Positions 1 through 64,000 of a stretch of DNA of 64,000 nucleotides are shown here, piece by piece. Within the stretch, counting starts at the first letter, position 1. Each line of letters opens with the position of its first letter. The translations under genes were made by a program, and so were the position numbers. Source of the stretch: Serinicoccus chungangensis (GTDB lineage: Bacteria; Actinomycetota; Actinomycetes; Actinomycetales; Dermatophilaceae); contig NZ_LQBL01000031.1 in NCBI RefSeq assembly GCF_001483745.1, positions 124,001 through 188,000 of the forward strand, read 5' to 3'. The notes under the pieces are model-generated. The model saw nothing but the letters and a program-made list of their open reading frames with translations. It did not search any database and was not told the DNA's origin.

Positions 1-1271
1 CCCCGGGCCGGGGCCGCCGCCCCCGGACCACCGCCGGGAGGAGTCGTGGCGTCCTCCTCGACCGGGGCAGCGCCACGTCGGCCCGTCGCCGTCCCGCCGC
101 CCGGGCGGTCGGCCGCGCCGAGCCGGCGCTCGATCCGGTCCAGCCGGGCCCCGTGACCCTCCTCGCCCTGCGCGGCGGGCAGCAGCAGGCGGGCCGCCAG
201 CAGCTCCAGGACCAACCGGTAGGAGACCGCGCCCGTCATCTCCGACAGCCCCCGGCTCACCAGGTCGCCCGCCCGGGACAGCCCGGCCGCGCCGTAGGCC
301 TGCGCCTGCCGTCGCATCCGCTCCACCTGGTCCTCCGGCAGCCCGGGGAGCAGACCGCCGGCCTGCTCACCCACGGCGGCCAGGACGATGAGGTCGCGGT
401 AGCGCTCGAGCAGGTCCTCCACGAAGCGTCGGGGGTCGTGCCCGGACTCCATCACCCGGTCGACCTGCGCGAACACCGTGGCCGCGTCGCCGGCCGCGAC
501 CGCCTCGACGACCGCGTCCAGCAGCTCGACGTCGGTGAAGCCGAGCAACGCGGCGGTGCGCTCGTAGGTGAGGCCGTCCTCGCCCGCACCGGAGATCAGC
601 TGGTCGAGCACCGACAACGAGTCGCGCACGGAGCCGCCCCCCGCTCGGGTGACGAACGACAGCACGCCCGGCTCGAGGTGCACGCCCTCCGTCCGGCACA
701 GCTGCTCGAGGTACGCCGTGAGGCGCTGCGGCGGGACGAGGTGGAAGGGGTAGTGGTGGGTGCGGGAGCGGATGGTCGCCAGGACCTTCTCCGGCTCGGT
801 GGTGGCGAAGATGAACTTCACGTGCGGCGGGGGCTCCTCCACGACCTTGAGCAGGGAGTTGAAGCCCTCCCGGCTCACCATGTGGGCCTCGTCGATGATG
901 TAGATCTTGTAGCGGGCCGTCGCGGGCCCGAAGGCCGCGCGCTCGCGCAGCTCTCGGGTGTCGTCCACCCGCCCGTGGCTGGCGGCGTCGATCTCGATGA
1001 CGTCGACCGACCCGGCGCCGTCGCGGGCCAGCGCCACGCACGACTCGCAGGTGCCGCAGGGCTCCGGCGTGGGCCCCTGCTCGCAGTTGAGGCAGCGGGC
1101 GAGGATGCGTGCGCTCGTGGTCTTGCCGCAGCCGCGCGGGCCCGAGAAGAGGTAGGCGTGGCTCACCCGCTCCGAGCGCAGCGCCTGCATGAGCGGCTCG
1201 GTGACGTGCTCCTGACCGATGACGTCCGCGAAGGTCTCCGGTCGGTAGCGGCGGTACAGGGCGATGCTCAC
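1..1271 (-). CDS. dnaX: DNA polymerase III subunit gamma/tau (partial, 3' end beyond left edge)
   Basis: Clamp-loader ATPase that loads the beta sliding clamp in the replisome. Reading from a GTG at 1271, the protein starts SIALYRRYRPETFADVIGQ, the family's typical N-terminus. Walker A GPRGCGKT is at residues 44-51, the zinc-binding cysteines are at about 63, 72, 75 and 78, and Walker B IIDEAH is near residue 125, followed by the sensor segment FIFATTEPEKV. About 423 codons are present. The last part turns into the Pro/Ala/Gly-rich linker of tau, and no stop is reached before the edge. The usual downstream neighbour in actinobacteria (a YbaB/RecR unit) would lie outside the window. There is no obvious ribosome-binding site; the start is chosen by family alignment. 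Confidence 0.95.
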   Translation of the reverse strand, partial: MSIALYRRYRPETFADVIGQEHVTEPLMQALRSERVSHAYLFSGPRGCGKTTSARILARCLNCEQGPTPEPCGTCESCVALARDGAGSVDVIEIDAASHGRVDDTRELRERAAFGPATARYKIYIIDEAHMVSREGFNSLLKVVEEPPPHVKFIFATTEPEKVLATIRSRTHHYPFHLVPPQRLTAYLEQLCRTEGVHLEPGVLSFVTRAGGGSVRDSLSVLDQLISGAGEDGLTYERTAALLGFTDVELLDAVVEAVAAGDAATVFAQVDRVMESGHDPRRFVEDLLERYRDLIVLAAVGEQAGGLLPGLPEDQVERMRRQAQAYGAAGLSRAGDLVSRGLSEMTGAVSYRLVLELLAARLLLPAAQGEEGHGARLDRIERRLGAADRPGGGTATGRRGAAPVEEDATTPPGGGPGAAAPAR

Positions 1272-1315
1272 AGCACCGACCCTAACGCCCTGGCCCGACA
1301 GCTCCCCCCCGCCGA

Positions 1316-1738
1316 TCATGCCGCCTGTGGACGATCCTGCTCGCGCCGGACGCGGCGCCACGCCGTGGCGACGGACCAGCACACCGCCACCGTGAGCAGC
1401 ACCCAGATCCAGGTGACGAGGTCCGCGGCACCTCCGTCGACGAGGCGGTCGACCGTGAGGAGCAGCACCACCGGCACGAGGGCCGTCCAGCCCCAGGCGG
1501 CCCGGCGGGCCCGGGCCACCCGGTCCCGGCCGAACCGTGACGCGTAGGACGCGGGCGTCCCGAACTCCTCCCGCAGCCCGGCACCGGACCGGCCGGCGTG
1601 GGCCCTGGCCTCCCGGACGATCTCGCTCACCCTCGCCTCGCTCAGGTCCAGCCGCAGCCGGAGGGTGCCGGCCAGCTCCCGGCTCCACGCCTCGTCGTCC
1701 GAGGCGGGGGCGGTGCGCCGGCCGGACGGCGGCAGCAC
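1316..1738 (-). CDS. HAAS-domain membrane protein (second of an overlapping pair)
   Basis: 140 aa from a GTG at 1738. Residues about 13-70 (DDEAWSRELAGTLRLRLDLS onward, ending EEFGTPASYASRF) look like a HAAS signalling helical domain, commonly found beside PadR regulators. Two hydrophobic helices follow (around ALVPVVLLLTVDRLV and LVTWIWVLLTVAVCW). The first ~30 codons overlap the 3' end of the upstream gene in another frame. Third-position G/C switches cleanly to this frame at about 1715, so the overlap could instead be a frameshift that splits one longer protein. Family knowledge suggests a membrane partner in PadR-controlled systems; the exact role is unknown. Confidence 0.6.
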   Translation of the reverse strand: MLPPSGRRTAPASDDEAWSRELAGTLRLRLDLSEARVSEIVREARAHAGRSGAGLREEFGTPASYASRFGRDRVARARRAAWGWTALVPVVLLLTVDRLVDGGAADLVTWIWVLLTVAVCWSVATAWRRVRREQDRPQAA

Positions 1739-2367
1739 AGGGCGTAGCCCACCGCGAGGAGGGCGAGCGAGAACGTGCTCGTGGTGGCCAGGACGGCGTC
1801 CCTGGTCCCCAGCAGCAGCCACGTCAGCCCGGCGACGACGGTCGCCGCCACGCCGAGCCCGGCCGCCGCCGCGACGCCGACCGGGCGGCGTGTCAGCACC
1901 CACTCCCAGGTGGCGATGGCCGCGACCACCCCGGTGCCGGCCAGGATCGGCAGGAGGAGCAGGCCCCAGGTCAGCTCCACCGACCATCCCTCGCGCAGGA
2001 GCCAGACGAGCATCATGAGCAGGCTGACGAGACAGGCCGCCACCGAGCCGACGACGGGGACGTCCCGCCATCTCGCGTCCGGGGTGGAGTCCACCGTCGG
2101 GAGCCCGCGCTCGGCCCGGTCCGCGAGCCGCCCCGCGGCCCACTCCGGCGCCGGGCCGTAGAGCTCTGCCGGCCCCTCCCCGGTCTCGCGGACCAGGGGG
2201 AGCGCGTCCCGCAGCTCCTCCAGGACGGGGCGCGCCCACACTTCCTCCCGCGCCAGGGTGAGCACCACCTCCTCGGCCCAGGCCTGGTCCTCCGCCCGCC
2301 CGCGGGCCTCGCGGTAGGCGCGCAGCACAGGGGTCAGCGGCCCCTCCGGCCGTCGGGTCCTGCTCAT
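1642..2367 (-). CDS. HAAS-type four-helix membrane protein
   Basis: 241 aa. It starts with ATG at 2367, overlapping the TGA of the PadR gene (ATGA), so it is translationally coupled to it. The N-terminal ~90 residues contain a HAAS-like stretch (VRETGEGPAELYGPAPEWAA). Four hydrophobic segments follow: VVGSVAACLVSLLMMLVWLL, LTWGLLLLPILAGTGVVAAI, VAAAAGLGVAATVVAGLTWL and TSTFSLALLAVGYAL. After CCRRPAG the codon usage loses its G/C third-position bias, and the last ~25 residues are probably not the ancestral C-terminus. Read with the next gene, this may be one protein broken by a frameshift, or two genuinely overlapping genes. Confidence 0.65.
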   Translation of the reverse strand: MSRTRRPEGPLTPVLRAYREARGRAEDQAWAEEVVLTLAREEVWARPVLEELRDALPLVRETGEGPAELYGPAPEWAAGRLADRAERGLPTVDSTPDARWRDVPVVGSVAACLVSLLMMLVWLLREGWSVELTWGLLLLPILAGTGVVAAIATWEWVLTRRPVGVAAAAGLGVAATVVAGLTWLLLGTRDAVLATTSTFSLALLAVGYALCCRRPAGAPPPPRTTRRGAGSWPAPSGCGWT

Positions 2368-2696
2368 CGTCCCTCCTCCATCCGTAGCGCGTCGCCCAGC
2401 TGGGCCCAGCTCGTCCGGCCCTCGTCGAGCCGGGTGCGGCCGGCCGACGTCAGCCGGTAGTCCTTGCGCGCCGGGCCGCTCCCGGCGTCGACCCAGGCCG
2501 CCGCGACGTGGCCGGCGTCCTCCAACCGCGCCAGCACCGGGTAGAGGGAGCCCCCGCGGAGCCTCCCGAAACCCCGGGCCTGTAGCACCTGGGCGATGGC
2601 GTAGCCGTGACGGGGCCCGTCGGCCAGCGATCCCAGGACCGCCAGGTCCAGGGCGGCACGCACCCACGCCGCCGGCCACCGAGCTGTCTCTGACAT
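2364..2696 (-). CDS. PadR family transcriptional regulator
   Basis: 110 aa, the length of a small (s1-type) PadR protein. The winged-helix core is visible: LAVLGSLADGPRHGYAIAQV, then GSLYPVLARLEDAGHVAAAW and RKDYRLTSAGR. Such proteins repress their own operon and are released by a ligand or partner. Here the operon contains two HAAS membrane proteins directly downstream. An imperfect palindrome with the PadR-like AGTATG/CATACCT arms lies immediately upstream (2703-2719), suggesting autoregulation. No ribosome-binding site is visible before the ATG, so the message may be leaderless. Confidence 0.88.
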   Translation of the reverse strand: MSETARWPAAWVRAALDLAVLGSLADGPRHGYAIAQVLQARGFGRLRGGSLYPVLARLEDAGHVAAAWVDAGSGPARKDYRLTSAGRTRLDEGRTSWAQLGDALRMEEGR

Positions 2697-2702
2697 GTAC
2701 CT

Positions 2703-2719
2703 AAGTATGCATCATACCT
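2703..2719. promoter_or_regulatory. Candidate PadR operator
   Basis: AAGTATGCATCATACCT reads as an imperfect 17-bp inverted repeat (6 of 8 arm positions match) a few bases upstream of the PadR start. It is AT-rich for this genome and matches the general shape of PadR operators. The assignment by position and symmetry is inference. Confidence 0.5.
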
Positions 2720-4952
2720 AGAGCGCCGCAGGAACCCCCGTGGCCTCGGGGCGCAGCACCGTCATGCGGTGCGCGGCCCGCGTGAGCACGACGTAGAGGG
2801 CCCGCACCCCTCCCGGCGCCTCCCGGACGACGGCGTCGGGGTCCACCACCACGGTGGCGTCGTACTCCAGGCCCTTGGTCGACAGCGGGTCGACGAGGAC
2901 CACCTGCTCACCGGCGACCACCGGGGCGAGCCGCTCGTGCCAGGACCAGGGGGCGATGACCGCGACCGCGCCGGACACCAGCGCCCGCAGCTCCGCCACC
3001 TCCTCGGCCACCCGGGCCGGTGTCTCCTCCGCCCACACCGTGACGTCCCGCGGCTCGTGACCGGTCTCCCGCACCGCCTGCGGGATGTCGGCGTCGGGCA
3101 CGTGCTCGGTGATGAGCCGCGCCGCCAGGTCGAAGATCTCGCGGGCGTTGCGGTAGTTGGTGTCCATGTGGAAGGCCCGGCGCGGCGCGCTGCCGAAGGC
3201 CTCCTCGCGGGCCTGCCGGGCCTCGGCGAGGTCGTCCCACGAGGCCTGGGCCAGGTCGCCCACGACGGTCCACGAGGCCCACCGACCGCGCCGCCCGAGC
3301 ATCCGCCACTGCATCGGGGAGAGGTCCTGCGCCTCGTCGACCAGGACGTGGGCGTACTCCTCCGACTCACCCACCCGCCCGGCGAGCAGCCGCTCGCGCG
3401 GGTCGGCGGACACCCGCTGACCCCGACCGGGCGCCCCCGTCGCCTCGGTCCCGCCGTCCGCGCCGACCCGCAGGGCGGAGACGCCGTACTGGCTGGCGTC
3501 GTCCAGCTCCTCGATCTCGTAGAACCCGCGCTCCTCGCTGGGCAGGTCCACCACGGGTCCGAGCCGGGCGGCGAGGTCGTCGACGAGGGCGACGTCGGCC
3601 ACCGTCCACGTCCCGAGCCGCAGGGCCTCCTGGTAGGACGCCGCGAGACCGGCTGCGGCGCCGGCGTCGAGCCCCCCGAGACGCCGGACGAGGCCCTCGT
3701 CGGCGAGCCAGAGCAGCATCTCGCGGGGGTCGAGGGGGCGCCACCAGTGCCGCATGAACGCCTCGACGTCACCCGAGTCGCGGAACCGGTCGAGGAAGTC
3801 GTCGCGCTCGCCGTGCTCGACCTGGGCCCAGGCCAGCTGCGCCAGCGCCTCCACCGCCGCATCGTAGCCGGCGTTGCGGTGGTGGTGGCGCAGCACCTGG
3901 GCCCGCGCCCGGTCGAGGTCCGGGGCGTCCAGGCGGATGGCGTGACCGGCGACGAAGGTGCGCAGCTGCAGGGGCGCGTCCGGGATCGGCTCCCGGACCA
4001 GCCGGGCGAGCAGCCGACGGACGCGCAGGCTGCCCTTGGTCGCCGCGACCGCCGGTGGGTCCAGCCGGGTGGCGGTGATGCCGCCGAGCACGTCCCCGAG
4101 CGAGCGCAGCACGACCGAGTCCTCGCCCAACGAGGGCAGGACCCGCTCGATGTAGGCGGTGTAGGCGGCGGACGGGCCGACGACGAGCACCCCGCCGCCC
4201 TCGAACCTGCGACGGTCGGAGTAGAGCAGGTAGGCCGCGCGGTGCAGCGCGACCACGGTCTTCCCGGTGCCCGGGCCCCCGGTGATCTCGGTGACGCCCC
4301 GGGCGGGTGCCCGGATGGCCTCGTCCTGGTGGTGCTGGATGGTGGCGACGATGTCGCGCATCCGGGCGCCGCGGCTGCGGGTCAGCGCGGCGAGCAGGGC
4401 GCCGTCGCCGACCACGACGACGTCCTCCGGCGGCTCGGCCACCATGAGGTCGTCCTCGACACCGACGACCTGGACCCCCTGGCAGCGCAGCACCCGCCGG
4501 CGCAGGACGCCCTGCGGGTCGACCGGGGTGGCGCGGTAGAACGGTGCGGCGGCCGGCGCCCGCCAGTCCACCACGAGCGGCTCGTAGTCGTCGTCGCGCA
4601 CCCCGAGCCGGCCGACGTAGCGCACCTCGCGGGTGGCTCCCTGCTCGTCGGGCACCTCGTGCTCCAGGTCGAGCCGACCGAAGACGAGCCCCTCGTGCTG
4701 GTGCTCGAGCGAGGCCCGCCGCTTGCTGGCGGAGTAGACGAGGGCGTCCCGCTCGAACAGCCCGGCCATCTCCTCCTCCCGGGGGTCACCGGTGCCCCGG
4801 CGGTCGGTCTGCCCCCTGGCCATGCCCTCCGCGTGCACCAGCTCGACGCGGGCGGCAGCCTTGCCGAGCTCGGCGTAGACCTTGTCCACGTGCGCCTGCT
4901 CCGCGGCGATCTCGGCCGCGACCGCCTGGTCGGTCGTCGCCAGCTCGGTCAT
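2718..4952 (-). CDS. helD: HelD-like RNA polymerase-associated UvrD/Rep family helicase
   Basis: 744 aa. The N-terminus is a long charged helix pair (AAEIAAEQAHVDKVYAELGK), as in HelD proteins that enter the RNA polymerase channels. Walker A GGPGTGKT is near residue 225, the DEAQD box (LVDEAQDLSPMQW) near 538, motif IV TNYRN, and the C-terminal motifs STKGLEYD and LYVVLTRAAHRMTVL. Members dislodge stalled RNA polymerase, and some actinobacterial relatives (HelR) give rifamycin tolerance; I cannot tell the subclasses apart here. The start at 4952 is preceded by GAAGGTGG. A TAGACT -10-like box lies about 65 nt upstream and leaves a leader with a hairpin. It stands alone, convergent with nothing, and reads toward PadR. 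Confidence 0.85.
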   Translation of the reverse strand: MTELATTDQAVAAEIAAEQAHVDKVYAELGKAAARVELVHAEGMARGQTDRRGTGDPREEEMAGLFERDALVYSASKRRASLEHQHEGLVFGRLDLEHEVPDEQGATREVRYVGRLGVRDDDYEPLVVDWRAPAAAPFYRATPVDPQGVLRRRVLRCQGVQVVGVEDDLMVAEPPEDVVVVGDGALLAALTRSRGARMRDIVATIQHHQDEAIRAPARGVTEITGGPGTGKTVVALHRAAYLLYSDRRRFEGGGVLVVGPSAAYTAYIERVLPSLGEDSVVLRSLGDVLGGITATRLDPPAVAATKGSLRVRRLLARLVREPIPDAPLQLRTFVAGHAIRLDAPDLDRARAQVLRHHHRNAGYDAAVEALAQLAWAQVEHGERDDFLDRFRDSGDVEAFMRHWWRPLDPREMLLWLADEGLVRRLGGLDAGAAAGLAASYQEALRLGTWTVADVALVDDLAARLGPVVDLPSEERGFYEIEELDDASQYGVSALRVGADGGTEATGAPGRGQRVSADPRERLLAGRVGESEEYAHVLVDEAQDLSPMQWRMLGRRGRWASWTVVGDLAQASWDDLAEARQAREEAFGSAPRRAFHMDTNYRNAREIFDLAARLITEHVPDADIPQAVRETGHEPRDVTVWAEETPARVAEEVAELRALVSGAVAVIAPWSWHERLAPVVAGEQVVLVDPLSTKGLEYDATVVVDPDAVVREAPGGVRALYVVLTRAAHRMTVLRPEATGVPAAL

Positions 4953-4987
4953 CCGCCCACCTTCCGTGCGATCTCCCGGGGCGCAGC

Positions 4988-5001
4988 GCCGCCACGGCGG
5001 C
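4988..5001. promoter_or_regulatory. GC hairpin in the helD leader
   Basis: GCCGCC-AC-GGCGGC lies between the putative -10 and the helicase ribosome-binding site, framed by GGGG on one side and CCCC on the other. It could fold in the 5' leader and affect expression. No U-tract follows, so it is not a typical terminator. Regulatory meaning is inferred only from position. Confidence 0.3.
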
Positions 5002-5035
5002 CCCCGCAAAGTCGGCAGTCTATCGGTCCGCGGTG

Positions 5036-6052
5036 TCAGACCCAGCCACGGCGGACCGCCTGGGCGCCGGCGTGGAACCGGGTGGCCGCCCCGAGGTGCT
5101 CCATGATGTAGCGCACGCGGCGCTCGACGGTGCGCACGGAGATGTCGCACCGCCGGGCGATCACCTGGTCCGACGCCCCGCTGACGAGGAGGGTGAGGAT
5201 GGTCTGGTCGCGCTCGTCCAGCGGTGCCGCCGACCCGCCCTCCTCCTTGCGCCGGTTGGCGTCGCGCATCTCACCGTAGGGGGCCGCCAGCAGCCAGGTC
5301 CGCTCGATGAGGCTCGCGACGGCGGCCACCGGGGCCTCCATCCGGGCCTCGAAGGACCCGACCCCCTCGGGGTCGAACCGGCTGATGTCCACGAGCGTGG
5401 CGTCGTCGTCGCAGACGACCGCGGTCACCGGCACCCCGTTGCCGGTCCGGACGAGGGCGCCGTCGCGCACGGCCTGCTCCATGACCGCCACCGTGGCGGG
5501 CAGCTCCAGCAGCCCGGTGTCGAGGATCAGCCGCCGGTCGACCCCCGGCCGCACGGACAGCAGCCCGGGGTCGTCGGCCGCGAGCTCGAGCAGCCTGCGG
5601 CTGGCCACCGAGCCGTCGATCGCCCACCAGAGGCGCTCGGTCGTGGCCAGGTGCATCGCGGCGATCCGGCCCACGATGTCGTCGACCCCCCCGAGGAAGT
5701 CCATGCCGGGGACGACCCGCTGCACCCCGCCGTCGGCCGCCCGTCGCCACGCCCGTTCCAGCTCCCCGGCCGTGGCCCGGGCCAGCCGCAGCCGATGCTC
5801 GGTCTCGGCGGCATACCGGGCCACCGCCTCGCGCGGCGGCACCACGTCCCAGGTCCCCGGCGTGCCACCGGACCGCAGGAACCCCCGCGCCTCCAGCTCG
5901 GCCGTGGCCACGTCGATCTCCTCGTCCGTGAGGCCGGCGTCCCGGAGGGCGGGTCGCGAGGGGCTGCCGAGACGCACCGCCCGGCGGAACACCCCCGAGA
6001 CGAAGTCCTCGTAGGCCGCGCCGTGCAGGCGTGCGGGGGGCTGGGCGTCCAT
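5036..6052 (-). CDS. LuxR-type HTH regulator with TrmB-like N-terminal part
   Basis: 338 aa from ATG 6052 (GAGGGG sits just before it; ATG 6088 is the alternative). The N-terminus (LRDAGLTDEEIDVATAELEA) resembles a TrmB/winged-helix unit. The middle is a ligand- or phospholipase-D-like region of unknown role. The C-terminal ~65 residues are a LuxR/GerE helix-turn-helix: LDERDQTILTLLVSGASDQV followed by ISVRTVERRVRYIMEHLGA. A paralog with the same layout lies at 18266-19228. It is divergent from purD, with a strong 12-bp inverted repeat in the shared upstream region. Its target and signal are unknown. Confidence 0.75.
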   Translation of the reverse strand: MDAQPPARLHGAAYEDFVSGVFRRAVRLGSPSRPALRDAGLTDEEIDVATAELEARGFLRSGGTPGTWDVVPPREAVARYAAETEHRLRLARATAGELERAWRRAADGGVQRVVPGMDFLGGVDDIVGRIAAMHLATTERLWWAIDGSVASRRLLELAADDPGLLSVRPGVDRRLILDTGLLELPATVAVMEQAVRDGALVRTGNGVPVTAVVCDDDATLVDISRFDPEGVGSFEARMEAPVAAVASLIERTWLLAAPYGEMRDANRRKEEGGSAAPLDERDQTILTLLVSGASDQVIARRCDISVRTVERRVRYIMEHLGAATRFHAGAQAVRRGWV

Positions 6053-6221
6053 CCCCTCATGATGTCGGATGTCCGCCAACGGCGACATCCCGACGTGCCG
6101 TGGCGTGACATCGCCCTCGTCGTGTGCCACTGTGGGGAGGTCGGTTACGACCGGCGCAGGGATCGTGTGAGTCGCGCGGGCAGCCCCCCATCAGCCCGTG
6201 TCGACCCTGCCCTGCCGATGG

Positions 6222-6258
6222 CCCTCCTGGGAGATATCCCCCCTGCCTCCCAGGAGGG
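6222..6258. repeat. Perfect 12-bp inverted repeat upstream of purD
   Basis: CCCTCCTGGGAG at 6222-6233 and CTCCCAGGAGGG at 6247-6258 are exact inverted complements, separated by a 13-nt loop. It lies between two divergent genes, so it does not terminate either of them. It is either a DNA operator or an RNA hairpin in a purD leader, although the purD -10 box at 6334 argues for operator or small-RNA roles. No T-tract follows. The rest of the 295-bp gap shows no other feature I can support. Confidence 0.6.
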
Positions 6259-6333
6259 TCATCCTCGTCCGCGGGCCCGCCCGCACCCGCCCCCTCCGTC
6301 CCACCCGCGGCGCCTCGTGGTGCCCGGGGCCGA

Positions 6334-6339
6334 TAGGCT
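6334..6339 (+). promoter_or_regulatory. -10 box (TAGGCT) of purD
   Basis: TAGGCT stands 8 nt before the GTG at 6348. This is the spacing expected if transcription starts at or next to the start codon, giving a leaderless or nearly leaderless mRNA. The same arrangement recurs before many genes in this window. Confidence 0.55.
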
Positions 6340-6347
6340 GCTGGCCC

Positions 6348-7634
6348 GTGGTGGTCCTCGTCCTCGGCTCGGGCGCGCGTGAGCACGCCCTGGTCCGCTC
6401 CCTGGCCCGCGATCCCTCGGTCGACGAGGTGCTCGCCCTGCCCGGCAACCCCGGGATCGCCGCGCTCGCGCGGTGCCTGCCGGGCGACCCGGCGGACCCC
6501 GCAGCGGTCGTCACCGCCGCCCGCGCGCACGACGCGGACCTCGTCGTCGTCGGGCCGGAGGCACCGCTGGTGGCCGGGGTGGCCGACGCCGTGCGCGCTG
6601 CCGGTGTCGACTGCTTCGGGCCCAGCGCCCGCGCCGCCCTGCTGGAGGGCAGCAAGTCGTTCGCCAAGGAGGTCATGGCCGCCGCCGGGGTCCCGACCGC
6701 GGCCGCGCACGTGTGCACCGACGTCGCCCAGGTCGAGCAGGCCCTGGAGGCCACCGGTGCGCCCTACGTCGTCAAGGAGGACGGTCTCGCCGCCGGCAAG
6801 GGGGTCGTGGTGACCGAGGACCGGGACGCGGCCCTCGAGCACGCGGCCGCCTGCCTGTCCCGCGAGGGCGGCCGGGTCGTGGTGGAGGACCACCTCGACG
6901 GCCCCGAGGTCTCGCTCTTCTGCCTGAGCGACGGCGCCGAGGTCGTCGCGCTGGAGCCGGCGCAGGACTTCAAGCGGGTCGGCGAGGGCGACACCGGCCC
7001 CAATACCGGCGGCATGGGCGCCTACTCGCCGCTCACCTGGGTCCCGGAGGACCTGGTGCCCGAGGTCCTGCGCACCGTCGCCCGGCCGACGGTGGCGGAG
7101 ATGGCCCGGCGGGGTATGCCGTTCGTCGGCGTCCTCTACGTGGGCCTGGCGCTGACCCGGTCGGGTCCGCGGGTGGTCGAGTTCAACGCCCGCTTCGGCG
7201 ACCCCGAGACCCAGGTGGTCCTGGCCCGTCTGCGTACGCCGCTTGCCGGCGTCCTGCGGGCGGCGGCCCGCGGCGAGCTGGGCGCGCTGGCGCCGCTGGA
7301 GTGGGACCCGAGCACCGGGGTCAACGTCGTCGTCGCCGCCGAGCACTACCCCGGCAGGCCCACCACCGGCGACCCGGTCGGCGGGACCGAGCAGGCCGAG
7401 CAGGTGGAGGGGGTGCACGTCCTGCACGCCGGCACGGCCACCGACGACCACGGCGCCCTCGTCTCCTCGGGGGGCCGGGTGCTCAGCGTGGTCGCGGTCG
7501 CCGAGGACCTGCCGCGGGCGCGCGAGCAGGCCTACGCGGCGGTGGGCCGGATCCACCTGCGCGGTGGCCACTCCCGCCCTGACATCGCGCTGGCCGCCGC
7601 CCAGGGCCGCGTGCGCGTCCCGCAGGAGGACTGA
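6348..7634 (+). CDS. purD: Phosphoribosylamine-glycine ligase
   Basis: 428 aa, the normal family length. It catalyses the second step of purine synthesis, joining phosphoribosylamine and glycine with ATP to make GAR. The N-terminus VLVLGSGAREHALVRSLARD and the ATP-grasp signatures DGLAAGKGVVV, FNARFGDPETQ and GPNTGGMGAYSP are all visible. The start is GTG at 6348 (a second GTG follows in frame), chosen because a TAGGCT box ends 8 nt before it. First gene of a purD-purC-purL operon: it stops 1 nt before purC. Confidence 0.95.
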   Translation: MVVLVLGSGAREHALVRSLARDPSVDEVLALPGNPGIAALARCLPGDPADPAAVVTAARAHDADLVVVGPEAPLVAGVADAVRAAGVDCFGPSARAALLEGSKSFAKEVMAAAGVPTAAAHVCTDVAQVEQALEATGAPYVVKEDGLAAGKGVVVTEDRDAALEHAAACLSREGGRVVVEDHLDGPEVSLFCLSDGAEVVALEPAQDFKRVGEGDTGPNTGGMGAYSPLTWVPEDLVPEVLRTVARPTVAEMARRGMPFVGVLYVGLALTRSGPRVVEFNARFGDPETQVVLARLRTPLAGVLRAAARGELGALAPLEWDPSTGVNVVVAAEHYPGRPTTGDPVGGTEQAEQVEGVHVLHAGTATDDHGALVSSGGRVLSVVAVAEDLPRAREQAYAAVGRIHLRGGHSRPDIALAAAQGRVRVPQED

Positions 7635-7635
7635 G

Positions 7636-8595
7636 ATGACCCTGAGCATCCCCGGGCACGAGCTGCTCTACTCCGGCAAGGTCCGCGGCCTCTACGCCCC
7701 GACCGACCCGACGACCGGTCGGCGCGACGACACCCGCCTGCTGCTGGTCGCCTCGGACCGCATCAGCGCCTACGACCACGTCCTCGCGACGCCGGTCCCG
7801 GACAAGGGCGCGATCCTCACCCAGATGTCGCTCTGGTGGTTCGACCAGCTCGCCGACCTCGTCCCGCACCACGTCCTGTCCACCGACGTGCCGGACGAGG
7901 TCGCCGGACGGGCCGTCTACGTGCGCCGGCTGACGATGCTGCCGGTGGAGTGCGTCGCCCGCGCCTACCTCACCGGAGGCGGGCTCGCCGAGTACGCCGC
8001 CACGGGCACCGTCTCCGGGGTGCGGCTGCCCCACGGCCTGGTCGACGGCTCGCGCCTGCCGGAGCCGGTCTTCACCCCGAGCACCAAGGCACCGCAGGGC
8101 GAGCACGACGAGCCGATCAGCCTGGAGCAGGTCGCGGACCTCGTCGGCCCCGGGCTGGCCGACCGGCTGCGCGACCTCACGGTGGCGATCCTGGCGCGCG
8201 GGGACCAGGTCGCCGCCGCGCGCGGCATCCTCATCGCCGACACCAAGGTCGAGTTCGGCGTCGACCCCGCCCAGCTGCCCGCTCCCGGCGCGGACGGCCG
8301 CACCGACTGGCGGGCGGTCGATCCCGACCTGCTCGAGATCCGGCTCGCCGACGAGGTCCTCACCCCGGACTCCTCACGCTTCTGGCGGGCGGCGGACTGG
8401 GAGCCGGGGCGTCCCCAGACGTCCTACGACAAGCAGGTGCTGCGCGACTGGCTCACCTCGCCCGCGAGCGGCTGGGACCGGGCGTCCGACACCCCTCCGC
8501 CCGCCCTGCCCGAGGACGTCGTCCAGCTCACCCGGTCCCGCTACGTCGAGGCCTACGAGGCCCTCACCGGCCTGACCTTCCGCCCCCGGTCCTGA
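7636..8595 (+). CDS. purC: Phosphoribosylaminoimidazole-succinocarboxamide synthase (SAICAR synthetase)
   Basis: 319 aa, the longer actinobacterial/eukaryotic-like form. It condenses CAIR with aspartate using ATP. Visible motifs are [13 protein letters not shown] at the start, [15 protein letters not shown], the signature [19 protein letters not shown], and IADTKVEFG and [14 protein letters not shown] in the ATP/Mg region. The ATG lies 1 nt after the purD stop, so the two are translationally coupled. Confidence 0.95.
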
Positions 8596-8630
8596 CCGGC
8601 CGCCCCACACCCGCCAGGAGCCGCACCGAC

Positions 8631-11600
8631 ATGGCCGCCCCCGACCTCGTCCTCACCACCGTGCCGGGCGGGTCCGCCCTGTCCCCCTTCCGCACCGAGG
8701 GCCTGCTCCGCCGGCTGCGACGGGTGGCCCCGCAGGTCGCCGCGCTGACCGCCCGCCACGTCCACGTGGTCGCGACGCACGAGGAGCCGGCACCCGCCGA
8801 GCGGGAGGCCCTGACCGCCATCCTCGACCACGGCGAGCCCTGGACCGGCGACGCGGTCGAGCGCGACGGGGCGGGCGCGTCACGGCATACCTCGCTCGTC
8901 GTCGTCTCCCCCCGGCTCGGCACCATCTCGCCGTGGTCCAGCAAGGCGACCGACATCCTGCACAGCTGCGGCCTCGCCGTGCGCCGCGTCGAGCGGGTGA
9001 CGGAGTTCCACCTCGTGCTGGACGGCGGCCCGCTGGACGAGCCCACCTGGACCGCCTGCGCGGAGGTGCTCCACGACCGGATGACGGAGTCGGCGCTGCC
9101 CACCCGCGAGGCGACCGCACTGCTCTTCGCCGAGCGCGAGGCCGCGCCGATGGAGCGGGTGGACGTGCTCGGCCGCGGCCGCGCGGCGCTGGAGGAGGCG
9201 GACGCGGCCTTCGGGCTGGCGCTCTCGCCGGACGAGATCGACTACCTCGTCGAGTCGTTCACCGCGCTGCGCCGCAACCCGACCGACGTCGAGCTGACGA
9301 TGTTCGCCCAGGCCAACTCCGAGCACTGCCGGCACAAGATCTTCAACGCGGACTTCGTCATCGACGGCCAGGCCCAGGAGCACAGCCTCTTCGGGATGAT
9401 CCGGCACACCGAGGCCGTTGCCGGCCGAGGCACCGTGGTGGCCTACAAGGACAACGCCTCGGTCATGGAGGGCGGCCGGGTCTCGCTGTTCCGCCCCGAG
9501 GGCGACGGCTCCGGACACGGGCAGCGGTATGCCGTGCACGAGGACACCGTCCACGTCCTCATGAAGGTCGAGACGCACAACCACCCCACCGCCATCTCGC
9601 CCTTCCCCGGGGCCGCGACCGGCGCCGGGGGCGAGATCCGCGACGAGGGCGCGACCGGCCGCGGCAGCGCCCCCAAGGCGGGCCTGACCGGCTTCGCGGT
9701 CTCCCACCTGCACCTGCCCGGCACGCAGGAACCCTGGGAGACCGCCGACCCGGGTCCCGGGTCCCCCGACCACCTCGCGACCCCGCTGGACATCATGCTG
9801 GACGGGCCGCTCGGGGCCGCCGCCTTCAACAACGAGTTCGGCCGGCCCGGGCTCGGCGGCTTCTTCCGGGTCTACGAGCAGACCGTGGACGGGGTGCGCC
9901 GCGGCTACCACAAGCCGGTCATGAGCGCCGGCGGGCTGGGGACGATCAGCGCGGGGCAGACCGAGAAGGTGCGCTTCCCCGCCGGGACGCTGCTGGTGCA
10001 GCTCGGCGGCCCCGGCATGCGGATCGGGATGGGGGGCGGCGCGGCCAGCTCGATGGCGGCCGGCACCAACGCCGCCGAGCTCGACTTCGACTCGGTGCAG
10101 CGGGGCAACCCCGAGATGCAGCGGCGGGCGCAGGAGGTCATCAACCACTGCTGGTCGCGGGGTGCGGACAACCCGGTCCTGGCGATCCACGACGTCGGTG
10201 CGGGCGGGCTCTCCAACGCCTTCCCCGAGCTGGTGGACGACGCCGGGCTCGGCGCCCGCTTCGACCTGTCGCGGGTGCCGCTGGCCGAGTCCGGGCTCTC
10301 GCCCAAGGAGATCTGGTCCAACGAGAGCCAGGAGCGCTACGTCCTGGCGATCGCGCCGGCCTCGCTGGAGGACTTCGCGGCCCTCTGCGAGCGCGAGCGG
10401 TGCCCCTACGCGGTCGTCGGCACCGCCCAGGAGGAGACCGAGCTGGTGGTCACCGACGGCCAGGGCGCGCGCGACGTCGTCGCCGACGCCCCCGTCGACA
10501 TGCCCCTCGGGGTGCTGCTGGGCAAGCCTCCGCGGATGACCCGCGACGTGCACCGGGTGGCGCGCCGGACCGACGAGCTCGACCTGGAGGGGCTCGACGC
10601 CCCCGGGGTGCGGGAGGCGGCCTACGCCGTCCTGCGGCACCCCAGCGTCGCGTCCAAGCGCTTCCTCATCACCATCGGCGACCGCACCGTCGGCGGGCTC
10701 ACCCACCGCGACCAGATGGTCGGGCCGTGGCAGGTGCCGGTCGCCGACGTCGCGGTCACGCTGTCGGACCACCTCGGGCTCGCCGGCCAGGCCATGGCCA
10801 GCGGGGAACGGATGCCGCTCGCCGCCGTCGACGCGCCCGCCTCCGGCCGGATGGCCGTCGGCGAGGCCCTGACCAACCTGCTCGCCGCGCCCGTCACCCC
10901 CCTGGACGACGGCTCACCGCTGTCCGGGGTGAAGCTGTCCTGCAACTGGATGGCCGCCTGCGGCGAGCCCGGGGAGGACGCCGCGCTGCACGACACCGTC
11001 CGGGCCGTCGCGCTCGAGCTGTGCCCCGCCCTGGACGTCTCCGTGCCCGTGGGCAAGGACTCGTTGTCGATGCGCACCCGGTGGGCCGACGAGCGGGGGA
11101 CGCAGCAGCAGGTCACCTCCCCGGTCTCGCTGGTCGTCTCGGCCTTCGCCTCCCTGCCCGACGTCGGAGGCACCCTCACGCCGCAGCTGCACGCCGGGTC
11201 CGAGCTGCTGCTCGTCGACCTCGGGGCCGGGGCGGACCGCCTCGGGGGCTCCGTCCTGGCCCAGGTGCGGGGCGCGTTCGGCGGCGCCGTCCCGGACCTC
11301 GACGACCCGGCGCGCCTCACCGGCCTCGCCGCCGCGCTGTCCGAGCTGCGGGCGCGGGGGCTCGTCACGGCATACCACGACCGCTCGGACGGGGGGCTGT
11401 GGGCGACGCTGGTCGAGATGGCGCTCGCCGGCGGGGTGGGGCTCGACGTCGCCGTCCCGTCGGGCGGCGGGCCGGCCGCGCTGTTCACCGAGGAGCTGGG
11501 CGTCGTGCTGGAGGTGCCCGCCGGCCGGGTCCCCGAGGCGCAGGACGTGCTGCGCACCCACGGGCTGCTGGAGCTCACCGGCGTGCTCGGCCGCTCGACC

Positions 11601-12647
11601 CCGGAGCGCCACGTGCGGGTGCGCGGGGTGGACGGCGCGGGAGCGCCGCACCGGACGGGCGTCGGGGGCACGCCCGAGCACCTCCTGCTCGACGAGCCCC
11701 TCGCCGACCTCGCGCAGGCCTGGGACGAGGTGTCGTGGCGGATCGCGTCGCTGCGCGACCACCCGGGCTGCGCCGACGAGGAGCACGCCGCCGTGGGCCG
11801 CGACGAGCCCGGCCTGCAGGTGGCACCGAGCTTCGACCCGACCGACGACGTGGCCGCGCCCTACCTCTCGCGCGGGGCCCGACCCCGCGTGGCGGTCCTG
11901 CGCGAGCAGGGCGTCAACAGCCACGTGGAGACCGCCTACGCCTTCCACCGGGCCGGCTTCGACGCGGTGGACGTGCACATGACCGACCTGCAGGCGGGGC
12001 GGGTCGACCTGTCCGACCCCGGGCTGGTCGGGTTGGTCGCGGCCGGCGGCTTCTCCTACGGCGACACGCTGGGGGCCGGCGAGGGCTGGGCCCGCTCGGT
12101 CCTCTTCAGCCCACGTCTCACCGAGGCCTTCTCCGGCTTCTTCGCCCGTCCGGACACCTTCGCCCTGGGGCTGTGCAACGGGTGCCAGATGTTCGCCGCG
12201 CTCGCCGGGCTGATCCCCGGTGCGGCCGCCTGGCCCCGCTTCGTGCGCAACCGCAGCGAGCAGTACGAGGCGCGCCTCTCCCAGGTCGAGGTCCTCGACA
12301 GCCCCGCGCTCTTCCTCGCGGGGATGGCCGGGTCGCGGCTGCCCATCGCCGTGGCGCACGGCGAGGGACGCGCCGACTTCTCCCGGCAGGGGGACGAGGC
12401 CACCGTGGCGGCGGCCCTGCGCTACGTCGACGGCCAGGGAGCGGTGGCGACGGCCTACCCGGCCAACCCGAACGGCTCCCCCGGCGGGCTCACCGCCGTC
12501 ACCACGCCGGACGGTCGGTTCACCGCGATGATGCCGCACCCGGAGCGGGTCACGCGCAACGCCCAGCTGTCGTGGACGTCCGGGCCGCTCGCGCAGGAGA
12601 GCCCCTGGCTGCGGATGTTCCGCAACGCCCGGGTGTGGGTGGGCTGA
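8631..12647 (+). CDS. purL: Phosphoribosylformylglycinamidine synthase, large fused form
   Basis: 1338 aa. It converts FGAR and glutamine to FGAM. This is the single-chain (lgPurL) type with all parts in one protein: an N-terminal PurS-like region, the linker and FGAM synthetase repeats ([50 protein letters not shown]), and a C-terminal class I glutamine amidotransferase starting near residue 1085 ([17 protein letters not shown]) with nucleophile Cys in [11 protein letters not shown] and the catalytic His in [14 protein letters not shown] at 8616-8620 supports ATG 8631. Many actinobacteria instead use separate PurL, PurQ and PurS; none of these appears here, consistent with the fusion replacing them. 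Last gene of the pur operon. Confidence 0.97.
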
Positions 12648-12657
12648 GCCCGTCGCC

Positions 12658-12685
12658 GGCGCCCCGCCGGAGGGCGGCGGGCGCA
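12658..12685 (+). terminator. Possible hairpin terminator after purL
   Basis: Directly after the purL stop, GCGCCCCGCC and GGCGGCGGGCGC can pair around a GGAG loop with a small bulge. There is no U-tract, as is common for GC-rich actinobacteria. Position between the pur operon and a convergent gene supports termination. Confidence 0.35.
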
Positions 12686-12703
12686 CGGAGCCGCGGTGAC
12701 CGG

Positions 12704-13135
12704 TCAGGTATGCCGTGACCAGGCGTCGAGCGCGGCCTGGACCTCCTCGTCGGTCATCGCGACCGGGGTCCCGACGATCCACTGGTGGCCGAAGGGGTCG
12801 CGGAACCGGCCCTGGCGGGCACCGTAGGGCTGGTCCGCCACCGGGAAGACCTCCACGGCCCCGTGGTCCAGGGCCAGCCCCATCACGGCGTCCGGGTCCT
12901 CGGTGAGCACGTCGAGGACCACACCGCCGCCGCCCTCCGGCGGCGCCGGGTCGGTCTCGTCGGCCTCCTTGACCTGCAGCCCGCTGCCACGCGGCAGGTC
13001 GAGCGAGGCGAGGACGACGGCGCCACCCATGGCATACCGCGAGCGCGGTCGGGCGCCCAGGACGGCGCGGTAGAACTCGATCGCGTCGTCGGCGCCCCGG
13101 ACCACGAGCTTCGGCGTGACCAGCGGGCCGCTCAT
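12704..13135 (-). CDS. VOC family (glyoxalase/PhnB-like) protein
   Basis: 143 aa. It begins PKLVVRGADDAIEFYRAVLG and contains the second beta-alpha-beta module with RFRDPFGHQWIV, the usual PhnB/DUF1428-like layout of the vicinal oxygen chelate fold. Metal ligands typical of true glyoxalase I are only partly recognisable, so the substrate is unknown. Convergent with purL. The C-terminal codons contain one copy of the GGCATACC octamer. Confidence 0.8.
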   Translation of the reverse strand: MSGPLVTPKLVVRGADDAIEFYRAVLGARPRSRYAMGGAVVLASLDLPRGSGLQVKEADETDPAPPEGGGGVVLDVLTEDPDAVMGLALDHGAVEVFPVADQPYGARQGRFRDPFGHQWIVGTPVAMTDEEVQAALDAWSRHT

Positions 13136-13269
13136 GCCCCCAGGCTGGCAGCGCCGGCCACGATCGGCAACCCCTCCCGGCCGGCGCTCCGTGCGGGCCG
13201 CGACGTCACCTCCTGACCGACCCGACGAGGACGGTGCGGTGTGTCGGTCCCCGGGTCTACGGTGCGGGT

Positions 13270-13788
13270 ATGCCGCCGACGAGCAGCCCGCGCACCGACC
13301 GTCCGACGCTGCCGGAGGGCTACGGCCTGCCGACCGGGACCGAGGGGACGCTGGCCTGGACCACGGTCGAGCAGCGCCTGCGCGACGCCGAGCACTACTG
13401 GTTGGCCTCCGTCCGCCCGGACGGCCGTCCGCACTCGGTGCCGCGCTGGGGCGTGTGGCTGGACGGGCGGTTCTGGTACGACGGCGCCCCGACCACCCGG
13501 CACACCCGCAACGTCGAGGCCAACCCCGCCGTCACGCTGACGCTCGAGAGCGGCACCGAGGTGGTCATCGTCGAGGGGTTCTCCCACGCCACCCGGGCGG
13601 ACGCCGACGGGCTGGGGGCGCGGCTGTCCGAGGCCTTCGGGAAGTATGCGGAGGCCGGCTACTCCCCCGGTCCGGACTCCTGGGCCGGCGAGGACGGCGG
13701 TGGTCTCCGGGTCGTCGAGCCACGCCGCGTGCTGGCGTGGTTCGACTTCCCGACCGACTGCACCCGGTTCACCTTCGGGGGCGACTGA
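13270..13788 (+). CDS. Pyridoxamine 5'-phosphate oxidase-family FMN-binding protein
   Basis: 172 aa. The split-barrel flavin-binding pattern is clear: LRDAEHYWLASVRPDGRPHS, WGVWLDGRFWYDGAPTTRHT and RNVEANPAVTLTLESG. Members of this group bind FMN, F420 or heme; the cofactor cannot be decided here. The start at ATG 13270 is 6 nt after a TACGGT -10-like box, pointing to a leaderless mRNA. The next gene starts 2 nt after its stop, so they probably form an operon. Confidence 0.8.
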   Translation: MPPTSSPRTDRPTLPEGYGLPTGTEGTLAWTTVEQRLRDAEHYWLASVRPDGRPHSVPRWGVWLDGRFWYDGAPTTRHTRNVEANPAVTLTLESGTEVVIVEGFSHATRADADGLGARLSEAFGKYAEAGYSPGPDSWAGEDGGGLRVVEPRRVLAWFDFPTDCTRFTFGGD

Positions 13789-13790
13789 GC

Positions 13791-14468
13791 ATGGCGATGA
13801 GGCCGGGCGGCACGTCGGATCGGCCGGCGGTGTTCTTCGACGGGCCGGAGGACTTCCGCGCCTGGCTCGAGGAGCACCACGAGAGCGCGGACGAGCTGTG
13901 GATGGGGCTGCACAAGAAGCACGTCGAGCCGCAGGGCCTCACCTGGGCGCAGGCGGTGCCGGAGGCCCTGTGCTTCGGGTGGATCGACTCCGTGAGCCAG
14001 CGGATCGACGCCGACAGCCGCCGCCAGCGGTGGACCCCGCGTCGGCGGGGCAGCATCTGGAGCGCGGTCAACGTGGCGCACGTCGAACGGCTGCTGGAGC
14101 AGGGCCGGATGCGGCCGGCCGGGATCGCCGCCTTCGAGGCACGGACCGCGGAGCGCACGGCCGTCTACTCCTTCGAGCAGCCACCCGCCCCGCTGGAGGA
14201 GGCCCAGGAGGCGGCGCTGCGGGCCGACCCGGCGGCGTGGGCGTTCTGGGAGGCCGCGACCCCGAGCTACCGCACGACCGTCACCGGCTGGGTGACCAGC
14301 GCGAAGCGCGAGGCCACCAGGGCGAGCCGGATGCGGCAGCTCGTGGAGGACTGCGCGGCCGGCCGCCTCGTGCCGCCGCAGCGTTACGGCGCCACGCCCG
14401 GGTGGCTGACGCGGGCGGCAGACGCGGCCCGGGCGGCGCGCGCGCCGGAGGGAGGGGCGCAGCGATGA
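13791..14468 (+). CDS. YdeI/OmpD-associated family protein
   Basis: 225 aa. FFDGPEDFRAWLEEHHESAD, ALCFGWIDSVSQRIDAD and RRGSIWSAVNVAHVERL are typical of the YdeI (bacteriocin-protection-like) family. The biochemical role is unknown. It lies between the flavoprotein and a winged-helix protein: ATG 2 nt after the former's stop, and its TGA overlaps the next ATG. Confidence 0.8.
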   Translation: MAMRPGGTSDRPAVFFDGPEDFRAWLEEHHESADELWMGLHKKHVEPQGLTWAQAVPEALCFGWIDSVSQRIDADSRRQRWTPRRRGSIWSAVNVAHVERLLEQGRMRPAGIAAFEARTAERTAVYSFEQPPAPLEEAQEAALRADPAAWAFWEAATPSYRTTVTGWVTSAKREATRASRMRQLVEDCAAGRLVPPQRYGATPGWLTRAADAARAARAPEGGAQR

Positions 14469-15529
14469 GGCGCTGGACGACCGACGACGTCGCGCGCATG
14501 CGGCTGCTCTCGCAGCGCCTGGTGGAGCCGCTCGCCACCCCCGGTGAGGTGGTCCGTCACCTCACCTGCGTGCAGGGCCAGGACTACCCCGGGTCCACGA
14601 CCTCGATCGCGCTGCGGACGCGGTCCCGGCGGCTCGCCGAGGTCCGCGAGGCCTACGACGCCGCGGAGGTCGTGCGCAGCTGGCCCATGCGCGGCACGCT
14701 CTTCGTCGTGCCGGCGGAGGACCTCGGGTGGATGCTCGGCCTCACCGCGACCAAGGTCCTGCGCGGGACGACCCGCCGGCGCGAGGAGCTCGGTCTGGAC
14801 GACGCCGCCCTGGCGCGGGCCGAGGAGGTGGCCCGCACCACGTTGGCCGGCGGCGGGTCGACCCGCGACGCCCTGGTGGAGGCCTGGGAGCACGCCGGGC
14901 ACCCCACCGCCGCCGGCCGCGGCTACCACTCGCTCTTCCACCTCGCCGTGCGCGGGGTGATCTGCCTGGGGCCGACCGAGGGCCGCACCCAACGGTTCGT
15001 CCTCGCCGAGGAGTGGATCACCTCCTCCCGCACCCTCGAGCCCGAGGCCGCCGTCCTCGAGTGGTTCGTCCGCTACGTCCGCAGCCACGGGCCGGTGCCG
15101 GCCGCTGACTTCCTCTGGTGGACCAAGCTGCTCAAGCGCGACCTCGCGCCGGCCCTGGGAACCGCCCGCGACGAGCTGGAGGTCCTCGACGTCGACGGGG
15201 TCGAGCACTGGGTCGACCCCGCCGTCGTGGAGAGGTATGCCGGTGCCCGTCGGGCGACCGCCGCCCCGCTGCTGCTGCCGGGCTTCGACGAGCTGGTGCT
15301 GGGCTACGGCGACCGCCGGGCGGTCGTCACCCGGGAGGAGGAGGCGGCGGTGGTCCCGGGCAACAACGGGGTGTTCCGGCCCACCGTCGTGCAGGCCGGG
15401 CGGGCCCTCGGCACGTGGCGGCGACCGACGCGGTCCGGGGCCGCCGTGGTGGTGGAGCCGTTCGGGGCCGCCCTGCCGGGCCCGGTGGAGAGGGCGCTGC
15501 CCCGCCTCACCCGGGACCTGCCGGCCTGA
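14465..15529 (+). CDS. Winged-helix DNA-binding (HTH_42, AlkZ/YcaQ-like) protein
   Basis: 354 aa. It starts ATGA-overlapped with the YdeI-family gene. The pattern CVQGQDYPGSTTSIALRTRS, then SWPMRGTLFVVPAEDLGW (the WPMRGT/H signature) and LLPGFDELVLGYGDR at about two thirds, matches the winged-helix DNA-binding family that includes the crosslink glycosylases AlkZ and YcaQ. The catalytic Gln of YcaQ (QxQ) is approximated by VQGQD. A DNA-repair role is plausible but not proven. Confidence 0.8.
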   Translation: MRRWTTDDVARMRLLSQRLVEPLATPGEVVRHLTCVQGQDYPGSTTSIALRTRSRRLAEVREAYDAAEVVRSWPMRGTLFVVPAEDLGWMLGLTATKVLRGTTRRREELGLDDAALARAEEVARTTLAGGGSTRDALVEAWEHAGHPTAAGRGYHSLFHLAVRGVICLGPTEGRTQRFVLAEEWITSSRTLEPEAAVLEWFVRYVRSHGPVPAADFLWWTKLLKRDLAPALGTARDELEVLDVDGVEHWVDPAVVERYAGARRATAAPLLLPGFDELVLGYGDRRAVVTREEEAAVVPGNNGVFRPTVVQAGRALGTWRRPTRSGAAVVVEPFGAALPGPVERALPRLTRDLPA

Positions 15530-15539
15530 GGCCGTCGGC

Positions 15540-16181
15540 TCAGCCGTCGAGGCGCCCGGCCAGGGTCGGCACGCCAGGGCCGCGGAGGTCCTCGAGGAAC
15601 GCGGCCCGACCGGCCAGCACCATGGTGAGCGCCAGGGTGGGGCCGACGACCTCGGGGCCGCTGCCGACGTCCAGATCGCTGTCGTCGGCCCGGATCCGCA
15701 GACCGGCGGCCGTGGTGCGGCTGGGGACCGTGAAGTCCCGCGACACGAAGAAGCGCGCCACGGCCTCGGCCCGCTCCGGCGGTGTCGTGACCGGCAGCCC
15801 GAGCGGGCGGCGTATGTCCTGACCGTGCACGACGACCTCGCCCAACCACGCCGGGGTGTGACCGGACGCCGCCGTGGTGCTGGTGACCACCCGCCGGAAG
15901 CCGGCCAGCGTGTCCTGCGGCGTGGCGCCGAGGTGCTCCTCGAGACGTCGCCGGTTGTGCAGGTCGAAGTCGAGGCGCGCTCCCAGCACGCTGAGCAGCC
16001 AGCGCACCCGGCCCACGCTGGCGGCCGCCGTCAGGTGGGCCACCACCTCCCGCACGCTCCACCGGCCGCACAGGCTCGGCGCCGCCCACTGCTCGTCGTC
16101 GAGCGTGCTCAGCTGGTCGGCCAACGCCGCACGCTCCGCGTGCACCGCCGCCCACAGGTCCCTCGTCGTCGGGTCGGACAC
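15540..16181 (-). CDS. Maleylpyruvate isomerase family (mycothiol-dependent/DinB-like) protein
   Basis: 213 aa from GTG 16181, chosen because GAGGAGG sits 7 nt before it. The N-terminal four-helix DinB-type unit (LADQLSTLDDEQWAAPSLCG, RWSVREVVAHLTAAASVG) is typical of the mycothiol-dependent maleylpyruvate isomerase superfamily; VHGQDIRRPLGL follows. Most such proteins are of unknown substrate. Tail-to-tail with the HTH_42 gene, 10 nt apart. Confidence 0.8.
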   Translation of the reverse strand: MSDPTTRDLWAAVHAERAALADQLSTLDDEQWAAPSLCGRWSVREVVAHLTAAASVGRVRWLLSVLGARLDFDLHNRRRLEEHLGATPQDTLAGFRRVVTSTTAASGHTPAWLGEVVVHGQDIRRPLGLPVTTPPERAEAVARFFVSRDFTVPSRTTAAGLRIRADDSDLDVGSGPEVVGPTLALTMVLAGRAAFLEDLRGPGVPTLAGRLDG

Positions 16182-16220
16182 CGGCACACCTCCTCGGTCG
16201 GGGACCAGTCTGCGACGGCG

Positions 16221-16286
16221 CACGCGTCCGGTGTCGGCCCGACACGCGTCTGGTGCGGCCGGAGCACGCGTCCTGTGCGGTGGGTG
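16221..16286. repeat. 22-bp tandem repeat array A (3 units)
   Basis: Units begin at 16221, 16243 and 16265, each starting CACGCGTCYKGTG, with a strict 22-bp period. The third is degenerate toward its end. The array lies in the gap upstream of the maleylpyruvate isomerase-like gene and downstream of the SRPBCC gene. Related arrays lie at 31296 and 58619. Confidence 0.8.
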
Positions 16287-16319
16287 GTGGGAGGGGCACG
16301 CCCGAGATGGCGGGAGGGG

Positions 16320-16790
16320 CTAACCGGTGGCCTGCGCGTCCTGCTCCTCGCGCAGCACGAGGCGCAGGCGCTCGAGGTCGCGGCGCATGGCCCGCTTCAT
16401 GCCCAGGGTCACGGCGCCGGAGGCGAGCGTCGTCATCGCCGAGGGGCGGCCGGCGTTGCGGACGCTCATCCCGGTGCGCGGCCGGCCCCCGTCGCCCGGC
16501 TCCTCGTCCCACCAGCAGTAGGTCGTCTCCATCGGGAACGGCCCGTCGTCGGTGCGCATGACCATCCGCTCCTGGGGCACCAGCTCGACGACGACGTAGG
16601 TGTAGGCCAGCTGCCTCCCGAGGAAGCGGGCCACGAAGTCGATACGGGCCCCCTCGACCAGCTCCGAGGGCCCCTGCCAGCGGACCGACCTGATGTTGGC
16701 GTACCACCGCATCGCCTGGTCCGGGTCACCGGCGACCGCGGCGACCAGCGGCCGTGGCGCGTCGAAGGTGGTGGCCACGGTGACGTCCAT
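16320..16790 (-). CDS. SRPBCC-fold protein
   Basis: 156 aa. MDVTVATTFDAPRPLVAAVA followed by RIDFVARFLGRQLAYTYVVV and RMVMRTDDGPFPMETTYCWW has the START/SRPBCC ligand-binding layout. The ligand is unknown. A TACTCT -10-like box 7 nt before ATG 16790 suggests a leaderless mRNA. It is in the same direction as purA upstream, 104 bp apart. Confidence 0.72.
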   Translation of the reverse strand: MDVTVATTFDAPRPLVAAVAGDPDQAMRWYANIRSVRWQGPSELVEGARIDFVARFLGRQLAYTYVVVELVPQERMVMRTDDGPFPMETTYCWWDEEPGDGGRPRTGMSVRNAGRPSAMTTLASGAVTLGMKRAMRRDLERLRLVLREEQDAQATG

Positions 16791-16894
16791 GGAGGTCAGA
16801 GTAGCCCTCGCCGCTGCGCGTCCTCCGGGGTCGAGTCCAGGGTCGAACCAGGGGCCCGCCCGCCCCCGGTGGCGGGTCCGCGCCCACCGGCAGG

Positions 16895-18193
16895 TCAGTC
16901 CTCGTCGCGGCCCAGCAGGTCGTGCCGCACGATGACCTCGTCCCGCCCGGGCCCGATGCCGATGACCGAGATCCGGGTGCCGATGAGCTCCTCCAGCCGC
17001 TCGACGTAGCGCTGGGCGGCCTCGGGGAGGTCGTCGAACTCCCGGGCCCCGGTGATGTCCTCGCTCCAGCCGGGGAGCTCCTCGTAGACCGGGGTCGCGT
17101 GGTGGACGTCGGACTGGTTGACCGGCATCTCCTCGACGCGCTCGCCCTGCACGTCGTAGGCGACGCAGACGGGGATGGTGTCGAGGCCGGTGAGGACGTC
17201 GAGCTTGGTCAGCACGATGTCGGTGAGCCCGTTGACGCGGCGGGCGTAGCGCCCGATGACGACGTCCGCCCACCCGCACCGGCGTGGCCGGCCCGTCGTC
17301 GTGCCGAACTCCGCGCCCACGGTGCGCAGGTGGTCGCCGTGCTCGTCCTCGAGCTCGGTGGGGAACGGTCCCTCGCCGACCCGCGTCGTGTAGGCCTTGA
17401 ACACCCCGACCACCCGGTCGATCCGGGTGGGGGGGACGCCCGAGCCCGTGCAGGCCCCACCGGCGGTCGCGTTGGACGACGTGACGAAGGGATAGGTGCC
17501 GTGGTCCACGTCGAGCAGGGTCGCCTGCCCCGCCTCGAAGAGGACGGTCCGGCCCTCGTCGAGCGCCTGCCCGAGCTCGAGGACGGTGTCGGTCACCATG
17601 GGGCGGATGCGCTCGGCGTGCCGCAGCAGCTCCTCCAGGACCTCGTCGACCTCGACGGCGCGCCGGTTGTAGATCTTGAGCAGCATCTGGTTCTTGACCT
17701 CGAGGGCCGCCTCGACCTTCTGCCGCAGGATGGACTCGTCGTAGAGGTCCTGCACGCGGATGCCGACCCGGCTCATCTTGTCGGCGTAGGTCGGGCCGAT
17801 GCCGCGGCCGGTGGTGCCGATGCGCCGCTTGCCGAGGAAGCGCTCGGTCACCTTGTCGAGCGTCCGGTTGTAGGGCGGTATGACGTGCGCGCTCGCGCTG
17901 ATGCGCAGCAGCGAGGTGTCGATGCCCCGTGCCTCCAGGGCGTCCAGCTCCTCGATGAGCACCGCCAGGTCCACGACGACGCCGTTGCCGATGACCGGCG
18001 TGCAGCCCGGCGACAGGATCCCGCTCGGCAGCAGGTGCAGGGCGTACTTCTGGTCCCCGATGACCACCGTGTGGCCGGCGTTGTTGCCCCCGTTGAACTT
18101 CACGACGTAGTCGATGTCGGAGCCCAGCAGGTCGGTCGCCTTGCCCTTTCCCTCGTCACCCCACTGGGTGCCGATCAGGACGATCGCTGGCAT
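16895..18193 (-). CDS. purA: Adenylosuccinate synthetase
   Basis: 432 aa, full length. It makes adenylosuccinate from IMP and aspartate with GTP, the first committed AMP step. Present are the N-terminal P-loop [44 protein letters not shown], and the base-binding region with [26 protein letters not shown] lies 8 nt before the ATG. Neighbourhood with DUF3151 and fbaA matches a conserved actinobacterial arrangement, though a regulator is inserted here. Confidence 0.97.
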
Positions 18194-18265
18194 GGCTGGA
18201 TGCCTTCCTCTCGGGGCTGCTGACGCCTCACTCTATCGACGTCCGGGCCCCGCCCCGACCACGAC

Positions 18266-19228
18266 TCAGTCGACGAGCCCGCGCCGGCTGACGGCCAGCC
18301 CCAGCTGGAAGCGGGTGTCCGATCCGTGCTCCTCCATGAGGGCGGCGATCCGACGCCGCACGGTACGCAGACCCAGGCCCATCTGCCGCGCGATCGCCTC
18401 GTCCTTGAAGCCGAGGGAGAGCAGCTCCAGGAGCTTGACGTCCTGCGCCGAGGCGTCCCGGGACAGCACCGGCTCCGCCCGCCGCCAGAGCTCGTCGAAG
18501 AGGGTGGTGAAGGCGTCGATGATGGCCGGTGGCCGCAGCAGCAGGTGGTCGGCGTCCTCGCCCGCCTCCTTGAGCATCACCCCCGAGCGCCCGAAGACGC
18601 CGAACTCGACCCCGATGGCGTCGTCGGGGAGGTAGCGCTGCTGCTCGCCCGACCCGGCCCGTCGCTGGGCGGAGGAGTGCCACTGCGGGTCGGTCAGGAC
18701 GGACAGGGGGAAGATCGAGCGCAGCTCGCGAGCGCCCCCCGCCGCCTCCTCCCGCCGTCGCCGGACGCCCTCGTCGTACGCGGGACCGGTGGTGACCTGG
18801 AGGATGGGTCCGCGCGAGGTCCGGGAGAGGTGCTCGACCACCGGCGCCGCCTCGGAGGGCGCCACCTGCTCCCAGGGCGGCACCCTCGGGCCGGAGAGCT
18901 GCAGCCCGCGTCGGTAGTCGGACTCGAAGCTCTCCAGGGACTCCCGGAGGCTGAGCAGCTGCCGCCGCCGCTCGTCGAGGTCCGCCTCCTCGGTGTCCAG
19001 CAACCGGCCCACGCCGGCCCGCGGGTCGTCCACCTTCACCAGGTCGCCGGAGACCCGTCGGGCGAGGCGCAGGCGCTCCAGGTCCCCCATGGCGCGCTGG
19101 GCGTCGCGCAGCTGCCAGCCCATCGCCTCGGCGTGCTGCGGCAGGGTGGCGGGCGCCGAGCGCAGGACGTGGCGGTAGAGCTGCTCGACGTCCGCCGACA
19201 GCCCGACCGTCTGTGGTTGAGCATTCAT
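18266..19228 (-). CDS. LuxR-type HTH regulator with TrmB-like N-terminal part
   Basis: 320 aa. The N-terminus (SADVEQLYRHVLRSAPATLP) reads as a TrmB-like winged helix followed by a coiled-coil segment around residues 75-105 (TEEADLDERRRQLLSLRESL). The C-terminus has the LuxR helix-turn-helix: DVKLLELLSLGFKDEAIARQ then LGLRTVRRRIAALMEEHGSD. It is a paralog of the 5036-6052 gene, ending in the same TRF...RRG pattern. It has no receiver domain, so the signal is not phospho-transfer on an N-terminal REC. A TATCCT box sits 11 nt before the ATG. Confidence 0.78.
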   Translation of the reverse strand: MNAQPQTVGLSADVEQLYRHVLRSAPATLPQHAEAMGWQLRDAQRAMGDLERLRLARRVSGDLVKVDDPRAGVGRLLDTEEADLDERRRQLLSLRESLESFESDYRRGLQLSGPRVPPWEQVAPSEAAPVVEHLSRTSRGPILQVTTGPAYDEGVRRRREEAAGGARELRSIFPLSVLTDPQWHSSAQRRAGSGEQQRYLPDDAIGVEFGVFGRSGVMLKEAGEDADHLLLRPPAIIDAFTTLFDELWRRAEPVLSRDASAQDVKLLELLSLGFKDEAIARQMGLGLRTVRRRIAALMEEHGSDTRFQLGLAVSRRGLVD

Positions 19229-19397
19229 CTATGGCAGGATAGCGCCAGTGGCAGCCAAGGGACAGCTGCGCGTGCGCGAGCGTGCTTGGATGTCCAGGTC
19301 GGACCGCACGTCAGGGGACGCGATCGCTCCGACTCATGGGGAGCGGGCGGCACCCGGGGCGGTCACGGACCCGGGCGCCGCCCGCAACCCCGTCGGT

Positions 19398-19814
19398 TCA
19401 GCAGCCGAGCTCGCGCGCGGCCGTCGCCGAGGACGCCCGGAGGAACTCCGTGCACCGGTGCTGCTCCTCGGTCTCCCCGATGCGGCCCGCCGCCGCGGCC
19501 AAGGACGCCAGGGCCCGCAGGAACCCCTGGTTGGGCTCGTGCTCCCAGGGCACCGGTCCCTGCCCGCGCCACCCGGCCCGGCGCAGCTGGTCCAGCCCCC
19601 GGTGGTAGCCGGTCCGTGCGAAGGCGTAGGCCGACACGTCGTCCCCCTCGTGCAGGGCGTCCTCGGCCAGCATCGCCCAGGCCAGGCACGAGCTCGGGTA
19701 TGCCGCGGCGACCGCCCGCGGGTCACCCTCGGCGAGTGCCCGGGTCGCGGGGTCCTCGGGCAGCTCGGTCGGGGGGATCCCCAGCAGGTCGGCCGACCCG
19801 ACGCCGCCGGTCAC
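19398..19814 (-). CDS. DUF3151 family protein
   Basis: 138 aa. DPATRALAEGDPRAVAAAYP, SSCLAWAMLAEDALHEGDDV and AFARTGYHRGLDQLRRAGWR match DUF3151, an all-helical actinobacterial family of unknown role typically encoded next to fructose-bisphosphate aldolase. The GTG start overlaps the fbaA stop (GTGA), so it is coupled to fbaA. The 169-bp stretch upstream of the next regulator contains nothing I can support. Confidence 0.82.
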   Translation of the reverse strand: MTGGVGSADLLGIPPTELPEDPATRALAEGDPRAVAAAYPSSCLAWAMLAEDALHEGDDVSAYAFARTGYHRGLDQLRRAGWRGQGPVPWEHEPNQGFLRALASLAAAAGRIGETEEQHRCTEFLRASSATAARELGC

Positions 19815-20839
19815 CGGTGGGTCCCGGCGGAGCGCAGGTTCTCGCAGGCCTCGACGACCCGGGCCGTCATCGCGTTCTCGGCGACCTTGCCCCAGGCCCG
19901 CGGGTCGTACTGCTTCTTGTTGCCGACCTCGCCGTCCACCTTGAGCACGCCCTCGTAGTTGCTGAGCATGAAGCCGGCGACCGGGCGGGTGAAGGCGTAC
20001 TGCGTGTCCGTGTCGATGTTCATCTTGACGACGCCGTAGTCGACGGCGTCCGAGATCTCCTGGGCGCTGGAGCCGGAGCCACCGTGGAACACGAGGTCGA
20101 ACGGCCGGCTCTCGGCGTCGCGGCCCAGAGCCGTGGCGGCCGCCTCCTGGGCGGTCTGCAGGATCTCCGGACGCAGCTTGACGTTGCCCGGCTTGTAGAC
20201 GCCGTGGACGTTGCCGAAGGTCAGGGCCGTGAGGTAGCGGCCCTGGTCGCCCGTGCCGAGCGCCTCGATGGTCGCGACCGCGTCCTCCGGGGTCGTGTAG
20301 AGCTGGTCGTTGATCTCGTTGGCGACACCGTCCTCCTCGCCACCGACGACACCGATCTCGACCTCGAGGATGATCTTGGCCTGCCGGCACTGCTCCAGCA
20401 GCTCCTCGGCGATCTGGAGGTTCTCCTCCAGCGGGGTCGCGGAGCCGTCCCACATGTGCGACTGGAAGTAGGGCAGCCCACCCTGCTGGACCCGCTCGAC
20501 CGAGGCCGCCAGCAACGGCCGGACGAAGCCGTCGAGCTTGTCCTTCGGGCAGTGGTCGGTGTGCAGGGCGATGTTGACGTCGTACTTCTTGGCGACCTCG
20601 TGGGCGAAGGCGCTGAAGGCCATGGCCCCGGTCACCATGTCCTTCACCCCCTGGCCGGACCAGTACTCCGCGCCTCCGGTCGAGACCTGGATGATGCCGT
20701 CCGAGCCGGCCTCCGCGAACCCCTGGATGGCGGCGTTGAAGGTCTGGCTGCTGCTCACGTTGATGGCCGGGTAGGCGAAGCTGCCGGCCTTGGCCCGGTC
20801 GATCATGTCGGCGTAGACCTCGGGGGTGGCGATGGGCAT
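19811..20839 (-). CDS. fbaA: Class II fructose-bisphosphate aldolase
   Basis: 342 aa. Zn-dependent cleavage of fructose 1,6-bisphosphate in glycolysis/gluconeogenesis. Zinc and substrate motifs are present: ALHTDHCPKDKL, VEIGVVGGEEDG, LVFHGGSGSSAQEI and VKMNIDTDTQYAF. The start at ATG 20839 follows GAGGAGG. DUF3151 is coupled downstream. Confidence 0.97.
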   Translation of the reverse strand: MPIATPEVYADMIDRAKAGSFAYPAINVSSSQTFNAAIQGFAEAGSDGIIQVSTGGAEYWSGQGVKDMVTGAMAFSAFAHEVAKKYDVNIALHTDHCPKDKLDGFVRPLLAASVERVQQGGLPYFQSHMWDGSATPLEENLQIAEELLEQCRQAKIILEVEIGVVGGEEDGVANEINDQLYTTPEDAVATIEALGTGDQGRYLTALTFGNVHGVYKPGNVKLRPEILQTAQEAAATALGRDAESRPFDLVFHGGSGSSAQEISDAVDYGVVKMNIDTDTQYAFTRPVAGFMLSNYEGVLKVDGEVGNKKQYDPRAWGKVAENAMTARVVEACENLRSAGTHR

Positions 20840-20922
20840 GGTGGTCCTCCTCGGGACACGGTGACGTCCGGTCGCCACCCATGCTTCCACAGAGGCCGGG
20901 TGCTCTCCTCTAGGGTTGCGCC

Positions 20923-22509
20923 ATGACTGGCGCGTTCACCGACTACCCGACCACGCCGTCCATCTACGACGAGACGGTCTCGACGGACGGAGGCGTCAGA
21001 CCCGGCTACGAGCAGATCTCGACGCAGTTCGACACCTTCGGCCTCGAGGACGTCCGCAACCGCGGCGAGTACGTCAGCAAGAGCTACCACGACCAGGGCG
21101 TCACCTTCGACTTCGAGGGTGAGGAACGACCCTTCCCGCTGGACATCGTCCCCCGGGTCATCGATGCGGACACCTGGTCCCACGTCGAGGCCGGGGTGGC
21201 CCAGCGGGTGAAGGCCCTCGAGGCCTTCCTGGCCGACATCTACGGTCCGATGCAGATCATCACGGACAAGGTGATCCCCCGCCACATCGTGACCAGCAGC
21301 AGCCACTACCACCGGGTGGCCTTCGACATCCAGCCCGGCAACGGCGTCCGCGTGCACGTCTCGGGCATCGACCTCATCCGGGACGGCGAGGGCGCCTTCC
21401 GGGTGCTCGAGGACAACGTGCGCATCCCCAGCGGGGTGTCCTACGTCCTCACGAACCGCCGCGCCATGACCTCGACCCTGCCCGAGGTCGTCGGGACGCA
21501 CCGCATCCGGCCGGTGGCGGCATACCCCAGCCGCCTGCTCCGGGCGCTCCGGGCGGCGGCACCCTCCGGCATCACCGACCCCGAGGTCGTCGTCCTCACC
21601 CCCGGCCCCTACAACTCGGCCTACTTCGAGCACTCGCTGCTGGCGCGCCTCATGGGCTGCCGGCTCGTCGAGGGCCGCGACCTGGTGACCCAGGGCGGGC
21701 GCGTCATGATGCGGACGACGCACGGGCTGCAGCCGGTGCACGTCATCTACCGCCGGGTGGACGACGACTTCCTCGACCCGGTTGCCTTCCGCAACGACTC
21801 GGTGCTCGGGTGCCCGGGAGTCCTCAACGCGGCCCGCGCGGGCAACGTCACCATCGCCAACGCCGTCGGCAACGGCGTCGCCGACGACAAGCTCATGTAC
21901 TCCTACGTCCCGGACATCATCCGCTACTACCTGGGCGAGGAGCCGATCCTGCCCAACGTCGACACCTGGCGGCTGGAGGACCCCACCCACCGCGAGGAGG
22001 TCATGGACCGGCTCGACGAGCTCGTGCTCAAGCCGGTCGACGGTTCCGGGGGCAAGGGCATCGTCATCGGACCCCAGGCGAGCCGGGCCGAGCTGGACCA
22101 GCTGCGCGAGACGGTCAGCGCCTCGCCCCGCGGCTGGATCGCGCAGCCGGTCGTGCAGCTGTCCACCGTGCCGACGATGGTCGAGGACGGGCTGCGCCCG
22201 CGGCACGTCGACCTGCGCCCGTTCGCGATCAACGACGGGGAGAAGGTCTGGGTCCTGCCCGGCGGCCTCACCCGGGTCGCGCTGGGCGAGGGCGAGCTCA
22301 TCGTCAACTCCAGCCGCGGCGGCGGCTCGAAGGACACCTGGGTGCTCTCGGGCGACGGCCGGCGCACCCGGGTCGAGCCCCGGACCCAGCGCCAGGTGCA
22401 GATCGGCACCGCCCCGCAGGTGGCGCTCAAGCGCTCGGAGGCCGAGCCCGCCGAGCAGGAGCAGCAACAGCAGCAGCAGCGCACTGACCAGGAGGTGGCG
22501 TCGTGCTGA
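20923..22509 (+). CDS. Circularly permuted ATP-grasp type 2 protein
   Basis: 528 aa. QGVTFDFEGEERPFPLDIVP, ADIYGPMQIITDKVIPRHIV and VDGSGGKGIVIGPQASRAEL are signatures of the DUF404/DUF407 ATP-grasp family, predicted to form amide bonds (peptide-like products). A poly-Gln/Glu tail (six consecutive Q) ends the protein. A TAGGGT -10 stands 6 nt before the ATG. It overlaps the next gene by 7 nt. Comparative work by others groups this gene with alpha-E and transglutaminase proteins as a small-peptide synthesis system; the product is unknown. Confidence 0.92.
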   Translation: MTGAFTDYPTTPSIYDETVSTDGGVRPGYEQISTQFDTFGLEDVRNRGEYVSKSYHDQGVTFDFEGEERPFPLDIVPRVIDADTWSHVEAGVAQRVKALEAFLADIYGPMQIITDKVIPRHIVTSSSHYHRVAFDIQPGNGVRVHVSGIDLIRDGEGAFRVLEDNVRIPSGVSYVLTNRRAMTSTLPEVVGTHRIRPVAAYPSRLLRALRAAAPSGITDPEVVVLTPGPYNSAYFEHSLLARLMGCRLVEGRDLVTQGGRVMMRTTHGLQPVHVIYRRVDDDFLDPVAFRNDSVLGCPGVLNAARAGNVTIANAVGNGVADDKLMYSYVPDIIRYYLGEEPILPNVDTWRLEDPTHREEVMDRLDELVLKPVDGSGGKGIVIGPQASRAELDQLRETVSASPRGWIAQPVVQLSTVPTMVEDGLRPRHVDLRPFAINDGEKVWVLPGGLTRVALGEGELIVNSSRGGGSKDTWVLSGDGRRTRVEPRTQRQVQIGTAPQVALKRSEAEPAEQEQQQQQQRTDQEVASC

Positions 22510-23435
22510 GCCGGATCGCCGAGTCGCTCTTCTGGATCGGCCGTTACCTCGAGCGCGCCGAGGACACCTCGCGCCTGCTCGAGGTGCACCTCACCCTCCT
22601 GCTCGAGGACCCGGTGGTCGACGAGGAGGCCACCAGCGAGGTCCTGCTGCGGGTCATGGGCATCGACGGCGAGGCCAGCCCCGACCACCAGACGGTGCTG
22701 CAGCTGCTGGGCTGGGACGAGACGTCGCTCACCTCGATGGTGGCCGCGTTCTACGGCGCCCGCGAGAGTGCCCGCCGGTCCCGGGAGACCGTGTCCCTCG
22801 AGATGTGGGAGGCGGTGAACACGACGTGGAACATGATGCGCGGCAACCGGCTCCAGCACGTGCCCGCGCACCGCGCCTGCCAGCTGGTCCGCGAGCGCTG
22901 CGCCGTCGTCGGAGGCATCGCGGACACGACGATGACCCACGACGAGGGCTGGCAGTACATGATGCTCGGCCGCCAGCTGGAGCGGGTCGACATGACCTCG
23001 CGCATCATCGAGTCGGCGGCCTACAACGCCGACAGCCCGTACGCCTGGACGCAGACGCTGCGCGCCTGCGGCGCGCACCACGCGTTCATCCGCACCTACC
23101 GGGGCGCGGCGACCGACGCGCAGGCGGCGGAGTTCCTGCTGCTGGACCGGATGTTCCCCCGGTCGGTGCTGGTGTCCCTGCAGGCCGCGGAGGAGGCGCT
23201 GGCCTCGCTCGAGGCCACCACCGGCGGCCGTCGGGTCGGGCTGACCGGTGAGGCGCTGCGAGCCCTCGGCCGGGCCCGTGCTGAGCTGGAGTTCGGATCC
23301 TTGGAGGAGACCATGGCCCACCTGCCCGAGCGGATGAGCCGGCTGCAACGCACCTGCAGCGCGGTCAACGACGCCGTGTCCGACCACTACTTCGACGGCG
23401 CCGGCGCGTCCGTCTGGCGGGCGGGGGTGCGCTGA
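22503..23435 (+). CDS. Alpha-E domain (DUF403) protein
   Basis: 310 aa. All-helical protein starting LSRIAESLFWIGRYLERAED, the conserved alpha-E N-terminus, with VNTTWNMMRGNRLQHVPAHR in the middle. Found next to ATP-grasp type 2 proteins and thought to be their partner. The GTG start lies inside the upstream gene and its final A is shared with the next ATG, so all three genes are translationally coupled. Confidence 0.92.
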   Translation: MLSRIAESLFWIGRYLERAEDTSRLLEVHLTLLLEDPVVDEEATSEVLLRVMGIDGEASPDHQTVLQLLGWDETSLTSMVAAFYGARESARRSRETVSLEMWEAVNTTWNMMRGNRLQHVPAHRACQLVRERCAVVGGIADTTMTHDEGWQYMMLGRQLERVDMTSRIIESAAYNADSPYAWTQTLRACGAHHAFIRTYRGAATDAQAAEFLLLDRMFPRSVLVSLQAAEEALASLEATTGGRRVGLTGEALRALGRARAELEFGSLEETMAHLPERMSRLQRTCSAVNDAVSDHYFDGAGASVWRAGVR

Positions 23436-24277
23436 TGCTGCTCCGTATCGTGCACCGCACCGGCTACGAGTACGCCGGCATGGCCTCGCACTCCTTCAAC
23501 GAGGCCCGGATGTCGCCGCGCTCGACCCTGCACCAGGCGGTGCTGCATACCAAGGTCGACATCTCGCCCACGGCGTGGACCAACACCTACACCGACTACT
23601 GGGGCACCACGGTGACGCAGTTCGAGGTGCACGAGCCGCACCCGCGGATGGCGGTCACGGCCTCGGCCACCGTCGACGTGCAGCGCCCCGAGGTCACCGG
23701 GCACGGGCTGAGCTGGGAGGCGGTCCGCGACCCGGAGGTCTTCGACGACCTCAGCGAGTACCTCCTCACCTCCCCCATGGTCGAGCCGCCCGACGAGCTC
23801 AAGGCCCGGGTCGAGGAGATCGCCGGCCGGAGCGCGACCCCCGGCGACTGCGCCCGCGAGGTGGTGGAGCTCATCCACGACGAGATGGAGTACGTCTCCG
23901 GCTCGACCGGGGTGCACACCCGCGCGTCCGAGGCGTGGGCCAACCGCTCCGGCGTGTGCCAGGACATGTCGAACCTCACCATCGGCTGTCTCCGCGCGGT
24001 CGGCATCCCCGCCTGCTACGTCAGCGGCTACCTGCTCCCGGCGAGGGAGCCGGAGATCGGCACCCCCTACACCGGGGAGTCGCACGCGTGGGTCCGCTGG
24101 TGGGACGGGGAGTGGGTCGGCATGGACCCGACCAACGCCATCCAGCCCGGCGGGCGTCACGTCGAGGTGGCCCGCGGCCGTGAGTACGGCGACGTGCCGC
24201 CGCTGCGCGGCATCTACACCGGCACCAAGAGCAGCTCGATGTTCGTCGAGGTGGAGCTCACCGCGCTGCGGGCCTGA
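23435..24277 (+). CDS. Transglutaminase-like cysteine peptidase/ligase family protein
   Basis: 280 aa. An N-terminal beta domain (RIVHRTGYEYAGMASHSFNE) precedes a transglutaminase core with the triad visible: Cys in NRSGVCQDMSN, His in GESHAWVRWW and Asp in GMDPTNA. No signal peptide, so probably cytoplasmic. Third gene of the ATP-grasp/alpha-E operon. It likely hydrolyses or transfers amides made by the ATP-grasp enzyme (inference). Confidence 0.92.
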   Translation: MLLRIVHRTGYEYAGMASHSFNEARMSPRSTLHQAVLHTKVDISPTAWTNTYTDYWGTTVTQFEVHEPHPRMAVTASATVDVQRPEVTGHGLSWEAVRDPEVFDDLSEYLLTSPMVEPPDELKARVEEIAGRSATPGDCAREVVELIHDEMEYVSGSTGVHTRASEAWANRSGVCQDMSNLTIGCLRAVGIPACYVSGYLLPAREPEIGTPYTGESHAWVRWWDGEWVGMDPTNAIQPGGRHVEVARGREYGDVPPLRGIYTGTKSSSMFVEVELTALRA

Positions 24278-24285
24278 CCCCGCGG

Positions 24286-25089
24286 TCAGCCGATCGTCAC
24301 CGTGCCCAGGTGGTCGTCGGCGGGGAGGTCCCCGTCGACGACCGCGCTGACCTGCAGGGTGTTGAAGCTGAGGCCGCCGGAGTGCACCGTGAGGAAGGAC
24401 GTCTCGCTGGCGTCCGCACCGCCGCCGATCCGCACGAGGGAGGGCCGCGGGGCCAGGCGGGTGGGGTCGACCACCACCCACCGGTCCTCGACCGCCGCCT
24501 CGACGACGGCGTGGAAGTCCATCGGCGCGAGCCCGGGGGCGTAGCAGGCGACCAGTCGTGCCGGTATGCCGCGCGCCCGCAGCAGCGCGAGCGTCAGGTG
24601 GGCGAAGTCGCGGCAGACACCCTTGCGGGCGAGGTAGGTGTCGCTGGCGCCGTCGGTGACCGTCGAGGACCCGACGACGTAGCGGATGTGGTCGTGCACC
24701 CAGCTGGCCACGTCCAGGACACCCTGCTCACCGGCCACGTCGCCGACCTCGGCCCGCGCGACGGCCTCGAGCCGGTCCAGGTCGACGTAGCGGCTCGGTC
24801 GCACGTAGCGGACCCGCTCCAGCGGGCTCACGCCGGCGACGGCGCCGCCGTCGCTCACCGTCGCGGTGTAGCTGACGCTCAGCTCCCCCGGCGCCACGTC
24901 CCGCAGGACGTGCCACCGGGTGCCGGAGACCTCGTCCACGACGTCCTGGACCTCGACCTCCTGGCCGTCGAGGGTCACGGAGAAGGACTCGTCCTGCCGG
25001 GTCACCTGCTCGGCGACGGTGACCCCGAGGGTGGCCTCGACCGGAGACGTCACGGTGGCGGTCAGGTCGGCGGAGAGGTGTCGGCGCAT
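24286..25089 (-). CDS. Second transglutaminase-like protein
   Basis: 267 aa, convergent with the previous operon (9 nt between stops). It has a beta N-terminal domain, then the core with Cys in ARKGVCRDFAHL, His in PMDFHAVVEA and Asp in WVVVDPTRLAPRP. It differs from the 23435 protein enough to be another subfamily (bacterial transglutaminase-like, SmtA type), so it is not a recent duplication. Cytoplasmic by lack of signal. Confidence 0.88.
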   Translation of the reverse strand: MRRHLSADLTATVTSPVEATLGVTVAEQVTRQDESFSVTLDGQEVEVQDVVDEVSGTRWHVLRDVAPGELSVSYTATVSDGGAVAGVSPLERVRYVRPSRYVDLDRLEAVARAEVGDVAGEQGVLDVASWVHDHIRYVVGSSTVTDGASDTYLARKGVCRDFAHLTLALLRARGIPARLVACYAPGLAPMDFHAVVEAAVEDRWVVVDPTRLAPRPSLVRIGGGADASETSFLTVHSGGLSFNTLQVSAVVDGDLPADDHLGTVTIG

Positions 25090-25093
25090 GCGC

Positions 25094-25747
25094 TCATGGT
25101 GTCAGGTCGCCGGCGTGCTGCAGCGCCCAGTGGTACATGACGATCGCGGCGGCCGCCCCGGCGTTGAGCGAGCGGGTGGACCCGTGCTGGGTGATGGCCA
25201 CCACGTCCACGCATCCGGCGACCGCCTCCGCGCTCAGCCCGGGGCCCTCCTGGCCGAACAGGAGGACGCAGTCCCGGGGCACGGCATACCCCTCCAGCGG
25301 CACCGACCCCGGCACGTTGTCGACACCGAGGACGGGCAGGCCCCGGTCCGCCGCCCAGCGCAGCAGGGCGGCGACGTCGTGGTGGTGGTGCTCGTGCAGG
25401 TAGCGGTCGGTGACCATGGCCCCACGCCGGTTCCAGCGGCGCCGGCCCACGATGTGGACGGCCGCCGCGTTGAAGGCGTTGGCGGTGCGCACGACCGAGC
25501 CGATGTTGAAGTCGTGGCCCCAGTTCTCGATCCCCACGTGGAACCCGTGGCGCCGCGTGTCGAGGTCGGCGACCACGGCCTCCTGCCGCCAGTAGCGGTA
25601 GCGGTCCACCACGTTGCGGCGGTCACCGGCCTCGAGCAGGTGGGGGTCGAGGTGGGCCGGCAGGTCGCCCGACTCCCGGGTCGGCCACGGCCCCTCCCAC
25701 GGACCGACGCCCACCGGAGGATCGGTCGACTCGCTCACCCGCAGCAT
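25094..25747 (-). CDS. TrmH/SpoU family RNA 2'-O-methyltransferase
   Basis: 217 aa from ATG 25747. SPOUT motifs are clear: motif 1 NIGSVVRTANAFN, motif 2 LLFGQEGPGLS and motif 3 HGSTRSLNAGAAAAIVMYHW. Substrate could be tRNA or rRNA ribose. A related gene neighbours pyrE and clpB in mycobacteria, so this is conserved context. The gene stops 4 nt before the transglutaminase start, possibly co-transcribed. An upstream in-frame codon at 25789 would extend it by 14 residues. Confidence 0.87.
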   Translation of the reverse strand: MLRVSESTDPPVGVGPWEGPWPTRESGDLPAHLDPHLLEAGDRRNVVDRYRYWRQEAVVADLDTRRHGFHVGIENWGHDFNIGSVVRTANAFNAAAVHIVGRRRWNRRGAMVTDRYLHEHHHHDVAALLRWAADRGLPVLGVDNVPGSVPLEGYAVPRDCVLLFGQEGPGLSAEAVAGCVDVVAITQHGSTRSLNAGAAAAIVMYHWALQHAGDLTP

Positions 25748-25876
25748 TGTGGCACCGCGACGGCGCTCTGCCGTGGCCGACCTGCGCATTTCGCACTACG
25801 GTGGGGTGGGTCGCGGGCAGCAGCCCGCCACCGACCGACATGCGGCCGCACCGGGCCGCCGAACGGAGGCACCACC

Positions 25877-27532
25877 ATGGACTCCACCACCTGGATCCTG
25901 CTGATCCTGCTGCTGCTGCTCGTCGGCATCGTCGTCTTCTGGCTGCTGCGCCGCCCCGGCGACGACGGCGAGGGCGAGGGAGTGCTGGACGCCCGCGACC
26001 ACGACGAGCTGGCGGGCCGCGACGACCGGGGTGGCGCCGTGACGGACGTCCGGGACGGCCAGCACGCGGAGGCCGTCCCGCCGTCCGCGGAGCAGCCCGG
26101 CGACCCCACCGCGGCCCTCGGGCAGACTGGGCCGGCACCGCTGGCCGAGCCCGTGGGTGGCAGCGAGACCCACCAGCAGCCCGACGGGACCGCCGACCTG
26201 GCGGCCCCCGTCGAGGACGGACAGGTGGCGCCGACCGAGTCGCGCTACGACGCGCAGCCGGCCGAGCCGGCGGTCGAGGACGCCTACGTCCCCGCCGACG
26301 GGCAGGACGCCTCGGAGGAGCCGCCTCAGGCCCCCGTCGTCGACGAGCAGGACGGCTCCCTGGAGGGGACCCACCAGCCGGTGGACGAGCAGCAGGGGCC
26401 TGCCGAGCCGGCGTACCAGCCGGTCGGCGACCAGGACGTCGCCGACGAGCCGACCTCCGTCGGCAACGGTGCCGCGCCGCGCGAGGCCGAGGCGCCCGAG
26501 TTCACCGACCCGGCCGCTGCCCAGGAGCCCACGACCGAGCCGCTCACCGCCGAGGAGGTCCTCGCCGCGCAGGACACCACCTCCCCGGACACCACCTCCC
26601 CGGACCTCGCGCCCGCCGACGAGTACCCGGTCGGGGACGACGCCACCACCTACCGTGCGCAGCAGGGGCAGGCCGTCGTGCTGGACGACGACGGCTCGGT
26701 GCGGCAGGACGATGGCGCCGACATGGACGCCGACGTCTACCCCGGCGGGGACGGGTCGGTCACCCCGCTCACCGACGGGTCGACGCCCGTCGCGGAGGAG
26801 CCGACGGCCCAGGACGACGGGTGGGACAGCGCGGACACGGCGCGCGCCGCGGGTGCCGCGGGTGCCGCGGGCGCCGCGGGCGCCGTCGGTGCGGCGAGCC
26901 CCGGTGAGGACCAGCGTCAGGGCGACCTGTGGGAGGCCCCGGACACCGCCCCGGCCGACGCCCCCGTCTCCGACGACACCTGGGTCGCTCCGGAGGCCTC
27001 CACGACCGAGACCACCGTCGCCGACGAGCGGCACGACGACACGTGGGTGACCCCGGACACGGCCTCCACGGAGGCCTCGGGCACCGACCAGCGCCAGGAC
27101 GAGACCTGGGTCACCCCGGACACCGCACACACCGACGTCCCGCCGACCGAGCCCACCAGCGAGGCACCCGTCGCCACGGAGCCGGTCGTCGACGAGCCCG
27201 TCGCCACGGAGCCCGTCGTCGATGAGCCCGTGGTCGAGGAGCCGGTGGCCGAGGAGCCCCCCGCCGAGGCTGCGGTGACCGACGAGCCGCCGACGGAGGC
27301 CGAGGTCGGGGCTCCGGTCTTCGCCGAGTCGATCTACGGGGCCGGGTCCGCCGAGCCGCTCGAGGACGGCACCGGTCCGGCCGGGTGGTCGGTCAAGGGC
27401 AACACCGGCTCGATGCTCTTCCACACCCCGGACTCGCCGAGCTACGAGGGTGTGCGCGCCGAGGTGTGGTTCGAGAGCGAGGACGCGGCGCGGGCCGCGG
27501 GCTTCGCGCACTGGGACCGACGCCGGCGCTGA
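25877..27532 (+). CDS. Membrane-anchored acidic repeat protein with C-terminal sunset-like domain
   Basis: 551 aa; ATG 25877 follows GGAGG. One N-terminal transmembrane helix (TWILLILLLLLVGIVVFWLL), then about 450 residues rich in Asp, Glu, Pro, Thr and Ala with low-complexity repeats: TTSPDTTSPD, (AAG) runs, two copies of a block ending DTWVTPDT/ETWVTPDT, and EPVVDEPVATEPVVDEPV. The last ~70 residues are a compact conserved module (GWSVKGNTGSMLFHTPDSPS, EGVRAEVWFESEDAARAAGF), resembling what databases call the sunset domain. Probably a cytoplasm-facing or exported anchor with a long disordered acidic linker. Function unknown. Confidence 0.75.
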   Translation: MDSTTWILLILLLLLVGIVVFWLLRRPGDDGEGEGVLDARDHDELAGRDDRGGAVTDVRDGQHAEAVPPSAEQPGDPTAALGQTGPAPLAEPVGGSETHQQPDGTADLAAPVEDGQVAPTESRYDAQPAEPAVEDAYVPADGQDASEEPPQAPVVDEQDGSLEGTHQPVDEQQGPAEPAYQPVGDQDVADEPTSVGNGAAPREAEAPEFTDPAAAQEPTTEPLTAEEVLAAQDTTSPDTTSPDLAPADEYPVGDDATTYRAQQGQAVVLDDDGSVRQDDGADMDADVYPGGDGSVTPLTDGSTPVAEEPTAQDDGWDSADTARAAGAAGAAGAAGAVGAASPGEDQRQGDLWEAPDTAPADAPVSDDTWVAPEASTTETTVADERHDDTWVTPDTASTEASGTDQRQDETWVTPDTAHTDVPPTEPTSEAPVATEPVVDEPVATEPVVDEPVVEEPVAEEPPAEAAVTDEPPTEAEVGAPVFAESIYGAGSAEPLEDGTGPAGWSVKGNTGSMLFHTPDSPSYEGVRAEVWFESEDAARAAGFAHWDRRRR

Positions 27533-27568
27533 GGGCCGCGGCGGCCGTCGGACGTGCCGCCGGGGCGC

Positions 27569-28117
27569 TCAGCCCGTGAGGCCGAGGTCTGCCAGGGAGT
27601 AGGCCGCCCGGTACTCCACGCCCTGCTCCTCGACGCGCTCCCGCGCGCCGCTGTCCCGGTCGACGATGACCGCGACGGCGAGCACCTCTCCCCCGGCGTC
27701 GCGCACCGCCTCGACGGCCGTCAGGGGCGAGCTGCCCGTGGTGGACGTGTCCTCGACGACGACGACCCTGCGCCCCGCGAGCGCGGGCCCCTCGATGCGC
27801 TGCTGCAGGCCGTGGGCCTTCTCGCTCTTGCGGACGACGAAGGCGTCCAGCGCGGGCCCCTCCCGGTGCGCGGCGGCGTGCAGCATCGCGGCGGCCACGG
27901 GGTCCGCCCCCATCGTCAGCCCACCGACGGCGTCGACCGCGAGGTCGTCGACGAGGTCGAGCATGACCTCGCCCACCAGGGGCGCGGCCTCCCCGTGGAG
28001 GGTGACCCGGCGCAGGTCGACGTAGTAGTCGGCCTCCGCGCCGGAGGACAGCGTCACCCTGCCGTGCACCACGGCCAGGTCGGTGATGTGGCGGAGCAGG
28101 CGGTCGCGTGGGGTCAT
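27569..28117 (-). CDS. pyrE: Orotate phosphoribosyltransferase
   Basis: 182 aa. Transfers the ribose phosphate of PRPP to orotate to form OMP. PRPP loop VVVVEDTSTTGSSPLTAVEA, the flexible loop VRKSEKAHGLQQRIEG and the N-terminal HGRVTLSSGAEADYYVDLRR are intact. TAGGCT ends 7 nt before ATG 28117, so the mRNA is probably leaderless. Confidence 0.95.
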   Translation of the reverse strand: MTPRDRLLRHITDLAVVHGRVTLSSGAEADYYVDLRRVTLHGEAAPLVGEVMLDLVDDLAVDAVGGLTMGADPVAAAMLHAAAHREGPALDAFVVRKSEKAHGLQQRIEGPALAGRRVVVVEDTSTTGSSPLTAVEAVRDAGGEVLAVAVIVDRDSGARERVEEQGVEYRAAYSLADLGLTG

Positions 28118-28163
28118 GGCGCCCAGCCTAGCCAGCGCCAGGGCGGGTCCCCGTGGCCGACCG

Positions 28164-29558
28164 TCAGGGCGCGGGGGCCCGCTCGGCGATGAGCACGAGG
28201 GCGGCGGTCCAGCCCAGCGGGGCCACGGCCGCCGGGTCGCCGTCGTGCAGCACCTTCTCCGGCAGCGATCCCGCCGCCGTCCGGTGGGCGTCCAACCAGT
28301 CCAGCCAGCGGGCTGCCTCCAACGGATGGCCGTTGTGTGCGGCGGCGACCGCCTGGAGCGCCGTCTGCGGGGTCCAGGACACGCCGTCGTTGCGCCACCC
28401 GGCCCCGGGAGCCACCCCACCGGCCGGGCGCCGCTGCGCCTCCTGCGCCCGCAGCCGCGCGCGGTCGGCCCCTGGGACCGGCAGGTCGACGAACGGGGGC
28501 AGCAGCAGGGTCACCGCGGCGTCCGGGCGGCCGCCAACGTGGCGGGGGAACCGGGGCCCGAAGGCGTCGCCGATCTGCGCCCGCAGGTCGGCGGCCGTCG
28601 GCGCCAGGAGGCCGGGGTCGATCCCGGCCGAGCTCCACGCCTGCTCGCCCACCAGCCCACGGGCGTGGAGGTCGGCCGCCGCCTCCAGGCCCATGAGGGC
28701 GGTGGCCGCGATGGCCAGCGTGACCTCCTCCTCCGGGCGCTCCCAGTAGTCCGGCGAGGGCCGGGGCAGGCCCGTCCGCGGGTCGAGCCTGTCCAGGAGG
28801 CGCCCGGTCGAGCGCACCACCAGCGGGGTCAGCAGCTCGGCCACCTGCTGCTGCCCGTCCGCTCCTGCCGGGCCGACCGTCCCCCGCCCGCCACCGGTGT
28901 CACCGGCGGCGCCGTCGCCCCCGATCGACGGCATACCCTCCTCGATCACCGCGGCGGCCGCCCACACCGCCCACCCCGGCCCGTCCTCCTGGGGTTCCCG
29001 GTCGTCCGGCACCGTGCCGTCCCCCACGGGCAGGTAGCGGGCCTGCATCGAGCCGTCGTCGGCCTGCAGGTCCTGCAGCAGGAGCAGGGTCAGCAGGGCG
29101 TCCTGCTGGTGCCCGGTGCGGGCGAGCGCCACCGCCACACAGCTCGCGTCCCGGGGCCAGACGTACTGCCAGGCGGGGGACGCACCGGCGAGCACGGCGC
29201 CGGGGGCGGTGCCGGTGGGCGCGGTGAGGGTATGCAGGTCGGCCAGGGCGGCACGCGCCATCCCTGATCTCGGGTCGGTGGGGTCGGGGAGCCACCCGGA
29301 GGCGAGCCACGCCTGCCGTCCGGCCTCGCGGGCGGAGAGCACGGAGACCTCGAGGGGCACCGTGGCGGGGTCCGAGGACAGCGGGAGCCACCCGTCCGCC
29401 GAGCGCCCGGGGGCCACCTCGACCAGGCGCCCCCACGCGTCGCGGGTCGCCGTCTCCTGGTGCAGGGGCACCTGCCGGTGGCTGCCCTGCCAGACCAGCG
29501 CGCCGCCGCTGACGAGCAGCACCGCGAGGGCGACGGCCCACCGGCTGCGGGAGGTCAT
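28164..29558 (-). CDS. Secreted or membrane-anchored GH15-like glycoside hydrolase
   Basis: 464 aa. An N-terminal signal/anchor (SRWAVALAVLLVSGGALVW) is followed by an (alpha/alpha)6 pattern. WQYVWPRDASCVAVALARTG is the WPRD signature of GH15 glucoamylase-like enzymes, and AGSLPEKVLHDGDP near the C-terminus contains the likely catalytic base Glu. Substrate may be an alpha-glucan or trehalose-type sugar (inference). It overlaps the upstream SDR gene by ATGA, so they form an operon. Confidence 0.8.
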   Translation of the reverse strand: MTSRSRWAVALAVLLVSGGALVWQGSHRQVPLHQETATRDAWGRLVEVAPGRSADGWLPLSSDPATVPLEVSVLSAREAGRQAWLASGWLPDPTDPRSGMARAALADLHTLTAPTGTAPGAVLAGASPAWQYVWPRDASCVAVALARTGHQQDALLTLLLLQDLQADDGSMQARYLPVGDGTVPDDREPQEDGPGWAVWAAAAVIEEGMPSIGGDGAAGDTGGGRGTVGPAGADGQQQVAELLTPLVVRSTGRLLDRLDPRTGLPRPSPDYWERPEEEVTLAIAATALMGLEAAADLHARGLVGEQAWSSAGIDPGLLAPTAADLRAQIGDAFGPRFPRHVGGRPDAAVTLLLPPFVDLPVPGADRARLRAQEAQRRPAGGVAPGAGWRNDGVSWTPQTALQAVAAAHNGHPLEAARWLDWLDAHRTAAGSLPEKVLHDGDPAAVAPLGWTAALVLIAERAPAP

Positions 29559-30340
29559 CCCTGCGGGTCGCGAGGGCGCCGACGGGCGGCGAGGGATCCG
29601 GCGACCCCGCGCGTCACCCGGCGGGGCGCGACCCGCAGGAACCCGACGAGGGACCGGTAGGTCACGGACGGCACCGAGACCACGGTGCCCCGCGCGACGT
29701 CGTCGAGCCCGGCGCGCACCACGTCGGACGCGTCCAGCCAGAGGGCGTCCGGGAGCCGCGACATGTTCATCTGGGCCCGGTCGTGGAACTCGGTGTGCAC
29801 GAAGCCGGGGCACAGCGCCGTCACCGTGACCCCGTGCGGGGCCAGCTCGGTCGCCAGCGCCTCGGAGAGGACGGTGACGTAGGACTTGATCGCGGAGTAG
29901 TGGCCCATGACCGCAAAGGAGGCGACGGAGGAGACGTTGAGGATCGCTCCCCGGCGACGCTCGCGCATGGCACCGCCGGCAGCGTGCGAGAGCACCATGA
30001 CCGCACGCACCATGAGGTCGAGGGCCGCCTCCTCCTCGGCGAGGTCCCCGCGCACGAAACCGCGTCGGCTCCCGAACCCGGCATTGTTGACCAGCAGGTC
30101 CACCGGGCGGTCGCGGTCGGCGACCCGGTCGGCGACCCGGCCGAGGGCCGCGCGGTCGGACAGGTCGGCCGGCAGGACCTCCACGGCCACGCCGTGCCGG
30201 GCGATGAGCTCGTCCGCGAGCGCGGTCAGCCGCCCCTCGTCCCGCGCCACCAGCACGAGGTCGTGGCCGCGGCGCGCGAGCTGCGCCGCGAACTCCCGTC
30301 CCAGTCCGGCGGAGGCCCCGGTCACCAGCGCTGTTCCCAT
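29555..30340 (-). CDS. Short-chain dehydrogenase/reductase
   Basis: 261 aa. NAD(P)-binding TGASAGLG at residues 7-14, NNAG, catalytic Ser in LNVSSVAS and the YxxxK pair in HYSAIKSYV. Resembles the DltE/YqjQ-like group with a C-terminal basic tail (RRVTRGVAGSLAARRRPRD). Substrate unknown. TACCCT, 6 nt before the ATG and embedded in a GGCATACC octamer, suggests a leaderless start. Confidence 0.85.
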   Translation of the reverse strand: MGTALVTGASAGLGREFAAQLARRGHDLVLVARDEGRLTALADELIARHGVAVEVLPADLSDRAALGRVADRVADRDRPVDLLVNNAGFGSRRGFVRGDLAEEEAALDLMVRAVMVLSHAAGGAMRERRRGAILNVSSVASFAVMGHYSAIKSYVTVLSEALATELAPHGVTVTALCPGFVHTEFHDRAQMNMSRLPDALWLDASDVVRAGLDDVARGTVVSVPSVTYRSLVGFLRVAPRRVTRGVAGSLAARRRPRDPQG

Positions 30341-30427
30341 GGGCTCAGGGTATGCCGCTGTCTCCCCTGCAGGGCCGGGCAGGTCGTGGCCGGGCGCGCG
30401 CGAGGCGCGGGCCCGGACCCGCGTCCG

Positions 30428-31228
30428 CTACAGGTGCTCGCGGAGCCAGTCGAGGTCCGCGACGTGCTCGTCGGCGCCGCCCGGGGTCTCCACCAGGGAG
30501 GGCGCACCGGCGGCCCGCACGACGTCGGCCAGCTCGTCCGGCGGGACCTGTCCGGCGCCGAGGTTCGCGTGCCGGTCGGCGCCGGAGCCCGCGGCGTCCC
30601 GCGAGTCGTTGACGTGGACCAGGTCGATGCGCCCGGTGATGGCGCGCACCCGGTCCACGGCGTCTCCCAGCTCGATGCCACCCGCCCAGGCGTGGCAGGT
30701 GTCCAGGCAGAAGCCGACGTGCTCGGCCCCCTCGGCCGCACCGACCGCGTTCCAGACGCGGGCGATGCGGTCCAGGTGGCGGGCCATGGCGTTGTCGCCG
30801 CCGGCGGTGTTCTCGATGAGGACCGGGGTGTCCCCGAAGGTCAGCGACTCGACGGCCTTGCGCCAGTTGTCGAAGCCCTTCTCCGGGTCGTCCTTGGCGT
30901 TGACGTGGCCGCCGTGCACGATGAGGCCCTTGGCGCCGATCTGGGTGGCCGCGTCGAGGTGCTGCTGCAGCAGCTTGCGGGACGGGATGCGGATGCGGTT
31001 GTTGAGCGTGGCGACGTTGATGATGTACGGCGCGTGGACGTAGAGGTCGACCCCCGCCTCCTCGGCGTCGGCCCGCAGCGCGTCGGCCCCACCGGCATAC
31101 CGGATCTCCGGCCCCTGGTAACCCTGCGGGTCCCCCAGGAAGAACTGCACCAGCGGCGCTCGCCGCGCCCGCGCCTCGGCGATCGGGTCGGTCTGCTCGA
31201 CGTGTGCTCCCAGGGCCGGCGTGCTCAT
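30428..31228 (-). CDS. nfo: Endonuclease IV (AP endonuclease)
   Basis: 266 aa from ATG 31228. Zn-dependent TIM-barrel AP endonuclease in base excision repair. Motifs VHAPYIINVATLN, GLIVHGGHVNAKDD, PVLIENTAGGDNAMA, FCLDTCHAWAGGIEL and LVHVNDSRDAAGSGADRHAN carry the metal ligands. TACGAT ends 7 nt before the ATG. A second AP endonuclease (xthA) lies 2.7 kb downstream on the other strand. Confidence 0.93.
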   Translation of the reverse strand: MSTPALGAHVEQTDPIAEARARRAPLVQFFLGDPQGYQGPEIRYAGGADALRADAEEAGVDLYVHAPYIINVATLNNRIRIPSRKLLQQHLDAATQIGAKGLIVHGGHVNAKDDPEKGFDNWRKAVESLTFGDTPVLIENTAGGDNAMARHLDRIARVWNAVGAAEGAEHVGFCLDTCHAWAGGIELGDAVDRVRAITGRIDLVHVNDSRDAAGSGADRHANLGAGQVPPDELADVVRAAGAPSLVETPGGADEHVADLDWLREHL

Positions 31229-31295
31229 ACCCGCCATCGTAGGCACGGCACCGGACGCGCGGTCAGGTCACTCCGGACCACCGCGTCGGCGGGTG

Positions 31296-31405
31296 TACGC
31301 GTCCGGTGCAGGCGGAGCACGCGTCCGGTGCAGGCGGAGCACGCGTCCGGTGCAGGCGGAGCACACGTCCGGTGTCGACGGAGCACGCGTCCGGTGCAGG
31401 GGGGC
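31296..31405. repeat. 22-bp tandem repeat array B (5 units)
   Basis: Five units of exactly 22 bp start at 31296, 31318, 31340, 31362 and 31384. The central copies are identical (CACGCGTCCGGTGCAGGCGG then AG); the fourth has CACACG and GTCGACG changes. The array fills the divergent gap between nfo and the SRPBCC gene, immediately upstream of the latter's -10 box. Confidence 0.9.
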
Positions 31406-31423
31406 GGGTGGCGCGGGGTGGCC

Positions 31424-31429
31424 TAGGCT
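31424..31429 (+). promoter_or_regulatory. -10 box (TAGGCT)
   Basis: TAGGCT 6 nt before the ATG at 31436. Together with array B just upstream, this is the only promoter element visible for the SRPBCC gene; a leaderless message is likely. Confidence 0.5.
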
Positions 31430-31435
31430 GGCCGC

Positions 31436-31846
31436 ATGGCCCGGTTCTGGTTCGACGTGCTGGTGCCCGGCGCGCCCGCGCAGGTGTGGGAGCGGCTGTG
31501 GGACCTCGACCGGCACACCGCCGCGATCCCCCTCACGACCACCCTCGGCGGCCCGCTCGGTCCGGGGGCCGACTTCGTCGCCCGGACCCGCCTCGGCCCG
31601 GTCCGGATCGACGACGAGATGGTCGTGCGGCGGTGGGAGCCCCACGACCACGCCGTCATCGAGAAGGTCGGCCGCCCCCTCACCGGCCGCATCGAGGTCA
31701 CGCTGCGCCCGGCGGGTGCCGACACCCGGCTCCGGTGGGAGCAGGAGTATGCCGTGGCCGGGGTGCCCGGCGCCCTCGCGGCGCTGGCGGCCCCGGCCGT
31801 CCGTGCGGCATACCTGCGTGCCGTCCGTCAGATCACGCGCCCCTGA
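31436..31846 (+). CDS. SRPBCC-fold (polyketide cyclase-like) protein
   Basis: 136 aa. FWFDVLVPGAPAQVWERLWD, GADFVARTRLGPVRIDDEM and a terminal amphipathic helix (AALAAPAVRAAYLRAVRQI) fit the SRPBCC fold. Ligand unknown. Its stop abuts the stop of the convergent aztD-like gene (TGA/TCA back to back). Confidence 0.72.
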   Translation: MARFWFDVLVPGAPAQVWERLWDLDRHTAAIPLTTTLGGPLGPGADFVARTRLGPVRIDDEMVVRRWEPHDHAVIEKVGRPLTGRIEVTLRPAGADTRLRWEQEYAVAGVPGALAALAAPAVRAAYLRAVRQITRP

Positions 31847-33259
31847 TCAGGAGTCCTCGCCCTCGTGGTCGTGGTCCTCACCGTCGTGGTCCTCACCCTC
31901 GTGCTCGTGGGCGTCCTCCAGCTCGACGTCACCGGTGACGCCCGACAGCTCGTTCGGCTCGTGCGGCACGGTGGCCGAGTCGATGACGGCCATCGTGGCC
32001 AGGTCGACGATGTGGATCTCGCTGGAGGCCGGCTCCGTGACGTAGGCGAACTGCCCCATGGTGAAGAGGGTGGGCCGCGGCTGCTGCCACTCCATCGGCT
32101 CCTCCCACTCCTGCACGACCGGGATCTCCTCGGTGATCTCCCCGCTCTCCGGGTCGATCACGTGCAGCTCACCGTCGGTGCCCAGGACGAGGGCCTCACC
32201 CTCCCGTCCGCGGGCCAGGGAACGGAAGCTGTAGGACGTCCCGAGGTCGACCAGCTGCATCTGCGCCGTGTCGGTGTCGATGAGGGCGACCCGCTCCGGG
32301 CGCTCCAGCTCGGCGTCCTCGTCCACCTTGTAGTCGCCCAGGACGACGTGCGACTCCTCGGAGCCGGCGACGTTGCCCGTCCGGGCGTAGTCGTCGGGAG
32401 CCTCGACCTTGCTGAAGCTGCCGTCGGCGAAGACGACCGGGCCGTCCTCGCAGCCGAGCACGACGGCCTCGCCCTCGGCGACGGTCTCGCCGTGGACGCC
32501 CGGGCACTCGTCGGTCATGGCGACCTGCTCGCCGTCGGGGCCGGTGACCATGGCGCCGGTGCGCTCGTCCTCGGTGCCGACGGTCTGCAGCAGTGACCCG
32601 TCCTCCAGGCGCACCGCGACGCCGTGGTGCGGGTCCTCCACGTCGATCGACTCGGTGACGGGCAGCTCGCCCGCGGTGGCGTCCAGCTCCGCCGGGTCGA
32701 GCAGGTCGATCCGGCTGGCGCCGTCGAAGTAGAGCGCGGTCGTGCCGTGGTGCCGGACCACGTGGCCGGGGTGGGAGCCCTCCGCCGCGAGGTCGGTGAG
32801 CTGCGGCGCGGTGGTGTAGCTGTGGTTGTGGTTGCCGTGCGGCTCGCTCCACGTCCCGGCGTCCAGCAGCCGGAAGGCGTCGCCCTCGGTGAGGAACAGG
32901 TGCCGACCGTCACCGGCCGGGTTGAGCCGGACGAAGCCCTCGGCCTCCATCTCCCCCTCGACCTCGGGCGACAGGGCGTCGAGGACCATGACGCCGCCGT
33001 CGTAGGTCACCGCCAGCCGCGGGCTGGGGCCGCTGGCCTCGACGGTCGAGGCCGCCTCGGACTCGCCCGTGGAGTCCTCCTCCTCGGTGGTCGGGTCGGC
33101 GGAGTCCTCGGCCCCGGTGTTCTCGGAACCTGCGTCCTCCGTGCCGGCGGCGTCGGCCTCCTGCTCCGCACCCCCGGCACCGGACGTCGTGGACTCCGTG
33201 GCACATCCCGCGAGCAGGAGCGAGGCGGCCACGGTCATGGGTAGCAGTCGTTTATGCAT
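31847..33259 (-). CDS. aztD: AztD-like periplasmic/cell-surface zinc metallochaperone lipoprotein
   Basis: 470 aa from ATG 33259. A lipoprotein signal with lipobox LLAGC opens the gene. An acidic Ser/Glu linker follows, then a beta-propeller-like body with histidine motifs (EPHGNHNHSYTTAPQLTD, ECPGVHG, EDPHHGVAV), and a His/Asp/Glu-rich tail (HEHEGEDHDGEDHDHEGE) fit for zinc. AztD normally hands zinc to AztC of an AztABC transporter, but no such transporter is in this window. A Fur/Zur-type box overlaps its promoter, so it is probably induced under zinc shortage. Confidence 0.8.
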   Translation of the reverse strand: MHKRLLPMTVAASLLLAGCATESTTSGAGGAEQEADAAGTEDAGSENTGAEDSADPTTEEEDSTGESEAASTVEASGPSPRLAVTYDGGVMVLDALSPEVEGEMEAEGFVRLNPAGDGRHLFLTEGDAFRLLDAGTWSEPHGNHNHSYTTAPQLTDLAAEGSHPGHVVRHHGTTALYFDGASRIDLLDPAELDATAGELPVTESIDVEDPHHGVAVRLEDGSLLQTVGTEDERTGAMVTGPDGEQVAMTDECPGVHGETVAEGEAVVLGCEDGPVVFADGSFSKVEAPDDYARTGNVAGSEESHVVLGDYKVDEDAELERPERVALIDTDTAQMQLVDLGTSYSFRSLARGREGEALVLGTDGELHVIDPESGEITEEIPVVQEWEEPMEWQQPRPTLFTMGQFAYVTEPASSEIHIVDLATMAVIDSATVPHEPNELSGVTGDVELEDAHEHEGEDHDGEDHDHEGEDS

Positions 33260-33263
33260 TGTG

Positions 33264-33281
33264 GGAATCATTATCAATCGC
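33264..33281 (-). promoter_or_regulatory. Fur/Zur-type operator overlapping the aztD promoter
   Basis: On the minus strand this reads GCGATTGATAATGATTCC, an imperfect 7-1-7 Fur-family box, and one of the most AT-rich stretches in the window. It includes a GATAAT -10-like element about 10 nt before the ATG. Given the zinc-binding product downstream, Zur is the likely regulator (inference). Confidence 0.65.
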
Positions 33282-33323
33282 AGCGGCTACGTCAAGTCGG
33301 GCGCTCCTGCCGCAGCCGTGGCG

Positions 33324-33779
33324 CTAGCCGCCCCAGACGGAGGTGGCGCCGGTATGGCCGGCGAGCGTCACCGCCACGACCGCCCACACCGCGGCCGCGG
33401 CGGCGAGCGCACCGAGCACCGTGCCGACCCTCTCCGGCCAGCGGGCCGCCCAGTGCGACCGCCCCCACGGCGACGTCGCGACCCAGTGCAGGACGCTGAG
33501 CACGGCCAGCAGGATGCCGGCCAGGCCCGCACGCACCCCCCACGCCCCGTGCTCCTGCAGGACCTGGCTGCTGCCCACCGTCTGGAGGAGGACGTCGCCG
33601 TAGCTCTGCGTCACCCGGGTGACCACCGCGGCGACGACGGCGAGCAGCGGCATACCCCACCCGAACCATCGGCGGAACCGCGGCACCAGCACGACGAGCA
33701 GCTGGGCGCCGCCGGCGAGCAGCAGCAGCACGACGGCGAAGTGCACGAGCAACGGGTGCACCGGGAGTCCCATGACCAT
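33324..33779 (-). CDS. Four-helix membrane protein, DUF2231/cytochrome b561-like
   Basis: 151 aa; the ATG at 33779 follows GGAAAGG. Four hydrophobic helices: HPLLVHFAVVLLLLAGGAQL, GWGMPLLAVVAAVVTRV, GVRAGLAGILLAVLSVLHWV and VLGALAAAAAVWAVVAVTLA. Conserved His residues in the first and third helices (PVHPLLVHF, VLHW) and a terminal GHTGA are consistent with the DUF2231 family, sometimes heme-binding. Role unknown. Only 64 bp separate it from aztD, on the same strand; because the Zur box lies in between, they are probably separate units. Confidence 0.7.
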   Translation of the reverse strand: MVMGLPVHPLLVHFAVVLLLLAGGAQLLVVLVPRFRRWFGWGMPLLAVVAAVVTRVTQSYGDVLLQTVGSSQVLQEHGAWGVRAGLAGILLAVLSVLHWVATSPWGRSHWAARWPERVGTVLGALAAAAAVWAVVAVTLAGHTGATSVWGG

Positions 33780-33923
33780 GGTGGTCACCTTTCCTGCGGT
33801 CGAGTCCGAGACACCCAGCCTGTCACCGCGACGGCATCTCCTGCCGTCGGGGATTCGTCGCCGCCCGGGCGACGGATGGGAGGGACGGCGGGGCCCTCCG
33901 CGTCGGGCGCCTAGGCTGGCCGG

Positions 33924-34727
33924 ATGCGCATCGCCACGTGGAACTGCAACAGCATCCGGACCCGGGTCGACCGGGCCGTCGCCTTCCTCGAGCGGCACGA
34001 CGTGGACGTGCTGGCCCTGCAGGAGACCAAGTGCCGGGACGACCAGTTCCCGCTGCTGCCGTTCGAGCAGGCGGGGTACGAGGTGGCGCACGTCGGGCTG
34101 AACCAGTGGAACGGCGTCGCCGTGGTGAGCCGGGTGGGGCTGGCCGACGTCGCCACGGAGTTCCCCGGTCAACCCGCGTGGGTACCGGAGGGCGCCGAGC
34201 CCGCGGTCGAGGCGCGGGCGCTGGGGGCGACCTGCGGCGGCGTGCGGGTGTGGAGCCTCTACGTGCCGAACGGCCGGTCGTTGCAGGACCCGCACCTGGA
34301 CTACAAGCTGGCGTGGCTGGGGGCGCTGCGGGAGGCCGGCCGCGGCTGGTTGGAGCAGGACGCCAGCGCCCAGGTCGCCCTCATGGGGGACTGGAACATC
34401 GCGCCGACCGACGACGACGTCTGGTCGGTGGAGTACTACGAGGGCCGGACGCACACCAGCCCTGCGGAGCGCGAGGCCTTCGCCGCGGTCGAGGGGGCGG
34501 GGTATGCCGACGTGACCCGCGAGCACACGCCCGGTCCGGGGACCTACACCTACTGGGACTACACGCAGCTGGCCTTCCCCAAGCGGCGCGGGATGCGGAT
34601 CGACTTCTGCCTCGGCTCACCGGCCCTGGCGCAGCGGGTCGAGGGGGCCTTCATCGACCGCGAGGAGCGCAAGGGCAAGGGCGCCTCCGACCACGCCCCC
34701 GTGGTGGTCGACCTGACCACCGACTGA
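33924..34727 (+). CDS. xthA: Exodeoxyribonuclease III
   Basis: 267 aa. Mg-dependent AP endonuclease/3' exonuclease. Active-site blocks IATWNCNSIRTRV, LALQETKC, YVPNGRSLQDP, LMGDWNIAP, YTYWDYTQLAFPKRRGMRID and GASDHAPVV are all present. A perfect TAGGCT -10 ends 6 nt before the ATG, implying a leaderless mRNA. Confidence 0.95.
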   Translation: MRIATWNCNSIRTRVDRAVAFLERHDVDVLALQETKCRDDQFPLLPFEQAGYEVAHVGLNQWNGVAVVSRVGLADVATEFPGQPAWVPEGAEPAVEARALGATCGGVRVWSLYVPNGRSLQDPHLDYKLAWLGALREAGRGWLEQDASAQVALMGDWNIAPTDDDVWSVEYYEGRTHTSPAEREAFAAVEGAGYADVTREHTPGPGTYTYWDYTQLAFPKRRGMRIDFCLGSPALAQRVEGAFIDREERKGKGASDHAPVVVDLTTD

Positions 34728-34767
34728 GCCTCTCCCCGGTCCGGGGGTGCGGTCACGCAGGCCTGCG

Positions 34768-35985
34768 TCAGCGGCGCGGGGCGACCCGGGCCAGCGGCAC
34801 CGTCAGCAGGCAGAGCACGGCGGCCAGGGCCATGCCCGGTCCGAAGCCGGAGGCCACGGCGACCCATCCGACGACGAGCGAGCCGGTGGCGGTGCCGGTG
34901 TCGAAGCCCGCGTTCCACACCGCGCTGGCGGCGCCGACCCGGCGGGGACCCGCGGCCTCGAAGGCACGCAGCATGGTCAGGGTCTGCAGCGTGCCGTAGC
35001 AGACCCCCACGAGGGCACAGACCAGGATCCACGGGACGGCGCGGGAGGCGTCGACGGGGGACCGCACCACCCAGGCGAGGGCCGCCAGGACGAGCGCGCT
35101 GACGAGGACCGCGGGCACGAGCAGCCGCTGCGCACCGGCGCGGTCGGCGAGCCCGCCGACCTGCCACCGGGTGATCGCCGAGAGCAGCCCGACGGCGAAC
35201 AGGCCCGCCGCGGAGAGCCAGGGCACCTGCACCATCTGCGGCGCGAAGGTGATGACGGCTCCCCCGGCGAAGGTGATGGCGAGCAGGACGAGCGTCGGGC
35301 GCAGCAGGGCGAGGTAAGTGGCCCGAGACGTGGTCGGCTCGGCCACCTCGGGGTGGCTGGCGTCGTGGGTGGAGCGTGCGGGCAGGTGGCGGGCCACCGC
35401 GACGCAGGCCGGGATCCCGGCCAGCGGCAGGGCGCCCACGACGAAGACCGGCCAGAACCCGACCGCGTCGGCGACCCAGCCGCCCACCGGCATGACCACG
35501 ACCAGGGGCAGGGACAGCGCGAAGGAGTAGGCCCCGACCGCGGCGCCCCGGCGAGCGGGCTCGACGAGCAGCACGGCGGCGGCGTTGGCGGCCACCGTGA
35601 GGATGCCGAAGCCCACCCCGCGCACCGCCGACAGGGCCAGCACCGGACCGAGGTCCGCGGTGAGCAGGTGCAGGAGCGAGGGCACGCCGAGGAAGACCAT
35701 GCCGAGCGAGAGCACCCACGCCCACCCGGCCCGGCCGATGGCCCACGGGACCGCGAACTGGGTGGCCACGGTGGTCCCCAGGAGCACGAAGTTGACCAGC
35801 CCCGCCCCGCCGCTGTCCGCGCCGCCGGAGACCGCCCACAGGGGCGCGACGGGGAGCAGGGCGGCATACCCGGTGAACCCGGCGGTCGCAAGCAGCGCGA
35901 GCACCACCATGCCGGGGGTGGACCACACGGACCCCCGGCCGGGCGGTTCGAGGGCCGCGGCCGGCTCGATCGGGGAGCCGCTCAC
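34768..35985 (-). CDS. MFS transporter
   Basis: 405 aa with about 12 hydrophobic segments. The loop 2-3 region is weak (IGRAGWAWVLSLGM). It is coupled by GTGA to the upstream glycosylase gene. Substrate unknown; the N-terminus VVLALLATAGFTGYAALLPV and the YCGTL-like CYGTLQTLTMLRAFEA motif place it among actinobacterial DHA1-type exporters. Confidence 0.82.
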   Translation of the reverse strand: MSGSPIEPAAALEPPGRGSVWSTPGMVVLALLATAGFTGYAALLPVAPLWAVSGGADSGGAGLVNFVLLGTTVATQFAVPWAIGRAGWAWVLSLGMVFLGVPSLLHLLTADLGPVLALSAVRGVGFGILTVAANAAAVLLVEPARRGAAVGAYSFALSLPLVVVMPVGGWVADAVGFWPVFVVGALPLAGIPACVAVARHLPARSTHDASHPEVAEPTTSRATYLALLRPTLVLLAITFAGGAVITFAPQMVQVPWLSAAGLFAVGLLSAITRWQVGGLADRAGAQRLLVPAVLVSALVLAALAWVVRSPVDASRAVPWILVCALVGVCYGTLQTLTMLRAFEAAGPRRVGAASAVWNAGFDTGTATGSLVVGWVAVASGFGPGMALAAVLCLLTVPLARVAPRR

Positions 35986-36563
35986 CCCTGGGCGGCCTTG
36001 GCGGCGGCCTTCTTCTCCCTCTTGTAGGCGCGCACCTGCTGCAGCGAGTCGGCGCCGGTGACGTCGGCGATCGACATGTGGACGCCGTCCCGGCCGTAGT
36101 CGCCGGCCGCCTCGCGCCAGCCCTCGGCGGTGAGGCCGCGCTGCTTGCCGAGCAGGGCGAGGAAGATCCGGGCCTTCTGGTCACCGAAGCCGGGCAGCGC
36201 CTTGAGCCGCCTGAGGACCTCCCTGCCGTCCGGCTCCCCGTCGGTCCAGATCGCCGCGGTGTCGCCGTCGTAGTCGCGGACGACGGCGGTCGCCAGGTCG
36301 TGCACGCGCCGGCCCATGGACGTGGGGAACCGGTGGACCGAGGGAGGCGTGGCGCAGAGCGCCACGAACTCCTCGGGGTCGGTGTCGGCGATGGTCCTCG
36401 GGTCCACCGAGCCGAGCCGCTCGGCGATCTTGCGCGGGCCGTCGAAGGCGACCTCCATGGGGATCTGCTGGTCCAGGAGCATGCCGGTCAGCAGGGCGAA
36501 GGGGTGCTCGGTCAGGATGCGGTCGGCCTCGGCCTCGCCGACCAGGTGCAGGGTGCCGGTCAT
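35982..36563 (-). CDS. HhH-GPD-type base-excision DNA repair protein
   Basis: 193 aa. TEHPFALLTGMLLDQQIPME at the N-terminus and the helix-hairpin-helix LKALPGFGDQKARIFLALLG, with the catalytic Asp region beyond it (AAGDYGRDGVHMSIADV), identify a short actinobacterial DNA glycosylase family lacking the FeS cluster. Damage specificity unknown. TAGGCT at 36570-36575 (minus strand) ends 6 nt before its ATG; the divergent RNase HI gene has its own TAGGCT. Confidence 0.85.
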   Translation of the reverse strand: MTGTLHLVGEAEADRILTEHPFALLTGMLLDQQIPMEVAFDGPRKIAERLGSVDPRTIADTDPEEFVALCATPPSVHRFPTSMGRRVHDLATAVVRDYDGDTAAIWTDGEPDGREVLRRLKALPGFGDQKARIFLALLGKQRGLTAEGWREAAGDYGRDGVHMSIADVTGADSLQQVRAYKREKKAAAKAAQG

Positions 36564-36569
36564 ACCTGC

Positions 36570-36611
36570 AGCCTAGGTCCTCCCCGGGGTCGTCGGCAGG
36601 TCTCCTAGGCT
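36570..36611. promoter_or_regulatory. Divergent pair of -10 boxes
   Basis: AGCCTA at 36570-36575 (TAGGCT on the minus strand) serves the glycosylase gene, and TAGGCT at 36606-36611 serves the RNase HI gene. Each is exactly 6 nt from its ATG. The two promoters are back to back in only 54 bp, so both transcripts are probably leaderless. Confidence 0.55.
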
Positions 36612-36617
36612 GGACGC

Positions 36618-37490
36618 ATGACTGTCGTCGCGGCCGCGGACGGATCCGCCCTGGGCAACCCTGGACCGGCGGGGTGGGGGTGGTACGTCGACGCCGACCG
36701 CTGGGCCAGCGGCGGGTGGAAGCACGGGACCAACAACATGGGGGAGCTCACCGCCGTGCTGGACCTGCTGCAGCAGACGGCCGACCTGGACGAGGACCTG
36801 CTCGTCCTGTGCGACTCGCAGTACGCCATCAAGTCCATCACCCAGTGGATGCCCGGCTGGAAGCGGCGCGGGTGGAAGAAGGGCGACGGCAAGCCGGTCG
36901 CCAACCTCGAGATCATCCGGGCGCTGGACGCCGCGATGCGCCCCAACGTGCGCTTCCAGTGGGTCAAGGGCCACGCCGGGCACGAGCTCAACGAGCAGGC
37001 CGACCGGCTGGCCAACGCCGCCGCCCAGGCGTATGCCGCGGGCCGGAAGCCGGAGCCCGGGCCTGGGTTCGGCGCGGTGTCGGCGCCGGCGGAGCATGAC
37101 TTCACGGTCGGCGGTCGGGCCGACGACGACCTCTTCTCCCTCGTCGACGAGCCGGGGGACGAGGAGCAGGTGGTGGCGCTGGAGCGCTCGCTGCTCACCG
37201 GCGAGGTGCGCTCCGACCCTGCGGCCGTCGCGGCGCTGTTGCATCCGGAGTGGCAGGAGATCGGCCGCTCGGGCCGCCGCTGGAGCCGGGAGGAGATGCT
37301 CGCGGAGATCGCGCCGCTGACCGACCGGGTGGAGCTCGAGGTGCTCGACGTCCAGCGGCTGCCCGGCGACCTCGTGCTGCTCGTCTGGCGCGGGGTCGGT
37401 CCCGGGTCGAGCACCCTGCGCAGCTCGGTCTGGCAGCGCTCGGGCCAGCGGTGGCAGCAACGCTTCCACCAGGGCACCCCGGAGGTCTAG
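36618..37490 (+). CDS. Ribonuclease HI fused to a DUF4440/NTF2-like domain
   Basis: 290 aa. Residues 1-145 are an RNase H fold with the acidic residues visible: Asp in AADGSALGNPGPAGWGWYV, Glu in NNMGELTAVLDLL, Asp in LLVLCDSQYAIKSI and Asp in NEQADRLANAA. KPEPGPGFGAVSAPAEHD is the linker, and residues 175-290 (LERSLLTGEVRSDPAAVAAL, LHPEWQEIGRSGRRWSREEM) are a DUF4440-like domain of unknown role. The RNase part should cut RNA in RNA/DNA hybrids. Its TAG stop shares CTAG with the convergent MFS stop. Confidence 0.88.
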   Translation: MTVVAAADGSALGNPGPAGWGWYVDADRWASGGWKHGTNNMGELTAVLDLLQQTADLDEDLLVLCDSQYAIKSITQWMPGWKRRGWKKGDGKPVANLEIIRALDAAMRPNVRFQWVKGHAGHELNEQADRLANAAAQAYAAGRKPEPGPGFGAVSAPAEHDFTVGGRADDDLFSLVDEPGDEEQVVALERSLLTGEVRSDPAAVAALLHPEWQEIGRSGRRWSREEMLAEIAPLTDRVELEVLDVQRLPGDLVLLVWRGVGPGSSTLRSSVWQRSGQRWQQRFHQGTPEV

Positions 37491-39361
37491 GACCCCGGCG
37501 CGTCCGCCCGGAACGCGCCGACCGGCCGCCGGCCCAGGGCGAGCGCGACCACCGCGGCGAGCGCCGCGGCATACCCCGCGCCGGTGAGGACGGTCTGCAC
37601 CTGGACGACCGCGGCGTCGAGCAGCGCGTCGGTGTCGGTCGGGTCGGCGAGGCTGCCCACCTCGACGTGGAAGCGGCGCAGGCCCAGGGCGGTGAGCAGG
37701 GCCAGGCCGACCACCATGCCCACCATGCGGGCGACGACGACGAGCGAGCTGACCGTGCCGTGGCCGTCCTCCCGGGCGTCGGCGAGGGCGGCGTCGTTGA
37801 CCGGCGCGATGGCGAGGCCGACCCCCAGACCGGCACCGGCGAGGGCGAGCGTGGTGCCGACGAGATCGTCGAGCGAGGCCCGCTCCCAGCGGGCCATGGC
37901 GAGGATCGACACCGCGGCCAGGGCCAGCCCCGGCGCCGCGACCAGGGCCGGACCCACCCGGCGCAGCAGCCACCCGCCCAGCAGCGCCCCGACCGGCACG
38001 GCGACGAGGAAGCGCACGAGCACCAGGGCCGCGTCGGTCTCGTCGGTGCCCTGGGTGAGGCGGGAGAGCAGCGGCACGTCCACGACGACCGCGACGATCG
38101 CGGCCCCCACCAGCAGGCTCACCACCAGCGCCGGCCAGACCCGGCGCCGGACGACGCCGCGCGGGACGAGCGGCGCGGCGGCCAGCCGTTGCCGCAGGAC
38201 GAAGACGACCGCCGACGCGGCGCCGAGCGGCAGCAGCCAGACCCCCCACGGCCCGAGCACCTCGGTCTCGGGGTCGGCGGTGGAGAAGGTCAGCACCAGC
38301 GAGCCCAGGGCCACGGCGACGAGGGCGGCCCCCAGCAGGTCGGCGCGCAGCAGCAACGGCAGCCACCGCGGCAGGGTGACCAGGGCGAGCAGCAGCGTCA
38401 CCGCTGCCGCAGCGAGCCCGACGGGCGTGGCGACCCGGGATCCGGAGTCCGGGTCGAGGGGGACGAAGGGCAGGCCGAGCTCCACCGAGGTCGTCAGCGC
38501 CTGCGGCGCCCAGAGGGCGAGGGTCCAGAGAGCGGCGGCGAGGACCGTCAGCAGGTATGCCGCACCCGTCCCCCACCCCGTCACCCACCCTGCGCGACGC
38601 CCGGTCGCCCCAGGGCCAAGCACTCGCGACGCTCGGTCGGGGTCGGGGGCAACCACTCGCGACGCCCGGTCGGGGGTGGGGGCAACCACTCGCGGCGCCC
38701 GGTCGGGGGTGGGGGTGGGGGTGGGGGTGCGGATGAGGACGACGCCGAGGAGGGCGAGCAGGCCCAGGACGACGTTGAGCCAGAAGATCTCCCGCCACCC
38801 GGCGACGGCGAGCACGAGCGCCCCGAGCAGCGGTCCCAGCACCGACCCGAGCTCCTGGACGGCGCCGACGACGCCCAGCGGCATCCCCCGGCGACCGCGC
38901 GGCCACAGGTCGGCCACCAGCGCGAGGGTCGCCGGCACCAGACCGCCACCGCCCAGGCCCTGCAGGAACCGGCCGCCGACCATGACCGGCAGCTCGACGG
39001 CCGCGGCGGTCACCGCCGAGCCCACGACGAAGACGACGAGGCACCAGATGAGGATGCGGCGCCGGTCCACCAGGTCGGACAGCCGCCCGATGAGGGGCAG
39101 GACGGCGATGTAGCCCAGCAGGAACCCGGAGATGATCGGCGTGCCGCGCTGCAGCGACTCGATCCCCACGCCGACACCGGCCATCATGTCGGTCAGCGCC
39201 AGGACGACGACGTAGGTGTCCGCGGCGGCCAGCGCCACCGCGAGCGCGGCCACGGCCAGCAGCGCCCGGGCCCCGCGGGCGGGCCCGGCGGTCGGGCGGG
39301 TGGTGGCCTCGGTCGGCTCGGGCGGTCCGGCCCCCCGCCCCTCCTCCCGCGTCCGCGTCAT
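37487..39361 (-). CDS. 14-helix DHA2-type MFS transporter, P55-like
   Basis: 624 aa. About 14 hydrophobic segments, with motif A RLSDLVDRRRIL and motif C-like VGAVQELGSVLGPLLGALVL. It lies 2 nt downstream of an LprG-like lipoprotein gene, the same order as lprG-p55 in mycobacteria, where the pair exports triacylglycerols and related lipids; that role is inferred here. The loop after helix 6 carries imperfect repeats of TPDRASRVVAP encoded by 33-bp DNA repeats and a G-quadruplex motif on the opposite strand. This loop is unusually long. Confidence 0.85.
   Translation of the reverse strand: MTRTREEGRGAGPPEPTEATTRPTAGPARGARALLAVAALAVALAAADTYVVVLALTDMMAGVGVGIESLQRGTPIISGFLLGYIAVLPLIGRLSDLVDRRRILIWCLVVFVVGSAVTAAAVELPVMVGGRFLQGLGGGGLVPATLALVADLWPRGRRGMPLGVVGAVQELGSVLGPLLGALVLAVAGWREIFWLNVVLGLLALLGVVLIRTPTPTPTPDRAPRVVAPTPDRASRVVAPDPDRASRVLGPGATGRRAGWVTGWGTGAAYLLTVLAAALWTLALWAPQALTTSVELGLPFVPLDPDSGSRVATPVGLAAAAVTLLLALVTLPRWLPLLLRADLLGAALVAVALGSLVLTFSTADPETEVLGPWGVWLLPLGAASAVVFVLRQRLAAAPLVPRGVVRRRVWPALVVSLLVGAAIVAVVVDVPLLSRLTQGTDETDAALVLVRFLVAVPVGALLGGWLLRRVGPALVAAPGLALAAVSILAMARWERASLDDLVGTTLALAGAGLGVGLAIAPVNDAALADAREDGHGTVSSLVVVARMVGMVVGLALLTALGLRRFHVEVGSLADPTDTDALLDAAVVQVQTVLTGAGYAAALAAVVALALGRRPVGAFRADAPGS
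38588..38719. repeat. 33-bp in-frame tandem repeat in the MFS gene
   Basis: Units start at 38588 (degenerate), 38621, 38654 and 38687, each 33 bp (11 codons). The clean copies read CACTCGCGACGCYCGGTCGG at their start. The repeats keep the reading frame and encode the loop between helices 6 and 7. Copy number may vary between strains. Confidence 0.8.
38705..38727 (+). other. G-quadruplex motif
   Basis: Four runs of five G (38705-38709, 38711-38715, 38717-38721, 38723-38727), each separated by a single T on the plus strand. This is a near-ideal parallel quadruplex. It lies on the template strand of the MFS gene, next to the 33-bp repeats, and encodes a Pro-Thr run in the protein loop. Confidence 0.8.
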
Positions 39362-39363
39362 CC

Positions 39364-40116
39364 TCAGGGCTGCGTCACCGTGACCGGCTCGCCGTAGGCG
39401 TCCAGCGTCACGGTGTAGGTCGACGTCGCCGGCGGGTAGAAGGGTCCGGTGATCTCCACGCTGCGGACCTGCCAGTCCTCCTCGACCAGACCGTAGGTCA
39501 CGTCGAACTCGGACTCGGCGTCGCCGACGAGGAGCAGGTCCGTGACCGTCTCCCCCGGGAGCGTGCCGACGACCTGCTGCACCACCTCGGCCCCGGCCCG
39601 GGAGCGCTCTCCGAACTCCGGCCCCTGGGTCTGCTCGAGCAGACCCACGAGACCGTCCTCGGGGTCGAAGAGCGTCGCCGGGTCCGGCACCCCCAGCTCG
39701 GCCGGGTCGGTGTTGACGTGGGCGGGGACGTAGGGCAGCTTCACCCACAGCTCGCCGTCGAGGGCCACCGTCGGGATGTCGGCTTGCACCCCCGCGATGA
39801 CGGCGGTGATGGTGCCGTCGAAGGCGGGCGGCTCCATGGTGCCGGCACCCTCGGCGCTGATGATGTAGGACGTCTCGTCCTCCGGCAGGTCCGTGCCGGT
39901 GAGCGTCAGACCGACCGACCCCGCGTCGACCAGCACGTCGTGCGCCTGGGCCAGCCGGTCGGCGGCGGTCGGCGGCGGTGGCGCCGAGGAGGTGGCCGAC
40001 TCGTCGGCGCCGTCGCTGCACCCGGCGAGCACCAGGGCGAGGACCGCGGCCGGCGCCAGCGCCAGCCTCGCCCCGCCCGTCCGGGTGAGGGTGTGCCGTC
40101 CGCCGCGAGACCTCAT
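39364..40116 (-). CDS. lprG: LppX/LprA/LprF/LprG family lipoprotein
   Basis: 250 aa from ATG 40116. Signal peptide with lipobox LALVLAGCSD. The mature part (LAQAHDVLVDAGSVGLTLTG, DGELWVKLPYVPAHVNTDPA, PATSTYTVTLDAYGEP) follows the LprG lipid-binding fold. LprG carries lipids in the periplasm for the P55 MFS exporter, which is exactly the next gene. GATACT ends 6 nt before the ATG. The symbol is by family and context; other family members cannot be excluded. Confidence 0.82.
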   Translation of the reverse strand: MRSRGGRHTLTRTGGARLALAPAAVLALVLAGCSDGADESATSSAPPPPTAADRLAQAHDVLVDAGSVGLTLTGTDLPEDETSYIISAEGAGTMEPPAFDGTITAVIAGVQADIPTVALDGELWVKLPYVPAHVNTDPAELGVPDPATLFDPEDGLVGLLEQTQGPEFGERSRAGAEVVQQVVGTLPGETVTDLLLVGDAESEFDVTYGLVEEDWQVRSVEITGPFYPPATSTYTVTLDAYGEPVTVTQP

Positions 40117-40136
40117 ACGTCCAGTATCACGCACCC

Positions 40137-40155
40137 GCCGCCCGAGCGGGGCGGC
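40137..40155 (-). terminator. Possible terminator after pstB
   Basis: GCCGCCC-GAGC-GGGGCGGC forms a 7-bp stem with one bulge in the gap between pstB and the lprG start. There is no U-tract. It would separate the pst operon from the lprG operon. Confidence 0.4.
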
Positions 40156-40180
40156 AGCGCGCGCGACCGGCGGCGACCGG

Positions 40181-40960
40181 TCACCCGAAGCGGCCGGAGA
40201 TGTAGTCCTCGGTCGCCTGCTGGCCCGGGTTGTTGAAGATGTTCTGGGTGGAGTCGTACTCGACCAGCTCGCCGGGCTTGCCGGTCGCCTCGAGGTTGAA
40301 GAAGCCGGTCTTGTCCGAGACCCGCGCCGCCTGCTGCATGTTGTGCGTGACGATGACGACGGTGTAGCGGTCCTTGAGCTCGTTGATGAGGTCCTCGATG
40401 GCCAGGGTGGAGATGGGGTCGAGCGCGGAGCACGGCTCGTCCATGAGGATGACCTCGGGCTGGATGGCGATCGCCCGGGCGATGCACAGCCGCTGCTGCT
40501 GCCCGCCGGACAGCCCGGACCCGGGCTTGTCGAGGCGGTCCTTGACCTCGTTCCACAGGTTGGCCCCGCGCAGCGCCTTCTCGGTGAGCTCGTCGGCCGC
40601 CTTGCTGGAGATGCGCTTGGAGTTGAGGCGCACCCCGGCGAGGACGTTCTCCTTGATGGTCATGGTCGGGAACGGGTTGGGCCGCTGGAAGACCATCCCG
40701 ACCTGGCGGCGGACGTCGACCGGGTCGACGCCGCGGCCGTAGAGGTTGGTGCCGTCGATGGCGACCTCGCCCTTCACGTAGGCGCCCGGGATGACCTCGT
40801 GCATGCGGTTGAGGGTGCGCAGCACCGTCGACTTCCCGCAGCCGGACGGACCGATGAACGCGGTCACGGACCGCGGCTCGATGGTCATCGAGACGTTCTT
40901 CACGGCGTGGAAGTCGCCGTAGTAGATGTCGAGATCCTTGACGTCGATGCGCTTGGACAT
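40181..40960 (-). CDS. pstB: Phosphate ABC transporter ATP-binding protein
   Basis: 259 aa. Walker [12 protein letters not shown] signature [16 protein letters not shown], Walker [14 protein letters not shown] and the H-loop [15 protein letters not shown]. Energises PstCA-mediated phosphate uptake. Last gene of pstSCAB. Confidence 0.97.
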
Positions 40961-40998
40961 GTGCGTGATTCTCTCTTCTCCGGACAGGGGGTATGCCG

Positions 40999-42141
40999 TC
41001 AGCGGCCGGTCTTGGGGGCGAAGAACGTCGCGATGACGCGGGCCACGAGGTTGAGCGTGACGACGATGAGCACGAGCAGCAGCGCAGCCGCCCAGGCCCG
41101 CTCCCGGCTCGGCTCGATGAGCGCCGGGTCGAGGGGCTTGGTGAACATCCAGTAGGTGTAGACGGCGAGGCTGTTGATCGGCCCCTCGAACATGTTGGTG
41201 TTGAAGCTGCGGGCGAACCCGATGGCCACGAGCAGCGGGGCGGTCTCCCCGATGACGCGGGCGATGGCCAGGGTGATCCCGGAGGCCAGGCCCGAGGCCG
41301 CGGTGGGCAGCACCACCTTGGCGATGGTGCGCCACTTCGGCACGCCGAGCGCCAGGGAGGCCTCGCGCAGCTCGTTGGGCACGATCCGCAGCATCTCCTC
41401 GCTGTTGCGCACGACGGTCGGGATCATGAGGACCGACAGGGCGACCGCGCCGGCGATGCCCATCTTGGCGTCCCGGATCCCGACGACCTGGGTGAACAGC
41501 GCGAACGCGAAGAGGCCGGCGACGATCGACGGGATGCCGGTCATGACGTCCACGAGGAAGCGGATGCCCTTGGACAGGTGGTTGCCGGCGCCGTACTCGA
41601 CGAGGTAGATCGCGGTGAACATGCCGATGGGCACCGAGATCAGCGCGGCCGTGCCGGTGATGATGAGGGTGCCGATGATGGCGTGGCCCGCACCGCCGGC
41701 GAGGGTGTCGGTCTCCCCGCTCGCGTAGGCCTGGTCGTCCGCACCGGTGATCCCGACCATGTCCTGGGTCCAGAAGCCGGGGCTGAAGGCCAACGGCAGC
41801 CCCTGGCTGAAGACGGTCCAGAGCATGGAGATCAGGGGCACGATGGCGCAGACGAAGGCGGCGTAGACCAGCCAGCGCATGACCACGTCGGTCGCGACCC
41901 GCGAGCCGCCGAGGGAGCGGTAGGTCGCCCACGAGGCCACGAGGAACACCACGTAGGACGCGACCAGGGAGAAGACCGGGTTGAGGTCGACGACGAACCA
42001 CAGCGCCAGCCACAGCAGGACGGCGCCGGCGCCGATGACCATGAGCGGCCGGGGGCTGGTGGCCCGGACGGGTGAGGGGACGTAGTCCGGCTCCGCGCCG
42101 CGAGGGGTGGTGTCCGGGGGCGTCGTCGTGGTGGTGCTCAT
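40999..42141 (-). CDS. pstA: Phosphate ABC transporter permease
   Basis: 380 aa. A long N-terminal part with two or three extra hydrophobic segments precedes a standard six-helix permease with [17 protein letters not shown] and the EAA loop ([20 protein letters not shown]). Its ATG shares one base with the pstC stop. A GGTATGCC octamer lies in the short gap before pstB. Confidence 0.95.
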
Positions 42142-43118
42142 CAGTTGGCTCCGGAGAACTCGGCCCGGCGCTCGACGATCCAGCGAGCGACGAGGTTGAC
42201 GGCCAGGGTGAGGAGGAAGAGGACCAGCCCGGCGGCGATGAGCTCGGACAGGCGCAGCCCGGCGGCCTCGGGGAAGTTGAGCGCGATCTCGGCGGGGATG
42301 GTGTTGTTGCCGGTCCCGATGATGTTCCAGGTGAAGACCCCGGGCGAGAGGATGATGGCCACCGCCATCGTCTCGCCGAGCGCGCGGCCCAGGCCGAGCA
42401 TGACCCCGCCGATGACGCCCGGGCCACCGAAGGGCAGCACGGCCGTGCGGATCATCTCCCACTGCGTCGCCCCGAGGGCCAGCGCCGCCTCCTCGTGCAG
42501 CCGGGGCGTCTGCAGGAACACCTCCCGCGAGACCGAGGTGATGATCGGCAGGATCATCACCGCCAGCACGACCGACGCGGTCATGAGGGTCCGCCCGGTG
42601 GCCGAGCTGTCGGCGAAGAAGGGCAGGAAGCCGAGGTTGGCCTCGAGCCAGTCGAGCAGCGGGACGAGCCGGGGGGCGAAGACGAACAGGCCCCACATGC
42701 CGAAGACGACCGAGGGGACCGCCGCCAGCAGGTCGATGACGAACCCGATGGTGCGTCCGATGCGCGGGGGCGCGTAGTGGGACACGAAGAGCGCGATCCC
42801 GACCGCGACCGGCGTGGCGAGGACGAGGGCGACGATCGAGGAGACGACGGTGCCCAGCAGCATCGGCCAGACGTAGCTCCAGAACCCGTTACCGCCGCTG
42901 ATCTCCTCGGCCGGCGCGGTGAGGGCCGGCATGCCCTGCCAGACCAGGAAGATCGCCACCAGGGCGAGGATCAGCAGGATCAGGACCCCGGAGAACAGGG
43001 ACGTGCCGCTGAAGACGACGTCCCCGGCCCGGCGCTTGACCTTGCCGCCGCCGCCGGTCGGGGGCTCGGTCGTGGCGACGCCACCGCCCCGGTCCGGCTC
43101 GGGCTGCGTTGTGCTCAT
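42141..43118 (-). CDS. pstC: Phosphate ABC transporter permease
   Basis: 325 aa, six main helices plus an N-terminal one. EAA loop [20 protein letters not shown] is present, followed by [17 protein letters not shown]. Coupled to pstA; about 105 bp downstream of pstS. Confidence 0.95.
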
Positions 43119-43223
43119 CGTGGGCCTCTCGTCTGCGGTCGACGACCGTCACACGCCCGCGACGACGGACGTCCCCCGTGGGTGACGTCCGCCGTCATGG
43201 CGTGCTCGCGGGTCCGAACGGGC

Positions 43224-44330
43224 TCAGCCGCCCTGGATCATGTCGATGGAGGACATGACCTGCTCACGGGTGCTCTCCCCGATGGGGGCCGAGCCGGCCG
43301 CGTCGGACGCGGCCTGCTGGCCCTCCTCGGAGGCGACGTACTCCAGGAACGCCTTGACGTTGTCGGCGCGCTCGGCGTCGTCGTACTCCTTGCAGGCGAT
43401 GTGGTAGCTCACCAGGACGATCGGGTAGGCACCGGACTCGGTGGTGTCCCGCGCCAGCTCCAGGGCCAGGTCGCCCTCGACACCGGTCTCGGCCGGCTCG
43501 GAGTTCTCGACGACCCGCGCGGCCGCCTCCGGGGAGAACGGGACGAACTCCTCGCCGACCCCGATCGAGGCGGACTGCCCGGTCACGGCGGAGGCGTCGG
43601 CATACCCGATGGTGCCCTCGGTCGAGTTGATGACCTGCATGACACCGGTGGTCTGCGCGGCGGCCTCGCCACCCTCGACCGGCCAGGCGTCGGAGGGCTC
43701 GTGCGGCCACGCGTCCGGGGCGGCGGCGGTGAGGTACTCCAGGAAGTTCTCCGTGGTGCCCGAGTCGTCGGACCGGTGCACGACGGTGATCTCGGTGCCC
43801 GGCAGCTCGGCGTCCGGGTTGTCCGCGGCGATCGCCTCGTCGTCCCACGTGGTGATGTCGCCGTTCATGATGCCGGCGAGCACCTCCGGGGCGAGGTTGA
43901 GCTCGTCCACCCCGGGCAGGTTGTAGGGGACGGCGACCGGCGAGATGTACATCGGCAGGTTGATGGCCTCGCCACCGGCGCAGGCGTCGGCGACCATGCC
44001 GCGCTCGTCCTCGTCCAGGTAGGCGTCGGAGCCGGCGAAGTCCGTCGCGCCGGCGAGGAACTGCTCGCGCCCGGCACCCGAGCCGACGGCGTCGTACTGC
44101 ACCTCGACCTCGGGCTGCACCTCGAGGTAGCCGGCGATCCAGGCGGTCATCGCGGACTCCTGCGAGGAGGCGCCGGCGCCGACCAGGCGGCCGGACAGCT
44201 CGCCGCCCCCGGACTCCGAGCCGCCTCCGGCCTCGCCCTCCGAGCTGCTGTCGTCTCCGCCGCAGGCGGCGAGCGCGAAGGACGCCGCCATGGCGATGGC
44301 GACCGTGCGGGTCAAGCGGTGCTGCTTCAC
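43224..44330 (-). CDS. pstS: Phosphate-binding lipoprotein
   Basis: 368 aa. Lipobox FALAACGG, a Gly/Ser linker, then the PstS fold: RLVGAGASSQESAMTAWIAG, GAGREQFLAGATDFAGSDA and VVHRSDDSGTTENFLEYL (phosphate contacts). First gene of pstSCAB. PHO boxes about 140 bp upstream indicate induction by PhoP under phosphate limitation. Confidence 0.96.
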   Translation of the reverse strand: MKQHRLTRTVAIAMAASFALAACGGDDSSSEGEAGGGSESGGGELSGRLVGAGASSQESAMTAWIAGYLEVQPEVEVQYDAVGSGAGREQFLAGATDFAGSDAYLDEDERGMVADACAGGEAINLPMYISPVAVPYNLPGVDELNLAPEVLAGIMNGDITTWDDEAIAADNPDAELPGTEITVVHRSDDSGTTENFLEYLTAAAPDAWPHEPSDAWPVEGGEAAAQTTGVMQVINSTEGTIGYADASAVTGQSASIGVGEEFVPFSPEAAARVVENSEPAETGVEGDLALELARDTTESGAYPIVLVSYHIACKEYDDAERADNVKAFLEYVASEEGQQAASDAAGSAPIGESTREQVMSSIDMIQGG

Positions 44331-44467
44331 GGGGAACCTCTCTCAACGTCTGTCAGGGATCGTGGCCCCGGGCCGGTGGCGGAGCACCGGCGCGTCCAGG
44401 GGCACGCTGGCGGCATCGCCAACGCTTGAGAAGGTAGGAGCCGCACGTGACGCGATCTACGGCCTTG

Positions 44468-44496
44468 GGTGAACGAGTGGTGAACGAGGGGCGAAG
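44468..44496 (-). promoter_or_regulatory. PHO box (PhoP direct repeats) upstream of pstS
   Basis: On the minus strand GTTCACC occurs twice 11 bp apart (plus-strand GGTGAAC at 44468 and 44479). A weaker third copy (GGCGAAG) follows at the same phase. This matches the actinobacterial PhoP consensus. The 191-bp pstS/clpB gap otherwise holds only an AT-richer stretch. Confidence 0.85.
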
Positions 44497-44521
44497 GTCC
44501 GGCAGGCGGGGCCGCCCCCGC

Positions 44522-47092
44522 TCACCGCAGCAGGAGCTCCCCGGTGCCCTCGTCGAGGTCGACGACGACGTGGGAGCCGTCGCGCACCTCGCCGGAGAGC
44601 AGCAGCCGCGCCAGCCGGTCCCCGATCTGGGTCTGCACCAGGCGGCGCAGCGGTCGCGCGCCGTAGGCCGGGTCGTAGCCCCGCTCGGCCAGCCAGGACG
44701 AGGCGGCACCGGTGACCTCCAGGCCGATGCGGCGCCCCTCGAGCCGGCGGGCCAGCTCGGCGACCTGCAGCCCCACGATGGTGGCCAGCTCCTCGCGGGT
44801 CAGCGCGTCGAAGATGACGACCTCGTCCAGCCGGTTGAGGAACTCGGGCTTGAAGCTGGCCCGGACGGTGCCCATGACCTGCTCGCGCTTGGTCTGCTCG
44901 TCGGTGGTCGGGTCGACGAGGAACTGGCTGCCCAGGTTGGACGTCATGACGAGGATGACGTTGCGGAAGTCGACCGTGCGTCCCTGCCCGTCGGTGAGCC
45001 GGCCGTCGTCGAGCACCTGCAGCAGGATGTCGAAGGTCTCCGGGTGGGCCTTCTCCACCTCGTCCAGCAGCACCACGCTGTAGGGCCGGCGGCGGACCGC
45101 CTCGGTGAGCTGACCGCCCTCGTCGTACCCGACGTAGCCGGGGGGCGCCCCGATGAGGCGCGCGACCGCGTGCCGCTCGGCATACTCCGACATGTCGATG
45201 CGCACCATGGCCCGCTCGTCGTCGAAGAGGAAGTCCGCGAGGCTCTTGGCGAGCTCGGTCTTGCCGACCCCGGTGGGGCCGAGGAAGAGGAAGGAGCCCT
45301 GCGGGCGGTCGGGGTCGGAGATGCCGGCCCGCGAGCGGCGCACCGCGTCGGAGACGAGCCGCACCGCGGTGTGCTGGCCGATGAGCCGCTCACCGAGCAC
45401 CGACTCCATCCGGAGCAGCTTCTCGGTCTCGCCCTCGAGCAGCCGGCCGGCCGGGATGCCGGTCCAGGCGGAGATGACGTCGGCCACGTCGTCCGCGCCC
45501 ACCTCGTCCTTGACCATGGGCGTGGCGTCGCTGCTCCGCTCGAGCGCCGACTCCTCCTCCTGGGCGGTCGCCAGCTCGGCCTCGGCGGCAGGGATCTCGC
45601 CGTAGAGCAGGCGCGAGGCACCCTCGTAGTCCCCCTGGCGCTGCAGCCGCTCGGCCTGCGTGCGCAGGTCGTCGAGCCGCGCCTTGAGCTCACCGACCCG
45701 GTTGAGGCCGGTCTTCTCCGCCTCCCAGCGCGCCGTGAGCGCCGCCAGCTCCTCGCGGCGGTCGGCGAGGTCGGAGCGCAGCTTCTCCAGCCGGGCCCGG
45801 GACGCCTCGTCCTCCTCCCGCGCCAGGTGCATCTCCTCCATGGTCAGCCGGTCGACCTGCCGCTGCAGCTGGTCGATCTCGACCGGCGAGGAGTCGATCT
45901 CCATCCGCAGCCGGCTCGCGGCCTCGTCCACGAGGTCGATGGCCTTGTCCGGAAGCTGGCGGCCGGGGATGTAGCGGTCGGAGAGGTCGGCCGCGGCGAC
46001 GAGGGCCGAGTCCTCGATGGCCACCTTGTGGTGCGCCTCGTAGCGCTCCTTGAGCCCGCGCAGGATGGCGATGGTGTCCTCGACCGAGGGCTCGCCGACG
46101 AAGACCTGCTGGAAGCGGCGCTCGAGGGCGGCGTCCTTCTCGATGTTCTCGCGGTACTCGTCCAGCGTGGTGGCGCCGACCATCCGCAGCTCACCGCGGG
46201 CCAGCAGCGGCTTGAGCATGTTGCCCGCGTCCATCGAGGAGTCGCCGCTGGCACCGGCCCCGACGACGGTGTGCAGCTCGTCGATGAAGGTGACGACCTG
46301 CCCGTCGCTGCCGGTGATCTCGGCGAGCACCGCCTTGAGCCGCTCCTCGAACTCCCCGCGGTACTTCGCGCCGGCGACCATCGCCCCCAGGTCCAGGGAG
46401 ATGAGCGTCTTGTCGCGCAACGACTCGGGGACGTCCCCGGCGACGATGCGCTGGGCCAGGCCCTCGACGACCGCGGTCTTGCCGACGCCGGGGTCGCCGA
46501 TGAGGACGGGGTTGTTCTTGGTGCGCCGGGACAGCACCTGGACCACGCGGCGGATCTCGGCGTCCCGGCCGATGACCGGGTCCAGTTTGCCCTCGCGCGC
46601 CATCGCGGTGAGGTCGGTGCCGTACTTGCCGAGCGCGTCGAAGGTGGCCTCGGGGTCGGCGGAGTCCACCCTCTTGCCGCCGCGCAGCGCGGGGATGCGC
46701 TCGGCCAGGGCGTCCGCGTCGACCCCGGGCACGACTCCCGCCCGGGCCAGGGCCAACAGCAGGTGGTCGGTCGAGACGAAGGTGTCGCCCATCGCCGACA
46801 TGGCGTCCTGGGCCCCCTTGACGACGCCGTGCATGGCCCGGGACAGACCCGGGTTGCCCATGCTGGACCCGCTGGCGCGCGGCAGGCCGGCCAGCGCGGC
46901 GTCGGCGGCCTGCTTGGCCGCCTGCGGGCTGGACCCGGCCGCCTCGAGCAGCGGTCCGGTCGTCGTGTCGCCCTGCTGGCTCAGCGCCGCGAGCAGGTGC
47001 GCGGGCTCGACCTGGGCGTGCCCCGCCGCCGCGGCGTCCCGCACCGCGGTCGACAGGGCCTCCTGGGCCTTGCTGGTGAGGTTGAGATCCAT
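44522..47092 (-). CDS. clpB: ATP-dependent disaggregase ClpB
   Basis: 856 aa, full length. Two AAA modules with Walker A GDPGVGKT (near 200) and GPTGVGKT (near 600), a middle coiled-coil domain ([20 protein letters not shown]), and an N-terminal Clp repeat. It rescues aggregated proteins with DnaK. An HspR-type HAIR inverted repeat lies 93 bp upstream of its start. pyrE, a TrmH-type gene and clpB are also neighbours in mycobacteria. Confidence 0.97.
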
Positions 47093-47184
47093 GGGTGTCC
47101 CCTGTCCTCCCCGACCGGGAGCGGTGTGCTCGACGGCCGTGTCGTGTCGTTCGAAGAATGTCTGATCAGGTCAACATCGACAAA

Positions 47185-47205
47185 GTTGAGCGCATTCCGC
47201 TCAAC
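47185..47205. promoter_or_regulatory. HAIR element (HspR operator) for clpB
   Basis: GTTGAGCG-CATTC-CGCTCAAC: perfect 8-bp arms with a 5-bp spacer, close to the CTTGAGT-N7-ACTCAAG HspR consensus. It lies in the divergent region between clpB and the WXG-like gene, so clpB is probably repressed by HspR until heat stress. Confidence 0.8.
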
Positions 47206-47317
47206 CCTGGGTGGCCCGGTCGGGTGACGGGGTGCGGCCGGGCGGTCGTGGTTCTATACTCCCCTCAGGTCCAGCCGTGGCAGGGCGGCTGTCGATCACC
47301 AGGAGGGGGTCCACGCG

Positions 47318-47662
47318 ATGTGCGACGACGGCACCGGCACCCACGAGATGGTGCCGAACCCGCGCAAGGAGCGGCTCAGGACGACGCTCACCCACCTCGC
47401 CCCCGATCTCGAGGCCCTGCGGACGGCCTTCGACCCGGCCGAGCGGGCCATGTCGGCGGGGGCGTGGACGGGCCGGCCCGCGGATCGGTTCGGCGACGGG
47501 CTGTCCGCCCGCGCCCGCCGGCTGGGCCGGGCCGCCGAGCAGGCGCGGGAGCAGCTCCTGGAGGAGCTGGCGGCCGAGCCGGAGGAGGTGCGGCGCTGCG
47601 AGACCCTCGGCGGGGCCCCGTTCTTCCCGCTGAGCACGCCGCCGCTCGGGAGCGGTGGCTGA
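47318..47662 (+). CDS. WXG-like small helical protein
   Basis: 114 aa. A helical hairpin with LEALRTAFDPAERAMSAGAW, then TGRPADRFGDGLSARARRLG: the AWTG turn resembles the WXG motif of ESX/T7SS partner proteins. No signal peptide. It ends 2 nt before the larger gene, suggesting a secretion partner or chaperone for it. No ESX core gene is nearby. Assignment is by pattern and context. Confidence 0.55.
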   Translation: MCDDGTGTHEMVPNPRKERLRTTLTHLAPDLEALRTAFDPAERAMSAGAWTGRPADRFGDGLSARARRLGRAAEQAREQLLEELAAEPEEVRRCETLGGAPFFPLSTPPLGSGG

Positions 47663-47664
47663 GC

Positions 47665-49104
47665 GTGGCGACGGTATCGGTGGACATCGAGGCCATGCGG
47701 GACCTGGTGCGCACCCTGAAGGGGGTGGAGGACGAGGTCGCAAGGGCGGAGTCCCGGGTCGTGCAGGCGCTCACCCGGTTCGGGCTGTCGTCCCGCGACC
47801 TGTCGGGCGTCGCCGAGATCGGCGACTGGGCGACCCGCAAGCACCTGGTGCTGCGCAACCAGCTCTTCTACGCGGAGTGGCTGGCGGCGAGCGCGCCGGG
47901 CATCCAGCGCACCGTGTCCTACGACCACCAGGCCGTGCCCGACCTGTCCTACGAGGAGGCCAAGCAGTTCGCCGACCGGGCCCGTGACCTCATGGACACC
48001 TACACCATGCCGCCGCCGCAGGAGCTCATCGACCTCCTGGAGCGCTACGGCGGGGACGCGACCTTCGCCCTGCTCGTCCTCGACGGCTACCGCGAGGGCG
48101 ACGGCTACGCGAGCACCGACATGGGGCCGAGCATCGACCTCGACTACCTCGCGGCGCTGGACGACTCGCCCGCCTCGGAGCGCTTCCTCCAGCTGTATGC
48201 CGGTTCGCTCGGCGTCCTCAGCCACGAGTTCGACTTCCCCGGTGCCGAGGACGTGACCGACGCTCGCGCCTTCGCGCTGCTCGCCAGCCGCGGCGACTGG
48301 TCGGCCGACTGGCTGGTCGGCCTGGGCGAGGACGTCATCCGCATCGAGCGGGAGGACCCCGAGGCGTGGGCGGCCGAGATGGCCGAGACGTCGCGCTTCC
48401 GCTACGACCGCCTGCCCGTCTTCCGCGACCCGCAGGGCGCGGACGTCATCGACCCCATGCCCTGGGTCCTGGAGGCGATGAGCCGCAACCCGGAGGCCCT
48501 GCGGGCGTTCCTCCTGGGGGGCGAGGACGTCCCGATCCGGGTCGAGGACGGGGAGGACGACTGGGACGTCGACATCCCGGCGAACCTGCGCCACCTCGCC
48601 CTGGAGCGGGGGTGGATGCAGGACCGCGGGGCCAGCCTGGGTGCGGCCCTCGTCGAGCTCTCGGCCCTGGACCCGGGCAGCATCGACCAGCACCTGGAGA
48701 ACCTGGACCGGCTCAAGCCGATGGACGGCTTCAACCCGTTGTCCTTCTTCACCCACCTCGGGCTGGACATCATCGGGCTCGTCCCGGGGGTCGGCGAGTG
48801 GGCCGACGGGCTCAACGTCGCGCTCTACGTCGGGGAGGGGAAGTACGTCAACGCCGGCTTCTCCTCCGCCGCCGCCATCCCCGGTGCAGGCACCGGGTCG
48901 ACGATCGCCAAGTGGATCCGGCACGTCAACCAGGCCGGGTATGCCGGGGGCGTCACCCTCACCGCGAAGGACATCAAGGACCTCATCCGGTTCCGGAACC
49001 ACGCCGACCAGGGGGACGTGTCGGGTCCCGGGCTGGACGCCCTGGACGACGCCGACGTGCCGCGGCAGCGGGTCGGCGGGTGGCAGGGCGCACCGGCCCG
49101 CTGA
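47665..49104 (+). CDS. Polymorphic-toxin-like T7SS substrate without a recognisable toxin domain
   Basis: 479 aa from GTG 47665. The N-terminal helical part (VSVDIEAMRDLVRTLKGVED) fits an LXG/WXG-type secretion domain. The middle is large, acidic and unknown. Residues about 365-415 (LDIIGLVPGVGEWADGLNVA, LYVGEGKYVNAGFSSAAAIP) resemble the pre-toxin TG motif that precedes C-terminal nuclease or other toxins. Only about 60 residues follow, with no recognisable catalytic motif and no immunity gene after it (the next gene is on the other strand). It may be a toxin remnant or an untypical effector. Confidence 0.6.
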   Translation: MATVSVDIEAMRDLVRTLKGVEDEVARAESRVVQALTRFGLSSRDLSGVAEIGDWATRKHLVLRNQLFYAEWLAASAPGIQRTVSYDHQAVPDLSYEEAKQFADRARDLMDTYTMPPPQELIDLLERYGGDATFALLVLDGYREGDGYASTDMGPSIDLDYLAALDDSPASERFLQLYAGSLGVLSHEFDFPGAEDVTDARAFALLASRGDWSADWLVGLGEDVIRIEREDPEAWAAEMAETSRFRYDRLPVFRDPQGADVIDPMPWVLEAMSRNPEALRAFLLGGEDVPIRVEDGEDDWDVDIPANLRHLALERGWMQDRGASLGAALVELSALDPGSIDQHLENLDRLKPMDGFNPLSFFTHLGLDIIGLVPGVGEWADGLNVALYVGEGKYVNAGFSSAAAIPGAGTGSTIAKWIRHVNQAGYAGGVTLTAKDIKDLIRFRNHADQGDVSGPGLDALDDADVPRQRVGGWQGAPAR

Positions 49105-49117
49105 GGGGCCTGGGCTC

Positions 49118-49894
49118 TCACCGCCGCAGCAGCGCCAGCGAGAGGACCATGACGACGGCCCCGAGGAAGAGACCGACCAGGACCTCGCGGTGGCCCACGG
49201 CATACCGGCGGGCGCCCGGGACGAGCTCGAGCAGGCTGACCGCGATCATCATCCCCGCGACCAGGGCGAGGGACAGGTCGAGCCAGGCGGGTGGCAGCAG
49301 GGCCCGCAGCGCCAGGTAGCCGAGCAGCCCACCGGCAGGCTCGGCGAGCCCGCTGAGCGTCGCCCACAGCATCGCCTGCCTCCGGTTGCGGGTCGCCACG
49401 TAGATGGGCGCGGCCACCGCCAGGCCCTCCGGCACGTTGTGGATGGCGATCGCGAACGCCAGGACCACCCCGCCGGCCGGGTCCTCGACGGTCGACAGGA
49501 AGGTCGCCAGGCCCTCCGGCAGGTTGTGCAGCGTGACCACCAGGGCGATGAGGACGCCGCTGCGCAGCAGGGTCGGGTCCAGGCCCCGGACGTCGGGCAC
49601 ACCCGGCGCCGGGCGGTGCGGGAGGAGCCGGCGGAGGGCGTAGACGACCCCGGCACCGAGGGCCATCGCGCCCAGCACCGCGGCGACCGCGGGACCTCGA
49701 CCGAGCGCCCCGGTCATGCTGTCGAGGGCGGCGGGGGCGATCTCGACGAGCGAGATCGTCAGCATCAGGCCAGCGGCGAAGGCCAGGGCCACCGCCATCG
49801 CCCCCGGCCGGACCATCCTCGACCGGGTGCCGATCACCCCGCCGACGCTGGTGGCCAGCCCCGCGAGCAGGGTGACGCCGAGAGCCAGCAGCAC
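49118..49894 (-). CDS. ZIP family divalent-metal transporter
   Basis: 258 aa. The start is GTG 49894 because AAGGAGG lies 6 nt before it. Two HNxPEG motifs (VTLHNLPEGLATF and AIAIHNVPEGLAVA) are the metal site of ZupT/GufA-type ZIP proteins. Eight hydrophobic segments. Likely imports Zn2+ or a similar ion. A GGCATACC octamer fills the ribosome-binding spacer. Confidence 0.88.
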   Translation of the reverse strand: MLLALGVTLLAGLATSVGGVIGTRSRMVRPGAMAVALAFAAGLMLTISLVEIAPAALDSMTGALGRGPAVAAVLGAMALGAGVVYALRRLLPHRPAPGVPDVRGLDPTLLRSGVLIALVVTLHNLPEGLATFLSTVEDPAGGVVLAFAIAIHNVPEGLAVAAPIYVATRNRRQAMLWATLSGLAEPAGGLLGYLALRALLPPAWLDLSLALVAGMMIAVSLLELVPGARRYAVGHREVLVGLFLGAVVMVLSLALLRR

Positions 49895-50009
49895 GGCATA
49901 CCTCCTTGCGGGTCGTGCGTCGGACCGGGACGGCCTCACGGCCGACATCGTGGTCGGCCGACTGACGGTACCTCCCGGACGGTCGCGGACCGCGGGAGGA
50001 CGGGGCACC

Positions 50010-50537
50010 ATGGGGACCATGCGCATCACTGCCGAGCACGGGGACCTCACGACGACGAGCGTGGACGCCGTGGTCAACGCCGCCAACTCGACGCTGCTGG
50101 GCGGGGGTGGTGTCGACGGGGCCCTGCACTCGGCCGCCGGCCCGGAGCTCCTCGAGGAGTGCCGACGGGTCCGGGCCGCGCGCTGGCACGACGGGATGCC
50201 GGTCGGGGAGGCGGTGGCGACGGGGGCCGGACGGCTGCCGGCGCGATGGGTCGTTCACACCGTCGGGCCCGACCGGCACCGCGGCCAGACCGACCCTGCC
50301 CTGCTCGCGTCCTGCTTCCGGCGCAGCCTGGAGGTGGCGCACGAGGTGGGAGCGCGGTCGGTCGCCTTCCCGGCCATCAGCCCCGGCATCTACGGCTGGG
50401 CCCCGGCCGAGGTGGCCCGGGTGGCGGTGCGGACCGTGCGGGACACCGCACCGGAGGTGCCGTCCGTGACCGAGGTCCGGTTCGTCCTCTTCGGCCCCGA
50501 GGTGCTGGGGCACTTCGAGCGGGCGCTGGATGACTGA
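50010..50537 (+). CDS. Macrodomain (ADP-ribose-processing) protein
   Basis: 175 aa from ATG 50010 (GGGAGGA before it); ATG 50019 is the alternative. Signature VDAVVNAANSTLLGGGGVDGA, then RWVVHTVGPD and SVAFPAISPGIYGW, which matches the O-acetyl-ADP-ribose deacetylase/MacroD-type group. It probably removes ADP-ribose or deacetylates O-acetyl-ADP-ribose. Confidence 0.9.
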   Translation: MGTMRITAEHGDLTTTSVDAVVNAANSTLLGGGGVDGALHSAAGPELLEECRRVRAARWHDGMPVGEAVATGAGRLPARWVVHTVGPDRHRGQTDPALLASCFRRSLEVAHEVGARSVAFPAISPGIYGWAPAEVARVAVRTVRDTAPEVPSVTEVRFVLFGPEVLGHFERALDD

Positions 50538-50591
50538 CGGGGGCCCTGACGAGCGGGACGCGACCGCTCCGGTCGCGACCTGTCGGCACCG

Positions 50592-52121
50592 TCAGGGCCA
50601 GCCGTGCTCCAGAGCCCGAGCGAGCGCCATCTCGCCGTCGCGGGCGGCCTGTGCCCTCCTGACCGCCTGCGCGGCGAGCACCCCGTAGGTGTAGCCCGGC
50701 TCCCCCGCCTCCTGCGCCGCCGCAGCGACCTCCCGCAGCCACTCGGCCGCCAGGGCGGCGTCCTGGACGGCGCCCAGCGTCTCGGTGACCTGCTCCCACA
50801 CCTCGGCGGCGTCGGCCGCCTCCGCGCCCAGCGCGGGGGCGAGCGCCTCGCACGCGTAGCGCACCGCCTTGGCCTTCTTGCGGGCCTCGTGCAGCAGGGG
50901 CAGCTGCTGGGGCCCTTCGGCCCGCTCCGCGGCCCGGGCCTGCGTCCGTGCCCGGTCGACCGCGTCGGCCACGAGACCGGGAAGGACCTCCTCTGCAGGC
51001 TGGTGGGCGCGTCCTCGCCAGGGTGGCACGGCCAGCAGGTCCATGAGCTGGTCCAGCAGCTCGCGGTACCGGTCGGAGTCCAGCACCTGGACCAGGGCCC
51101 GGTGCGCCGCCGCGTGGCGCTGCTCCAGCTCCGTGCTCACCCGCTCGCGCACGGGGCCGACCACCTCGTGTTGCGGCAGGTCGTCGACCGCGACGAGGAG
51201 GTGGTCGCGCATCACCTCGGCGTCGCGCGGCTCGCCCAGAGCGGTCGCGAACCACCGGATCTCCTGGCGCAGGGGGTCGGCGACGTCACGGTCGAGGAGT
51301 CGTCGGAACGTGCGGAGGGCGCTGCGCAGCCGCCTGGTGGCGACCCGCGCCTTGTGGACGGCGTCCGGCGCGTCCGTGCGCACGTCGTCCTCACGGCCCA
51401 CGACGACCGCGACCTGGGCCGCGAGGTAGGCCAGCACGACGTCGGCAGCCGGGCCGTCCGCGGCCGGTCCCTCACCTCGTCGGGCCCGCTCGGGCCGGGG
51501 GCCGAGGGCACGGGACAGCTTGGAGGGGTCCTCGGCGAGAGGGAGGCCCTGGCGCTCGACGGTGTCGGCCACCTGCCGGAGGAGCGCGTCGTCGCCGTCG
51601 ACGAGCTCGACCTCCAGCTCACGCCAGGTCTCCCCCGCCGGCAGGGCGGTCACCCGGTCGTCGCACAGCCGGGCGAGCACCACCTCCGGGCGGGCCGGAT
51701 CGAGCAGGTCGAGCTCGAGACGGTGCGTGACCAGCACGGCCGCGGGGAGCAGGGCGCCGTCCGGACCGTCCGGCAGGGCGTGCCCGAGGGTGGCCAGGAC
51801 CTCCTCACGGAGCGTCTCCGGCACCCGCAGCCGACCCGGGCCGTCAGCGAGCGGGGCGTGCACCTCCAGCCGGGTGCCGTCGGGGAGCGGTGACTTGAGG
51901 TGCCAACCGGCGTCCGGACCTCCCTCGCGTCGGCGCAGCGTGATGCGGTGACGCACGAGGTGCAGGGCCTGGGTGTCGAGGTAGACGGCACGCAGATGCT
52001 GCTCGTGCACCGGTCCCACCTCGACGAGCTCGCCCAGCGCGGGCAGCGGGTCGTCCGCGCCGATGGCGAACTTCAGCTCGGCCTCGACCTGCTGCATACC
52101 CGCCTCGCTCTCCGTGGCCAC
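50592..52121 (-). CDS. CYTH and CHAD domain protein
   Basis: 509 aa (start GTG 52121; ATG 52097 is possible). N-terminal CYTH tunnel fold (VEAELKFAIGADDPLPALGE, ITLRRREGGPDAGWHLK, ELEVELVDGDDALL) and C-terminal helical CHAD domain with the conserved histidines (VHKARVATRRLRSALRTFRR, LLHEARKKAKAVRYACEALA). CHAD proteins bind polyphosphate and CYTH enzymes act on triphosphates, so a role in polyphosphate metabolism is likely. Confidence 0.92.
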   Translation of the reverse strand: MATESEAGMQQVEAELKFAIGADDPLPALGELVEVGPVHEQHLRAVYLDTQALHLVRHRITLRRREGGPDAGWHLKSPLPDGTRLEVHAPLADGPGRLRVPETLREEVLATLGHALPDGPDGALLPAAVLVTHRLELDLLDPARPEVVLARLCDDRVTALPAGETWRELEVELVDGDDALLRQVADTVERQGLPLAEDPSKLSRALGPRPERARRGEGPAADGPAADVVLAYLAAQVAVVVGREDDVRTDAPDAVHKARVATRRLRSALRTFRRLLDRDVADPLRQEIRWFATALGEPRDAEVMRDHLLVAVDDLPQHEVVGPVRERVSTELEQRHAAAHRALVQVLDSDRYRELLDQLMDLLAVPPWRGRAHQPAEEVLPGLVADAVDRARTQARAAERAEGPQQLPLLHEARKKAKAVRYACEALAPALGAEAADAAEVWEQVTETLGAVQDAALAAEWLREVAAAAQEAGEPGYTYGVLAAQAVRRAQAARDGEMALARALEHGWP

Positions 52122-52186
52122 GTGCCTCCCGACCTGGTCCTGACGATCCAGGTCGGTGCACCCACGACCCTAGGCGGGCCCGGCGG

Positions 52187-52495
52187 TCAACGCGTGGCGG
52201 GCCGGGGGTCGCCCGGCTCGTCGTACCACCCGTCGTGCTCGCGAGCCAGCTCGGTGAAGCGTTCGCGCAGTCCCTCGTAGGCCCCGCCCCCTGCCGCGTC
52301 CGGCAACCGGGTGTCACGGACGTGCACGACCCAGGCGGACTCTCCCGACCCCTGTCGGCTCTCGCCCTCGGGCACGACCTGCACCTGCCGGAAGCCCTCC
52401 TCGTCCAGGTCCTCGGCGACGGCCTCGGCCTCGGCGCGGTCCGGCATGGCGACGAGGTGCTCGCTGCCGGGACGAGGGGGCTGTGCGGTGGTCAC
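52187..52495 (-). CDS. RraB-like small protein
   Basis: 102 aa from GTG 52495; TACGCT ends 6 nt before it, implying a leaderless mRNA. LVAMPDRAEAEAVAEDLDEE, WVVHVRDTRLPD and LREREFTELAREHDGWYDEP-like segments resemble the RraB family of RNase E inhibitors. In actinobacteria an RNase E link is not established. Confidence 0.72.
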   Translation of the reverse strand: MTTAQPPRPGSEHLVAMPDRAEAEAVAEDLDEEGFRQVQVVPEGESRQGSGESAWVVHVRDTRLPDAAGGGAYEGLRERFTELAREHDGWYDEPGDPRPATR

Positions 52496-52587
52496 GCCTG
52501 CAGCGTATGAAGTGATCGCCTGCCCCGCCGGCAAGCTCGCCAGGGTGTCGACGACTCCCGGCACCACCAGGTCCGCAGACGTCACAC

Positions 52588-52755
52588 TGATCCACCACCC
52601 GGATCAGCCCGCCGGTGATCCACCACCCGGGTCAGCGCGCCCCTGATCCGCCACCCGGGTCAACGCGCCATTGATCCACCACGCGAGTCAACGCGCCAGT
52701 GACTCACGACCAGAATCAGCGCGCCACTGATCCGGCATGAGACTCAGTGTGACGT
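52588..52755. repeat. 28-bp tandem repeat array (6 units)
   Basis: Units begin at 52588, 52616, 52644, 52672, 52700 and 52728, each TGATCC(A/G)CCA-type, with strict 28-bp spacing and growing divergence from left to right. Each of the first units holds an inverted repeat TGATCC-N6/7-GGATCA (or its G/R variant). It occupies most of the 332-bp gap between the RraB-like and GNAT genes; no gene is visible in that gap. Confidence 0.9.
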
Positions 52756-52814
52756 CTCGGCGACCTGGTGGTCTGGGGTGCCCACGATCTGCGCCGCCCG
52801 GCGGCGCGCGCCAG

Positions 52815-52820
52815 TAGCAT
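52815..52820 (+). promoter_or_regulatory. -10 box (TAGCAT)
   Basis: TAGCAT 7 nt before the GTG at 52828, the start used for the GNAT gene. Upstream in-frame starts are not supported by such an element. Confidence 0.5.
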
Positions 52821-52827
52821 CGGCCCG

Positions 52828-53451
52828 GTGCCCGCGCTGCTGACCGACACCCCGACGCTGACCGGCGACCTGGTCCAGCTCCGACCCGTCACCGCGCGGG
52901 ACGTCGGGCGGTTGCACGCGTTGATGCGCGACCCGGAGGTGGGGCGGCTCACCGGGTCGGTGCACGACGACGCGGAGGCCGGGCGCGACCCGTGGACGGT
53001 CGTTCAGCTGCAGGAGGTCTACGCGCGCTGGGCCCGTGACACCGACCGGCTGGTCTGGACGGTCGTCGAGCGCAGCACCGGCCAGGTCGCCGGCGAGGCG
53101 GTGCTGCTGGACCACGACCCCGGCAACGCCTCCATCGGCTTCCGCATCTGGCTGGGGGGCTCGCGCGACCGCGGACTCGGCACCGAGGCGACACGTCTCG
53201 CGGTCGGGCACGCCTTCGAGGTCCTGGGGCTGCACCGGGTCGAGCTCGAGGTCTACGCGTTCAACCCCCGGGCGCGGCGGGTCTACGAGAAGGTCGGCTT
53301 CGTGCTCGAGGGGACCAAGCGGGAGGCGCTGCGGTATGCCGACGGCTGGGTCGACTGCCACGTCATGGGGATCCTGGCGCGGGAGTGGTCACGGCCTCTC
53401 GACCCAGGGTCTCCGGCGCCCGGAACCACACCGCCGCCCCCAGCACGCTGA
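52828..53451 (+). CDS. GNAT N-acetyltransferase, RimJ/RimL type
   Basis: 207 aa. LTGDLVQLRPVTARDVGRLH, the acetyl-CoA loop RDRGLGTEATRLAVGHAF, then VELEVYAFNPRARRVYEKVG and FVLEGTKREALRYADGW are typical of RimJ/RimL-like N-acetyltransferases. Substrate unknown. The last 89 bp overlap the convergent MFS gene. Confidence 0.86.
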   Translation: MPALLTDTPTLTGDLVQLRPVTARDVGRLHALMRDPEVGRLTGSVHDDAEAGRDPWTVVQLQEVYARWARDTDRLVWTVVERSTGQVAGEAVLLDHDPGNASIGFRIWLGGSRDRGLGTEATRLAVGHAFEVLGLHRVELEVYAFNPRARRVYEKVGFVLEGTKREALRYADGWVDCHVMGILAREWSRPLDPGSPAPGTTPPPPAR

Positions 53452-54604
53452 CGACCCCGGTGGCGGCCAGGGCCGCACCGAAGCCGACGAGGTCGACCAC
53501 GGCCCCGATGAGCACCGGCCCGACGATGACCCCGACGTCGGTCGCCATCTGGTAGGTGGACAGCACCGTGCCGCCCTTGCGCTCCTGGCCCACGATGTCG
53601 GCGACCGCCGCCTGCTGCGCCGGGTTGACGAAGCCTGCCCCCACCCCGGAGACGAAGCTCAGCCCCAGCAGCACCGCGAGCGAGGCCACGACGGCGAGGC
53701 CGGGCAGCAGGCTGAGCCCGAGCACCCCCAGCGACACCCCGGAGGTGACCATCCCCGCGATGACCAGCGGGCGCCGGCCCACCCGGTCGGCCAGGCGGCC
53801 GGTGACCTGCAGCGTGATCGCGGTGCCCAGGGCTGCGGCGGTCAGCGTCGCGCCGGCCACCCACGGCTGGTCCAGCACGGCCGCCGCGAGCAGCGGGATC
53901 ACCGCCATCCGCACCCCGAGGTTGGCCCACCCGTTGGCCACGCCGCACGCCAGCGCCGCCCGGTACGCCCGGTCGCCCAGCGCCTCCCGCACCGTCAGGA
54001 CCGGGCGGTCCTCCTCCCCCGCCGGCGGCCGCAGCCGCGCCCCACCCAGCCCCAGGCCCACGACCAGGGCCGCGAGGACGAGCGCGACGGCATACACGAC
54101 GAAGGGCAGGCGCATCCCCCACCCGGCGATGAGGCCACCGATGACCGGCCCCAGCATCGACCCGATGATGAACGAGCTGCCCCACAGCGAGCTCACCCGT
54201 CCCCGGATCGTCGGCGGCGCCAGCCGCACCACGAGGGCGATCGCCGAGATGGTGAACATCGTCGAGCCGACGCCGCCGAGGCCGCGGAAGACGAGGAGCT
54301 GCCAGTAGGTCTGCGCGTACGCCGTGGCGAAGGAGGAGACGGCCACGATGAGCAGCCCGGTGAGGTAGACCGGACGCTCGCCCAGGCGCTGCACCAGCCG
54401 ACCTCCGACCGGAGCGAAGACCAGCCGGCAGAACGCGAAGGCCGAGACCACGACCGTCGCCGCCGTCGCGCCGACGTCGAAGGAGCGCGCGAACCCCGGC
54501 AGCACGGGCGACACGAGGCCGAACCCGACGGCGATGACGAAGGACGCGCCGACGAGGATCCAGATCTCGGAGGGTATGCGGACCCGCTCGCCGACCGCGC
54601 TCAC
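53363..54604 (-). CDS. MFS transporter (DHA1-like)
   Basis: 413 aa, 12 hydrophobic segments. Motif A-like VGGRLVQRLGERPVYLTG and GLADRVGRRPLVIAG in the second half. Start GTG 54604 overlaps the stop of the AAA ATPase gene, so the two are translationally coupled. An exporter; substrate unknown. Confidence 0.85.
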   Translation of the reverse strand: MSAVGERVRIPSEIWILVGASFVIAVGFGLVSPVLPGFARSFDVGATAATVVVSAFAFCRLVFAPVGGRLVQRLGERPVYLTGLLIVAVSSFATAYAQTYWQLLVFRGLGGVGSTMFTISAIALVVRLAPPTIRGRVSSLWGSSFIIGSMLGPVIGGLIAGWGMRLPFVVYAVALVLAALVVGLGLGGARLRPPAGEEDRPVLTVREALGDRAYRAALACGVANGWANLGVRMAVIPLLAAAVLDQPWVAGATLTAAALGTAITLQVTGRLADRVGRRPLVIAGMVTSGVSLGVLGLSLLPGLAVVASLAVLLGLSFVSGVGAGFVNPAQQAAVADIVGQERKGGTVLSTYQMATDVGVIVGPVLIGAVVDLVGFGAALAATGVVSVLGAAVWFRAPETLGREAVTTPAPGSP

Positions 54605-55716
54605 CCGCGCCTCAGGTGCTCGCGCAGGTAGGGCAGGGCCATGTCGACGAGTCCGTGGCCGGCCGGCACGATGAGCTCCCGGTCGATGAGCCGGCCGCGG
54701 ACGACGTTGCCGTGCTGCTTGCTCACCCCGAGCCGGGCCGCCACCTCGCCCGTCGACGACGGCCCGTCGTCCTGCGCCATCGCCCGGAGGTAGTCGAGCT
54801 GGCCCTGCGGCACCTGCCGCAGGGCCGGGGTGTGCACCAGCCGGCTCATCCGGTCGACCACGACCGGCAGCGTGGCCTCCACGTCCGCGAGGGTGATGAC
54901 CTCGTCGTCCCCCGCGGCGCGCCAGGCCTGGTAGCCCACGAGCTGCAGCAGGTAGGGGTAGCCGTGCACGACGTCGGCCAGCCGCTCCCCGGCCTCGGCG
55001 CTGATGACCCGCCCGGCCTCGCGCACCGTCCGGACCGCGGCGTCGAGGACCTCCTCGCGCCGCAGCGGGGCGAGGTCGACGCGTTCGGCGCGGCGCAGGA
55101 AGGTCGAGCCCTGCTGCCCCAGGAGGGCCGCGATCCCCGTGGGCAGACCGGCCCCGACGAAGGCGATCTCGCTCTCGTCGCGCAGCAGGTGCTGGTAGGC
55201 GGACGCCAGCCGGGCGACGTCCTCGATGGGGGCGGCCTGGACCTCGTCCAGGGTCAGCAGCACCCCGGTCCCGTGGGACCGGGCGATCTCGGCGAGCCGC
55301 TGCAGCATCGTCGCGACGCTGGGGGTCGTGGGGTAGGCCTCCGAGGTGTCGGTGGAGACCGACCCGACCGCGCTGATGCTGCCCCCGGTGATGCGGCGCC
55401 GCTGCGAGGTGGGGTCGTGCTCGGTGAGCCGGGCGGGCAGCACGGTCCGCTCCAGCTCGCTCATCAGCCCCGGGCCCTCCGGCAGCCGCAGCACGTGCCA
55501 GCCCCGGACCCGCGCCCGCTCCTCCAGCTCGTTGAGCAGGACGGTCTTGCCCATGCCGCGCGCCCCGCTCAGCAGGATCGAGCGCATGGGCGACCCGGGT
55601 CCCTCGTCGAGGGCGATGTCGAACTCGTCGAGCAGGTCGGCCCGGCCCGCCACCACCCGAGGGCTGGTGCCGAAGCTCGGACGGAAGGGGTTGCCCCCGC
55701 GCACCCTCACCGTCAC
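54601..55716 (-). CDS. AAA (Orc1/archaeal-ATPase-like) protein with C-terminal winged helix
   Basis: 371 aa. Walker A LSGARGMGKTVLLNELEERA, Walker B VLLTLDEVQAAP, sensor 1 FVGAGLPTG. The C-terminal ~80 residues (EVAARLGVSKQHGNVVRGRL) look like a winged helix-turn-helix. This is the STAND/archaeal-type ATPase layout, often a signalling or regulatory switch. Paired with an MFS transporter. Two 15-bp direct repeats lie about 20 bp upstream. Confidence 0.75.
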   Translation of the reverse strand: MTVRVRGGNPFRPSFGTSPRVVAGRADLLDEFDIALDEGPGSPMRSILLSGARGMGKTVLLNELEERARVRGWHVLRLPEGPGLMSELERTVLPARLTEHDPTSQRRRITGGSISAVGSVSTDTSEAYPTTPSVATMLQRLAEIARSHGTGVLLTLDEVQAAPIEDVARLASAYQHLLRDESEIAFVGAGLPTGIAALLGQQGSTFLRRAERVDLAPLRREEVLDAAVRTVREAGRVISAEAGERLADVVHGYPYLLQLVGYQAWRAAGDDEVITLADVEATLPVVVDRMSRLVHTPALRQVPQGQLDYLRAMAQDDGPSSTGEVAARLGVSKQHGNVVRGRLIDRELIVPAGHGLVDMALPYLREHLRRG

Positions 55717-55737
55717 GCCTCCAACCCTCGTGGTGTT

Positions 55738-55779
55738 TTACCTGTTATACCACGGCCTCGTCGTTTGACCTGTTGTACC
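55738..55779. promoter_or_regulatory. Two 15-bp direct repeats before the AAA gene
   Basis: TTTACCTGTTATACC at 55738 and TTGACCTGTTGTACC at 55765 match at 13 of 15 positions, 27 bp apart. The second lies within the last codons of the dehydratase gene and the first covers its stop codon. This is far more AT-rich than its surroundings and may be an operator for the ATPase-MFS unit. Confidence 0.55.
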
Positions 55780-56761
55780 CCAGCAGCTGCCCGTACCGCT
55801 CCGGGTCGACATTGCCCCCGGTGAGCACCACGCCGACGCGCTCACCCTCCTGCACCGGCACGGCCCCGCTCAGCACCGCCGCGAGCCCCAGCACTCCCGT
55901 GGGCTCGACCACCTGCTTGAGCGTGCCGGCGACCAGCGCCATCGCCGCGACGAGCTCCTCGTCGGTCGCGGTCACCACCGCGTCGACCCCGGAGCGCAGG
56001 ATGGGGAAGGTCAGCTCGCCCAGGTGCTGGGTCTGCGCCCCGTCCGCGATCGTCACCGGGGTGTCGATGTGCACGATCCGCCCCTGCTCCAGGGAGCGGC
56101 GGGCGTCGTCCCCCGCGGCCGGCTCCACGCCGTACACCCGGGCCTGCGGGCAGAGGGCGCGCACGGCGAGGACGGACCCGGCCAGCAGCCCGCCCCCGCC
56201 CAGCGGGGTGACGAGCACGTCGAGCGGGCCGGCGTCCTCGACCAGCTCCCGGGCCGCCGTCCCCTGCCCTGCGATGACGTGCGGGTGGTCGTAGGGCGGC
56301 ACCACCGTGGCCCCGCTCCCCCGGGCGATCTCGCGCCCGATCTCCTCGCGGTCCTGGGTGTAGCGGTCGTAGCGGACCACCCGGGCGCCGTAGCCCACCG
56401 TGGCCTCGACCTTGAGCCGCGGCGCGTCGTGCGGCATGACGATGGTGGCCGGTATGCCCAGCTCCCGGGCCGCGAGCGCGACCGCCTGGGCGTGGTTGCC
56501 GGAGGAGTAGGCGACGACCCCGGCCCGGCGCTGCCCCTCGTCGAAGGCTGACAGCGCGGTGAACGCGCCGCGGAACTTGAACGCCCCGACCCGCTGCAGG
56601 TGCTCGGCCTTGAGCAGCAGCCGGGCGCCGACCAGCGCGTCCAGCCGGCGCGAGGTCAGCACCGGCGTCCGGTGGGCCGCGCCGGCCAGCGTCGCCGCCG
56701 CGGCCTCGACGTCGGCGTAGGTCGGGAGGGTGGTGAGCGGCATACCCGCAGCGTGCGTCAT
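55745..56761 (-). CDS. Threonine/serine dehydratase family (PLP, fold type II)
   Basis: 338 aa from ATG 56761, or 332 aa from 56743. PLP lysine in VGAFKFRGAFTALSAF, the phosphate-binding loop LVTPLGGGGLLAGSV, VVAYSSGNHAQAVA. No C-terminal ACT domain, so it resembles the catabolic type or serine racemase/threo-hydroxyaspartate ammonia-lyase. Substrate cannot be fixed. Confidence 0.88.
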   Translation of the reverse strand: MTHAAGMPLTTLPTYADVEAAAATLAGAAHRTPVLTSRRLDALVGARLLLKAEHLQRVGAFKFRGAFTALSAFDEGQRRAGVVAYSSGNHAQAVALAARELGIPATIVMPHDAPRLKVEATVGYGARVVRYDRYTQDREEIGREIARGSGATVVPPYDHPHVIAGQGTAARELVEDAGPLDVLVTPLGGGGLLAGSVLAVRALCPQARVYGVEPAAGDDARRSLEQGRIVHIDTPVTIADGAQTQHLGELTFPILRSGVDAVVTATDEELVAAMALVAGTLKQVVEPTGVLGLAAVLSGAVPVQEGERVGVVLTGGNVDPERYGQLLGYNRSNDEAVV

Positions 56762-56814
56762 GCGGTAAGGATTCGGCAACACCACCGCCCTCTCGGCCGG
56801 GCCACGCTGGCGGT

Positions 56815-57356
56815 ATGACACGGACCCCAGCCACCCTGCTCGCCGCCCTCGCCACCGCCCTCGCGGTGGCCTCGTGCGCACCACCGACGACACCGAGGAG
56901 CCCGCCACGCCGGCCGCGAGCGCCGAGGCGACGACCGCGGAGGACATGAACTCCGAGGACGACATGGACGAGACGACCGAGGACATGGACGACGCGTCCA
57001 CCGACGACATCGACGAGGAGGAGACCGGCACCACGGGCGGGATGAGCGGCTACGTCGACCACGACACGTATGCCGCCGACCCCGCCGCCTACGACGGCGG
57101 GCCGGTCGTGCTCTTCTTCCACGCCGACTGGTGACCCGACTGCCGCGCCACCGACGAGAACCTCACCACCGCAGGCCTGCCCGAGGGCCCCACCGTGGTC
57201 AAGGTGGACTTCGACGAGAGGACCGACCTGCGGCGGACCTACGGCGTCACCCAGCAGCACACCTTCGTCCAGGTCGACGCCGACGGCGAGGAGATCGCCA
57301 CCTGGACGGGCGCCACCACGGGCGAGGAGATCCTCGCCCGGACCCAGGGCTCCTGA
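56815..57356 (+). pseudogene. Thioredoxin-like lipoprotein, frameshifted and with TGA at the first catalytic Cys codon
   Basis: ATG 56815 opens a lipoprotein signal with lipobox AVASC. The coding frame then changes: after about 56880 the G/C-third-position frame is one base off, running through an acidic linker (TTDDTEEPATPAASAEATTA) to GGPVVLFFHADW, then TGA at 57132, then PDCRATDENLTTAGLPEG and YGVTQQHTFVQVDADG up to a stop at 57354. Family members have WCPDC here, so the TGA replaces the first redox Cys. It could be selenocysteine, but I found no convincing SECIS hairpin, and the separate frameshift argues for decay. Directly followed by a CcdA-like gene (GTG next to the stop). Confidence 0.6.
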
Positions 57357-57923
57357 GTGCTCGCGCTGCTCGGCGCGCTCGTCGCGGGCGTCCTCACGAC
57401 GCTCGCGCCCTGCGTGCTGCCGCTGCTCCCGGTCATCGTCGGCGGTTCCCTCGTCGGGGACGGCTCCCGCGCGGCGCAGGCCCGGCGCGCGGTGGTCGTG
57501 GCCGGGTCGTTGGGTCTGTCGGTGGCCGCCTTCACCCTGGTCCTCAAGGGCACGACGGCGCTCATCGGGGTGCCGCCCGAGGTCTGGCGCTGGCTCTCCG
57601 GCGGCATCCTGCTCGTCCTCGGCGTGGTGATGCTCGCCCCGAGGCTGTGGGAGCAGGTCAGCGCCCGGCTCGGCCTGGCCGCCTACTGCCTCGGCCTGAG
57701 CGCCACCCTGCTGGCCGTCGCGCTGGCCGGGCAGGGCCTGGTCCGGCGGCTGGGCTGGGCGGCCGACCCGCGCGGGTGGCTGCAGCGCGGCTTTGGGCTC
57801 GTCTTCGTCGCCGTCGGGATCGCCGTCGGCCTGGGCTGGGACCGCGAGCTGCAGGCCTGGATCCTCGAGCACTCTCCGGTCGCACCGTGGGAGCTGGACT
57901 CCGGCTTCATCCCCGAGCGGTGA
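57357..57923 (+). CDS. CcdA/DsbD-type membrane electron carrier, apparently shortened
   Basis: 188 aa, GTG immediately after the thioredoxin-like gene's stop. TTLAPCVLPLLPVIVGGSLV with the first redox Cys is intact, as is the distal region (LVRRLGWAADPRGWLQRGFG). Five hydrophobic segments are seen. Family members I know are about 60 residues longer and carry the second Cys in the fourth helix. Here that part seems missing between RLGL and AYCLGLSAT, which leaves one Cys (AYC) that may or may not substitute. It would pass electrons to the thioredoxin-like protein. The missing part is from memory of the family, not an alignment. Confidence 0.65.
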   Translation: MLALLGALVAGVLTTLAPCVLPLLPVIVGGSLVGDGSRAAQARRAVVVAGSLGLSVAAFTLVLKGTTALIGVPPEVWRWLSGGILLVLGVVMLAPRLWEQVSARLGLAAYCLGLSATLLAVALAGQGLVRRLGWAADPRGWLQRGFGLVFVAVGIAVGLGWDRELQAWILEHSPVAPWELDSGFIPER

Positions 57924-58003
57924 GCCAGGACGCGGCGGCGCTAGCGTGAACGCCCGGCCGACGGCATACCGGATCCGTCGCCCGACGAGCCGAGGAGCCC
58001 CGT

Positions 58004-58603
58004 ATGCCCCACCGCCCCACCCGCTGGGAGCTGGCCGGCGACCACACCCGTGAGTTCGGCGAGCGCCTCGCCCGCCTGGTCGCCGAGGGGGCCGACGTCG
58101 ACGGCGAGGCGCGGCTGGCCGACGTGCTGGTGCCGCGGGGCGCCCGCGTCCTCGACGTCGGCTCCGGTATGGGGCGGGTGGCGGCCACGCTGCAGTCCCG
58201 CGGCCACCGGGTGACCGCCGTGGAGCCGGACCCGGCCCTCGTCGAGCAGTCGCGCCGGACCTACCCCGGGCTCGCGGTGACGCAGGCCGACATCCTCGAG
58301 GTCGACCTGGAGCCGGGCTACGACCTCGTCGTCCTCGTCGGCAACGTCATGGCGTTCCTGGCCGAGGGGACCGAGCGCGAGGTGCTGGGCCGCGTGCGCG
58401 CCCTGCTCGGTCCGGGCGGGCGGGTGCTCGTCGGGATGCACCAGCGTGGTGGGCCGGACCATGCGCGACGCTACCCGCCGGAGGAGCTCGAGGCGGACGC
58501 CCTGGCCTGCGGCCTGGACGTCGACCTGCGCGCCGGCTCCTACGAGCTGCACCCACCGGGGCCGGACTACTCGGTGTGGGTCCTGTCGCCGGTCGGCCCC
58601 TGA
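58004..58603 (+). CDS. Class I SAM-dependent methyltransferase
   Basis: 199 aa; GAGGAG lies before the ATG. Motif I RVLDVGSGMGRVAATL, acidic residue VTAVEPDP, LVVLVGNVMAFL and the GPGGRVLVG segment. Substrate unknown. Its 3' end is 15 nt from repeat array C. Confidence 0.84.
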   Translation: MPHRPTRWELAGDHTREFGERLARLVAEGADVDGEARLADVLVPRGARVLDVGSGMGRVAATLQSRGHRVTAVEPDPALVEQSRRTYPGLAVTQADILEVDLEPGYDLVVLVGNVMAFLAEGTEREVLGRVRALLGPGGRVLVGMHQRGGPDHARRYPPEELEADALACGLDVDLRAGSYELHPPGPDYSVWVLSPVGP

Positions 58604-58618
58604 CGGCAGCTGCCCCGA

Positions 58619-58698
58619 GCGCGCGTCCGGTGCGGCCCGAGCGCGCGTCCGGTGCGGCCCGAGCGCGCGTCCGGTGCGGCCCTACCGCGCGTCCGGTG
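58619..58698. repeat. 22-bp tandem repeat array C (4 units)
   Basis: Units start at 58619, 58641, 58663 and 58685, each GCGCGCGTCCGGTGCGGCCC-like, 22 bp apart; two are identical. The last unit runs into the final codons and stop of the convergent kinase gene, providing its PAPDAR end. Same family as arrays at 16221 and 31296 (shared core GCGTCCGGTGC). Confidence 0.9.
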
Positions 58699-59710
58699 CG
58701 GGGGTGTGCCGCGGGAGGGTGATCCGGACGCGGCATCCGGGGCCGTGGTTGGCCAGCGTGATCGTGCCGCCGCTGCGCTCGACGAGGGCGTGGGCGATCG
58801 TCAGGCCCACGCCGACGCCGGCGCCCGCCGACCGGGCGCTGCTGCCGCGCCACCCGGGCTCGAAGGCGTGCGCGAGGGCCTCCTCGGCCAGTCCGCCGCA
58901 GGCGTCGTCGACGTCGAGGACGACCTCCTCCGCAGCCGGCTCCGCCGCGACGCGCACCACCACGTCCGACCCGGCCGCCGACTCCCGGACGGCGTTGCTC
59001 ACCACGTTGGCCACGACCCGGTCGAGCTCGCCGGCGGCCGCGCGCACCGGCGCGGGTGCGTCGCCGGTCAGCCGCAGGTGGACCCGCTGCTGCTGCGCCA
59101 CCGGTTGCTGGCTCGCCACCACCGTCGCCGCCACCTCCGCCAGGTCGACCGCCTCCCCGGGGTCGGCGGGCGCGCTGCTGCGCAGCCGGCTGAGCTCGAG
59201 CAGGTCGTCGACCATGACGGTCATCCGGTCGGCCTCGGCGCGGATGCGGCGGTGGTAGTCGTCCTGGTCGGTGACGAGGCCGTCCTCGAGCGCCTCGGAC
59301 ATGACCCGGATCGACGACAGCGGGGTCCGCAGGTCGTGCGAGGCCCAGGTGATCATGTCCTGCCGGGAGCGGGCGAGCTCCAGCTCGCGCTGCTCGTCGG
59401 CGAGCCGCTGCTGGGCCCGCCGGTCCAGCCGCCGCACGCTGCGGAAGAGCAGGACCCCGATCGCCAGGGCCACCGGTGCCGCGGCGAGCAGCACCAGGGC
59501 GATGAGCGTCGCGTCGTGCTCGGACAGGAACATCGCGCGCGTGGTCACGACCACCCCGGCGGCGACGCTGGCCACCCCCACCACCGGGCCCAGGAGGGTC
59601 GCCGCGGCCGGGGAGCGCCGGGCGACGAGCAGCGTCAGCGCCGCCCCGGCCAGCCCGACCGCCCCCGCGGTGCCCGCGGCGAGGGTGATCGCCTCCAGCT
59701 CAGGCCTCAT
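58682..59710 (-). CDS. Two-component sensor histidine kinase (HisKA type)
   Basis: 342 aa from ATG 59710 (AGGGG 7 nt before). Four N-terminal hydrophobic segments without a clear periplasmic sensor loop, then a linker, H-box WASHDLRTPLSSIRV, N-box NVVSNAVRESAAG and the G1/G2 boxes DDACGGLAEEAL and AGVGVGLTIAHALVERS. Overlaps the upstream regulator stop; forms a pair with it. Signal unknown. Confidence 0.88.
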   Translation of the reverse strand: MRPELEAITLAAGTAGAVGLAGAALTLLVARRSPAAATLLGPVVGVASVAAGVVVTTRAMFLSEHDATLIALVLLAAAPVALAIGVLLFRSVRRLDRRAQQRLADEQRELELARSRQDMITWASHDLRTPLSSIRVMSEALEDGLVTDQDDYHRRIRAEADRMTVMVDDLLELSRLRSSAPADPGEAVDLAEVAATVVASQQPVAQQQRVHLRLTGDAPAPVRAAAGELDRVVANVVSNAVRESAAGSDVVVRVAAEPAAEEVVLDVDDACGGLAEEALAHAFEPGWRGSSARSAGAGVGVGLTIAHALVERSGGTITLANHGPGCRVRITLPRHTPAPDAR

Positions 59711-60410
59711 CGGCACACCCCTGCTCCCGGTCCCACCGGTAGCCCCGGCCCCACACCGTGCTGATCCGCTCCGGCCGGGACGGGTCGACCTCGACCTTCT
59801 CGCGCAGCCGCCGCACGTGGACCGTGACGGTCGAGCGGTCGCCGACCTCCCACCCCCACACCTCGCGCAGCAGGTCGTCCCGGTCCAGCACGACGCCGGG
59901 ATGGGTCATGAGGTGCACGAGCAGGTCGAACTCGCGACTGGTGAGCGCCAGCTCCGCACCCGCCCGGGTGGCCCGGCGGGCCCCGCGGTCGACGACGAGG
60001 TCGCCCTCCTCGATGGTCCCCCCGGGCGCCCCGCCGGGCGAGGTGCCCGCCGACCGACGCAGCAGGCCCTGGACGCGCAGCACGAGCTCGCGCGCGCTGA
60101 ACGGCTTGGTGACGTAGTCGTCCGCACCCAGCTCCAGACCGGCGATGCGGTCCTGCTCGGCACTGCGGGCCGTGAGCATGAGCACCGGCACGTCCGGGTC
60201 GATCGCCCGGATGCGCCGCAGCACCTCGAACCCGTCGATGCCGGGCACCATGACGTCGAGCACGACCACGGCCGGCCGCACGTCCGGGAAGGCCCGCACC
60301 GTCACCAGGCCGTCGGCGGCCTCGTGGGTGGGCAGCCCGGCCCGGTGCAGGTAGGCGCACACCACCTCCCGCACCGTCCCCTCGTCCTCGACGACCAGCA
60401 CCGTGCTCAC
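59700..60410 (-). CDS. OmpR-type response regulator
   Basis: 236 aa, start GTG 60410. Receiver domain with E9/E10 acidic pocket, phospho-acceptor Asp52 (VVVLDVMVPG), Thr80 and Lys102 (YVTKPF). C-terminal winged helix with LTSREFDLLVHLMTHPG and VTVHVRRLREKVE. TACCCT 6 nt before the GTG suggests a leaderless mRNA. Paired with the histidine kinase downstream. Confidence 0.92.
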   Translation of the reverse strand: MSTVLVVEDEGTVREVVCAYLHRAGLPTHEAADGLVTVRAFPDVRPAVVVLDVMVPGIDGFEVLRRIRAIDPDVPVLMLTARSAEQDRIAGLELGADDYVTKPFSARELVLRVQGLLRRSAGTSPGGAPGGTIEEGDLVVDRGARRATRAGAELALTSREFDLLVHLMTHPGVVLDRDDLLREVWGWEVGDRSTVTVHVRRLREKVEVDPSRPERISTVWGRGYRWDREQGCADEA

Positions 60411-60533
60411 CGCCTCAGGGTATGCCGCGCCGCGGCCGCCGGGTCGTGCGGAAGGGTGGCGGCCCGTCGCGTTCCGGGGCGGTCGGTCCGGCGGGTGAGC
60501 GCGGGGCGCGGCGGGGAGACCCGACGGGACGGC

Positions 60534-61235
60534 TCAGCGCCCGGTGTCGCCGTCCTGCGCGTCGTGCACCAGCAGGGCGATCTGCACCCGGTTCGCGAGA
60601 CCGAGCTTGGCCAGGACGCTGCTGACGTGCGCCTTCACCGTCGGCACCGACAGGAAGAGCTCCCGGGAGACCTCGGCGTTGGAGCCGCCCCGGGCGACCG
60701 CCCGGGCCACCTCGCGCTCCCGCTCGGTCAGGTTCTCGAGCGCCGACCTGGCCCGCCCGGCGCGCTCCCCACCCGCGGCTGCCGGGGCCCCCGAGACCTC
60801 CCGGACGAGCAGGGCGGCGACCGACGGCGACAGGGCGTGGTCACCCGACGCGACCTCGTGGACGGCGGCGACCAGCTGGGCCGGCGGGGTGTCCTTGAGC
60901 ACGAACCCGCGCGCCCCCGCCCGCAGCGCCTCCAGGACCAGCGCGTCGGCGTCGAAGGTGGTGAGGATGAGCACCTGCACGTCGGGGTAGGCCGCGAGCA
61001 CCTCCCGGGTGGCGCTCACCCCGTCCGTGCGCGCCATCCGGACGTCGATGACGAGCACGTCTGGCCGGTGCCGTCCGACCAGCTCGACCGCCTGGCCGCC
61101 GTCCTCCCCCTCGGCGACGACGTCGACCCCGTCGGGCCCGCCCAACAGCATGCGCAGCCCGGCCCGCACCAGCGGGTCGTCGTCGATCATCACCACCCGT
61201 GGGCGGGGCACCCCCGCCGTCACCTCGTCTCCCAC
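60534..61235 (-). CDS. NarL-type response regulator
   Basis: 233 aa. Receiver with DDD acidic pocket, phospho-acceptor Asp64 (VLVIDVRMARTDG) and Lys114 (FVLKDT). C-terminal LuxR-type HTH: NLTEREREVARAVARGGSNA then LSVPTVKAHVSSVLAKLGLA. Overlaps the kinase gene by 16 nt. Controls, by context, the divergent ABC transporter genes (inference). Confidence 0.93.
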   Translation of the reverse strand: MGDEVTAGVPRPRVVMIDDDPLVRAGLRMLLGGPDGVDVVAEGEDGGQAVELVGRHRPDVLVIDVRMARTDGVSATREVLAAYPDVQVLILTTFDADALVLEALRAGARGFVLKDTPPAQLVAAVHEVASGDHALSPSVAALLVREVSGAPAAAGGERAGRARSALENLTEREREVARAVARGGSNAEVSRELFLSVPTVKAHVSSVLAKLGLANRVQIALLVHDAQDGDTGR

Positions 61236-62467
61236 GGCAACCAGACTCGCACGACGAAGACCCCCGGCCCGCCGCCGGCCTCGAAGGTGCCGCCGACGAG
61301 GGTGACGCGCTCCTGCATACCGGTGAGACCCCGACCGGGCGCCCCGGGGTCCTGGGCCGCCGGACGGGGGACGACGTTGCGGACCTCCAGGCTCAGCCCG
61401 GTCGACTCGTCACCGGACAGGTCCACCTCGACGGCGGCCCCCGGGGCGTGCTTGCGGGCGTTGGTCAGGGCCTCCTGGACGACGCGGTAGGCGTGGCGCC
61501 CGACCCGGTCGGAGAGGGTGACGCTGCGGTCCCACAGACCAGGGGAGGCGGTGAGGTCGACGGGGTGACCGCCCGTCGTCACCTCCGCCGCCAGCGAGGG
61601 CAGGTCGGTCAGGGTGGGCTGGGGCGCCACGGCCCCGGACGCCGCGTCGGCGTCGTCCTCCCCGCGCAGGACCCCCAGGACCTCGCGCAGCTCCTGCAGG
61701 GCCTGGTGCGCGCCGTCGCGGACGATCTCGGCGCTCTGCACCCGCTCGGCCTCGGTCAGGTCCGGACGGTGGGCGAGCGCCCCGGCGTGCATCGCGACGA
61801 GGGAGAGCCGGTGCCCCATGACGTCGTGCATCTCCCGGGCGATCCGGGCGCGCTCGGCGGTCCGGGCCTGCGCGACCCTCGCGGCCTGCTCGCGGTGGGC
61901 CGTCTCCGCCTGGGTCCGCCAGCTCTCCACGAGCTGGCGACGGCCGCCGATATTCCACCCGATGAGGGACACGAGGGCGAACAGCAGGACGCTGAGCCCC
62001 GCGATGAGGCCGGCGTACCACGGCGAGGGGATCTCGGACAGCGTCTCCATGCCGAGCTGGCGCGCGACCACGAGCTCGTAGAAGATGCCCGCGCCGACGT
62101 TGACGGTGCCGACCGCCAGCAGGGGTCGCCACCGTCGGCGACTGGCCAGGGACAGCGCCGCGAGGAGGGAGGCCGGGACCGCCATCGAGGAGACCACGAG
62201 GGCGGCGCTCGTCAACACCGCGACCGTGACCGGGGACCGGCGCCGCCACAGGACCAGGGCCACCGCCAGGTGACCGACGACCAGGTCCGCCACCAGCAGC
62301 GCGTCGACCCGGGCCGGGTAGCTGCCCAGCTCCTGCGAGCCGGCCGGCGAGCTCGCGAAGGTGACGGTGAGGATGAGCAGCCCGGTGACCCACACCACCA
62401 GGACCCGCCAGGCGTGGCCCCACCAGCGCAGGGGCGGGGGGCCCGGGACCGGGCGCGCGGACGTCAT
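61220..62467 (-). CDS. Two-component sensor histidine kinase (HisKA_3/LiaS-DesK-like)
   Basis: 415 aa. Six hydrophobic segments in the N-terminal half, then a coiled segment and HisKA_3 with RIAREMHDVMGHRLSLVAMH (H in EMHD), ATPase box VVQEALTNARKHAPGA and GRGLTGMQERVTLVGGTFEA. TACGCT ends 8 nt before the ATG. Paired with the NarL-type regulator and divergent from an ABC transporter. Confidence 0.92.
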   Translation of the reverse strand: MTSARPVPGPPPLRWWGHAWRVLVVWVTGLLILTVTFASSPAGSQELGSYPARVDALLVADLVVGHLAVALVLWRRRSPVTVAVLTSAALVVSSMAVPASLLAALSLASRRRWRPLLAVGTVNVGAGIFYELVVARQLGMETLSEIPSPWYAGLIAGLSVLLFALVSLIGWNIGGRRQLVESWRTQAETAHREQAARVAQARTAERARIAREMHDVMGHRLSLVAMHAGALAHRPDLTEAERVQSAEIVRDGAHQALQELREVLGVLRGEDDADAASGAVAPQPTLTDLPSLAAEVTTGGHPVDLTASPGLWDRSVTLSDRVGRHAYRVVQEALTNARKHAPGAAVEVDLSGDESTGLSLEVRNVVPRPAAQDPGAPGRGLTGMQERVTLVGGTFEAGGGPGVFVVRVWLPWETR

Positions 62468-62631
62468 ACCGCAGCAGCGTAGGCGGGCGCCGGGCGCCCC
62501 GCCTCGGCCGTCGGTCGTGCCTCTCTACGACTTTCGTCGGGGTCGGGGCCGCGGGAAGGGCGACCATGGGCCCACCGACGACCGACCGTGGGCCGATGTG
62601 GCGGGGTGGCCCTGTCGCCGAGGGTGGAGCC

Positions 62632-63525
62632 ATGATCGAGATCGAGAACCTCACCAAGAGATACGGCGCCTTCACGGCCGTCGACGACATCAGCTTCACC
62701 GCACGTCCCGGGCGGGTCACCGGCTTCCTGGGCCCCAACGGCGCGGGCAAGTCCACCGCGATGCGGATGATGTGCGGGCTGACCCCGGCGACCTCGGGCA
62801 GCGCGCGGATCCTGGGCCGCCCCTACGCCGCCCTGCCCAACCCCACCCGGCACGTCGGGGTCATGCTCGACGCCAGCGCCCAGCACGCCGGGCGCACGGG
62901 TCGCGAGGTCCTCACCCTGGCCGCCATCCTCGTCGGCGCGGGACGCGGCCAGGTCGACGCGACGCTGGAGCGGGTCGGCCTCACCTCCCGCGAGGCCGAG
63001 CGTCGCGTCGGCAACTACAGCCTCGGTATGCGGCAGCGGCTCGGCCTGGGAGCGGCCCTGGTCGGCGACCCCCGGGTGCTCATCCTCGACGAGCCGGCCA
63101 ACGGGCTCGACCCGGGCGGCATCCACTGGATGCGCGGGCTGCTGCGCGACTACGCCCGGGACGGCGGCACCGTGCTGCTCAGCTCGCACCTGCTCTCCGA
63201 GGTGGAGATCATCGCCGACGACCTGGTGCTCATCGGTCGCGGCCGCATCGTCGCCCAGGGCACGAAGGAGGAGCTGCTGTCCGCGGCCGGCGTCGTCGTC
63301 GACGCCACCGACCGGGCGGCGCTGCGGGCGGCGGTCGAGCAGTCCGGCCTCGAGCACACCCCGCGCCCCGACGGCACGCTCGCGGTCGCCGCGCAGACCG
63401 CCGAGGTCGGCGAGCTGGCGCTGCGGCACGGCCTGGTCCTCACCAGCCTGGGCTCCTCCGGGGGCGGCCTGGAGGAGATGTTCCTCACGCTGACCTCCGA
63501 CGACGCCCGGGAGGTGGCGGCGTGA
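62632..63525 (+). CDS. ABC transporter ATP-binding protein
   Basis: 297 aa from ATG 62632 (GGTGGAG before it). Walker A LGPNGAGKST, signature YSLGMRQRLGLGAALVGD, Walker B LILDEPANGLDP, H-loop LSSHLLSEV. Export-type ATPase, probably for a peptide, lipid or antibiotic. Its TGA overlaps the next GTG (GTGA), making a coupled pair. Confidence 0.93.
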   Translation: MIEIENLTKRYGAFTAVDDISFTARPGRVTGFLGPNGAGKSTAMRMMCGLTPATSGSARILGRPYAALPNPTRHVGVMLDASAQHAGRTGREVLTLAAILVGAGRGQVDATLERVGLTSREAERRVGNYSLGMRQRLGLGAALVGDPRVLILDEPANGLDPGGIHWMRGLLRDYARDGGTVLLSSHLLSEVEIIADDLVLIGRGRIVAQGTKEELLSAAGVVVDATDRAALRAAVEQSGLEHTPRPDGTLAVAAQTAEVGELALRHGLVLTSLGSSGGGLEEMFLTLTSDDAREVAA

Positions 63526-64000
63526 CCGGCCCGACGAGCCACCCGCAGGCGCCGACGGCGACCCGCAGCCCCCTCGACGACCAGGACGGCACCATGGACA
63601 ACGCGACCCCGACCACGACCCACCCCCGCGGCACGAGCGGGTCCGACGCAGGCCACGCCGACGCGTCGCGCGGCGGCGGGCGGACGGCATACCGGCGAGA
63701 CGGTGAGGCCCCCGAGCTCACCGGCGGCGCGCTGCCGTTCTCCCGCCTCCTGCGCACCGAGCTGCGCAAGACCGTGGACACCCGCGCCGGGCGGTGGCTG
63801 CTCATCGTCATCGTCGCGCTGACCGCGCTGGCGATGGGGCTGGTCATGTGGTTCGGCCGGGAGAACGGCGCCGCCTACTCCACGCTCCTGCTCACCGCGG
63901 TGCTGCCCCAGGGCGTGCTGCTGCCCGTGCTGGGGATCCTCACCGCCGCCTCCGAGTGGAGCCAGCGCACGGCCCTGGTGACCTTCACCCAGGAGCCGCG
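63522..64000 (+). CDS. ABC-2 type transporter permease (partial, 3' end beyond right edge)
   Basis: Start GTG overlaps the previous stop (GTGA). An unusually long hydrophilic N-terminus of about 70 residues precedes FSRLLRTELRKTVDTRAGRW, where the first transmembrane helix (LLIVIVALTALAMGLVMWF) begins. Further helices follow up to the right edge (LLTAVLPQGVLLPVLGILTA, SEWSQRTALVTFTQEP). A later in-frame ATG at 63595 would shorten the tail. The rest is not in the window. Confidence 0.88.
   Translation, partial: MTGPTSHPQAPTATRSPLDDQDGTMDNATPTTTHPRGTSGSDAGHADASRGGGRTAYRRDGEAPELTGGALPFSRLLRTELRKTVDTRAGRWLLIVIVALTALAMGLVMWFGRENGAAYSTLLLTAVLPQGVLLPVLGILTAASEWSQRTALVTFTQEP

Follow-up and report, generated by a model that had tools for sequence, protein, structure and literature searches.

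A nine-base word repeated through the genome of Serinicoccus chungangensis is a probable DNA uptake sequence with dialects in related actinobacteria

The genome of Serinicoccus chungangensis is marked by a highly repeated nine-base word, CGGCATACC, which probably serves as a DNA uptake sequence and would have spread over the chromosome as a self-tag through biased natural transformation. The 3.56-Mb genome has 1103 copies of the word, 548 and 555 on the two strands, and 6 copies (3 + 3) of the reversed word. This corresponds to about 180-fold above the reversed word and to a density of 310 per million bases, and the excess that a preliminary description had noticed in one stretch thus holds for the whole genome.

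That stretch, hereafter the window, is the 64-kb piece of DNA that was analysed, and its GC content is 74.3%, not the 72% given before. The octamer GGTATGCC/GGCATACC has 33 exact copies in the window, 15 on the plus and 18 on the minus strand, which span positions 5810 to 63693:
5810..5817, minus strand, exact GGTATGCC site
7113..7120, plus strand, exact GGTATGCC site
8884..8891, minus strand, exact GGTATGCC site
9526..9533, plus strand, exact GGTATGCC site
11369..11376, minus strand, exact GGTATGCC site
12707..12714, plus strand, exact GGTATGCC site
13031..13038, minus strand, exact GGTATGCC site with a differing flank base, TGGCATACC
13267..13274, plus strand, exact GGTATGCC site
15234..15241, plus strand, exact GGTATGCC site
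19697..19704, plus strand, exact GGTATGCC site
21519..21526, minus strand, exact GGTATGCC site
24563..24570, plus strand, exact GGTATGCC site
25283..25290, minus strand, exact GGTATGCC site
28930..28937, minus strand, exact GGTATGCC site
30349..30356, plus strand, exact GGTATGCC site
31094..31101, minus strand, exact GGTATGCC site
31807..31814, minus strand, exact GGTATGCC site
33649..33656, minus strand, exact GGTATGCC site
34501..34508, plus strand, exact GGTATGCC site
35863..35870, minus strand, exact GGTATGCC site
37568..37575, minus strand, exact GGTATGCC site
38554..38561, plus strand, exact GGTATGCC site
40990..40997, plus strand, exact GGTATGCC site
43599..43606, minus strand, exact GGTATGCC site
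48938..48945, plus strand, exact GGTATGCC site
49199..49206, minus strand, exact GGTATGCC site
49895..49902, minus strand, exact GGTATGCC site
53333..53340, plus strand, exact GGTATGCC site
56451..56458, plus strand, exact GGTATGCC site with a differing flank base, GGGCATACC
56739..56746, minus strand, exact GGTATGCC site
57963..57970, minus strand, exact GGTATGCC site
60419..60426, plus strand, exact GGTATGCC site
63686..63693, minus strand, exact GGTATGCC site

Our recount agrees with the 33 copies reported before, and also with the five copies reported for the neighbouring GGTACGCC/GGCGTACC. In 100 dinucleotide-preserving shuffles of the window, the octamer occurred 0.68 times on average and twice at most, so that none of them reached 33. 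It ranks first among all octamers of the window under an order-3 Markov model (33 versus 1.4 expected). The octamer CGGCATAC, which is the same word shifted by one base, ranks directly behind it (37 versus 1.9 expected), and the actual word is therefore the 9-mer CGGCATACC with the core GGCATACC, found in 31 copies in the window. Over 464 kb, the same type of model gives 132 copies of CGGCATACC versus 4.0 expected, a 33-fold excess.

Codon usage leaves this enrichment unaccounted for. Of the outcomes by which the preliminary description would have been refuted, genome-wide counts near expectation and an enrichment due to codon usage, neither was obtained. In the genes of the window, as called by a purpose-made simple gene caller, 24 sites compare with 1.31 ± 1.03, and a maximum of 5, in 200 synonymous-codon shuffles; in the genes of the 464-kb sample, the word is found 109 times versus 6.7, or 16-fold. 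In that sample it is read as Tyr-Ala, Ala-Tyr, Gly-Met-Pro and Arg-His-Thr, the four frames named previously, and also as Gly-Ile-Pro. The earlier suggestion that rare codons appear mainly to build the octamer stands for TAT, with 12 of its 19 occurrences in the window genes lying within the motif, and falls for GCA (6 of 60) and GGT (4 of 198).

The word is located both within and between genes, and its spacing is irregular (CV 0.93 to 1.42). The even orientation seen in the window extends to a 300-kb stretch of contig C2, with 45 and 44 copies on the two strands, and to each of three long stretches taken separately. Chi sites show a strand bias with replication, and KOPS are oriented towards the terminus. 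The strand balance led us to reject both, in accordance with the earlier doubt about a directional, KOPS-type role.

Word sites are conserved above their local background. The comparison with related genomes proposed in the preliminary description shows the octamer kept in 100 of 158 pairwise cells versus 60.3 for GC-matched octamers, and the identity at aligned sites is 0.86 in the core and 0.78 in the flanks. At locus L116, aligned with S. kebangsaanensis, the octamer is kept and the adjoining bases are different at three of four sites. In one relative, G015, none of the 14 aligned sites is kept, and a stretch is also missing from its ComEC.

We considered a genome to carry the word when its count was at least 10-fold over the reversed-word control. 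By this measure, CGGCATACC is carried by 30 of the 31 genomes of the genus; in the genus member G023 it is nearly lost, with 20 copies. No genome of another family, whether from the order or among 396 drawn from the phylum, had CGGCATACC at least 10-fold enriched with at least 100 copies. Within the family, 27 of 40 other genera have CGGCATACC, CGGCATCCG, CGGCGTACG or CCCCCTTCG at least 10-fold over the control. These dialects were obtained by de novo discovery followed by whole-genome counting, and their strands are balanced: CGGCATCCG occurs 2294 and 1941 times in two family genera and 2245 times in one genome from a different family, CGGCGTACG has 2241, 1003 and 923 copies in three genera, and CCCCCTTCG has 1939 and 1666 copies in two genera. 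The element CGGC-(A/G)T is common to CGGCATACC, CGGCATCCG and CGGCGTACG and absent from CCCCCTTCG, which has little likeness to the other words. A second family (f19) has GGCATCCG-type words, in a sample from which the contig stubs of two of eight genomes (1930 and 338 bases) were left out. Among the 27 genera, G045 was counted by copy number; its word sits inside a longer, mostly intergenic repeat and is for that reason missing from the codon-shuffle list. G054, with 923 copies of CGGCGTACG, is likewise unranked in this list. Some further top octamers of the compared genomes look codon-driven.

Mobile DNA is poor in the word, as judged from three elements, one of them counted in part. A 27.6-kb relaxase-bearing element has no site versus 8.6 expected, 40 kb of a prophage has one versus 9.4, and 20 kb of a third insert has two versus about 6.4, the latter expectation being arithmetic from the count in G018. 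Any signature that a host builds up slowly should likewise be scarce in such DNA.

The genes for ComEA, ComEC and a Tad/Flp pilus are present, and Tad-type loci are found. Matches to ComEC and to the DUF4244 pilin were each obtained in 109 of 117 genomes, and a match to the TadE-like protein in 39 of 40. Genomes poor in the motif, G039, G040 and G043 among them, have all three as well. Having this machinery thus does not tell whether a genome carries the word, and each of the three was rejected as a predictor because its presence is near-universal. The motif-poor G038 and G066 have no DUF4244 match. T4aP machinery, represented by PilM, was rejected as well, since PilM has no match in G000 and partial matches in two of the 31 genus members, one of which, G019, scored above the cut-off together with its neighbours.

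In five of the 31 genus members, comEC (G002, G018) or a Flp-type pilin gene (G006, G008, G014) is interrupted by an insert. Four of these splits were read into, and a serine recombinase gene lies at the insert in three (G002, G008, G014). The 5 kb read of the G006 insert contains no recombinase and one octamer, and the 12 kb read of the G008 and G014 inserts contains no octamer. Prophage insertion into competence genes has been explained as a means of countering transformation (PMC4774983).

The preliminary description had offered an uptake signal, a nucleoid- or modification-related site and a recombination site. The dialects, the scarcity in mobile DNA, the transformation genes and their splits favour the uptake signal most and reduce the other two. 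We lean towards a wider reading, in which Gram-positive bacteria would have a code for the uptake of self-DNA, with at least four dialects in this family and a related one in the second, a putative receptor on the Tad/Flp transformation pilus, and mobile elements that counter-integrate into comEC and the pilin gene. The Flp/Tad pilus, together with ComEA and ComEC, would make the cells naturally transformable, as in Micrococcus luteus. A surface receptor, most probably a minor pilin of a Tad locus, would bind the word and favour the DNA of kin. Word-bearing fragments would then be imported and recombined more often, and through this preference, we propose, alleles that create the word would spread, so that it builds up in the genome. 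Newly arrived elements would be without the word, and a shift in receptor specificity would lead to the slow acquisition of a new dialect by the genome. The Tad minor pilins of the few genomes inspected provided no discriminating candidate, and neither Tad-locus gene content nor pilin charge gave a lead to the receptor.

Micrococcus luteus belongs to the same order as Serinicoccus. Its transformation needs two tad loci, and its genome has comEA and comEC (PMC4322843), a gene set similar to the Tad/Flp, ComEA and ComEC genes found here; however, the transformation passages of that report mention no uptake word (PMC4322843). According to a 2025 paper, Neisseriaceae and Pasteurellaceae are the only families known with uptake words (PMC12616744). 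The neisserial DUS has eight dialects with a common core, and five Neisseriaceae genomes have no obvious DUS (PMC3630211). Our word resembles it in being short, in its very high copy number and in dialects that differ by a few bases between branches of a family (PMC3630211), whereas its sequence is different, its host is a Gram-positive actinobacterium, and the loci are Tad-type, with PilM as described above. The DUS receptor of Neisseria is ComP, for which the Tad minor pilins inspected offered no discriminating counterpart. The Pasteurellaceae USS, which has two types with a common inner core, is also a 9-mer present in hundreds or thousands of copies (PMC12616744), as is our word; it differs in sequence and phylum, and uptake has been demonstrated for the USS, while for our word it is proposed. 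Among the matches listed in literature searches, none reported transformation for the genus, and the titles found with the letters of the word look unrelated.

If the uptake reading is true, this would be the third case of an uptake word and the first beyond those two Gram-negative families, in actinobacteria and with several dialects, and self-recognition in transformation would have arisen again with a different pilus. The word would mark actinobacteria likely to be transformable, its addition to donor DNA would be a practical handle on genera that resist engineering, and the many dialects would allow the joint change of receptor and word to be studied.

An unlikely alternative is a signature like HIP1, created and kept by DNA modification with a repair or recombination bias and without uptake. 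Cyanobacterial HIP1 is also a highly iterated octamer with alternate words in some genomes, and for each HIP a matching methyltransferase is predicted (PMC4390886). That recently acquired mobile DNA has few sites would agree with this explanation too. However, HIPs are palindromic and, at 1000 to 2000 per million bases (PMC4390886), denser, while CGGCATACC, at its lower density, is asymmetric and hence no palindrome, as CCCCCTTCG is none, and the insertions that split comEC or the pilin gene point to transformation. Quite unlikely is a site bound by a protein of the nucleoid or of chromosome organisation, with a recognition that would have drifted from genus to genus. The chromosome-wide, strand-balanced presence in and between genes would agree with it, but a word that serves a core function of the chromosome would not usually be replaced, as it is by CCCCCTTCG in two genera, or nearly lost, as it is in G023, and the spacing is irregular. 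We regard as very improbable a Chi-like hotspot for a RecBCD- or AdnAB-type enzyme: the words are short, non-palindromic and lineage-specific, and a part in recombining imported DNA is conceivable, but strand bias is absent over 300 kb and the 33-fold Markov excess is well above that of known Chi sites. Composition, codon usage or amino-acid pairs can be dismissed, the codon-driven look of other top octamers notwithstanding, given the dinucleotide shuffles, the Markov expectation, the synonymous-codon shuffle, the reversed-word control and the several frames.

Close inverted pairs are frequent in classical DUS and USS. They are not enriched in the S. chungangensis genome (1 versus 3.7 expected), which lends no support there to a main role in inverted pairs or terminators. 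Intergenic inverted pairs are present in G056 and G067.

In the window there are 33 copies of the octamer GGTATGCC, which the preliminary description had singled out as over-represented; 15 of them are on the plus strand and 18 on the minus strand, and 100 shuffles that preserve dinucleotides average 0.68. Under an order-3 Markov model of the window, the top octamer is GGCATACC (33 copies vs 1.4), followed by its shifted form CGGCATAC (37 vs 1.9). The inner GGCATAC has 40 copies, of which 37 are preceded by C and 33 are followed by C, and one position further 5' A or G is preferred. Based on these flank preferences, the word was defined as the 9-mer CGGCATACC, with the core octamer GGCATACC. 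The window, which is C31:124001-188000 of the S. chungangensis genome (G000; 3.56 Mb, 33 contigs), holds 31 complete 9-mers, and single-mismatch forms have 0 to 7 copies each. The whole genome has 548 + 555 copies of CGGCATACC vs 3 + 3 of the same word reversed. This density is one per 3.2 kb, and by arithmetic the window is about 1.6 times denser.

In a 464-kb sample of this genome, composed of 20 stretches plus the window, 132 copies of CGGCATACC were found vs 4.0 expected from an order-3 Markov model. In the genes of this sample, called with a simple in-house script, 109 copies compare with 6.7 ± 2.5 (maximum 12) in 60 synonymous-codon shuffles; for the window alone, the values are 24 and 1.31 ± 1.03 (maximum 5, 200 shuffles). 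The sites do occur in several reading frames, as first proposed, with 11 to 48 sites in each of five frames and one in the sixth, and their density is somewhat higher between genes (0.41 per kb) than within them (0.27 per kb). The proposal that rare codons serve mainly to build the word held for TAT (12 of 19 in the window genes) and failed for GCA (6 of 60) and GGT (4 of 198). The balanced orientation was borne out in larger stretches, where the octamer is distributed between the strands as 45/44 (300 kb), 19/23 (100 kb) and 21/18 (98 kb).

Conservation of the sites between relatives, suggested earlier as a check, was examined around comEC in seven genomes of the genus, and octamer retention exceeds the GC-matched background. 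The octamer is kept in 100 of 158 alignable pairwise cells vs 60.3 expected from GC-matched octamers of the same alignments, and the 9-mer in 61 of 116 vs 37.2; these cells are not independent, and only 5 of the 15 G000 octamers of this stretch have alignable partners. The core is more alike than its flanks, with identities of 0.86 and 0.78. Sites have been gained as well as lost between members, and one genome (G015) keeps 0 of 14.

Enrichment was defined as at least 10-fold over the reversed word and, for other genera, at least 100 copies. Thirty of the 31 sampled members of the genus reach at least 10-fold for CGGCATACC, with 193 to 1323 copies. The lone exception, G023 (loci L075, L076 and L106), has lost almost all copies of the word (20 remain), and its ComEC reading frame ends close to the edge of a contig. 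Among other genera of the family, 20 of 40 genomes pass for CGGCATACC; this level (at least 10-fold and at least 100 copies) is reached by no genome in other families of the order, and by none beyond the family among 396 genomes drawn from the phylum. In this draw, family f22 is modestly enriched, in most cases 2- to 5-fold (e.g. 88 + 94 vs 16 + 26 in G164), perhaps as an effect of codon usage.

Alternative words were sought de novo in motif-poor genera, from samples of 40 to 100 kb, and were then tallied genome-wide. CGGCATCCG has 2294 copies in G056 and 1941 in G046; CCCCCTTCG has 1939 in G067 and 1666 in G068, with controls of 20 and 22; and CGGCGTACG has 2241 in G070, 1003 in G053 and 923 in G054. 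With these dialects, 27 of the 40 genomes have one of four words at 10-fold or more. The remaining 13 are G031, G032, G033, G036, G038, G039, G040, G043, G044, G049, G057, G058 and G066, of which G031, G033, G039, G049, G057, G058 and G066 have at least one word at 3- to 10-fold with at least 100 copies. Since CGGCGTACG is also 4- to 12-fold over its reversed form in some other families, comparison with the reversed word is of limited value for it, and copy number and codon shuffling carry the argument (33 vs 7.2 in G053, 35 vs 6.9 in G070); in G054 it did not rank in the codon-shuffle test. A one-base variant, CGCATACC/G, is found in G050, and 21.7 kb of S. kebangsaanensis contain six copies of GGGCATACC and five of CGGCATACC. 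In G045 (C1:1500001-1560000, L072-L074), GCGGCATACG is part of a longer repeat, about 22 bp in length, that lies mainly between genes and at times forms inverted pairs.

In a second family of the same order, f19, two genomes contain CGGCATCCG 2245 and 800 times, and a GGCATCCG-type word ranks in the top three in all six genomes sampled (G106, G090, G389, G347, G466 and G494; L124-L129, L131-L135, L137 and L138). With 8 genomes, f19 is represented in the phylum draw more often than any other family of this order, and so, as a guess, it may be Microbacteriaceae. Ten other families (40 kb from one genome each) gave no comparably clear word, the strongest being CCTCGGCG in G110 (55 vs 21.5 by codon shuffle).

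Mobile DNA was located both apart from and within the transformation genes.

Mobile elements and inserts in genomes of the genus
G000, C2:1-27634 (L022, L023), at a contig end: lower-GC element encoding a TrwC relaxase and a cadmium transporter
G002, C1:1161102-1202035 (L108, L139, L140, L109): comEC insert, prophage; serine recombinase adjoins the comEC break
S. sediminis, L119/L120 (C46 of G018): comEC insert, at a site in comEC identical to that of the G002 insert
G006, C1:3800591-3840893 (L194 in part): DUF4244 (Flp-type) pilin gene split by about 37-40 kb
G008, C1:39571-52378 (L193): DUF4244 pilin gene split by about 13 kb; serine recombinase gene adjoins the pilin fragment
G014, C1:400961-425175 (L191, L192): DUF4244 pilin gene split by about 24 kb; serine recombinase gene adjoins the pilin fragment

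The first three of these sequences are poor in sites. The G000 element has 0 vs 8.6 expected (P 1.9e-4), 40 kb of the G002 prophage 1 vs 9.4 (P 8.5e-4), and 20 kb of the S. sediminis insert 2 vs about 6.4, by arithmetic from the G018 count; 17 kb around the three pilin-gene inserts contain one octamer, in G006. In both G002 and G018, about 40 kb interrupt the ComEC match, at a shared profile position, and the pilin gene breaks at profile positions 21 to 26; no serine recombinase was found in the 5 kb examined of the G006 insert. One of the two genes is thus split in 5 of the 31 members. PMC4774983 reads prophages in comYC, and elements of other kinds in comEC, comM and additional competence genes, as shielding the element from removal by transformation. 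The mobile elements sitting in transformation genes here support active transformation in the genus, indirectly but on independent grounds.

We consider it somewhat probable, judging from sequence, that the word is a DNA uptake sequence. Taken together, its copy number, balanced strands, independence of codon usage, dialects and rarity in mobile DNA, along with the targeting of transformation genes by inserts, match the neisserial DUS (PMC3630211) and the pasteurellacean USS (PMC12616744). Neisseriaceae and Pasteurellaceae are the only families known with such words according to PMC12616744, and no actinobacterial counterpart was among the matches listed from an open-access library that covers few subscription papers or preprints. 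The main rival explanation is a methylation-linked signature like HIP1, the iterated octamer of cyanobacteria, which PMC4390886 describes as palindromic and linked to methylation.

ComEC and the DUF4244 pilin were each found in 109 of 117 relatives, and a TadE-like protein is encoded at the pilin locus in 39 of 40 genomes queried. In S. chungangensis, ComEA is present with SLBB plus helix-hairpin-helix, the ComEC frame is full-length at 813 residues, and T2SSF-family genes of the TadB/TadC type form three pairs; PilM had no match in this genome. Five Serinicoccus loci matched the ComEC query with identities of 70 to 88%: two are from uncultured isolates, one is from S. kebangsaanensis, and the other two are the halves found in S. 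sediminis. NCBI classifies them in Actinomycetota, Micrococcales, Ornithinimicrobiaceae. In M. luteus, transformation needs two tad loci, and comEA/comEC are in the genome (PMC4322843). The same genes are present in motif-poor genomes, and they therefore permit the word and do not predict it. A 21.7-kb stretch of G000 without sites (C31:93423-115171; L097, L098) spans one Tad pilus locus. In G015, about 137 residues are missing from ComEC (C1:1055314-1057014, L107) with the reading frame kept, and this genome has 356 words, below most of the genus. The nearly complete, motif-poor genomes G038 and G066 gave no DUF4244 pilin match, and G038 has a differing Flp-like frame at that locus.
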